Source: Bacteroidaceae bacterium
Lineage (GTDB): Bacteria > Bacteroidota > Bacteroidia > Bacteroidales > Bacteroidaceae
Direction of reading: 5' to 3'
Assembly: GCA_017447625.1 (NCBI GenBank)
Contig: JAFSNB010000013.1
Span: 1 to 36,583 of the forward strand
DNA length: 36,583 nt
Shown: in pieces, positions 1-36,583 of the stretch
Position numbering within the stretch: the first letter of the stretch is position 1
Layout of the letters: each line of letters starts with the position of its first letter
Notes under the pieces: model-generated
Database searches by the model: none
The model's input: the letters and a program-made list of their open reading frames with translations, nothing else
Told to the model about the DNA's origin: nothing
Program-made: the position numbers and the translations under genes

Positions 1-140
1 CTCCACTATGCTTCAGACTGCGAGGCAAAGTTACAACTTCCATTTGATTTGGCAATGAGATAACTGGAAAAAGTCATCCTGCAATTTGAGCTATTGAATA
101 CCTACTACGCAATTTTATCCTGCAAAATGAGCCATACGCC
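1..140 (-). mobile_element. possible end of an insertion sequence interrupting mod
   Basis: This stretch does not continue the methyltransferase reading frame that follows it; that frame is closed by a TGA at 128-130. It holds two near-identical 16-mers, ATCCTGCAATTTGAGC at 76-91 and ATCCTGCAAAATGAGC at 117-132, which differ at two positions, plus a leftward promoter-like sequence. A promoter firing out of the window and repeated motifs near the junction fit the end of an insertion sequence whose transposase lies to the left. No transposase or second end is visible, so the call is an inference from context. Confidence 0.35.
26..55 (-). promoter_or_regulatory. leftward Bacteroidota-type promoter
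   Basis: Read on the minus strand, TAACTTTG (33 to 26) matches the TAnnTTTG -7 box. A TTG (55 to 53) lies 19 bases upstream, where the -33 TTTG is expected. It would drive a gene leaving the window to the left, perhaps a transposase. Only the -7 box is a good match. Confidence 0.35.
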
Positions 141-1252
141 AAAAATTATATCCCCAGTGGACATATAGGCAGTATTTGCAAGAAGGTGGATTACCTAAAG
201 ACTGGTGGGAGATTCCTTTTATAAATTCTCAAGCAAAAGAAAGAATTGACTACGCAACACAAAAGCCAGAAGTACTATTGGAACGCATCATAAAAGCTTC
301 ATCAAACAAAGGAAGTATAGTTTGTGATTTTTTTGGTGGTAGTGGTACAACAGCGGCTGTTGCAGAGCGATTAGGAAGAAGGTGGATAATAGGCGATATA
401 GGCAAACCCGCTTCTCTTATTATGCGCAAGCGTTTCATTGATCAGGAAGTGAAACCGTTCCTTTATCAGAGTATTGGCGACTATCAGAAAGAGGCGTTTA
501 GGAACAACAAGCGCTATAAGCATGTGGGCGATCTGAGCCAAGTGGTGTTAGGCTTGTATGGAGCATTGCCCTTTACGCCTGAGCAGACGAACGACCGTAA
601 CTTCGGATCATTGGTGATGGTTGATTCTCCTAACAGATTGACAACTGCTGCCACCATACGAAGAGCTGTAGAAGCAAAGGCCAGTCTGCTTGGTGGCGAT
701 TGGGAAAAGGTGGTTGTACTGGGTTGGAACTTTGCCTTTGATATCTCACAAGCCATTCAGAAGTATGCTGACAGTAATGTAGAGGTTTTGGTTATTCCAC
801 CAGATTTACTGGATAAGCTGGCCAAGAAGGGCTATAAGAAACTGATTGACGACCGCTCGGTACGCTTCTCGTCGCTGCAATACTTAGTGGCGAAGCCCCT
901 GGTGGTGAAGCAGAATGGTGATCAGGACGAGATAGACGTGGCGCTGGAGAACTACGTGCTGCTGTCGCCAGACAATATTCCGTTGGATGATAGGGACAAG
1001 GAGAAACTGCAACAAGTGTTGGAGCGTGACCCATTGTCGCTGATAGAATATTGGAGCATTGATCCTGACTACGACGGCGTAACCTTCCGCTCAACATGGC
1101 AGGACTATCGAGAGAATATGGAGAACGACAACGATCCGCTGCATTGTGTCTATAAAACTCGATTGAGGGTTCCGCACAAGGAGAGCAGACAGGTTTGCAT
1201 CAAGGCAGTAGATGTGTTTGGATTTGAAAGTCAGGTGATAGAGGAGGTATAG
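131..1252 (+). pseudogene. mod: type III restriction system modification methyltransferase, 5' end missing
   Basis: This is the C-terminal part of a beta-class N6-adenine DNA methyltransferase (Mod), which specifies the target site and methylates adenine for a type III restriction system. Visible are [20 protein letters not shown] (motif X region) and [10 protein letters not shown] (motif I, AdoMet binding), followed by a long C-terminal region. In the beta class the catalytic DPPY motif lies N-terminal to these, and it is absent. Family-like sequence ([14 protein letters not shown]) continues in frame upstream of the nearest possible start, a TTG at 176, as far as the stop at 128-130. The gene therefore did not start there and has lost its front, probably by insertion or recombination. 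The stop is 3 bp before res, so the two were an operon. A protein starting at 176 would lack catalysis. Confidence 0.85.
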
Positions 1253-1255
1253 GCT

Positions 1256-4156
1256 ATGGCAACAAACAACATGAATATTTCGCTGGAGGTGGCCAAGCGG
1301 CTGAGCGAGACTGTGAACGCCGAATGGGAAAGCGGTGCCTTCTTGGAAGAAGTGACTCCAACTACTCAGGAGTTGTTGAGATTCTGGTTCTCGGAGGAAT
1401 ATTGTTCGCTGAGACATCAGAACTTTCATCCGGGGCAACGTCAGGCAATAATGAATATCATCTACCTGCATGAGGTTCTGGGCGTAAGGAATGTGCTTGA
1501 GTATTACCAGCAGCTGACTCCAGACCTGATGCCGCAAGCGGATTTAGGAACGCTTAGCAAGCAGAAATACCAGATGCCCAAGTATGCCGTGAAGATGGCA
1601 ACAGGAACTGGCAAGACGTGGGTGATGCACGCCCTCTTGTTGTGGCAAATGCTGAACGCACGGCACGAGGATGTCAAGAGCGGCCGCTTCACCAAGAACT
1701 TCCTGATAGTGGCTCCCGGATTGATTGTCTATGACCGTTTGCTGGATGCATTCTGCGGACGCATGAAGCGTGACAAAGAGGAACGTGACACTGAGACTAA
1801 TGATTTTTATATGAATCAGGAAGTGTTTATTCCTGTTCACTTCCGACAAGAGGTCTTTTCGTTCATACAGAACAATGTGGTCACGAAGGAAGAAGGCATC
1901 GGGCGAAAGACAACAGGCGAAGGACTCATTGCTCTGACGAACTGGCATTTATTTGAGAACCAAATAACAGAAGATGAGCCAACTTCTGGCTCCGGATTGA
2001 GCATAGAAGATGTTATCAAAGAGCTGTTGCCTATTCGCCCAGGCAAGGCTGCCGGCAACGACCTTGGAATGTTGGACCGCCGCTATTTAAGAGGTTCGGA
2101 GATTGAATACCTGGCTTCATTGGAAGACATCATGGTTATCAACGATGAGGCTCACCATATTCATGAACTGAAACGAGGTGGCGAGGTAGAGGAAGTAGAA
2201 TGGCAGAAAGGGTTGAATGTCATTGCTTCGGGCAAGGGTAAAAGATTCTTCCAAGTCGATTTCTCGGCTACGCCGTTTGACACACGAGGTACTGGGCAAA
2301 AGGTGCAGAAGCAATATTTCCCGCATATTGTGGTGGATTTTGATTTGGCTACAGCTATGCGAAAAGGACTGGTGAAGACTCTGTTGCTGGATCGCCGACA
2401 GGAATTGACAGAACTGGAATCACTGGATTATAATGCACTTCGTGATGAACGCGGTAAGGTGTGTGACCTCAGCGACGGTCAGCGACTAATGCTTCGCGCT
2501 GGACTGACGAAGCTGAAACGATTGGAACAAGAGTTCACCGAGGTTGACGAACAGAAGAACCCGAAAATGCTGATTGTGTGCGAGGACACAAATGTATCTC
2601 CCTACGTAGCACAGTTCCTGAGGGATGAGGGTCTGGCAGAGGACGAACTTGTAACTATAGACAGCAACGCCAAAGGAGAGGTTAGCGAAGAAGAATGGCA
2701 GGAGACCAAGAAACGACTGTTTGACATTGACCGCTACAAGAAACCCAAGGTCATTGTGTCCGTGTTGATGCTTCGTGAAGGTTTTGATGTAAACAATATC
2801 TGTGTGATTGTTCCTTTGCGCTCGTCAAAAGCACCGATTTTATTGGAGCAGATTATCGGTCGCGGACTGCGTTTGATGTGGCGAGAACCTGAGTATCAAA
2901 GTATCAAAGAGGAAGACCGCCGCCGTGTTCTGAAGCAGCACAGCCAGCCCAAGACCTATATTGACATGCTAAGCATCATAGAGCATCCTGCATTCATCCA
3001 ATTCTACGATGAGTTGTTCTCACAAGGCTTGGCCATTGAAGATACAGGAGAGTCTGGCGGCAGTGGAGCTACAGGCGACCTTATCAGAGTGAGTTTGCGA
3101 GAAGGATATGAGGCCTTTGATTTTGAATGGCCGATTATTGTGCGTGAAGCTGAAGAAGAGCTGGAAGAAGCGGAAATTGATGTTAACTCGCTTGAACCAT
3201 TCACAGCCTACTCTTTAGATAAACTGCGGCTGTTTTTGGCACAAGAAGGCGAGACATTCATATCGCAGGAAGCAACTACAAAAACTCAGTTCGGACGTTA
3301 CAAAGTGACAGCAAATCTGTTCACCGCTACCAGCTATAATGAATATCTGCAAAAAGTTCTGAGAACCATCACACTTCGCTTCGACCGCATCACCTCACAT
3401 CGTGAGATGCCTGTTCCAACTCTGCAAATCAATGAGGCGCATATTGTGAGAGTGATCGATTTATACATCCGAACGAGGCTGTTCCGCCAGCCGTTCAATC
3501 CTTTCAATGGCGCAGACTGGAAAATCTTACTTTCAAAAGATGCGATAGTTACCAAGCACATTATTGAGGAACTGGCTCGGGCTGTCTTCCATTTGCAAGA
3601 GAATATCCTGACCACGGACGCACAGGTTATGCACACACGTTTCTCATCGGTAACAGAAATAAAAATGCGAGAGTCTTATTCTATAGAAACGTCGAAAACA
3701 ATCTATGAACGCCAAGCCTATCCTACACATGGAGGAGGCCTTGAACGTGCATTCATTGAGTTCCTGGAGAGAGACGGCGAAGTGGAAAAATACTTAAAGA
3801 TTAGCGAGAGTCAGCACCCGTTTGCCATCATATATTATATGCGGCATGACGGACTCATGGCTACTTATCATCCAGACTTTATTGTTGCAACTCAGGAAAA
3901 GGTGTATCTCATTGAGACCAAGGGTAATGATAAAGAGTTTGACAAAAACGTACGTCAGAAGCAAACGGCAGCGGTGGAGTGGATACGTAAAATCAATGAG
4001 CTAAAGCCGGAAGCAAGAATGAACCGTACGTGGGAGTATGTGCTATTGAGTGAGGATAACTTCTATGGTCTCGCATCAAATAATGCAACTCTGACAGACA
4101 TTTGCAATCGTCTCAAAGTGTCTTTATCTGCTTTAATCGGGGATCTGTTTGCATAA
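1256..4156 (+). CDS. res: type III restriction enzyme Res subunit, helicase and nuclease
   Basis: Res is the DNA-translocating and cleaving subunit of a type III restriction-modification complex and acts together with Mod. The 966-aa protein has a superfamily 2 motor: Walker A ATGTGKT at residues 115-121, the DEAH box at 297-300 (INDEAHHIH), motif III FSATPFD, and motif VI EQIIGRGLRL. Near the C-terminus D874 (HPDF) and E887-x-K889 (LIETKG) form a PD-(D/E)XK nuclease site. Length is normal for the family. The ATG at 1256 lies 3 bp after the mod stop and follows a purine-rich AGAGGAGG, which suggests translational coupling. The frame is intact, but without a complete Mod in cis the enzyme is expected to be inactive unless another Mod is supplied. 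Confidence 0.93.
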   Translation: MATNNMNISLEVAKRLSETVNAEWESGAFLEEVTPTTQELLRFWFSEEYCSLRHQNFHPGQRQAIMNIIYLHEVLGVRNVLEYYQQLTPDLMPQADLGTLSKQKYQMPKYAVKMATGTGKTWVMHALLLWQMLNARHEDVKSGRFTKNFLIVAPGLIVYDRLLDAFCGRMKRDKEERDTETNDFYMNQEVFIPVHFRQEVFSFIQNNVVTKEEGIGRKTTGEGLIALTNWHLFENQITEDEPTSGSGLSIEDVIKELLPIRPGKAAGNDLGMLDRRYLRGSEIEYLASLEDIMVINDEAHHIHELKRGGEVEEVEWQKGLNVIASGKGKRFFQVDFSATPFDTRGTGQKVQKQYFPHIVVDFDLATAMRKGLVKTLLLDRRQELTELESLDYNALRDERGKVCDLSDGQRLMLRAGLTKLKRLEQEFTEVDEQKNPKMLIVCEDTNVSPYVAQFLRDEGLAEDELVTIDSNAKGEVSEEEWQETKKRLFDIDRYKKPKVIVSVLMLREGFDVNNICVIVPLRSSKAPILLEQIIGRGLRLMWREPEYQSIKEEDRRRVLKQHSQPKTYIDMLSIIEHPAFIQFYDELFSQGLAIEDTGESGGSGATGDLIRVSLREGYEAFDFEWPIIVREAEEELEEAEIDVNSLEPFTAYSLDKLRLFLAQEGETFISQEATTKTQFGRYKVTANLFTATSYNEYLQKVLRTITLRFDRITSHREMPVPTLQINEAHIVRVIDLYIRTRLFRQPFNPFNGADWKILLSKDAIVTKHIIEELARAVFHLQENILTTDAQVMHTRFSSVTEIKMRESYSIETSKTIYERQAYPTHGGGLERAFIEFLERDGEVEKYLKISESQHPFAIIYYMRHDGLMATYHPDFIVATQEKVYLIETKGNDKEFDKNVRQKQTAAVEWIRKINELKPEARMNRTWEYVLLSEDNFYGLASNNATLTDICNRLKVSLSALIGDLFA

Positions 4157-4259
4157 AACGGGAAATTCTAATCTCAAATTTGACCTACGATGAAGTCCTT
4201 ATTGTTGACCCCGAAACTCCAATATCGAAAGAAGAATACGAATCATAAAACTACTTAAT

Positions 4260-4937
4260 ATGAGCAAATTAGAAAAACTATACAGCATAATAGAGAATTC
4301 TCGCGAAGTGGGAGTTAAACTCACGAAAGAAGTACTTCAGCAAGTAGAAGAACTTGAGGAAGAGATTATCAAAGAGGAGATACTTCCAGCTCTGAGCAGA
4401 GATATCGAACCAAGGTTAAGTCCAATAAAACGCGACCTCGTTCTGGTTGTTGAATATCATCCTGACAAACCTATCAGCGTGGCTCTATCTCGCAAGGCTA
4501 AGATTAGCGAGATTATGGGAGCTAAGACTCTTACGCCTGGAAGCAGCACACCTGTTAAGAGCATAGAGGCACCTGCAAAGTCGGAACCTCATGAACCAAC
4601 GAGATATGTTGATAATCCGACAAATGGGTTAAAGGTAACTTTCCCAGACGGAACTGTAATTTGGCACAGTGTGGCCGTAAAAACTTTCATAGAAAGTCTG
4701 AAGAAAATAGGGCTGGACCGTATTCCTTCTCTCGGTATAAAGCATGGGCGTGGTATTTATAACCTTGTAGGCAAGGTAAAACGTCCACCTGTCCCGGGAC
4801 GCATTTGGCAGCACGAGGTAGATGGGTGGTATATCTACACAAACATCTGCAACAACATGAAAGCCCAAGACCTTAAGCGCATCTCAGACTATTATCACCT
4901 TAGGTTAAAGATTGAAGAAGGAAAACCAGATAAATAA
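4260..4937 (+). CDS. 225-aa protein of unknown function in the restriction island
   Basis: I do not recognise a named family. Residues 1-50 are charged and helical with a Glu/Lys-rich heptad-like stretch, suggesting a short coiled coil. Residues 51-115 contain a strand-rich segment (RDLVLVVEYHPD) and a Pro/Ser/Thr linker. Residues 122-220 form a compact domain: a beta hairpin with FPDGTVIW, a helix with TFIESLKKIG, and a terminal DGWYIYTNIC...DLKRISDYYHLRLKIE. From memory, this C-terminal arrangement is common in Bacteroidales proteins beside restriction or other DNA-handling genes. It lies 103 bp after res on the same strand, so it may be an accessory subunit; that role is inference. A fragment resembling its last 35 residues recurs at 7146-7251. 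Confidence 0.8.
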   Translation: MSKLEKLYSIIENSREVGVKLTKEVLQQVEELEEEIIKEEILPALSRDIEPRLSPIKRDLVLVVEYHPDKPISVALSRKAKISEIMGAKTLTPGSSTPVKSIEAPAKSEPHEPTRYVDNPTNGLKVTFPDGTVIWHSVAVKTFIESLKKIGLDRIPSLGIKHGRGIYNLVGKVKRPPVPGRIWQHEVDGWYIYTNICNNMKAQDLKRISDYYHLRLKIEEGKPDK

Positions 4938-4958
4938 AGAATCATAAAAATAAAACTC

Positions 4959-5075
4959 ATGAAAGAGACTCTATATCACATAGCAGAAGTTTTCAAGAAT
5001 ACTGTGCCAGAATATCGGCGTGAAGGGATTCCTGTTGTTGCAAGAGTACACGGATTACCAAAATATGTTGAATGA
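4959..5075 (+). CDS. possible 38-aa small protein or remnant
   Basis: An ATG-initiated 38-codon frame lies 21 bp after the 225-aa gene and 44 bp before the 674-aa gene. It begins MKETLYHIAEVFKNTVPEY and ends ARVHGLPKYVE. The composition looks protein-like, with an amphipathic N-terminal helix, rather than random AT-rich sequence, and it fills the gap in the same direction. It may be a small accessory protein or the front of a truncated gene. No family is recognised and there is no strong ribosome-binding site, which is usual in Bacteroidota. Confidence 0.35.
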   Translation: MKETLYHIAEVFKNTVPEYRREGIPVVARVHGLPKYVE

Positions 5076-5119
5076 GATAAACAGTTAGATGTAATAGTAT
5101 CTATAAGACAAGATGGCTT

Positions 5120-7144
5120 ATGAAGAAAACAAGTTTAAGGAGTCTGATAGAAGAGCTTTTGCCTCTTGATAGTGAGTCACAAATCGATAAGCTCATAAAC
5201 GTATTGACTGAAAGACATACCAGTATTGACTGCTATTTGGAAAAGTTGATATGTAGCTTAATCGGCATACCTTCATTAGTCGATTATTATAAGGAAAAAA
5301 GTAGTTTGATAACACGCATCCAACTCACTTCTGAGACTATACCTTATCTTGCAGACCTTCTTGTGAAGTACTATCCGGTTGACAATGCAACTAAGGCTGA
5401 TGCTATATATGATGAGTTTACAAAGGATGGCAATTGTTTAAGTCGTAGTGATTACGAGTATGCTTCAAGCCGGATTATTGGGAAAGGGAAAAAACAATGG
5501 GAGAAAAGGTTCAACGAAGCACAAGAAATAAAGCTGCAGGTTGATAGTGTCAATTCAAATCTGATAATTTCCGTACCTCAGCCATTAGCTTCTCTGATTG
5601 TTACAGGTGCTATAAAACAAATTCAAATTGAAAATTACTATAAACTTCATAAGGGTGATACCATATATGTTTATGCTGACGGTTATTCACCCCAAATGAT
5701 GAATAAAATCAAATATGATTTAAATATATGGTCACAATTCTGTAATGGATTTTTTACAGGTTGCTATAATGAGGAGACTTTCCAAGAAAAATGCTATGTT
5801 GGTTATTTTAGAATAGGCAATAAAGTGTCAAAGGGAGTTGAAGAAATAGTCATTCCAAAAGTGTTTAACTCTCCTGTTGAATCGCATATTCATAATGTTC
5901 CTTCAAAATTGTCAATTCCTTCTCATCTGTTTCAAATGAGTCATGTTGAATTGTCTAATCGCACAATTATTGTACCTGTTAATGAAGAAACATGGAGTCA
6001 AATAGAAAAACAAGAAGGGAATACGTTCTTTTATTGGGAAGAAGGATTTGACAATATTATTCGCTTCAAAGAATTGGATGAATACTCAGATGAAATTTGG
6101 GATGATGAAGAGGACGAGCATAATAGTTTAATTGAAGGATTAGCTGGGGACGAGAAAGGCCTATATGAAATACTCTTCATCAACGGGAAGAAACAAATGC
6201 TGTATAAACAAAAAGATGAACGAGCCGTTCACTTAAGCTATTACTATACCAAAGCTGGCGACCCATTCAAAGCATTGGTTTTTGAATTTGAACACATCCT
6301 CCCTGTCAAAGAGAAGGATAGCTCATTTGACATTCTTCAGAAAAAAGAATGGATTTTAGACTGGAACTGTGTTCGTTTCAAGAACGGATTGATGATAGTT
6401 TCGGCTCCTTTGGATGGCAGTGTTAAATTTAAGCCAAAAGCGGTGCATCTTCCAGGAGCAATGGAAGCATATAACTATTTAACGGCCTATCTAAATGATA
6501 GACTGGCACCAGTTCATTGCTCTGTAGAGAAAATGGAACTTACAATTTATGACACAATCCGATTGAATGAAGCCATACAGAAATTTGCCACAATATCGAG
6601 ACAAAAAGGCATCTCCGTCTTGGGTAACAAATCGTCAGGTGGAATAACAGTACCGCAACAGGTGTCGTTTAATCAGGCATTATCAAAGGCTAAACAAATG
6701 ACTCCAGAGGAGTTTGAAAAGTATAAATCTGAGTATATAGATTTCTTAGTTAAGCACCAAAGCAAGAAATATAAGGTGATACCATGTGTAGAAAGACTGG
6801 CTTACAAAGATAGTGATATAACAGAGTATGCTTTCTTATTCTCTATAAAATGTAAATCTGGAGATATACTGATTGTACATGAAAATATTCATCCTGACAG
6901 ATCAACGTTACTCTTTGTCGTAAAGCAGGAGAATTACGACCAAGCTATTCACGCTATATATGACTTCATGCAAAGTGCTGAAATTAATAAGCGTAGTAGT
7001 CTAAGAGACGGCGATATTGAAATAAAGCAAGCTGGAGTTGAACGCTTTCGCTCTCTAAATCATGATTGTTTCTTTTCATGGAGCAGTGTCATCAAAAATT
7101 ATAAGTCTTATTATAAAGATGGTCAAGTGTTGATGATATGGTAG
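5120..7144 (+). CDS. 674-aa protein with an ASCH-like domain, restriction-island associated
   Basis: The N-terminal 140 residues are helical and unrecognised. Residues from about 148 to 245 look like an ASCH (PUA-like) fold: IISVPQPLASLIVTGAIKQI, followed by KLHKGDTIYVYADG, matches the usual pattern of a strand, a self-identifying Q-P helix and an I-strand. Such domains bind RNA or modified nucleic acids. Residues about 320-340 are very acidic (DEIWDDEEDE), and the C-terminal half is mixed alpha/beta with no match known to me. There are no signal peptide or membrane segments, so it is cytoplasmic. It is AT-rich like the rest of the island and follows res and the 225-aa gene in the same direction. 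A role in recognising modified or foreign nucleic acid is inference. ATG 5120 is the first start in the frame. Confidence 0.8.
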   Translation: MKKTSLRSLIEELLPLDSESQIDKLINVLTERHTSIDCYLEKLICSLIGIPSLVDYYKEKSSLITRIQLTSETIPYLADLLVKYYPVDNATKADAIYDEFTKDGNCLSRSDYEYASSRIIGKGKKQWEKRFNEAQEIKLQVDSVNSNLIISVPQPLASLIVTGAIKQIQIENYYKLHKGDTIYVYADGYSPQMMNKIKYDLNIWSQFCNGFFTGCYNEETFQEKCYVGYFRIGNKVSKGVEEIVIPKVFNSPVESHIHNVPSKLSIPSHLFQMSHVELSNRTIIVPVNEETWSQIEKQEGNTFFYWEEGFDNIIRFKELDEYSDEIWDDEEDEHNSLIEGLAGDEKGLYEILFINGKKQMLYKQKDERAVHLSYYYTKAGDPFKALVFEFEHILPVKEKDSSFDILQKKEWILDWNCVRFKNGLMIVSAPLDGSVKFKPKAVHLPGAMEAYNYLTAYLNDRLAPVHCSVEKMELTIYDTIRLNEAIQKFATISRQKGISVLGNKSSGGITVPQQVSFNQALSKAKQMTPEEFEKYKSEYIDFLVKHQSKKYKVIPCVERLAYKDSDITEYAFLFSIKCKSGDILIVHENIHPDRSTLLFVVKQENYDQAIHAIYDFMQSAEINKRSSLRDGDIEIKQAGVERFRSLNHDCFFSWSSVIKNYKSYYKDGQVLMIW

Positions 7145-7145
7145 T

Positions 7146-7251
7146 ACCCAAGTGCCTGAGGAAAACGGCCTTTATATCATGACTCATAGTAGCACCAAAG
7201 ACGAGAAAATACAACTCGTCAGGCTTGCTAAGGAGTTAGGATTGAAACAGA
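7146..7251 (+). pseudogene. fragment of a paralogue of the 225-aa protein
   Basis: Directly after the stop of the 674-aa gene, a different frame reads VPEENGLYIMTHSSTKDEK and then IQLVRLAKELGLKQKIP. This aligns with the end of the 225-aa protein (EVDGWYIYTNICNNMKAQDL, then KRISDYYHLRLKIE) at G, Y, I, T, L, R and the final LK. Everything upstream of this C-terminal motif is missing. After it the frame runs on through the hairpin and antisense to hepT, which is not expected of a real protein. A partial duplication followed by deletion is the simplest reading. Confidence 0.5.
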
Positions 7252-7285
7252 AAATCCCGACGGCCGTGTGTGGTTGTCGGGATTT
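7252..7285 (+). terminator. hairpin between convergent genes
   Basis: AAATCCCGAC at 7252-7261 and GTCGGGATTT at 7276-7285 form a perfect 10-bp stem with a 14-base loop. It lies just past the end of the island transcription unit and just beyond the 3' end of hepT, so it can serve both strands. The downstream tract on the + strand is only moderately T-rich. Confidence 0.5.
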
Positions 7286-7313
7286 CGTTGTTTGGTTGTC
7301 GGGTCCAAAGTGG

Positions 7314-7685
7314 TTAATTTGTTTTCTCCCATTCACTCCAGTCTGTGTCTGCGAGATAACGAATAACTTGACTTTTCAATTCCACTATATCAGAATGAAT
7401 AACATTCCATACGGTATCACTATCTACTTGGAAATATTCATGAACAAGGAAATTACGCATACCAGCGATACTGCGCCAGTTGACCTCGGGATGTGCCGAT
7501 GTGAAGGCGGAAGAGAGCATCCTTGCAGCCTCACCAATAATCTCAATGTTTTTGACAATACCATAATAACGAAGGACATCTTGTTCGAGTTCTTCTTTGG
7601 GTAAATTGCCTGCGTGAACTTGCAATCTGTTGATTGCATCAAGAATATGTTCAAGACGAGTCTTATCTCTAAGCGGTTCTCTCAT
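7314..7685 (-). CDS. hepT: HepT-family ribonuclease toxin
   Basis: HepT (HEPN superfamily, formerly DUF86) is the RNase toxin of the MntA/HepT pair. The 123-aa protein carries the diagnostic RX4HXY motif as RNFLVHEY, with R77, H82 and Y84. In the characterised system MntA inactivates HepT by adding AMP to the tyrosine of this motif. Length and the predicted all-helical fold fit the family. The start at 7685 overlaps the end of mntA by 17 bp, as expected for a coupled pair. It faces the restriction island, consistent with a defence neighbourhood. Confidence 0.9.
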   Translation of the reverse strand: MREPLRDKTRLEHILDAINRLQVHAGNLPKEELEQDVLRYYGIVKNIEIIGEAARMLSSAFTSAHPEVNWRSIAGMRNFLVHEYFQVDSDTVWNVIHSDIVELKSQVIRYLADTDWSEWEKTN

Positions 7686-7968
7686 AAATTAGTTTTCTAT
7701 CATGTTCGACACTCTGTCGGGCAAAAGACATCAAGCCTTTATCTGTCACGAGATCCACAGGTCTCTGGAGTAAATCCTCTAAATCAAGGTGCATAGCACT
7801 TAGCTTGAACAATCCGACATGGGCATCCTGATCAACCGTTACAAGTATATCCACATCACTGTCAGGGCGTTCCTCGCCACGTGAGTAGGAGCCAAAAAGC
7901 CAAGCCTTCAAGACGGGTTGCGTCTTGAAATAATCGGCTATAGTCTGTTGCATCGCTTGGGTACTCAT
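7669..7968 (-). CDS. mntA: MntA-family nucleotidyltransferase antitoxin
   Basis: This 99-aa minimal nucleotidyltransferase is the antitoxin that AMPylates HepT. The family signature GSX10DXD is present: G26-S27 and D38-V-D40 in LFGSYSRGEERPDSDVDILV. I place the start at the ATG at 7968 (MSTQAMQQT). A longer frame reaches back to a TTG at 7998, but that codon lies inside the predicted promoter -7 box and so cannot be translated from that transcript. mntA comes first and hepT overlaps its end, giving one short operon. Confidence 0.9.
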   Translation of the reverse strand: MSTQAMQQTIADYFKTQPVLKAWLFGSYSRGEERPDSDVDILVTVDQDAHVGLFKLSAMHLDLEDLLQRPVDLVTDKGLMSFARQSVEHDRKLIYERTA

Positions 7969-7995
7969 AATGGTAAGAATACTGGTTTCACGCCG

Positions 7996-8026
7996 CAAAT
8001 GTACCCATTATTTTTCAATGCGCAAG
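7996..8026 (-). promoter_or_regulatory. promoter of the mntA-hepT operon
   Basis: On the minus strand, CTTG (8026-8023) and TACATTTG (8003-7996) match the Bacteroidota -33/-7 pattern with a 19-base spacer. Transcription would start near 7989, about 20 bases before the mntA ATG at 7968. Confidence 0.6.
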
Positions 8027-8129
8027 AAAAACAGATAAAAAATGTGACCTGAAAAAGGATAAAAGGCTAGTTAAGCAACACCAAAGACGCAGATAATTGC
8101 CAACAAATTGCTTGAAAATCGTGGTTTAA

Positions 8130-11078
8130 CTATCTTGGGCCGCCGAAGCCGCCGCCACCTCCGAAGCCACCGCGATCGCCACCCGGGCCGGGACCACGGT
8201 CGCCGCCGGGAACGGGGCCTTCGCCTCTCTCTATGCCCTCGGAGCCGCGGTCACGCGGGCCACGGTTGCGGCCGCCAAAAGCGTTGATGCGGTAGGTGAA
8301 GGAGAGCATGATGTAACTGACGACTCGTTCGGAGTCGGAGTCGGTGCGGGCTGTGGAGCTGATGTTGCGGCTGACCATGTCGCGCTGCCCGAGGATGTCC
8401 TGCCAGCGCAGGGTGAGGATGGCCTGCTTGCGGGAGAGGAAGGACCAGGAGAGCTGGGCGTTCCATATCCACTGGTTGGTGTTCATTGCAGCGTCGTTGT
8501 ATCCGCGGCGGCTCTGCTGGCGTATGTCGGTGGAGAAATTGAGACCGATGTCTTGCCAGTTCATATTAGTGGAGGCGCCGTAGGAGAAGTTGTAGGTGTC
8601 GAGATTGGAGGCAGCTGTGGCGGTACTGCGTGCGTGGTTGTAGTTGAAGGAGCCGTTGAGGGAGACGTCGAGCCAGTCGTCGCGGAAGGAGAAGCGCAGG
8701 TTCTCGCCGAAGGAGCTGCTGCGCGTGGTGTTCTTCACGGTCTCGTGGCTGGCGCTCTGATAGACGTAGCTGACGGCGTTGGTGTAACGGGCGTTAGTGC
8801 CGCTGTTGACGCGGAAACGCTGGTCGGAGAAGGCGGTGTTGAAGTTGAAGTTGCCGCTGGCGTTCCAGTTGCCGTTGATGTTCTCGGGTCGGCTTATGCG
8901 TCCGCCGGTCTCCTCGATGTATTCGGTGCGGTTGGATACGGAGTTCTGTGTGGCGCGTGCCTGCACGTTGACATTAAATGAGCGCTGCAGGTCGGGTATG
9001 CTCTTGCGGTACTCGGCGTTGAACGAGTGTGTGAACGAAGGCTTGAGTGCGGGGTTTCCGAGACGGATGTTCAGCGGGTTGGCGTTGGAGATGGTGTCGG
9101 GGATAAGGTCTGTGATAGAGGGCTGTCCGCTCTGTCCGCCATAGCGTACCCGGATCTGCTCCTGTTTGGTGAAACGGTAGCGAAGGTTGAGGGTGGGACT
9201 CCAGTTGACTACGGTGCGCGCCACGTCATAGTGTTTCCAGCCTTTGGTGTAATCGACGGAATTGACTTGCGGCTGCAGGTTGAAGCCCACGTTCACGCGC
9301 CATTTAGTGTCTATGAAGCGGTACTGCAGACGTATGTCGTGGTTCTGGTAACGGTTCTCGGTGTAGTTGCACTGGGCGGTGTCGCGGGTGGCGAGATGTT
9401 GGTAATCTTCCATTGACCATTGACCATTGACCATTGACCATTGGTTGATCAGTGGGGCGACGTTGGGGTCGAAGATGGATGAGACGGTGCGGTCGCGGTC
9501 GTTGAAGCGGTAGGAGTAGTTGTAGGAGAACTGCAGGAACTGGCCTTCGGCGATGGGCTCGGAGTAGCTTATGCGTGCGTTCATGTTACGCCCGATGTTG
9601 CGCGAGTCGTCATACTGGATCTTGTGATATACTGAGTCCTGTCCGGTGTAGGCGAGTATCTGATAGTAGTCGATCTGCGAGTAGTTGCTGCTGTTGCCGT
9701 CGTTCTGATTGAGTCCGCCTCCGAGGTTGAGGGTGATGTTGCGGCCGGGCTTCTTCAGGCGGCGGTTGAACTGCAGGGAGAGGCTCCCGCTGATCTGGTC
9801 GGAGGCGTTGTGGTTTGTGCCGAGGTTGTGGTTTACGGCTATGGAACGCAGGGGCGACCCTACGGGCAATCCGTTGGCGGCGCTGAAGGCACCGAGGGGG
9901 TCGGTGGTGACAGCGTAGGGGTCGTTGTTGAAGGTGGCGCTCTCGCTGTCGGAGTGCGAGCGGCTGTTGTTCCAGCGGAATTCGGGGCGCATCTGGATGT
10001 TGGTCATCGAGTCGGGTTTCCACTCTATGCGCCAGGTGGTGGTGATGCCTTTGCCGTTGGAGTTGTTGTTGTTCTTACGGTTAGAGTAGGCGGCGTTGCG
10101 GTTCTCGAAGCTCTGGCTGTTGCTCCACGAGGCTCCGCTCTGCTGGTTGAAATTGGCGTTCACGCCGCCGTTGAGTTCTAGTTTTGTCCACTCCAGATTC
10201 ATAGAGGCGGCGGCCGTCTGGTTGTCACTCATTCCATTTCCCTGGGTGTTGTTCGCGTTTCCGACAACGGAGAATTTCTGCTTGTCGGCAAAGCGGTTGA
10301 TGTTGGCGCGGCCGTTGTAGCGGTTGTGGGTACCGTAGCCGGCGGAGAGCTGGCCGAACCAACCGCGACGGCGGTCTTTCTTTATCTCCAGGTCAAGGAC
10401 GGTCTGCTCCTCGCCGTCGTCGATGCCGGTGACACGTGCCAGATCGCTCTGTTTGTCGTAGGCCTTGATCTTCTCCACGATTTCGGCCGGGATGTTCTTC
10501 AGCACGGTCTGCTGGTTGCGCCCGAAGAACTCCTTGCCATCAACGAGAATCTGGGATACGGTCTTGCCGTTGTGTGTTATGGTGCCGTTGTCGTCGATGA
10601 CGATGCCGGGCAGTTTCTTTATCAGCTCTTCGACCATAGAGCCCACGGGGACGGTGAAGGCCGAGGCGTTATAGACTGTGGTGTCCTCAACGACTATCAT
10701 CTCCGGCATCTTACCCTCGACCACGGTCTCGCGCATCAGCTGGGCATCCTCGCGCATCAGCACGTCGGCAATCTTCTTGTTGCCGCCCTTGCCGTCGAGC
10801 TTCAGGGCGAAGGTCTGTGTCTTGAAACCCACGAAACTGACAGTGAGGGTGTAGTTGCCCAGAGGCACTCCGGCCAAGAGGAACTGTCCGTTTTGCGATG
10901 TCTGCTTTCCTGCCACCATCTTGCCCTCGCCATCGGTAATCTTTACGGCGGCTCCGGGCAGACCTTTCAGAGTGCTGCTCTCATAGACAGTGCCGCGCAC
11001 GTTGTAGAACTGTGCGCTAAGCGGAAGTGATATTAAAACGAATGTCAGAAGGATGACTGTCTTGATTGCTCTGCTCAT
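8130..11078 (-). CDS. large outer-membrane beta-barrel protein with carboxypeptidase-regulatory and plug domains
   Basis: The 982-aa protein has a signal peptide (residues 1-22, ending LPLSAQ), a carboxypeptidase-regulatory-like beta-sandwich at about 25-110, and a TonB-receptor-type plug at about 120-235 (VEELIKKLPGIVIDDNGT, VDGKEFFGRN). A long beta-barrel follows, with Asn/Ser-rich, aromatic-ended strands. This is the family often annotated as TonB-dependent receptor-like or OMP_b-brl_3; the substrate is unknown. The last 45 residues are Gly/Arg/Pro-rich (GFGGGGGFGGPR) and probably disordered. A five-copy 7-bp tandem repeat (9410-9444) is translated in the barrel as QWSMVNGQWSM, near residues 546-557. 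No SusD-like partner is adjacent, so this is not a typical Sus pair. Base composition is strongly GC-rich compared with the island beside it. Confidence 0.88.
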   Translation of the reverse strand: MSRAIKTVILLTFVLISLPLSAQFYNVRGTVYESSTLKGLPGAAVKITDGEGKMVAGKQTSQNGQFLLAGVPLGNYTLTVSFVGFKTQTFALKLDGKGGNKKIADVLMREDAQLMRETVVEGKMPEMIVVEDTTVYNASAFTVPVGSMVEELIKKLPGIVIDDNGTITHNGKTVSQILVDGKEFFGRNQQTVLKNIPAEIVEKIKAYDKQSDLARVTGIDDGEEQTVLDLEIKKDRRRGWFGQLSAGYGTHNRYNGRANINRFADKQKFSVVGNANNTQGNGMSDNQTAAASMNLEWTKLELNGGVNANFNQQSGASWSNSQSFENRNAAYSNRKNNNNSNGKGITTTWRIEWKPDSMTNIQMRPEFRWNNSRSHSDSESATFNNDPYAVTTDPLGAFSAANGLPVGSPLRSIAVNHNLGTNHNASDQISGSLSLQFNRRLKKPGRNITLNLGGGLNQNDGNSSNYSQIDYYQILAYTGQDSVYHKIQYDDSRNIGRNMNARISYSEPIAEGQFLQFSYNYSYRFNDRDRTVSSIFDPNVAPLINQWSMVNGQWSMEDYQHLATRDTAQCNYTENRYQNHDIRLQYRFIDTKWRVNVGFNLQPQVNSVDYTKGWKHYDVARTVVNWSPTLNLRYRFTKQEQIRVRYGGQSGQPSITDLIPDTISNANPLNIRLGNPALKPSFTHSFNAEYRKSIPDLQRSFNVNVQARATQNSVSNRTEYIEETGGRISRPENINGNWNASGNFNFNTAFSDQRFRVNSGTNARYTNAVSYVYQSASHETVKNTTRSSSFGENLRFSFRDDWLDVSLNGSFNYNHARSTATAASNLDTYNFSYGASTNMNWQDIGLNFSTDIRQQSRRGYNDAAMNTNQWIWNAQLSWSFLSRKQAILTLRWQDILGQRDMVSRNISSTARTDSDSERVVSYIMLSFTYRINAFGGRNRGPRDRGSEGIERGEGPVPGGDRGPGPGGDRGGFGGGGGFGGPR
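9410..9444 (+). repeat. 7-bp tandem repeat, five copies, inside the barrel gene
   Basis: Four copies of CCATTGA and one of CCATTGG are contiguous. On the coding strand this is TCAATGG repeated. Seven is not a multiple of three, so a gain or loss of one unit would shift the frame of the 982-aa barrel protein. Confidence 0.9.
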
Positions 11079-11130
11079 GTCGGTGGCGATGATTACGATT
11101 ATATTGACCGAGGTCAGGCCGAAAGGTTTA

Positions 11131-11179
11131 ATTCACAATTCATAATTCATAATTCACAATTCATGATTCATAATTCATA
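11131..11179 (+). repeat. 7-bp tandem repeat ATTCATA, seven copies
   Basis: Units in order are ATTCACA, ATTCATA, ATTCATA, ATTCACA, ATTCATG, ATTCATA, ATTCATA. The array lies between the divergent barrel and hydrolase genes, about 40 bp upstream of the hydrolase -7 box. Confidence 0.9.
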
Positions 11180-11221
11180 ATTAAAAAGTGTTATTTGTGC
11201 CTGTGGTTGACGGAATTGTTG

Positions 11222-11229
11222 TACCTTTG
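11222..11229 (+). promoter_or_regulatory. -7 box of the hydrolase gene
   Basis: TACCTTTG matches TAnnTTTG exactly. It is 24 bases before the ATG at 11254, giving a short leader. The nearest TTTG (11194-11197) is 24 bases away, slightly too far for a canonical -33 box. The position argues against translation from the upstream in-frame start at 11188. Confidence 0.55.
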
Positions 11230-11253
11230 TGGAGAAATAAACCCTATCACACT

Positions 11254-12084
11254 ATGAAACGTTCATTCTTATTGCTTCTGGCCTCTATGGCCGTGGCCTC
11301 TGCGATGCAGGCCCAAATCTACAACCCGACACGCGAACTGTGGCCGCGCCAAGTGCCCGGAGCCAAGGAGCCGAAGGCAGCCCACGTCTCACGCGAGGGG
11401 CGCGACAACACTTACTATTATGACAAGGTGACGAACCCCACGATTGAGGTGTTCAAGCCGGAACAGGCAAAGGCCAACGGACGGGCCGTGGTGGTCTGCC
11501 CGGGCGGAGCCTACGCCGTGCTGGCATACAACAAAGAGGGGCAGGAGATAGCACAGTGGCTCAACGGACTCGGATACGCCGCCTACGTGCTGGCCTACCG
11601 CGTGCCGGGCAACCGCGAGGGAGCCTTGCAGGATGCGCAGCGTGCCATCCGGTTGGTGAGGGCCGAGGGCTACAAGACCGTGGGCATCATGGGATTCTCG
11701 GCCGGGGCCAGTCTGTCGTGCCGAGCCGCCACCCGCTACACCGTGCAGACATACGCTCCGCAGGACGAGAAGGACACCCTCTCGTGCCGTCCCGATTTCG
11801 CCGGTCTGATCTATCCCGCCTATCTGGACGAGGGTCCCGACGGCACGCTGACGCCCGAGCTTATGGTGACGCGCGAGACGCCGCCAATCTTTATCTTCGG
11901 CACTCAGGACGACGTGAAATACAGCGGTCCCTCGTCGCTGACCATCACCGATGCCATGCGCCGCGCCAATGCCCCCGTGGAACTGCATTATCTGCCCCGC
12001 GGCGGCCACGGATATGGAATGCGTCAGGGTGCAGGACTGATTTGGCCCGGCCTGTATGAGAAGTGGCTTTTTTCGGTAAAGTAA
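11254..12084 (+). CDS. secreted alpha/beta hydrolase, esterase-like
   Basis: The 276-aa protein has a signal peptide (MKRSFLLLLASMAVASAMQA) and an alpha/beta hydrolase core of the carbohydrate-esterase / xylanase-associated type. VCPGGAY at 81-87 is the oxyanion loop, GFSAG at 147-151 puts the nucleophile at Ser149, and Asp219 or Asp220 (GTQDD) and His252 (RGGHGYG) complete the triad. It probably acts in the periplasm or outside the cell on esterified sugars or polysaccharides; the substrate cannot be read from sequence. ATG 11254 is chosen because it begins a good signal peptide and follows the -7 box. A terminator-like hairpin follows. Confidence 0.85.
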   Translation: MKRSFLLLLASMAVASAMQAQIYNPTRELWPRQVPGAKEPKAAHVSREGRDNTYYYDKVTNPTIEVFKPEQAKANGRAVVVCPGGAYAVLAYNKEGQEIAQWLNGLGYAAYVLAYRVPGNREGALQDAQRAIRLVRAEGYKTVGIMGFSAGASLSCRAATRYTVQTYAPQDEKDTLSCRPDFAGLIYPAYLDEGPDGTLTPELMVTRETPPIFIFGTQDDVKYSGPSSLTITDAMRRANAPVELHYLPRGGHGYGMRQGAGLIWPGLYEKWLFSVK

Positions 12085-12515
12085 AAAGTAATAATTAAAA
12101 AGTAAAAAGAGAAAAAGTAAAAGGGAAAAGAGAAGAGAGAGAGTTTAAGAGAAAAAATAAAGCCCCTCTCTTAAACTTCTTAAATTCTTAACAACAACGG
12201 ATTACGCGGATTAAACGGATTTAAGTCTAAAACGAATTTGAATAATTAGAATAATTTTCCCCACTAATAAGAATAATAATTTATGGATTAGATTATTCAT
12301 ATTATTCACATTAATTTCGATAATATAAAAACGATTTAAATGAAAACAATCAGCAACAATATATAAGAATTAAGACCAAAAATATTATTCTTGGACCCGA
12401 ATTTTTGCGTATTCTTGCGAATTCTTTTCCATATTCTGCTGTTTACAACACGATAAAGATAAGGAGAGAAGATGAGAAAAGAGGATAAAAAACAATAGAA
12501 AAAGATAAATTTTGA
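12085..12515. other. gene-free AT-rich stretch
   Basis: No protein or RNA gene is evident. It holds degenerate GTAAAAA-type heptads at its left edge (about 12081-12127), one hairpin (12142-12177), scattered repeat-like words such as GGATTAAACGGATT, and long A/T-rich tracts up to the lysS promoter region. Confidence 0.6.
12142..12177 (+). terminator. terminator-like hairpin after the hydrolase gene
   Basis: AGTTTAAGAGA (12142-12152) pairs perfectly with TCTCTTAAACT (12167-12177) across a 14-base loop. An AT-rich tract follows. It lies 58 bp after the hydrolase stop. Confidence 0.5.
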
Positions 12516-12543
12516 ATTATGAATTAAGCATTATGAATTAAAA
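12516..12543 (+). repeat. 7-bp repeat array ATTATGA, four units, against the lysS -7 box
   Basis: Units are ATTATGA, ATTAAGC, ATTATGA, ATTAAAA. The array stops 4 bp before the -7 box and occupies the place where the -33 box should be. Confidence 0.8.
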
Positions 12544-12547
12544 TCAC

Positions 12548-12555
12548 TATCTTTG
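12548..12555 (+). promoter_or_regulatory. -7 box of lysS
   Basis: TATCTTTG matches TAnnTTTG. No TTTG is found about 19 bases upstream; that position is filled by the heptad array. The start of transcription would be near 12562, which supports ATG 12581 as the lysS start. Confidence 0.65.
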
Positions 12556-12580
12556 CCGCGCAATCAATTAAATGACTTTT

Positions 12581-14434
12581 ATGAATATACTGGAACTGAG
12601 TGAACAAGAGATAGTTCGCAGGAACAACCTGGAACAAATGAAGCAGATGGGAATCAACCCCTACCCTGCTGCCGAATATCCTGTAACAGCCTGGAGCACT
12701 GATATAATAAAGAACTTCGTGGACCTGCCCGTGATTGGCAAGGACGAAGAGGGTAACGACATCCGCGAGACAGCCACTGCCGAGAACAGCCCCGTAGTGA
12801 GCGTTGCCGGACGAATCATGAGCAAGCGCATCATGGGTAAGGCCGCTTTCGCTGAGCTGAAGGACTCAAAAGGACGCATACAGGTGTATGTGACGAGGGA
12901 TGCGCTGGATGCCCCCCTTAGCCCCCCAACGGGGGGCGAACCTTCCGCTGAAGGGCAATCTGCAACCGAAGCCCCCCATCGGGGGGCCACAGGGGGCTTA
13001 ACCTATCAGGCCTTTAAGAAGCTGCTCGATTTGGGCGACTTCATCGGCGTCAAGGGTTATGTGTTCCGCACCAAGACGGGCGAGATAAGCATTCACGTGT
13101 CGGAGATGACGGTGCTCTCGAAGAGCCTGAAGCCGCTGCCCATAGTCAAGACCGACTCCGAGGGCAATGTCTATGACTCGTTCGACGACCCCGAACTGCG
13201 CTACCGCCAACGCTACGTAGATCTCATAGTGAACGCCGGCGTGAAGGAGACTTTCGAGAAGCGTGCCATAATAATCCGCACGATGCGCCGCATACTCGAC
13301 GAAGCCGGATACACCGAGGTAGAGACACCAATACTGCAGAGCATCGCCGGCGGCGCCACAGCACGCCCGTTCATCACCCACTTCAACGCCCTGAACCAGG
13401 ATATGTACATGCGCATAGCCACTGAGCTGTATCTGAAACGCCTCATCGTGGGCGGTTTCGAGGGCGTTTATGAGATGGGCAAGAACTTCCGCAACGAAGG
13501 AATGGACAAGACCCACAACCCCGAATTCACCTGCATGGAGTTGTACGTCTCGTATAAGGACTACAACTGGATGATGTCCTTCACCGAGAAGATGCTGGAA
13601 GAGATCTGCACCGCCGTAAACGGTAAGCCGGAGGTGGAGATCGACGGGCAGGTGATTTCCTTCAAAGCCCCCTACCGCCGTCTGCCTATCCTCGACGCCA
13701 TCAAGGAGAAGACGGGCTTCGACTGCGAGGGGAAGAGCGAGGAGGAAATCCGCGCCTTCTGCAAGGAGAAGGGGATGGAGGTTGACGAGACCATGGGCAA
13801 AGGCAAGCTCATCGACGAGCTGTTCGGCGAGTTCTGCGAAGGCTCGTTTATCCAGCCCACATTCATCACCGACTACCCCGTGGAGATGTCCCCGCTGACG
13901 AAGATGCACCGCTCAAAGCCCGGTCTCACCGAGCGCTTCGAGCTGATGGTGAACGGCAAGGAGCTGGCCAACGCCTACTCTGAGCTGAACGACCCCATAG
14001 ACCAGGAGGAGCGTTTCATAGACCAGATGCGTCTGGCTGACAAGGGCGACGACGAGGCGATGATCATCGACCACGACTTCCTGCGCGCCCTGCAGTACGG
14101 AATGCCTCCCACCAGCGGCATCGGCATCGGCATAGACCGTCTGACGATGCTGATGACGGGCAAGTTCGCCATAGGCGAGATCATGCTGTTCCCGCAGATG
14201 AAGCCCGAGAAACGCATGCCGAAGGACAAGCCCGAGGCGTTCACGGCACTGGGCTTCGCAGAGGACATCGTTCCGGTGCTCAACAAATGCGGCTACAATC
14301 TCGTCACCGACCTCACCGGCGTGAAAGCGCAGAAGCTGCAACAGCAGATCGGCGAGGTAATAAAGAAATACAAACTCGATATCGAAAAGCCCTCTGTGGC
14401 TGACTTAGAGCAAATACTTCAAGCCTGTGTTTAG
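12581..14434 (+). CDS. lysS: lysyl-tRNA synthetase, class II
   Basis: LysS charges tRNA-Lys with lysine in the cytoplasm. The 617-aa protein has an N-terminal OB-fold anticodon-binding domain (SVAGRIMSKRIMGKAAFAEL) and a class II catalytic core. Motif 2 is FRNEGMDKTHNPEFTCMELY and motif 3 is GIGIGIDRLTML. The Bacteroidales-type C-terminal helical tail is present. I start at ATG 12581 (MNILELSEQE), as in relatives known to me; an in-frame ATG at 12572 would add three residues. Residues 111-140 (PLSPPTGGEPSAEGQ, TEAPHRGATGG) are encoded by two inverted GC-rich palindromes, in a loop of the OB-fold domain just before KKLLDLGDFIG. This makes the protein longer than the roughly 575 aa I expect. 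gpsA overlaps its end by 8 bp. Confidence 0.95.
   Translation: MNILELSEQEIVRRNNLEQMKQMGINPYPAAEYPVTAWSTDIIKNFVDLPVIGKDEEGNDIRETATAENSPVVSVAGRIMSKRIMGKAAFAELKDSKGRIQVYVTRDALDAPLSPPTGGEPSAEGQSATEAPHRGATGGLTYQAFKKLLDLGDFIGVKGYVFRTKTGEISIHVSEMTVLSKSLKPLPIVKTDSEGNVYDSFDDPELRYRQRYVDLIVNAGVKETFEKRAIIIRTMRRILDEAGYTEVETPILQSIAGGATARPFITHFNALNQDMYMRIATELYLKRLIVGGFEGVYEMGKNFRNEGMDKTHNPEFTCMELYVSYKDYNWMMSFTEKMLEEICTAVNGKPEVEIDGQVISFKAPYRRLPILDAIKEKTGFDCEGKSEEEIRAFCKEKGMEVDETMGKGKLIDELFGEFCEGSFIQPTFITDYPVEMSPLTKMHRSKPGLTERFELMVNGKELANAYSELNDPIDQEERFIDQMRLADKGDDEAMIIDHDFLRALQYGMPPTSGIGIGIDRLTMLMTGKFAIGEIMLFPQMKPEKRMPKDKPEAFTALGFAEDIVPVLNKCGYNLVTDLTGVKAQKLQQQIGEVIKKYKLDIEKPSVADLEQILQACV
12908..13003. repeat. 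paired GC-rich palindromes inside lysS
   Basis: The sequence contains GCCCCCCAACGGGGGGC and, in the opposite arrangement, GCCCCCCATCGGGGGGC. They are flanked by CCCCCTTAGC on the left and CACAGGGGGCTTA on the right, so the whole block is roughly an inverted repeat. It is read in frame without a stop. Confidence 0.85.
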
Positions 14435-15485
14435 TATCTTTTCTTCCTCCAAAAAGGCGGACGAGAAGAGCATACCCGACAAGTCCGCTCCGTGGTCCAT
14501 CGGCACGATTGCCGTGATGGGAGGCGGCTCGTGGGCCACAGCCATCGCCAAAATGATGCTGGAGAAGAACGATGAGATATGGTGGTATCTGCGTCGCGAC
14601 GACCGCATCGAGGACTTCAAGAAGCTGGGCCACAACCCCGCATACCTCATCAGCGTGCATTTCGACACAGACCGCATACACTTCTCCTCGGACATCAACG
14701 AGGTGGTGGAAAACGCAAACACTCTCGTTTGGGTAACACCATCGCCTTACCTCAAAGGCCATCTGAAGAAATTGAAGGTGCGCCTGCGCGACAAATTCAA
14801 CATCACCGCCATCAAGGGTATCGTGCCGGACGAGAATCTCGTCTGCTCTGAGTATTTTCATCAGGTCTATGGCGTGCCGGACGACAACCTGTCGGTAATC
14901 GCTGGCCCCTCGCACGCAGAGGAGGTGGCGCTCGGACGTCTCACCTACCTCACCGTGGGCTGCTCTGATCTGGATAAGGCGCGCGCTTTCTCTGACATGA
15001 TGGGCTCGGACTATGTCAAGACCAAGACCTCCAGAGATGTCATCGGCATCGAGTACGCCTCGGTGCTGAAAAACGTCTATGCCATAGCATCCGGCATCTG
15101 CGACGGTCTGAAGTACGGCGACAACTTCCAGGCGGTGCTCATCTCAAACGCCCTGCAGGAGATGAACCGTTTCCTGACCACCGTACACCCCATAGAGCGC
15201 AGCATCTTCGACTCCGCATATATGGGCGACCTGATTGTGACGGGCTACTCTAACTTCTCCCGCAACCGCATCTTCGGAAAGATGATCGGCCGCGGCTACA
15301 GCGTGAAGTCGGCGCAGATAGAGATGGAGATGATTGCAGAGGGTTATTTCGGCAGCAAATGCATGAAGGAGATCAACCGCCACATGCATGTGAATATGCC
15401 CATCCTCGATGCCGTATATAACATTCTCTACGAACGCATATCGCCCGCAATAGAGATTAAACTCCTCACGGACAGCTTCAGGTAG
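14427..15485 (+). CDS. gpsA: glycerol-3-phosphate dehydrogenase, NAD(P)-dependent
   Basis: GpsA reduces dihydroxyacetone phosphate to sn-glycerol 3-phosphate for phospholipid synthesis. The nucleotide-binding loop is VMGGGSWATAIAKMML. K215 in ASVLKNVYAIASGI fits the catalytic lysine, and YSNFSRNR is the conserved substrate-binding stretch. The C-terminus AIEIKLLTDSFR is typical of Bacteroidales. The protein is 352 aa with a 25-residue N-terminal extension (SSSKKADEKSIPDK) of unknown role. The start is a GTG overlapping the lysS stop region by 8 bp, which implies translational coupling. Confidence 0.93.
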   Translation: MFSIFSSSKKADEKSIPDKSAPWSIGTIAVMGGGSWATAIAKMMLEKNDEIWWYLRRDDRIEDFKKLGHNPAYLISVHFDTDRIHFSSDINEVVENANTLVWVTPSPYLKGHLKKLKVRLRDKFNITAIKGIVPDENLVCSEYFHQVYGVPDDNLSVIAGPSHAEEVALGRLTYLTVGCSDLDKARAFSDMMGSDYVKTKTSRDVIGIEYASVLKNVYAIASGICDGLKYGDNFQAVLISNALQEMNRFLTTVHPIERSIFDSAYMGDLIVTGYSNFSRNRIFGKMIGRGYSVKSAQIEMEMIAEGYFGSKCMKEINRHMHVNMPILDAVYNILYERISPAIEIKLLTDSFR

Positions 15486-15518
15486 AGATTAGAGATGAGA
15501 GATTAAAGATTAGAGATT
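15484..15518 (+). repeat. 7-bp tandem repeat AGAGATT, five copies, before the GH89 start
   Basis: Units are AGAGATT, AGAGATG, AGAGATT, AAAGATT, AGAGATT. The array starts at the gpsA stop and ends two bases before the ATG at 15521, so it forms the whole intergenic spacer and the ribosome-binding region of the next gene. Confidence 0.9.
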
Positions 15519-15520
15519 TG

Positions 15521-17728
<2,208 letters not shown>

Positions 17729-17768
17729 TTCATAATTTTTAATTATTCGACTTCGCTCATCAGTACGT

Positions 17769-17872
17769 CATAATGCATAATTCATAATAATAAATTAAAA
17801 TGGCGGCCTTTTCGGTTATTCGATTAAACGATTAAACGATTATTCTATTATTCGGGATTCAGGCGGCCGCCA
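17769..17872. repeat. heptads and a long-spaced inverted repeat before pgi
   Basis: CATAATG, CATAATT, CATAATA (17769-17789) are three heptads. TGGCGGCC (17801-17808) and GGCCGCCA (17865-17872) form an 8-bp inverted repeat. Between them lie tandem CGATTAAA units (17821-17844). The function is unknown; the block fills the gap between the GH89 gene and pgi. Confidence 0.6.
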
Positions 17873-17911
17873 AATAGTAAATAGTTAATCTTTAAATCAT
17901 TAAATATCGTT

Positions 17912-19243
17912 ATGTTAAAATTAGACATTTCCAAAGTGACCCCGTTCGTGGGTAGTGACATTATCGAAGATTACACGAATCGCGCCATCGCTGCACAACA
18001 GACATTGGTTGACGGCACTTGCCCGGGCAACGACTTCCTGGGTTGGCTCAACCTGCCGGCAAGCATCACACCCGAGTTCCTCGGCGAAGTGAAAGCCGTG
18101 GCTCAGACGCTTCGCGAAGAGTGCGAGGCTGTGGTTGTGGCAGGCATCGGCGGCTCCTACCTCGGTGCCAAGGCCGTGATAGAAGCCCTCTCAAACAGTT
18201 TCCAGTGGCTCGTGGGCTGCAACGGCCCCGCAATCCTCTTTGCCGGTAACAACATCGGCGAGGACTACCTCTACGAACTGACTTCCTTGCTCAAGGGCAA
18301 GAAGTTCGGCGTCATCAACATCTCCAAGAGCGGCACAACCACGGAGACCGCCCTCGCCTTCCGTCTGCTGAAGAAGCAGTGCGAGGAGCAGATGGGCAAA
18401 GAGGCTGCCAAGAAAGTCATCGTAGCCATCACCGACGCCAAGCGCGGAGCCGCACGCACCTGCGCTGACAAAGAGGGTTACAAGAGCTTCATTATCCCCG
18501 ACAACGTAGGCGGACGCTTCTCCGTGCTCACTCCCGTAGGTCTGCTGCCCATCGCCGTGGCAGGATTCGACATCGACGCTCTTGTGAAGGGCGCTCAGGA
18601 CATGGAGTGTCAGTGCAAGGACAGCAACAAGCTGAACAACATCGCAGCCAAGTACGCCGCCACACGCTATGCCCTCTATGCCGCAGGCAAGAAGATTGAG
18701 ATTCTGGCTAACTACCAGCCCAAACTGCACTTCATCGCCGAGTGGTGGAAACAGCTCTTCGGCGAGAGCGAGGGCAAGGACCAGAAGGGAATCTACCCCG
18801 CCAGCGTGGACCTCACCACCGACCTGCACTCCATGGGCCAGTGGATTCAGGAGGGCGAGCGCACTATCTTCGAGACCGTTATCAGCGTGGAGAACCCTGA
18901 GCACGAGCTGCTCTTCCCCTCTGACGACGAGAATCTCGACGGCCTCAACTTCCTCGCCGGCAAGCGCGTGGACCAGGTGAACAAGATGGCAGAGCTCGGC
19001 ACCCAGCTGGCTCATGTGGATGGAGGCGTGCCCAATATCCGCCTCGCCATCGACCGTCTCGACGCTTACCACCTCGGCCAGCTCATCTACTTCTTCGAGC
19101 TCGCCTGCGGCCTCTATTGCCAGCTCCTCGGCATCAACGCCTTCAACCAGCCCGGCGTAGAAGCCTACAAGAAGAATATGTTCGCCCTCCTCGGCAAGCC
19201 CGGTTACGAGAAGGAGACTGAGGCTATCAGAGCAAGACTCTAA
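17912..19243 (+). CDS. pgi: glucose-6-phosphate isomerase
   Basis: Pgi interconverts glucose 6-phosphate and fructose 6-phosphate in glycolysis. The 443-aa protein has the normal bacterial short length and all family signatures: [16 protein letters not shown], the phosphate-binding loop [30 protein letters not shown], and the [13 protein letters not shown] region. It starts at ATG 17912 ([12 protein letters not shown]). The gene has no internal repeat, but a 32-bp palindromic element begins 8 bp after its stop. Confidence 0.96.
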
Positions 19244-19250
19244 GAAGAAC

Positions 19251-19282
19251 GGACTCTCCCCCCGCCCTCCCTAAAGGGAGGG
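19251..19282 (-). repeat. 32-bp GC-rich palindromic element, inverted copy
   Basis: GGACTCTCCCCCCGCCC begins the copy and CTCCCTAAAGGGAGGG ends it. It is the exact reverse complement of 19380-19411. The two copies face each other across 97 bp that hold the start of the HAD gene. Confidence 0.92.
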
Positions 19283-19345
19283 GGCGAGAACCTTTGAGGA
19301 ATGGACCACAGGACTGCATCACCCGATAGGTATAAGTTACTTTAA

Positions 19346-20089
19346 ATGAACGATAACAACCAGTCAAATACTAATTGCTCCCTCCCTTTAGGGAGGGCGG
19401 GGGGAGAGTCCAATATTCGTGCCGTTTTATTCGACATGGATGGCGTGCTGTTCGACAGCATGCCAGGCCATGCGTATGCGTGGGTGAGGGCCGTGGAACG
19501 CTACGGCCTCTCCATGACCGCCGAGGAAGTTTATATGAATGAGGGGCGCACGGGCGCCGGCACAATCAACGCACTGGCCCAGCGCACGTGGGGACGCGAT
19601 GCCACTGAGCAGGAGATACAGGACATCTACGCCGCCAAGAGCGAGATATTCAACGAATACTTCCGCGCACGCGGCGAAGCACCCGTAATGCCCGGCGTCC
19701 TCTCCTTATTAAATAAGGTACGCGCGCAAGGGCTGATGCGAGTCATCGTCACCGGCTCCGGCCAGCACTCCCTGCTGGACAACCTCAACCGCCACTTCCC
19801 CGGTATCTTCACCCCCGAGCTTATGGTCACCGCCTTCGACGTGAAGAAAGGGAAGCCGCACCCCGAGCCTTACCTCATGGGACTGAAGAAAGCACAGGTG
19901 TCGGCAGACGAGGCAGTGGTGATCGAGAACGCCCCCCTCGGCGTCGAAGCCGCACGCGCCGCCGGTATCTTCACCATCGCCGTGAACACCGGCCCCCTGC
20001 CCGACAGCGCCCTCTATGTAGCTGGCGCCAACCGCGTCTTCCCCTCCATGCAGGCGCTGGCAGACAAATGGCCTGAATTCAATTCATAA
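19346..20089 (+). CDS. HAD-superfamily phosphatase, beta-phosphoglucomutase or phosphoglycolate phosphatase-like
   Basis: The 247-aa protein has the HAD core: motif I FDMDGVLFDS with Asp30 and Asp32, motif II VTGSG, the motif III lysine in KKGKPHPEPYL, and motif IV VIENAPLGVEAARAAG. A helical cap sits after motif I, which places it near beta-phosphoglucomutase-like sugar-phosphate phosphatases. The exact substrate is not readable. Residues 11-22 (CSLPLGRAGGES) are encoded by the 32-bp palindromic element, so the N-terminus ahead of the first strand is repeat-derived. The stop codon lies inside the next heptad array. Confidence 0.88.
   Translation: MNDNNQSNTNCSLPLGRAGGESNIRAVLFDMDGVLFDSMPGHAYAWVRAVERYGLSMTAEEVYMNEGRTGAGTINALAQRTWGRDATEQEIQDIYAAKSEIFNEYFRARGEAPVMPGVLSLLNKVRAQGLMRVIVTGSGQHSLLDNLNRHFPGIFTPELMVTAFDVKKGKPHPEPYLMGLKKAQVSADEAVVIENAPLGVEAARAAGIFTIAVNTGPLPDSALYVAGANRVFPSMQALADKWPEFNS
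19380..19411 (+). repeat. 32-bp GC-rich palindromic element, in frame in the HAD gene
   Basis: The copy begins CCCTCCCTTTAGGGAGGG and ends CGGGGGGAGAGTCC. It is read as SLPLGRAGGES, the same frame as the copy in the GH89 gene, and is an exact inverted match of 19251-19282. Confidence 0.92.
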
Positions 20090-20112
20090 TGCATAATTCA
20101 TAATGCATAATT
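20082..20112 (+). repeat. 7-bp tandem repeat ATTCATA / ATGCATA, four copies
   Basis: ATTCATA and ATGCATA alternate twice, then ATT. The HAD stop codon (20087-20089) is inside the array, and its right edge meets the left inverted repeat of the next element. Confidence 0.85.
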
Positions 20113-20392
20113 GGGCAGGCTGCTATCAATGAACGAACACGAATCTCGCTAATCTAACGAATTAAAATCGCGCCAGCCATATTCGTACAATTCGTGCAAT
20201 TCGTGTTCGAAATTAAAGTATCGCGCAGCATATATTCGTACAATTAACTTTGTTGATTGTACTCCCGCTCGGCAGACTGAAAGCAAGCTTTCGTATGCTC
20301 TCGCTTATTCGTACAATTCGTATAATTACCTCCCTTTGGTCAGTGGGTCTGCGACAAATCTCGTTGCGTTAATTGTTAGCAGCCTGCCCAAT
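20110..20392. mobile_element. MITE-like element with 16-bp terminal inverted repeats
   Basis: ATTGGGCAGGCTGCTA (20110-20125) and TAGCAGCCTGCCCAAT (20377-20392) are perfect 16-bp inverted repeats bounding 283 bp with no gene. Inside are three copies of ATTCGTACAATT (20181, 20234, 20308). Heptad arrays abut both ends. No target-site duplication is obvious, so transposition is inferred from the ends only. Confidence 0.6.
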
Positions 20393-20394
20393 GG

Positions 20395-20443
20395 TCAATG
20401 TTCAATGTTCAATGTTCAATGTTCAAAGTTCAATGTTCAATTC
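20395..20443 (+). repeat. 7-bp tandem repeat TCAATGT, seven copies, carrying start codons
   Basis: Units are TCAATGT four times, TCAAAGT, TCAATGT, TCAATTC. Because the period is 7, the ATGs fall in all three frames. The sixth unit supplies the SDR start at 20433. Confidence 0.9.
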
Positions 20444-21164
20444 TAAATCTGCCGTCATCCTCGGAGCCAGCTCGGGAATAGGACGGGAAGTGGCGCTGCT
20501 GCTGCTTTCAGAAGGCTGGTGTCTGGGCGTTGCCGCACGCCGCGAAGAGGCTCTGCTGGAGCTGAAAGCCTTGGCTCCGGAGCGCGTTGAGGTGATGGCC
20601 ATCGACGTCACCAGCCCCGATGCCGGCGAGCATCTGCTCACCCTCATCGACCGCGTCGGTGACATCGACCTCTACTTCCACGCTTCTGGCATAGGGAAAC
20701 AAAACCGCACGCTTGAGACCGACATCGAACTGCAGACGATGGAGACGAACGCCCTTGGCTTCACTCGTATGATAGACACCGCCTACCGCTATTTCGCAGA
20801 GCGCGGCAGAGGGCATATCGCGGCCATCACATCCATCGCTGGCACCAAAGGGCTCGGCCCTGCCCCAGCCTACTCCGCCACGAAAGCGCTACAAGCCACT
20901 TACCTACAGGCGCTGGAGCAGCAGGCACATCAGCGCGGGCTCGACATCCGCTTCACGGACATCCGCCCGGGTTTCGTGGACACGGCCCTGCTCAACGACA
21001 ACTTCCCCTACCCTATGCTTATGCGTCCCGACTTCGTGGCCCGCGACATCGTCAGCAGCATCCGCCGCCGCCGTCACGTCCGCGTCATCGACTGGCGCTA
21101 CCGCATCCTCACCTTCTTCTGGCGCCTCGTCCCCCGCTTCCTTTGGCGCAGAATGAAGCTGTAA
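20433..21164 (+). CDS. short-chain dehydrogenase/reductase
   Basis: The 243-aa SDR has a classical Rossmann fold. GASSGIG at 11-17 binds NAD(P), N106 lies in the MetNALGF segment, and the active site is S134, Y147 and K151 (YSATK). The substrate is unknown; the basic C-terminal end (RFLWRRMKL) may touch the membrane. I choose ATG 20433 (MFNSKSAVIL) because the Rossmann strand follows at once. Upstream in-frame starts lie in the repeat and the inverted-repeat end of the MITE-like element. The MGMT-family gene begins 14 bp downstream in the same direction. Confidence 0.9.
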   Translation: MFNSKSAVILGASSGIGREVALLLLSEGWCLGVAARREEALLELKALAPERVEVMAIDVTSPDAGEHLLTLIDRVGDIDLYFHASGIGKQNRTLETDIELQTMETNALGFTRMIDTAYRYFAERGRGHIAAITSIAGTKGLGPAPAYSATKALQATYLQALEQQAHQRGLDIRFTDIRPGFVDTALLNDNFPYPMLMRPDFVARDIVSSIRRRRHVRVIDWRYRILTFFWRLVPRFLWRRMKL

Positions 21165-21178
21165 CAAAAACCCTTTTG

Positions 21179-21532
21179 ATGAAAGACTATCCTGATCACA
21201 TGTCGCCGGAACAGGCGCGGGCGTTTCAAGATGATGTGCTCGATATCGTCGGACAGATTCCTCGTGGACGTGTGATAACTTATGGGCTCATCGCCACATT
21301 GGCGGGTTGGCCCAGCCATTCACGCCTTGTAGGGCGCATATTGCGCTATACGCCCGGAGCTGAGCGCCTGCCTTGTCATCGTGTGGTCAATGCAGTCGGC
21401 CGCACAGCTCCCGGTTGGCTTGAACACCGCCCATTATTGGAAAAGGAAGGCATCCACTTCAAACCCAACGGGCATGTGGACATGCATCGTCACCTGTGGG
21501 AACCGGATGAACGATGGGAAAACACCGATTGA
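21179..21532 (+). CDS. MGMT-family alkyltransferase, C-terminal domain only
   Basis: The 117-aa protein corresponds to the DNA-binding, alkyl-accepting domain of O6-methylguanine-DNA methyltransferase. It has GRVITYGLIATLAG with a helix-turn-helix following, and the active-site motif LPCHRVV with Cys66 present. That separates it from alkyltransferase-like proteins, where this Cys is replaced. The N-terminal ribonuclease-like domain of full MGMT is missing. Activity as a suicide alkyltransferase is possible but not certain. The start at 21179 (MKDYPDHMSP) avoids overlap with the SDR gene. Confidence 0.85.
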   Translation: MKDYPDHMSPEQARAFQDDVLDIVGQIPRGRVITYGLIATLAGWPSHSRLVGRILRYTPGAERLPCHRVVNAVGRTAPGWLEHRPLLEKEGIHFKPNGHVDMHRHLWEPDERWENTD

Positions 21533-21570
21533 GCCGAGGTTCAACAACCGATAAGGCTATAAGTAATTGA

Positions 21571-21678
21571 TCTGAGACGGCCGTCTCAGATTCAGGTGAC
21601 GGCTGTCTCAGGTTCATGACACGGCCGTGTCAGATTCGTGAGACGGCTGTCTCAGAATCAGGTGACGGCCGTCACCTG
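21571..21678. repeat. five-unit palindrome array with an exact 22-bp period
   Basis: The core ACGG(C/T)CGT or ACGGCTGT recurs at 21577, 21599, 21621, 21643 and 21665, each exactly 22 bp from the last. Each core sits in a palindrome, for example TCTGAGACGGCCGTCTCAGA, TGACACGGCCGTGTCA and GGTGACGGCCGTCACC. Arms vary in matched pairs while the spacer (AGATTC-like) is kept. It lies between the MGMT gene and gltX, which are convergent. Confidence 0.9.
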
Positions 21679-21727
21679 ATTAAAAAACCTTAGTAAACAA
21701 AGTGAAGATTCGTGGCTTAGAGAATTA

Positions 21728-21763
21728 TAGACCCCGAGCAAATTGCGGTTTGCCCGGGGTCTA
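21728..21763. terminator. bidirectional terminator hairpin
   Basis: TAGACCCCGAGCAAA (21728-21742) pairs with TTTGCCCGGGGTCTA (21749-21763) over 15 positions with one mismatch and a 6-base loop. It lies 28 bp past the gltX stop and can end transcription from either the MGMT side or gltX. Confidence 0.75.
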
Positions 21764-21790
21764 TATACTTGTATAAGTTTTATCGCCTTA

Positions 21791-23341
21791 TCACCCGAGG
21801 GTGTCTATGGCGAACTGCATACGGCGGAGGGTTTCCTCCTTGCCGAGGAACTGGGCAAGTTCGTTCATGTCGGGGCCTTGGCCCTCGCCAACGAGACAGA
21901 CGCGCCAGGCGTTCCAGGGGCGGCAGCCGGTGGCCTCTACCCACGGGTCGATGGCGGCTTTCAGGTGGTCTATGTCCCAGACGGAGACAGCGGCGAGGAT
22001 GTCGCGCATCGCGGTCATGAGGGCGGCGGAGTCCTCGCGCCAGTTCTTGCGGATGAACTTGTCCTCGCGGTCGAATGTGGAGGGAGCGACGAAGAAGAAG
22101 CGGCAGAGGGGCCAGAGGTCGGAGATGAAGGAGACGTTGCGTTTCTTCGGCCCGTCGTTGGTCTGGTACTCGATGACTTTCATCTTCATCATAGCTACGA
22201 CCTGTGCGGCACGCTCCTCGGTGGTCTCAATGCCGTGCTTGGCAAGGAGGCTGACGAAGGCGGGAGCCCACTCGGAGTCGGGCTTGCGGAGGAGGTACTC
22301 ACGGTTGAACCACTGCCCCTTGACATAGTCGAAGCGGGCGCCGCTCTTGGAGCATTTGGTGAGGTCGAACTTCTCTATGAGCTCATCCATGGAGAGGATT
22401 TCCTGGTCGCCGCCCGGATTCCAGCCGAGCAGAGCGAGGAAATTGATTACGGCCTCGGGCAGATAGCCACTCTCACGGTATCCGGAACTGACCTCGCCGG
22501 TCTTCGGGTCGTGCCACTCCAAGGGGAACACGGGGAAGCCGAGGCGGTCGCCGTCGCGTTTGCTGAGTTTGCCTTTGCCGTCGGGTTTCAGGAGCAGGGG
22601 CAGGTGGGCGAAGCGGGGCATAGTGTCGGCCCATCCGAAAGCGCGGTAGAGAAGTACGTGGAGGGGTGCGCTGGGCAGCCACTCCTCGCCTCGGATGACG
22701 TGGGTGATTTCCATAAGGTGGTCATCCACGATGTTAGCCAGATGGTATGTGGGCAGCTGGTCGGCGCTCTTCCAGAGGACTTTGTCGTCGAGGATGGAGG
22801 AGTTGATGGTGACGTTGCCTCGGATGATGTCATCGACATGCACGTCCTCGCCCGGCTGGATAAGGAAACGCACTACGTAAGGATGCCCTTCGGCGATGAT
22901 CTGCTGTGTGGCCTCCGCGCCGAGGGTGAGGGAGTTGCGCATGGAGAGGCGTGTGCCGGCGTCGTACTGGAAGTTGGACGTGGCTGCGCGCTTGGCCTCG
23001 AGTTCCTCGGGGGTGTCGAAGGCGAGGTATGCCTTGCCGTCGGCAAGGAGCTGATCCACATATTTGCGGTAGATGTCGCGGCGCTCGCTCTGGCGATAGG
23101 GACCGTGAGGGCCTCCGAAGGAGACGCCCTCGTCGAACTTGATGCCGAGCCAGCGGAAGGACTCGATGATATACTCCTCGGCTCCGGGCACGAAGCGTGC
23201 GGAGTCGGTGTCCTCGATGCGGAAGATGAGCTGTCCGCCGTGCTGACGGGCAAAGAGGTAGTTGTAGAGGGCGGTGCGTACGCCTCCGATATGAAGTGCT
23301 CCGGTAGGTGACGGGGCAAAACGAACTCTGACGTTATTCAT
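21791..23341 (-). CDS. gltX: glutamyl-tRNA synthetase
   Basis: GltX charges tRNA-Glu with glutamate. The 516-aa protein has the class I signatures: [11 protein letters not shown] with HIGG at 17-20, and K258-L-S-K-R ([10 protein letters not shown]) as the KMSKS equivalent. The anticodon-binding helical domain completes the C-terminus. Length is normal. A 32-bp palindromic element lies 14 bp upstream of the start in the leader, and the -7 box is at 23441-23434. A long open frame on the opposite strand is a composition artefact of this gene. Confidence 0.96.
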
Positions 23342-23355
23342 AACTCAAAAATATA

Positions 23356-23387
23356 GGACTCTCCCCCCGCCCTCCCTGTAGGGAGGG
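23356..23387 (-). repeat. 32-bp GC-rich palindromic element in the gltX leader
   Basis: The + strand begins GGACTCTCCCCCCGCCC and ends CTCCCTGTAGGGAGGG. It differs from the 19251 copy only in the hairpin loop. It would be transcribed in the gltX 5' leader and could fold next to the translation start. Confidence 0.9.
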
Positions 23388-23433
23388 AGCGAAATGAGGA
23401 CAGCAGGATTAGTAATTCTTGATTTTGTGGGTG

Positions 23434-23441
23434 CAAAAGTA
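23434..23441 (-). promoter_or_regulatory. -7 box of gltX
   Basis: On the minus strand this is TACTTTTG, a match to TAnnTTTG. The expected -33 position, about 19 bases further right, falls inside the GTAAAAA heptad array. Confidence 0.55.
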
Positions 23442-23452
23442 CAAATAATAAA

Positions 23453-23508
23453 GTAAAAAGTAAAAAGTAAAGAGTAAAAAGTAAAAAGTAAAGAGTAAAA
23501 AGTAAAAG
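23453..23508 (+). repeat. 7-bp tandem repeat GTAAAAA, eight copies, between divergent promoters
   Basis: Units are GTAAAAA, GTAAAAA, GTAAAGA, GTAAAAA, GTAAAAA, GTAAAGA, GTAAAAA, GTAAAAG. The array fills the space between the gltX -7 box and the -7 box of the PgpH-like gene. Confidence 0.92.
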
Positions 23509-23525
23509 AGAAGAGAAAAAATAAC

Positions 23526-23533
23526 TACCTTTG
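23526..23533 (+). promoter_or_regulatory. -7 box of the PgpH-like gene
   Basis: TACCTTTG matches TAnnTTTG exactly and is 98 bases before the ATG at 23632. No TTTG lies about 19 bases upstream; the heptad array ends there. The leader contains two further heptad blocks. Confidence 0.6.
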
Positions 23534-23546
23534 CCCCGCAAAGCTA

Positions 23547-23622
23547 ATTATGAATTATGCATTATGCATTAAGAATTATGCTATGCGCAGCCTAATTATG
23601 AATTATGCATTAAGAATTAAGA
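23547..23622 (+). repeat. 7-bp repeat ATTATGC / ATTAAGA, nine units in two blocks
   Basis: Block one (23547-23581) has ATTATGA, ATTATGC, ATTATGC, ATTAAGA, ATTATGC. Block two (23595-23622) has ATTATGA, ATTATGC, ATTAAGA, ATTAAGA. They are separated by TATGCGCAGCCTA. The arrays make up most of the leader of the PgpH-like gene. Confidence 0.88.
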
Positions 23623-23631
23623 ATTGACATC

Positions 23632-25770
23632 ATGAGCCGCTATAACCGAGAAAGAAAGATTACGCTGAAGGAGCATCTGCTGCAGGCACTGGTGCTCACG
23701 ATAAGCATCGCACTGCTGGTGTGGAATCTGCCGCGAACGGACAACACGTCGTTCCATATCGAGAAGGGACGCCCCTGGCCCTACGGACAGTTCATTGCCC
23801 CGTACGACTTCTCCATATTCAAGACCAGCGAGCAGATGAGTCACGAGATGGACAGTGTACACCGCCTCTATGAGCCCTATTTCGAGCTGCTGCCGGGAAC
23901 AACGTCTCTGAACAAATTCCGCGAGGATCAGATAGGCCGTGTGGGCGCGGGCGAACTGCCCATGAGCCTCTATTCGCGACTGTTCACGGCTCTGCAGAAT
24001 GTGTATAGGCGCGGCATACTCTCGGCCCACGACCAGACGATGCTGATGAAGGACAGCATAGAGTTCGTGCGTATTTATTATGGTATGGAGGCGTACACGC
24101 AGGGCGCGGATGAGCTGTTCACGGAGAAGACGGCCTACGAATATGTATTCTCGCAGGTGGACAGTATCGGACTGAGCCGCTCGCGCGTGAAGCAGATAAA
24201 CCTGAACACGTACCTGACGCCGAACCTGCGCTACGACTCGAAGAAGAGCGACGCGGAGATGGAGGATCTCGAAGCCTCTATCACCGACAGGCACGGGATG
24301 GTGCAAGCCGGACAGAACGTGATCGGGCGCGGAGACATCGTTGACGAAGAGACATACAATATACTGCGGAGCTACGAGCTGGAGACGAAGCTCAGGAACA
24401 AAGACCGCAACATGCAGAACTACCCAAGACTGATCGGGCAGACGCTCTATGTGGCCCTGATTATGCTTAGCCTGACGATATACTTCATATTGTTCCGACA
24501 GGATTATCTGGGCAGCACCCGCTCTATGCTGCTGCTGCTGACGCTCACACTCTCGTTTCCGCTGCTGACATGCTTCATGGTTCGCCACAGCCTGCTCTCG
24601 GTGTATATTATCCCGTACGCGATGCTGCCGATATTTGTCCGCGTCTTCATGGATTCGCGAACGGCTTTCATCACCCACGCAGCCACAATTTTGCTCTGTG
24701 CCGTGGCGTTGAAGTATCCGTTTGAGTTTATTACGACCCAGTGCGTTGCCGGACTGATAGCCATCTACACTCTGCGCGAGCTGTCGGAGCGCTCGCAGAT
24801 TATTCAGACGGCATTCCTGGTCACGGTGGCGGCGGCGGTGTTCTACCTGAGTCTGGAACTGATTAACGGGAAACATGTACTTGGCGACAACACCCTGAAC
24901 ACGATTGATTACGTTATCTACCGCCATATACTGGTGAGCGGCCTGCTGCTGCTGTTTGCCTATCCGCTGATGTACGCGCTGGAGAGGGTGTTCGGTTTCA
25001 CCAGCAACGTGACGCTGGTGGAACTCTCGAACATCAACCGCGACCTGCTGAGACGCCTTTCTGAGGTGGCTCCCGGCACATTCCAGCACTCGATGCAGGT
25101 GAGTAATCTTGCGGCTGAGGCAGCCAGACGGATCGGGGCCAAGAGCCAGCTGGTGAGAACGGGCGCCCTGTACCACGACATAGGCAAGATGTATAACCCG
25201 CCATTCTTCACAGAGAACCAGACAGGCGGCGTGAATCCCCACGAGCAACTGGACGAGAAGGAGAGCGCACGCATTATAATCCGCCACGTGACGGAGGGTC
25301 TGAGTATGGCTGAGCGCAACCGCCTGCCGGAGCTCCTGCGCGAGTTTATCTCCACACATCACGGGCGCGGGCTGGCCAAATACTTCTATATCTCAGCTAA
25401 GAACAAGAACCCGAACAGCGAGATCAACGAAGAGGACTTCCGCTATCCAGGACCGAACCCGCACACGGCAGAGCAGGCTATACTGATGATGGCAGACGCC
25501 GTGGAGGCTTCGTCGCGCGCGCTGAAAGAATACACTGAGGAGAGCATCGGCACGCTTGTAGATAAGATTATCGACGGGCAGATGACGGAAGGGTTCTTCA
25601 ACGACTGTCCGATTACCTTCCAGGACGTTCAGACGGTGAAGGAAGTGTTCAAGGAGAAACTGATGATTATCTATCACACCCGCATACAATACCCGGAACT
25701 TAAAAGCACAGAGAACACAGAGAAGACAGAGGACACAGAGGACACAGAGGCTGCGCGCAGCAATCTTTAA
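23632..25770 (+). CDS. PgpH-like 7TM-HD cyclic-di-AMP phosphodiesterase
   Basis: Proteins of this architecture (PgpH family) hydrolyse the second messenger c-di-AMP. The 712-aa protein has an N-terminal membrane anchor (about 17-33), an extracytoplasmic domain of the 7TMR-HDED type (about 40-260), a block of about seven transmembrane helices (about 275-460), and a cytoplasmic HD domain. The metal-binding HD pair is H515-D516 in GALYHDIGKMYNPPFF, with more His in FQHSMQVS, IIRHVTEG and STHHGRG. The C-terminal tail STENTEKTEDTEDTEAA is encoded by a 9-bp tandem repeat and is probably not ancestral. It diverges from gltX across the GTAAAAA array. Confidence 0.9.
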   Translation: MSRYNRERKITLKEHLLQALVLTISIALLVWNLPRTDNTSFHIEKGRPWPYGQFIAPYDFSIFKTSEQMSHEMDSVHRLYEPYFELLPGTTSLNKFREDQIGRVGAGELPMSLYSRLFTALQNVYRRGILSAHDQTMLMKDSIEFVRIYYGMEAYTQGADELFTEKTAYEYVFSQVDSIGLSRSRVKQINLNTYLTPNLRYDSKKSDAEMEDLEASITDRHGMVQAGQNVIGRGDIVDEETYNILRSYELETKLRNKDRNMQNYPRLIGQTLYVALIMLSLTIYFILFRQDYLGSTRSMLLLLTLTLSFPLLTCFMVRHSLLSVYIIPYAMLPIFVRVFMDSRTAFITHAATILLCAVALKYPFEFITTQCVAGLIAIYTLRELSERSQIIQTAFLVTVAAAVFYLSLELINGKHVLGDNTLNTIDYVIYRHILVSGLLLLFAYPLMYALERVFGFTSNVTLVELSNINRDLLRRLSEVAPGTFQHSMQVSNLAAEAARRIGAKSQLVRTGALYHDIGKMYNPPFFTENQTGGVNPHEQLDEKESARIIIRHVTEGLSMAERNRLPELLREFISTHHGRGLAKYFYISAKNKNPNSEINEEDFRYPGPNPHTAEQAILMMADAVEASSRALKEYTEESIGTLVDKIIDGQMTEGFFNDCPITFQDVQTVKEVFKEKLMIIYHTRIQYPELKSTENTEKTEDTEDTEAARSNL
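25708..25752 (+). repeat. 9-bp tandem repeat at the 3' end of the PgpH-like gene
   Basis: Five units: ACAGAGAAC, ACAGAGAAG, ACAGAGGAC, ACAGAGGAC, ACAGAGGCT. The period keeps the frame, so copy number changes only lengthen a Thr/Glu/Asp tail. A palindrome GCTGCGCGCAGC (25750-25761) follows. Confidence 0.88.
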
Positions 25771-25806
25771 TCCCTACTCTTTAATCTTTAATCTATAATC
25801 TTATAA
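25765..25806 (+). repeat. 7-bp repeat CTTTAAT, six units, over two convergent stop codons
   Basis: Units are CTTTAAT, CCCTACT, CTTTAAT, CTTTAAT, CTATAAT, CTTATAA. The PgpH-like stop (25768-25770) and the priA stop (25801-25803, minus) both lie within it, so the array is the whole convergent intergenic region. Confidence 0.85.
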
Positions 25807-27867
25807 AGGGTCTACGTCGAAGTAAATCTGGGCCGAACTGAAAGTCTTGTCGGCCAGCAAACGGGTGCGCATGTCCATAAGCATGGAGTGTGCGCGGGAT
25901 GTGGGTATCTGACTCTCTAACTTTACTAACGCCTTGCGGATGAAAAGGCCGGAGATGCGCGGAATAGCCGGTTCGTCGGGACCGAGCACACGCGAGCCGA
26001 ACAGACGGCGCAAGGCATTTGTGGTCTCTACAATCAGATGGTCGGCCACGTCTGAGCTGCGGTGTTTCACATAAACCACGATGAGACGAACAAACGGAGG
26101 ATAGGCGAAAGCACGCCGCTCTTCCATCTGCTCAAGATACATAGCGTCGTAGTCGCCGGCGGTGACTTGGGCAATCAGCGGCAGAGCGGCCTGACGTGTC
26201 TGAAGGATGACACGACCCTGACTCTGGCGGCGTCCGGCACGTCCGGCCACCTGAGCCATCATCTGATAAGCACGCTCGTAAGCCCGGAAGTCCGGCTGGA
26301 GAAGCATAGTATCAGCATCAAGGATACCGACGAGGCTCACACGACCGAAGTCCAGTCCCTTGGTAACCATCTGAGTGCCTACAAGAATGTCTGTCTGCTC
26401 TGTCTCAAAGTCGGAGATTATGCCTTCGTAGGCTGTGCGGGTGCGGGTGGTGTCGAGATCCATGCGAGCAACACGTGCGTCGGGGAAAATCTCTGCTATT
26501 TCAGTTTCTATGCGTTCGGTGCCGAAGCCCTGCTGCCGCAGGTGTGTGTTGCCACAAGAAGGGCACTCGGTAGGTATATCGGCAGAGAAACCGCAGTAGT
26601 GGCAGGTGACGCGGTGTGTGCGGCGGTGGTAAGTGAGGCTCACGTCGCAGTGGGGACAACGGGGAACCCATCCGCAAAGGCCACATTCCATCATTGGGGC
26701 AAAACCGCGGCGGTTCTGAAACAGGATTACCTGCTCCTTCGCCTGCAGAGCCTCGCGGATGGCTTCTAAAAGTCGTGGCGAGAAGATGCCCCGCATCATT
26801 TTCTTGCGCTTCTGCTCGCTCACATCAACAACCTCAATCTCTGGCAGACTGACTTGCCCGAACCTCTCTGTGAGGGTGACAAGTCCGTATTTACCCGTGC
26901 GGGCGTTGAAATAGCTCTCGAAGGAGGGGGTGGCGGTGCCAAGCAGAGTACGGGCTCCGGAACGGGATGCGAGCATTATGGCCGCGTTGCGCGCATGATA
27001 GCGGGGTGCCGGCTCCTGCTGCTTGAATGTCACCTCGTGCTCCTCGTCAACGATGACCAGGCCAAGGCGGTTGAAGGGCAGGAAGATGCTGGAACGCACT
27101 CCGACGATGATATCATATGGGCAGTCGGAGAGCTGACGGCGCCACACATCCTCGCGCTGACGGTCGCTGTATTTGCTGTGGTATATGCCGAGACGGTCGC
27201 CGAAGACGCGGCGCAAGCGGTCGGTGAGCTGTGTGGTGAGGACAATCTCCGGCAGCAGGTACAACACCTGCTTGCCCTCAGCTATAGCCTCCGCTATCAG
27301 ATGAATGTATATCTCGGTCTTGCCGCTTGACGTCACGCCGTGAAGCAGGCACACAGACCGTGTCTCCCACTGCGTGTGGATAGCTGCAAGGGCAGAGGAC
27401 TGAGCAGGGGAAAGATCAGGGAGAAAAAGGCCCACCCCCGACAGACCCTCTCCCCGCTCCCCCATAAGGGGGAGAGCCTCGCTTCGCTCGAGAGCTGCGC
27501 GCAGCCTTCTCCCCTCCCTCACGGGAGGGGTCAGGGGGTGGGACTTCTTTAGGGGTCCTGGCAAGGCTGCCTTGAAGACTTCACCCAAATGGCAGAGGTA
27601 ATAGGAGGAGAGCCACTGCCAAAAGGACAGCTGCTGAGGGAAAATTATTGGTGACGAATCCACAACCTCGATTGCATCCTTGACTGTTATGCCTTCGGGC
27701 GGAGTGTCATGCTGGCGGACAATAAGGCCCACCGCAGTCTTCTTCGTTCCGAACGGCACAACGATGCGGCACCCTGCCTCCGCTGCGGGTTGCAGTTGGG
27801 GAGGCAGGGCGTAGGTAAATGTGCCGGGAAGCGGCACTGGCAGGATTACGTCAACAAATCGCGCCAT
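25801..27867 (-). CDS. priA: primosomal protein N', replication restart helicase
   Basis: PriA reloads the replisome at stalled forks. The 688-aa protein has an N-terminal 3'-end-binding domain (1-105), Walker A GVTSSGKT at 177-184, DEEH at 274-277, the zinc-binding cysteine pairs (CGLCGWVPRCPHC, CHYCGF, CPSC), and helicase motifs GTQMVTKGLDF and QVAGRAGR. In E. coli PriA the Walker lysine is K230; here it is K183. The winged-helix domain normally found between the first domain and the helicase is not recognisable. That place holds about 40 residues (SHPLTPPVREGRR to GERGEGLSGVG) encoded by GC-rich palindromes. The small barrel gene upstream ends 7 bp before the start, so they are probably co-transcribed. 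Confidence 0.93.
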   Translation of the reverse strand: MARFVDVILPVPLPGTFTYALPPQLQPAAEAGCRIVVPFGTKKTAVGLIVRQHDTPPEGITVKDAIEVVDSSPIIFPQQLSFWQWLSSYYLCHLGEVFKAALPGPLKKSHPLTPPVREGRRLRAALERSEALPLMGERGEGLSGVGLFLPDLSPAQSSALAAIHTQWETRSVCLLHGVTSSGKTEIYIHLIAEAIAEGKQVLYLLPEIVLTTQLTDRLRRVFGDRLGIYHSKYSDRQREDVWRRQLSDCPYDIIVGVRSSIFLPFNRLGLVIVDEEHEVTFKQQEPAPRYHARNAAIMLASRSGARTLLGTATPSFESYFNARTGKYGLVTLTERFGQVSLPEIEVVDVSEQKRKKMMRGIFSPRLLEAIREALQAKEQVILFQNRRGFAPMMECGLCGWVPRCPHCDVSLTYHRRTHRVTCHYCGFSADIPTECPSCGNTHLRQQGFGTERIETEIAEIFPDARVARMDLDTTRTRTAYEGIISDFETEQTDILVGTQMVTKGLDFGRVSLVGILDADTMLLQPDFRAYERAYQMMAQVAGRAGRRQSQGRVILQTRQAALPLIAQVTAGDYDAMYLEQMEERRAFAYPPFVRLIVVYVKHRSSDVADHLIVETTNALRRLFGSRVLGPDEPAIPRISGLFIRKALVKLESQIPTSRAHSMLMDMRTRLLADKTFSSAQIYFDVDPL
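27429..27548 (-). repeat. GC-rich palindromic block inside priA
   Basis: The block contains CTCCCTCACGGGAG, CCCCCATAAGGGGG, a CTTCGCTCGAGAG segment and GCTGCGCGCAGC (27494-27505). CCCACCCCC on the left edge mirrors GGGGGTGGG on the right, so the whole block is an inverted repeat. It is read through in frame. Confidence 0.85.
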
Positions 27868-27874
27868 ACAGGGC

Positions 27875-28531
27875 TTAGAACCAATAAGTAGCGCGAATCT
27901 GCCAAGTGTTGTTCTTAAGCTTGGTGCTGCTAGTTCCTTCCGTAGCGAGTCCAGTAGCTGTGGTTATGATTTTGTTGAACACACCACCATCGTTGACTGG
28001 GATGTTGTAAGATGCACCGAGCTGGAGATGGCTGAACAGCAGGATACCTGCGCCAACATTGATGCTCATGGTGCTCTTCTCAAAGGTGGAGGAGAGATTG
28101 GTCACAGCGCCTGTTACACCGTCAACAACAGAACCCAGATCCCATTTCTTGTCGCTCAAGTTCCAAGTCCATTGCGGACCGGCTGTCACATAGATACCGA
28201 TGACGGAAGTGAAGTCGAGCTGATAGCGGAGGTTGATGGGCAGCTCAATGCAGTGCATGGTCTTGGTCTGCATAACGCCATCGGCATCTTCGAGAGATGC
28301 AGAGCGATTGGCATAGAGGATGGCTGCGTCGGCACCGATACCAATGATGGGCACAGTGAAGCGAACCTTCGGACCAAGGAAGAAGCCAGCACGGTTGCCT
28401 GAGCTGACAATGTCCTTGTTCAGACTGAGTTTGTTGATGTTCAGACCTGCCTCGGCACCAATCTTGAACTGGGCGTTAACGGTCACTGTCAGAGCTACGA
28501 GAGCCACGACAATTGCGTAAATTCTTTTCAT
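27875..28531 (-). CDS. small outer-membrane beta-barrel protein, PorT-like
   Basis: The 218-aa protein has a signal peptide (MKRIYAIVVALVALTVTVNA) and reads as an eight-stranded barrel: alternating strands such as KIGAEAGLNINKLSL, GFFLGPKVRFTVPIIG and LELPINLRYQLDF-like segments, ending in the aromatic YWF expected of an outer-membrane barrel. It belongs to the broad PorT / OMP_b-brl_2 group. It lies just after the type IX genes and just before priA, but nothing in the sequence ties it specifically to secretion. A hairpin separates it from gldN. Confidence 0.8.
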   Translation of the reverse strand: MKRIYAIVVALVALTVTVNAQFKIGAEAGLNINKLSLNKDIVSSGNRAGFFLGPKVRFTVPIIGIGADAAILYANRSASLEDADGVMQTKTMHCIELPINLRYQLDFTSVIGIYVTAGPQWTWNLSDKKWDLGSVVDGVTGAVTNLSSTFEKSTMSINVGAGILLFSHLQLGASYNIPVNDGGVFNKIITTATGLATEGTSSTKLKNNTWQIRATYWF

Positions 28532-28561
28532 AAGCGCTTAAATTAAAAGGTTAATAATAGG

Positions 28562-28582
28562 CAGACCCTCGCGATAGGTCTG
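28562..28582 (-). terminator. short hairpin after gldN
   Basis: CAGACC (28562-28567) and GGTCTG (28577-28582) form a 6-bp stem with a 9-base loop, 24 bp past the gldN stop on the minus strand. An AT-rich tract follows. It may attenuate read-through into the barrel gene and priA. Confidence 0.4.
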
Positions 28583-28605
28583 TTTGGGTTATGTCGGTTT
28601 ATGGG

Positions 28606-29700
28606 TTAGCGACGCTGGCGGCGCACACTCACACGCGGCGTGCTGCTGGTCTGAGGCTTGTCGGACGAGACGGCCTTGCTGCGGCGCGACTGTGACTTCG
28701 GCTTTTCCTTTGCCTTCTTGTCCTTGCCGCTCTTGGCTGCTGCAGCGAGAGAGTCGGCTGCCAGAGAGTCGGCGTTCTCAGGCTTAACTTTGATGGCCCA
28801 GATGCTGCGCTCGAACTCTGCAAGCTCATCCTCGATGCGTTTCTGCTCGGCTGTCATGGCACTGTCCGTCTTGCAATAGTTTGCCAGGACCTTGCCTTGC
28901 AGGTTGTTGGTCTTATAAATCTTGCCTTCGTACTTATTCAGAGTGAAATAGTCGTCGGCAGTCATATTCTTGACATTGTTGAAGTTGGAGGCCATCAGAG
29001 GCATCTTGTTGAGATAGCCGGCTACATCGTCGTAGTTCACCCAGAAGAGAGGATACGGGGTAGCCTCGCCGCCAAATTCGTCTGCACCACGCATCAGAAC
29101 AGGGCAGAGAGCTGTGACCTTGCGCTTGAAGGTGGCGCTGCGCTGATCGAAATAGTTGCTCTCCTTGATGTAATAGCGGGTAACCTCGGCAGAGGGGATA
29201 TCCGTAGGAGCAACCGTATATTTGCCATTCTTCTCCTCGTAGAAGATGTAATAGCGGTCCAGCAGGTCCTTCACATCCAGCTTGTCCTTGGCATCGAACG
29301 ACTCGTTACCGTCAAGCTTATACTGATAGCCTGTCAGACGCTCTGAGAGGATGAGACGGAACAGGTAAGTGAAGAGGTTCTGGTTCTTGCCACTGGGCTC
29401 TACGGGATAATAGAGCGGAGCGTTGGCATCCTGCATGAGGTCAAGCTGTCGATAGATGTCACGGCGCCAAACTACATCCTCCGGCATCTCGTCGGATGTG
29501 GGGAACTGCAAGGCTGCACGGTCGCCGGTGGCGCCGGCACTTGACGCTTTCTTAGTTGTGGCTTTGGCTGTCGGTCCGGCTGCAGCAGCGATTGTTGTTA
29601 CTGCTGGTCTGGTTACGCGGCTCTTCTTCGGCTGCGCACTGAGCATCAGCGGCAGGCAAAGCAGGATGCATGTTATGGATGTCTTAAGAATGGTACTCAT
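28606..29700 (-). CDS. gldN: type IX secretion protein GldN/PorN
   Basis: GldN/PorN is a periplasmic protein that forms, with the lipoprotein GldK/PorK, the ring under the outer membrane in the type IX system. The 364-aa protein has a signal peptide (residues 1-22, LPLMLSAQ), the family core (DEMPEDVVWRRDIYRQLDLM, NAPLYYPVEP, LFTYLFRLI), and a conserved middle region. An Ala-rich segment (35-60) and a Lys/Arg/Ser-rich tail (KSGKDKKAKEKPKSQSRRSK) flank the core. It lies 26 bp after gldM. Confidence 0.93.
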   Translation of the reverse strand: MSTILKTSITCILLCLPLMLSAQPKKSRVTRPAVTTIAAAAGPTAKATTKKASSAGATGDRAALQFPTSDEMPEDVVWRRDIYRQLDLMQDANAPLYYPVEPSGKNQNLFTYLFRLILSERLTGYQYKLDGNESFDAKDKLDVKDLLDRYYIFYEEKNGKYTVAPTDIPSAEVTRYYIKESNYFDQRSATFKRKVTALCPVLMRGADEFGGEATPYPLFWVNYDDVAGYLNKMPLMASNFNNVKNMTADDYFTLNKYEGKIYKTNNLQGKVLANYCKTDSAMTAEQKRIEDELAEFERSIWAIKVKPENADSLAADSLAAAAKSGKDKKAKEKPKSQSRRSKAVSSDKPQTSSTPRVSVRRQRR

Positions 29701-29726
29701 ATTATGCTTTATGTCTTATCCGTTGG

Positions 29727-31292
29727 TTAATTTACGATAACTTCCATAGCTCCGTCAAGCGTGCGCTCCACACCGTCCGGGCCAATAGCCCGTATCTTTG
29801 AGACGTAGAAGCGTTTGCCGCGTCCGAGACTGCGGAACATGTTCTTCTGCTGTGCAGAGAAGTGGGAATCGTTGCTCACGTATGGTATGGCATTACCCAT
29901 ATTGTCGAAGAATACGGTCTCGAAGCCCTGCACGCGGAAGGGGATATTCAGCAGACCATCATCTACGGCTGCACCGATACCATCGGTATTCATCAGAATC
30001 TGCTTGGCAAGTTTGCCGCCCTTGAAGCGGTTGGGAGAGCCGTTGGCATCGGCATAGTCGATGAATGCTGTCGGGTCTGGCAATTTGCGCACACGGAAGG
30101 TGAACTTACCCATCTCCTGTACACGGCCCTCGGTCTTGGCGGACACCGTGATCACAGCTTCGCCGCCGGGAGTGGAAGGACGGGCCACGAACTTACCGTT
30201 GCCCTGCGAGGTGAACGCGCCGCCAGTCATTGAGGCTGATATCAGGTTCGCGGCTACGCCTGGCACACTGACGCTCATCGGGTTGTCGTAACCGGCATAC
30301 AACACATTCATCAGGTCTGCGCTGACGGTGGCCGAAGGAGCTACGACGGTGTATTTCTGCTCGAAATTGCGGCGCACCTGTTCGCCCTGTGCGTTCAGCA
30401 TCTCTATATATCCGGAGAGGGTGAAGTCGCCGGTGCGGCTGCATACGGTTTCATAGATTCCCCGATCCGACTGTATCTCGCGGCCTCCGATAACTATCTT
30501 CGGACGGTTGGTCGTATCTACGGCTGCCATCAGGATCTGTGCGGAGAACTTACCGCCCTGAACGATGGTCTGTGCGTTGGGAATAACGTAGGCGTTGAGC
30601 TGGTTCACGTGGATATCATTCAGGCCGATATTGGCAGCCAGGCCATGCAGCACCTCGCCCTCGGCATAGCGCACGTCGCTCTGCAACTTGGTAAGCAGGG
30701 TCACGGCAGCTGCCGTAGGCATCGACTCAAACATATATTCCTGCCAGTTCTTACCGAGAGTGCGCACTGTCTTTGGCACATCAGTGGAGAGGTTGCTGGC
30801 GATAATCTTCTGCTGTGCAGGATCAGTAACCATCTTGATGATGCGATCGCGATAGCTGTTGATCTTTTTATAGAGTTCGCGTCCGCGACCGGTTCCGGGA
30901 GCAAGCATCACCGAAGAGGCGGCCTCCAAGTCTTCGCGGTTGTGTATGTTGTGAACGTCGGCGTCCTTGCCGTCGCTCTGGCGAACTATAGCCTCCTTGA
31001 GTTCCTCGGCAAAGTTATAGAGGGAGTCGGACATCTTACGCACATGCTGCGCCTTGTCGTACCACTCCTTAACCTTCTTCGGATTGGCTTTCATCTGTTC
31101 GTCGAAGTCGGCATAGATGGCCTCATTGGTTTGGGAGGCGTTGGCTGTGGAGCGGGTGAGGCTCTCATCGACCAACGAGAAACCGTTGAGGACTTCGCTC
31201 GACACATTAAGCGCGAGCATAGCCATCAGCACGACGTACATCAGATTGATCATCTTCTGACGCGGCGAAACGGGTCTTTTCCTAACGGGCAT
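29727..31292 (-). CDS. gldM: type IX secretion motor protein GldM/PorM
   Basis: GldM couples the inner-membrane motor to the periplasmic ring. The 521-aa protein has a short cytoplasmic N-terminus (RKRPVSPRQK), one transmembrane helix (about 14-33, MINLMYVVLMAMLALNVSSE) and a long periplasmic region with a helical first domain and later beta-sandwich domains, including GDFTLSGYIEMLNAQGEQV. Length and order match the family. In known systems the single helix packs with the GldL helices to form a proton-driven rotary motor. Confidence 0.95.
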   Translation of the reverse strand: MPVRKRPVSPRQKMINLMYVVLMAMLALNVSSEVLNGFSLVDESLTRSTANASQTNEAIYADFDEQMKANPKKVKEWYDKAQHVRKMSDSLYNFAEELKEAIVRQSDGKDADVHNIHNREDLEAASSVMLAPGTGRGRELYKKINSYRDRIIKMVTDPAQQKIIASNLSTDVPKTVRTLGKNWQEYMFESMPTAAAVTLLTKLQSDVRYAEGEVLHGLAANIGLNDIHVNQLNAYVIPNAQTIVQGGKFSAQILMAAVDTTNRPKIVIGGREIQSDRGIYETVCSRTGDFTLSGYIEMLNAQGEQVRRNFEQKYTVVAPSATVSADLMNVLYAGYDNPMSVSVPGVAANLISASMTGGAFTSQGNGKFVARPSTPGGEAVITVSAKTEGRVQEMGKFTFRVRKLPDPTAFIDYADANGSPNRFKGGKLAKQILMNTDGIGAAVDDGLLNIPFRVQGFETVFFDNMGNAIPYVSNDSHFSAQQKNMFRSLGRGKRFYVSKIRAIGPDGVERTLDGAMEVIVN

Positions 31293-31332
31293 ATTCTAAT
31301 TTATAGAATGTTTGTGTGTATATCGTTTAATC

Positions 31333-32394
31333 TCAGACCTTGGGAGCAGCTCCAGGCATATTCACAGTCATTGCCTCAATCATGCGAGCATAGATGGAGT
31401 TGAGCTCTTCTATCTGCTGGGCCATGCGGCGTGTCTGTTCGTTGATATTGTCTATCGTGCCTACCTGCTGGCTGATGCTCTTCAACTGCATCTCATAGAT
31501 GGTATTTATGCCGGTGAGGGTGCGGTTGAGATTCTCCATCTCCAGGCTGTCCTGAGTCATGCGGTCGGCCTGTTCCTTAACACGGTTCAGGACCTCTGTG
31601 AGTTCTGTCAGCTGCTCTACATAAGCGGTAATGGCATCCTCCACTTCCGGAGTACCAATCACCTGAGCTGTTTCCATCACGCTCTGCGGGTCGTTGCCAG
31701 ATACATTCTGACCCATCTGAGCCACGGCTGCTGCAGCTGCTGCGAGGTTGGCTGCTGCGTCGTCGGATATACCCGCACCGCCGCCGATTACTCCGCCGCC
31801 ACCGATGACACTTCCGCCACCAATGACTACAGAGCCCTCGCCCACAGTACCTTCGCCTGCGGCTGAACCGCCACCGCCAATAACTACTGTTCCAGATGCT
31901 CCGGCAGGTGCGCCGCCGCCAATAATAACGGTTCCGCCACCACCGCCGCCTCCAGCGATTACGGTGCCGCCCTCTGAAGAGCCAGATACGCCCGACGCGC
32001 CAGCAACAACTGTACCACCAGACACACCGGCTGCGCCGATGCTGCCAGCAGCTGCGGCTGCGCCGATGCTGCCAGCGGCTGCGGCTGCGGCCTGAGCTGC
32101 GGCCTTTACGGCCTCCATGTCCTCAAGGTCGATAAATTCATCAGCAAGCTGGGTCTCGTTCTTGGCATCAAACGGACGGTCGAAACCGGAGATGAAGAAC
32201 ACGAACACCTCCGTGCCCATTCCGATGAAAAGCATTGCATTGGCGCCCGGGATGTGGGTCAGCTTGAACAGCGTACCGAGAATAACGACTGCGGCACCCC
32301 ACGAGTAGGCGTAGTTCATAAACGTCTGGCCCGGCACGGAATCCATCCAATGCTGTAATCGGGCTATGAGAGAGAATTTGGACATATCTGACAC
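31333..32394 (-). CDS. gldL: type IX secretion motor protein GldL/PorL with an expanded Gly/Ala linker
   Basis: GldL is the inner-membrane proton-channel partner of GldM. Two transmembrane helices are visible (about 26-45 and 52-71). E62 in GMGTEVFVFF fits the essential glutamate of the second helix. The cytoplasmic region ends in a helical coiled-coil segment (ITAYVEQLTELTEVLNRVKE). Between them, residues about 95-225 are a Gly/Ala/Val/Ser-rich stretch with repeats such as GGTVVIGGGG, GSIGAAAA and SVIGGGGVIGGGAG. The 353-aa length exceeds the about 215 aa of Flavobacterium GldL and about 310 of P. gingivalis PorL. The start may be Met1 or Met4. Confidence 0.93.
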   Translation of the reverse strand: MSDMSKFSLIARLQHWMDSVPGQTFMNYAYSWGAAVVILGTLFKLTHIPGANAMLFIGMGTEVFVFFISGFDRPFDAKNETQLADEFIDLEDMEAVKAAAQAAAAAAGSIGAAAAAGSIGAAGVSGGTVVAGASGVSGSSEGGTVIAGGGGGGGTVIIGGGAPAGASGTVVIGGGGSAAGEGTVGEGSVVIGGGSVIGGGGVIGGGAGISDDAAANLAAAAAAVAQMGQNVSGNDPQSVMETAQVIGTPEVEDAITAYVEQLTELTEVLNRVKEQADRMTQDSLEMENLNRTLTGINTIYEMQLKSISQQVGTIDNINEQTRRMAQQIEELNSIYARMIEAMTVNMPGAAPKV

Positions 32395-32438
32395 GGCCAG
32401 CGGCCGTTTGGTTTAATGTTTAACGATTAGTGTTTAAA
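32393..32438. repeat. ACGGCC/GGCCGT inverted repeat and GTTTAAC heptads between gldK and gldL
   Basis: ACGGCC (32393-32398) and GGCCGT (32402-32407) form an inverted repeat around AGC. Next to it are four 7-bp units, GTTTAAT, GTTTAAC, GATTAGT, GTTTAAA (32411-32438). Together they occupy the 52-bp gldK-gldL spacer and include the gldL ribosome-binding region. Confidence 0.7.
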
Positions 32439-32446
32439 GGACTCTG

Positions 32447-33946
32447 CTATCTCTTGCCCTTATTCTTTGAACCGCCGTCGGTTGTCATAGAACGCACGCA
32501 GCGGAAACCTATATAAGAGCGGGGTTGGTTCTGGTATTCATAAGAGCGCCAAGCGGAACGGATCATGCTTTCGGGGTCTTTCCACGAACCACCGCGCACG
32601 CTCTTCTTCTTCAGACGATAGGGGTCTTCGATGGCGGCGTTATAGCGCAGTTCGGGGTTCATGTCACTCATGCTCTCCACACCGGCCTCGGTATAGACCG
32701 TGCTGGTCCATTCGGCCACATTTCCGGCCATATCATAAAGGCCGTTGCTATTAGCACTGAAGATGCCGCACTTGGATGTGATGAGCGAGCCGTCCTTAGT
32801 GTAATTGCCTCTGTCGGGCTTGAAGTTGGCATAGTAGCAACCGTTGTCGCTCTTCACCTCCTTGGATTCCCACGGGAAGGGGTTGCCTTCCTTGCCGCGT
32901 GCTGCATATTCCCACTCAATCTCTGTCGGGAGACGGTAAGGCTGCACATCTGCCACAGTCTGGCCAAGTCCTTTCACCAGGAATTCAGTACGCCAACGGC
33001 AGAAGGCGGTTGCCTGTTCCCAAGAGACGCCGACAACTGGGTAGTCATCGTAGGCCGGATTTGAGAAATAAAGACGCAGGTAGCGTTCGTTCTCGGCATT
33101 GCGGAAATCGTTTACCCAGCAAGTGGTATCCGGATAGATGTTGACAATATAGGTGTTCAGGAAGTCCCAAGGACCGGAAAGTTTGCGCGTGATGGTCTGA
33201 CGGATTACCTTACCCTCGTCGTTGATGTATGCCGTGTCCTTTGAGATCATCACGTCGGCTGTACTTACAGCATGATCTGTATTCAGGTCGCGCTCAGAAG
33301 GGTCGAGACGATACTTGCGAAGAGCCGCAGCTGCATAGTCGTACACCTCATAACGATAGTTCATCTGACTGGCATCCAACATCTTCGTACCGTCAACAGG
33401 ATGAGTGATATAAACACTCTCTATGGCACGCTGTTCGTCCTCGTTGGCCTTCTTCCAGGGAATCGGTTTGTTCCAGTTCAGACGCGGAGTGATGGGATTG
33501 CCCTCCTTGTCTTCCTCTATCTTGAATGTCTCGTCACCTCCGTATGCAGGGTCGGCAAGACGCTCACGGATAATACTGTCGCGTACCCAGAACACAAACT
33601 GGCGGTATTTCGCGTTGGAAACCTCGGTCTGATCCATCCAAAAGCCATCTACACTGATATCACGTGCAGGGAAGCCGGCGCCCCAAAGGGTGTCGCTTTC
33701 TTCCATTCCGACTTTGAGAGAACCTTTTGGCACTGCCACCATCCCATAAGGAGTAGGTTCCGCGTAAGCGCTTCCTCTGATGCCAGTGATTTCACCACCG
33801 GTAGCCATCGCATTGGACGATGATCCCATGCAGGAACTCAGGATGAGTGAACAGGTGAGCAAGAATAACAGACTCATCAGCCCGCCCTTCCCATTTAATA
33901 TAGGAAGCGGCTGGCGTGATGTGTACTTATCATTTCTATTCATCAT
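32447..33946 (-). CDS. gldK: type IX secretion lipoprotein GldK/PorK
   Basis: GldK/PorK is an outer-membrane lipoprotein that builds the periplasmic ring with GldN. The 499-aa protein has a lipobox LILSSC with Cys39 and a formylglycine-generating-enzyme / SUMF1-like fold: MVAVPKGSLKVG, DGFWMDQTEVSNAKYRQF, GVSWEQATAFCRWR, RLPTEIEWEYAARG, NGLYDMAGNVAEWT, RGGSWKDPESMIRSAWR, and YIGFRCVR at the end. A family-typical insert lies at about 140-290. The N-region before the hydrophobic core is long (23 residues). It is 25 bp after sprF, in the same operon. Confidence 0.95.
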   Translation of the reverse strand: MMNRNDKYTSRQPLPILNGKGGLMSLLFLLTCSLILSSCMGSSSNAMATGGEITGIRGSAYAEPTPYGMVAVPKGSLKVGMEESDTLWGAGFPARDISVDGFWMDQTEVSNAKYRQFVFWVRDSIIRERLADPAYGGDETFKIEEDKEGNPITPRLNWNKPIPWKKANEDEQRAIESVYITHPVDGTKMLDASQMNYRYEVYDYAAAALRKYRLDPSERDLNTDHAVSTADVMISKDTAYINDEGKVIRQTITRKLSGPWDFLNTYIVNIYPDTTCWVNDFRNAENERYLRLYFSNPAYDDYPVVGVSWEQATAFCRWRTEFLVKGLGQTVADVQPYRLPTEIEWEYAARGKEGNPFPWESKEVKSDNGCYYANFKPDRGNYTKDGSLITSKCGIFSANSNGLYDMAGNVAEWTSTVYTEAGVESMSDMNPELRYNAAIEDPYRLKKKSVRGGSWKDPESMIRSAWRSYEYQNQPRSYIGFRCVRSMTTDGGSKNKGKR

Positions 33947-33971
33947 TTATTTTAGGTTTATGATAATACTT

Positions 33972-34913
33972 CTATAATATTCGCACACTCTGGTGTCTGT
34001 TGCGGCCTTTTTTGAAGAGGTTCAGGTCTGTTATGTAGCCGAGTGTCAGCTCATGTGTACCCTGCCAAATGCCAACTCCACCGGTGTAGATTTCGTAGCA
34101 GTAGCCGAGTTGTATTCCCTGGAAGGTTCCGCCAAGGAGCACACTCACTGAATTTGTAGGACTATAGCCCAGGCCACAATAGAACTTTCCTCTTGGGCCA
34201 TTGTATGCCAGTCTTGCTGTCACATCGCCTCTCCAGGCGGCAAAATCTGTGCGCAAAATAGCAGAGGTCTGCAATTTAAGTAACGGATTACTTAGTTGAA
34301 TATTGTATCCACCCGTTAAATAAAATGTAGCAGGGACCTCAAAATAGTTCGCTTTTGCCTCGCCGAGCTCAACTGTAGGGGATAATGTGTGATTTACTGA
34401 GAAGCCTGCATACCACACCTTTCCGTCATATCGCAAGCCAAGATCCAAATCAAAGGCTGTACCGTCTGCCTTGGATGACGCGAATGCGGGGTCACCACTT
34501 TCCTCTACATCTACACCGTTGCCGTCAAACGACTCAGACAAAACTCCGAATCGTGTTCCGAAACTGAGCCGGCCGCCCCACAGCTTCTGATGGTAAGCAT
34601 ACTGAATAAAGAACTTCTTGTGAGAGAAAAGACCTATCTTGTCATTTACGAAACCCGCACCGACTCCGTGAGCCGGCCCTATGAACCAGAGAGGTACATC
34701 GGCTGTAATCACCATCGTAGCAGGAGCATGGGTGTATCCCAACATCTGCATCGAGTATGCCGCCTGTACGTTTACTTGGCCTTCAAGTCCGGTCGCTGCT
34801 GGGTTAAAGAATGACTGCAACGTCCAATAATGGTTGAACGCCGCATCATATTGGGCTGCAGCCTTGCTGCATAGCCCAAGAAGCAGAATCAACAAGACTT
34901 GTCTAAATCTCAT
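33972..34913 (-). CDS. sprF: type IX secretion outer-membrane protein SprF/PorP
   Basis: PorP/SprF-family barrels are outer-membrane components of the type IX system. The 313-aa protein has a signal peptide (MRFRQVLLILLLGLCSKAAA) and the family start QYDAAFNHYWTLQSFFNPAA, followed by GYTHAPATMVITADVPLWF and a series of barrel strands. It is the first gene of the operon, in the P. gingivalis order porP-porK-porL-porM-porN. I choose ATG 34913; a further in-frame ATG at 34940 would add nine residues before the signal peptide. Confidence 0.92.
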   Translation of the reverse strand: MRFRQVLLILLLGLCSKAAAQYDAAFNHYWTLQSFFNPAATGLEGQVNVQAAYSMQMLGYTHAPATMVITADVPLWFIGPAHGVGAGFVNDKIGLFSHKKFFIQYAYHQKLWGGRLSFGTRFGVLSESFDGNGVDVEESGDPAFASSKADGTAFDLDLGLRYDGKVWYAGFSVNHTLSPTVELGEAKANYFEVPATFYLTGGYNIQLSNPLLKLQTSAILRTDFAAWRGDVTARLAYNGPRGKFYCGLGYSPTNSVSVLLGGTFQGIQLGYCYEIYTGGVGIWQGTHELTLGYITDLNLFKKGRNRHQSVRIL

Positions 34914-34983
34914 CGCTTTATCTTTATAAATAACGTACAATAGCGCGTGATTATTGTGTTACTACTCCTATTTGATACGTGCG

Positions 34984-35015
34984 CAAAGATAGGCATCTTT
35001 TCTGATACGGCCAAA
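34984..35015 (-). promoter_or_regulatory. promoter of the sprF-gldKLMN operon
   Basis: On the minus strand, TTTG (35015-35012) and TATCTTTG (34991-34984) form a full Bacteroidota promoter with a 20-base spacer. Transcription would begin near 34977, giving a leader of about 65 bases. It is the best promoter match in the window and explains expression of all five type IX genes. Confidence 0.8.
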
Positions 35016-35086
35016 GAATTCATGCAAAAAACACAAAGAGACGAAAATAGTGACTATTTAAGGGGTTCTCTTTGGTTTAGTTTCAT

Positions 35087-35094
35087 TATCTTTG
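35087..35094 (+). promoter_or_regulatory. -7 box of the TrmH-family methyltransferase gene
   Basis: TATCTTTG matches TAnnTTTG exactly and lies 47 bases before the ATG at 35142. The nearest TTTG (35071-35074) is 12 bases away, closer than usual. The position supports the start at 35142 rather than earlier in the frame. Confidence 0.6.
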
Positions 35095-35141
35095 CGGCCA
35101 ACTATCAGGGACAATTACCAATACCGCAAATCATATTCACT

Positions 35142-36014
35142 ATGGCAGAACAATATATTAGTAGCACACAGAATCCAAAGATTCGCCAATTGCTTCTTCT
35201 ACAGCAGAAGGCTTCGGAACGTCGCAGTACCGGACGCTTTGTGGTTGAAGGCCGCAGAGAGCTTAACCATTGCATAAATGCTGGTTATGAGGTTGAAAGC
35301 CTATTCGTTCTGGAAGGGAGTCCGCTGCCATCTCTACAATCTTCAACTCTTTCACAACCGTCGGCCTCCGTACAATCAACATCACATCTACAATCAAAGA
35401 CTCCTTTTCAATCTGCGACACAAGTGTTCATAGTCTCTGCTCACGTTTATGAACGAATCGCATATCGCGGTGGGACTGAAGGCGTTACAGCTATTGTCAA
35501 AGCACGTGAATATACACTTGCAGACATTGGGAAACAAATCAACAATAAAAATGGACAGGCTCCCTTACTTGTTATCTTAGAGAGCGTGGAAAAGCCAGGT
35601 AACCTCGGAGCTGTCCTTCGCTCTGCTGACGCTGCAAAAGCAGATGCTGTAATCATCTGTGATCCACTAACCGACCTCTTTAACCCCAACCTTATCAGAG
35701 CATCAATCGGAGCATGCTTTACAGTACCTGTAGTGGCTTGTTCATCAACAGATTGCATTTATTTCCTGCGCAATAACAACATTCAAATCCTGACAGCTCA
35801 ACTGCAGGATTCAAAGCCCTACTACGATACAAACATGTGCCTCCCTACTGCTATTGTGATGGGAACAGAATCGACTGGACTTACAGACATCTGGCGTCAG
35901 GCTGCAGACACTCACATCCGAATACCCATGCTCGGAAAACTTGACTCACTAAATGTATCTGTATCAGCCGCAATCCTTCTATTTGAAGCCGTAAGGCAAA
36001 GGGCTTCGTTATAA
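35142..36014 (+). CDS. TrmH/SpoU-family RNA 2'-O-methyltransferase
   Basis: SpoU-family enzymes methylate ribose 2'-OH groups in rRNA or tRNA using AdoMet bound in a knotted fold. The 290-aa protein has the N-terminal substrate-binding domain (SSTQNPKIRQLLLLQQK, GRFVVEGRRE) and all three SpoU motifs: EKPGNLGAVLRSADA, VMGTESTGL, and IPMLGKLDSLNVSVSAAIL. Residues about 59-94 are a Ser/Gln/Thr-rich insertion (PSLQSSTLSQPSASVQ and following) that looks repeat-derived. It lies beside an rRNA operon, but the RNA target cannot be told from sequence. ATG 35142 is chosen for the family-typical N-terminus. Confidence 0.9.
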   Translation: MAEQYISSTQNPKIRQLLLLQQKASERRSTGRFVVEGRRELNHCINAGYEVESLFVLEGSPLPSLQSSTLSQPSASVQSTSHLQSKTPFQSATQVFIVSAHVYERIAYRGGTEGVTAIVKAREYTLADIGKQINNKNGQAPLLVILESVEKPGNLGAVLRSADAAKADAVIICDPLTDLFNPNLIRASIGACFTVPVVACSSTDCIYFLRNNNIQILTAQLQDSKPYYDTNMCLPTAIVMGTESTGLTDIWRQAADTHIRIPMLGKLDSLNVSVSAAILLFEAVRQRASL

Positions 36015-36039
36015 CGATAAAACGTTATTAATCAAGCAA

Positions 36040-36069
36040 GCCCCGAGAGTCTCATTTGATTCTCGGGGC
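36040..36069. terminator. hairpin between the methyltransferase gene and the rRNA operon
   Basis: GCCCCGAGA (36040-36048) pairs perfectly with TCTCGGGGC (36061-36069) across a 12-base loop. It lies 25 bp after the methyltransferase stop and 14 bp past the 3' end of 5S on the other strand, so it probably ends both transcripts. Confidence 0.7.
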
Positions 36070-36083
36070 CTGGCTTTGTGTAA

Positions 36084-36189
36084 GGTGGCGGCTACCTACT
36101 CTCCCACTGTCGCAGTACCATCGGCGCAAGCGGGCTTAACTTCTCTGTTCGGGATGGGAAGAGGTGGGACCCCGCCGCTATAACCGCCT
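36084..36189 (-). rRNA. rrf: 5S ribosomal RNA
   Basis: Read on the minus strand it begins GGCGGTTATAGCGGCGGGG, contains the universal CCCATCCCGAACAGAGAAGT, and ends GGAGAGTAGGTAGCCGCC. The two ends pair to form helix I. The exact ends may be a few bases off. Confidence 0.93.
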
Positions 36190-36287
36190 TAATAAGGATT
36201 GACACAAGGGGAAAACAGACCATAAGCAAAAGACCATTAGGGTGACGCTGTTACATCACAGACTTACCATGCATTCGAGCTTCGCAC

Positions 36288-36583
<296 letters not shown>

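Follow-up and report, generated by a model that had tools for sequence, protein, structure and literature searches.

Do the many 7-bp tandem arrays on one contig of an uncultured Bacteroidaceae bacterium reflect a common generating process, or have particular sequences spread? The question arises from the window (the whole stretch of DNA that was analyzed, 36,583 nucleotides), for which the initial annotation reported 13 period-7 arrays of unrelated sequence, with copy numbers of 3 to 9, and favored a common process over a spreading sequence. We think it probable that the arrays vary a type of heptamer repeat already known from bacteria (Xanthomonas, Nostoc, and Beggiatoaceae), that copying has spread them and growth on site has lengthened them, and that they belong to an extensive, largely species-specific pool of small repeats scattered between genes. 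Heptamer repeats in bacteria are known; what is new here is a rich variant that is AT-rich and forms mosaics.

Heptanucleotide arrays in the window

Tandem Repeats Finder returned a row at each of the 13 positions, two of them weak (17769, score 33 and 2.9 copies; 32411, score 33 and 70% matches), and one further period-7 array, of AATTAAG at 23594-23625, had been overlooked. Copy numbers run from 2.9 to 10.4 rather than from 3 to 9. At a score of at least 33, 15 period-7 rows lie in 8101-32500 (two of which overlap each other, at 12078-12140), compared with a mean of 0.17 and a maximum of 1 in 60 local dinucleotide shuffles; at a score of at least 50, there are 8 rows versus 0 in shuffled sequence. 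Score 33 was reached by 2 rows of period 6, 2 of period 8, and 7 of period 9, and score 40 by 0, 1, and 2, respectively; a coding period-6 array lies at 14116. Period-7 rows are absent from 1-8100, a stretch that is short and largely coding. Several distinct words are indeed present, but the arrays are not all unrelated: 5 of the 13 (6 of 14 with 23594) consist of AATTATG or of near variants of it, read in one direction or the other (11131, 12516, 17769, 20082, and 23547, plus 23594), those at 12081 and 23453 have one common word, and those at 9410 and 20395 differ by a single base. Some arrays of the window have higher-order units (14 and 21 bp), and an 84-bp spacing occurs on contig C1. The features are as follows.

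9410..9443, minus strand: TCAATGG array of 4.9 copies, translated as SMVNGQWSM, within gene 8130-11078 for an outer-membrane beta-barrel protein
11129..11182, minus strand: AATTATG array with variants AATTGTG and AATCATG, between divergent genes
12078..12122, plus strand: degenerate AAAAGTA array overlapping the stop codon of ORF 11188-12084
12230..12330, no strand: dispersed palindromic element of about 100 bp with arms of GAATAAT 9-mers, adjoining 9-bp CGGATTAAA units
12508..12540, plus strand: AATTATG array upstream of lysS
15483..15518, plus strand: TTAGAGA array beginning within the gpsA stop codon
16950..16980, plus strand: 4.4-copy CTCAACT array within the NAGLU gene, at a variable loop
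17729..17788, minus strand: AATTATG array, then the 24-bp linker ACGTACTGATGAGCGAAGTCGAAT
17821..17842, plus strand: period-8 array CGATTAAA, whose word heads 4 sampled arrays including this one
20081..20112, minus strand: AATTATG/CATTATG array with a 14-bp higher-order unit, overlapping the stop codon of gene 19346-20089
20113..20389, no strand: insert between the HAD and SDR genes (HAD-SDR insert) whose 13-bp terminal inverted repeats (20113-20125 and 20377-20389) match perfectly, with arrays on both outer sides
20389..20441, plus strand: TCAATGT array of 7.6 copies ending at the likely SDR start codon
23435..23507, plus strand: AAAAGTA array with a 21-bp higher-order unit (whose row runs to 23521)
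23546..23580, plus strand: AATTATG array, then the GCGCAGCC boundary module at 23585
23594..23625, plus strand: AATTATG/AATTAAG array starting one base past GCGCAGCC
25707..25750, plus strand: period-9 array CACAGAGGA encoding the C-terminal tail of an HD-domain protein
25762..25802, plus strand: AATCTTT array with a 21-bp higher-order unit, between convergent genes and overlapping the HD-domain gene stop codon
32411..32437, no strand: weak GTTTAAT/GTTTAAC array with 70% matches

Several of these features have counterparts elsewhere. Seven further copies of the palindromic element at 12230..12330 were aligned from the same genome, 54 to 60 bp of 17729..17788 are repeated at 81 to 94% in five other sampled loci, and 117 bp inside the HAD-SDR insert recur at 94% in locus L007; the array at 20081..20112 points outward from the inverted repeat of this insert. 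The nearest relative, G059 (locus L150), has the same genes; there, HAD and SDR abut or overlap, the insert is missing along with its arrays, and the beta-barrel gene has different residues and no repeat at the 9410 site. Among seven aligned relatives, the NAGLU loop holds a TTTCAAC/CTCAACT array in L142, an array of a different word in L055, and none in the other five. No insertion event between close strains was seen among 30 loci compared, which included a single near-identical pair (G002/G066); 8.6 kb of this pair aligned with no 7-base indel, and both genomes are array-poor.

Unit length and recurrence of words

A preference for units of 7 to 10 bases proved to be genome-wide. In a 400-kb sample outside the window (436,583 bp with it), exact runs of at least 12 matched bases numbered 29, 14, 14, and 11 at periods 7, 8, 9, and 10, with none at periods 2 to 6 and 11, and one shuffle of the sample gave none at periods 7 to 10. 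Units of 8 to 10 are also used, and at 14 or more matched bases periods 7 and 8 are equal, with 12 runs each. Weaker runs (at least 10 matched bases) at periods 6 and 11 number 7 each in 436,583 bp versus 1.3 and 0.7, and period-6 arrays are present in other genomes. A lower limit of 7 suggests a requirement for about 7 re-paired bases, in line with an earlier proposal on polymerase slippage.

Particular words recur within the genus. Of 139 genomes, 58 contain TCAATGN triplets, 70 contain ATTATGN triplets, and 41 contain an 8-bp word; for the respective reversed-word controls, the counts are 4, 0, and 14. Matches per genome range from zero up to hundreds, which makes these 139 genomes a natural experiment. 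Among 20 sampled period-7 arrays of the genome that carries the window, 7 are TCAATGT and 4 are TCAATGG; AGAGATT and GTTTAAC did not recur among the sampled arrays, and words like these may be of local origin. At the phylum scale, 9 of 296 genomes contain TCAATGN and 5 contain the reversed control, so at this distance the word does not stand out. For the repeat words, the open-access literature gave one hit, a Lactobacillus toxin-antitoxin paper, and no paper on interspersed repeats of Prevotella was found there.

A local origin only, in which each array grew on site from a chance heptamer by a slippage step of 7 nucleotides and recurrence reflects sequence bias of slippage, would account for the unit-length preference in 400 kb and for the higher-order units. 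It also fits the 26 words found among 32 period-7 arrays of other Bacteroidales loci, the joint rise of the two 7-bp word counts across the 139 genomes (Spearman 0.53; 0.34 and 0.16 for 7-bp versus 8-bp words, all uncorrected for kinship), and the expansion of the reversed word in distant genomes (72 matches in G274, from which 18 kb taken for that word yielded no arrays). We nevertheless consider it unlikely, as the same words dominate the genus while reversed controls of the two 7-bp words are rare (yet not that of the 8-bp word), and boundaries, linkers, and flanks are common to many arrays.

Mosaic structure and placement relative to genes

In part of the arrays, the units have a fixed polarity and a distinct boundary. 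Among 47 arrays with either of the two main words, 17 carry AGCC, GCCC, or AGCT within 7 bp upstream, and none does so in the mirrored downstream position. The boundary motif and the linker were defined on this first sample; in a fresh set, which tests the motif only and from which one overlapping locus was dropped, the GC-rich upstream end was found at 7 of 16 arrays versus 0 of 16 mirrored ends (p = 0.007). The motif is rare in other species (5 of 45; mirrored, 1 of 45). With up to 5 mismatches, the 24-bp linker ACGTACTGATGAGCGAAGTCGAAT occurs in 8 places, 6 of them beside AATTATG units. Eighteen of 50 arrays have non-array flanks with a further copy elsewhere, versus 4 of 50 random places (p = 0.0013), and the other 32 arrays have no repeated flank within the 17% of the genome sampled; in G080, the corresponding counts of 5 of 30 and 2 of 30 do not differ significantly. 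Two loci about 1.4 kb apart (L293 and L294) carry an identical array and a 40-bp flank that is the same except for one T. GC content differs between the upstream and downstream sides of TCAATGN arrays of the same genome (p = 0.01) and of genus loci (p = 0.04), with no difference in AATTATG arrays, G080, or phylum or named loci. Eight pairs of neighboring arrays in the first sample comprised 5 divergent, 3 direct, and 0 convergent (p = 0.03 versus 25%), and the second sample gave 1 divergent and 1 direct; a polarity bias between neighbors is suggestive only.

Because the same words, fixed polarity, boundary modules, and linkers are found at many loci, the spreading of several families explains part of what is seen. 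The length preference behind the idea of a common generating process stands; a strict choice between process and spreading sequence is not supported. On our reading of the arrays as a copied and locally lengthened variant of heptamer repeats, several tandem families of 7 to 10 bp (AATTATG, TCAATGK, and AAAAGTA in the window) are joined, often with fixed polarity, to GC-rich boundary modules, short linkers, and palindromic elements. Copies of mosaic pieces from other parts of the genome may seed new sites, arrays would then grow and shrink in place through slippage or unequal recombination of whole units, and selection would purge them from genes unless frame and fold permit. Such mosaics explain protein-loop insertions and shifted gene ends in these genomes and are relevant to gene calling and structure prediction.

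Arrays are concentrated in intergenic DNA and in protein loops. Thirty-eight of 50 sampled arrays are intergenic, 9 lie inside ORFs, and 3 lie at ORF edges, in DNA that is 88.7% coding by a simple ORF rule (binomial p of about 1e-30 for the shortage in ORFs). Alternatively, the arrays could be regulatory, with TCAATG and ATTATG hexamers plus a free spacer base being bound by protein or acting near start or stop codons and being retained and multiplied by selection. Six positions are kept and one varies per unit, a position that the search patterns left free; array ends are phased (chi-square p = 2e-5 for 35 arrays in genus loci), with the same free position as a caveat; and excerpts of PMC4679880 propose a regulatory role for TAACTGA arrays near start codons. 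However, a gene starts at the last ATG of a TCAATGN array in 3 of 19 cases in the same genome, 1 of 7 in G080, 6 of 33 in genus loci, and 0 of 8 in phylum loci, little above the 7 to 9% rate of random ATGs, and we rejected a role of the arrays as start codons. With 81 of 139 genus genomes also lacking any TCAATGN triplet, we judge binding-site arrays to be improbable.

Candidate enzymes and known repeat systems

A single unnamed process of the Bacteroidales might make or copy units of 7 to 10 bases, very rarely shorter ones, outward from GC-rich element ends with the same few words (TCAATGN and [AC]ATTATG) in many species of a genus, amounting to sequence-guided repeat-writing; we give this little credence, the less so because TCAATGN is barely commoner than its reversed control at phylum distance. 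We compared 22 of the 24 genomes with at least 40 matches of the two 7-bp words (array-rich) with 22 of the 48 genomes without any match (array-free). A dedicated templated enzyme, primase-like or a reverse transcriptase, that adds repeats of 7 to 10 nucleotides would fit the narrow unit length and the word recurrence within the genus and nothing more, apart from the 81 TCAATGN matches in G215, a genome of another class that was picked through that word. Reverse transcriptases (PF00078) occur in 6 of 22 array-rich versus 9 of 22 array-free genomes, show no association with array number, and are rejected as the driver; we judge a templated enzyme, including the priming enzyme suggested in the initial annotation, very improbable. 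Y1 (REP-associated) transposases do not track array number either (Y1_Tnp in 11 of 22 versus 9 of 22, with no match in the genome of the window, which is 73% complete), and neither of these two comparisons yielded a mobilizing enzyme. Loss of mismatch repair, which could accord with the strong differences in array number among species, is next to inconceivable and largely refuted for MutS1, which exceeds the family cutoff in all 22 array-free genomes and in 21 of the 22 array-rich ones, without association with array number, and units of 2 to 6, which it would be expected to favor, are absent from the 400-kb sample.

Bacterial interspersed mosaic elements and REP/MITE-like repeats are small mosaics between genes, built from palindromic units and short motifs, and the STRR of heterocystous cyanobacteria comprise several heptanucleotide words in one genome. 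The arrays described here resemble the former in that recurring short modules, palindromic units and short motifs among them, are combined in intergenic DNA, but tandem arrays of 7- to 10-mers are a main module here and Y1 transposases do not follow array number. With STRR, as these are generally described, they share multiple heptanucleotide words per genome; three heptanucleotides of Calothrix are mentioned in excerpts of PMC4692102.

The G-quadruplex-forming GGGNATC and GGGGA(C/T)T arrays of Xanthomonas and Nostoc, in the same excerpts (PMC4692102), are likewise dispersed heptamers with a free position, in excess in noncoding DNA and common to distant phyla, whereas no GGG run occurs in the 7-bp words sampled here. 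TAACTGA direct repeats, known from Beggiatoaceae, cyanobacteria, and five Bacteroidetes, are also heptamer arrays that are patchy across phyla and lie near the ends of genes, and some Bacteroidetes have further heptamer repeats in their vicinity (excerpts of PMC4679880). They consist of a single word, compared with several here, where start codons show no clear excess, and TAACTGA is absent among the sampled period-7 words of the genome studied. Long simple sequence repeats have units of 5 to 11 nt with heptamers the commonest, and slippage related to the roughly 7 nt that the polymerase contacts has been proposed for them (Mrazek 2007, as described in excerpts of PMC4679880 and PMC4692102). 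Like these, the present arrays have long units peaking at 7 and vary between relatives, but their words are AT-rich, their units span 7 to 10, and they are joined to dispersed modules. The narrow range of unit length, combined with word-specific recurrence, provides a measurable constraint on the origin of bacterial tandem repeats. As in long simple sequence repeats, the runs exceed chance, and heptamers are the commonest at 12 or more matched bases.

Array number and unit length

The window forms bases 1-36583 of contig C6 in a 2.56-Mb source genome of 46 contigs that is approximately 73% complete. Among the 80 loci kept, the named relatives nearest by LysS are uncultured rumen Bacteroidales and Prevotellaceae, at approximately 82% identity. 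All thirteen heptanucleotide arrays listed in the initial annotation, of which those at 17769 and 32411 are weak, were recovered by Tandem Repeats Finder, along with a fourteenth period-7 array at 23594. Between 8101 and 32500, 15 period-7 rows scored at least 33, where 60 shuffles gave 0.17 on average; the array pattern of the window is real and strong. An island at 176-4156, containing a partial DNA methylase (PF01555) and a Type III restriction subunit (PF04851), is free of arrays.

The arrays had also been described as always of period 7, which is the commonest unit but not the only one. Exact runs were counted in 20 stretches of the same genome outside the window (400 kb, approximately 16% of the genome). 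At a limit of at least 12 matched bases, period 7 gave 29 runs and periods 8, 9, and 10 gave 14, 14, and 11, respectively, with none for periods 2 to 6 or 11; units therefore range from 7 to 10 and are seldom shorter or longer. Periods 14, 21, 22, and 24 also ring in these stretches, 14 and 21 being multiples of 7. Raising the limit to at least 14 matched bases left 12, 12, 10, and 9 runs for periods 7 to 10, and loosening it to 10 with the window included gave 7 runs each for periods 6 and 11, compared to about 1 expected. The window itself holds one period-6 array, which is coding, at 14116. In other Bacteroidales loci (1.44 Mb), arrays of at least three copies numbered 11, 32, 11, 3, 1, 6, and 4 for periods 6 to 12, respectively.

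Higher-order units are present at 20081 (14 bp) and at 23435 and 25762 (21 bp), and a long TCAATGT array on contig C1 of the same genome has a block spacing of 84 bp. This layering is the trace expected from growth in place by simultaneous duplication of several units.

Shared words and their range

The array words are not unrelated, as had been supposed: five of the thirteen arrays, as well as the fourteenth, consist of AATTATG or words close to it, read in one orientation or the other. Among 20 period-7 arrays sampled in the genome, TCAATGT accounts for 7 and TCAATGG for 4. Triplets of TCAATGN (N, any base) give 248 overlapping matches in this genome. Of the 139 genomes of the genus, 58 contain them, this one counted, with 0 to 176 matches in the others; the same pattern read backwards occurs in 4. 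The corresponding figures are 70 versus 0 genomes for ATTATGN triplets and 41 versus 14 for an 8-bp word. In the phylum, 9 of 296 genomes (this one counted) contain TCAATGN and 5 contain its reverse, making the word typical of the genus and not of the phylum. The number of one 7-bp word increases with that of the other (Spearman 0.53, kinship ignored), which points to a genome-wide property or else to shared ancestry. Triplets of the reversed control, GTAACTN, are abundant in G274, with 72 matches, and G239 has 10, indicating that another word has expanded in these two genomes.

Position and mosaic structure

We examined the positions of 50 arrays (20 of period 7, 20 of period 8, 7 of period 9, and 3 of period 10). 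Although 88.7% of the DNA is coding by a simple open reading frame (ORF) rule, 38 of the 50 are intergenic, with 9 inside ORFs and 3 at ORF edges. Several run over a stop codon or finish at a probable start codon, but a test did not demonstrate that arrays are enriched at start codons. Arrays inside genes occupy tolerant loops. The NAGLU loop carries a CTCAACT array in the window, a TTTCAAC/CTCAACT array in the related locus L142, and an array of a different word in L055, with none in the remaining five aligned relatives. In the LysS loop, the window, L055, and L148 have GC-rich inserts that resemble repeats, and L060 has two adjacent 7-bp arrays, while most relatives shown have no comparable insert or array; the inserts differ from species to species. 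In-frame inserts resembling translated GC-rich repeats, such as LSPPTGGEPSAEG and SLPLGRAGGES, are found in LysS (12572-14434), NAGLU (15518-17728), HAD (19346-20089), and PriA (25801-27867).

Many arrays are joined to other repeats in fixed polarity. With all arrays set in one polarity, ...GCGCAGCC(C/T) or ...GCCC directly precedes many AATTATG and AATGKTC arrays, and ACGTACTGATGAGCGAAGTCGAAT comes after several of the AATTATG ones. Of 47 arrays, 17 have an upstream end motif and none has it at the mirrored end; the counts in a second set were 8 and 0 of 17, or 7 and 0 of 16 without one locus overlapping the first set. Linkers and boundary-plus-array modules are frequent in the sample of this genome and rare in the examined loci of other genomes, whereas the words themselves are widespread in the genus. 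Array-masked flanks matched other sampled places for 18 of 50 arrays, compared to 4 of 50 random places (5 of 30 versus 2 of 30 in G080, another genome). Each of 10 window gaps with arrays or repeats that were compared with the sample had matches there, at 1 to 33 loci with the arrays themselves counted; the PGI gene, as a control, had none. The segment 12126-12443 gave long matches elsewhere, and alignment with seven other copies shows within it a palindromic element of approximately 100 bp with 9-bp units in its arms.

The clearest mosaic case lies between the HAD and SDR genes:

20081-20441: AATTATG array, then a 277-bp insert, then a TCAATGT array

The insert has perfect terminal inverted repeats of 13 bp, and both arrays read outward. 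In the relative G059, the neighboring genes are kept and HAD and SDR abut or overlap, without insert or arrays. The HD-GltX gap of G059 contains degenerate repeats of a different word.

Candidate drivers and known repeats

None of three candidate drivers tested followed array number among 22 array-rich and 22 array-free genomes, whose incompleteness makes absence counts noisy: MutS1 exceeded its family cut-off in 43 of the 44, Y1 transposases occurred in 11 array-rich versus 9 array-free genomes, and reverse transcriptases occurred in 6 versus 9. Two studies describe heptamers as the commonest class of long-unit bacterial repeats and tie them to the polymerase footprint (PMC4679880, PMC4692102). 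GGGNATC of Xanthomonas and Nostoc is likewise a heptamer with a free position, common to distant phyla, and TAACTGA is recorded from Beggiatoaceae, cyanobacteria, and five Bacteroidetes. For the most part, the pattern can be accounted for as a variant of these known heptamer repeats that forms mosaics. New here are the AT-rich words, the narrow 7-to-10 unit window, the fixed-polarity joining to boundary modules, and the range within one genus; no earlier description of these words or of Prevotella interspersed repeats was found in the open-access literature.

Other palindromic repeats are also present. Tandem 22-bp palindromic units (GAGACGGCCGTCTCAGATTCAG) lie at 21574-21673, downstream of an OGT-like gene, and similar units occur between gltX and priA in G059 and at L012 of the same genome. 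An intergenic GC-rich dispersed palindrome of the CTCCCTAAAGGGAGGGGG type is found at 19251-19287 and 23354-23402, the gap holding the former being matched by 11 other sampled places. At another sampled locus of this genome (L007, 587-1864), period-10 arrays carry a CCTAGG palindrome in each unit, and related CCTAGG words occur in the genome G002.
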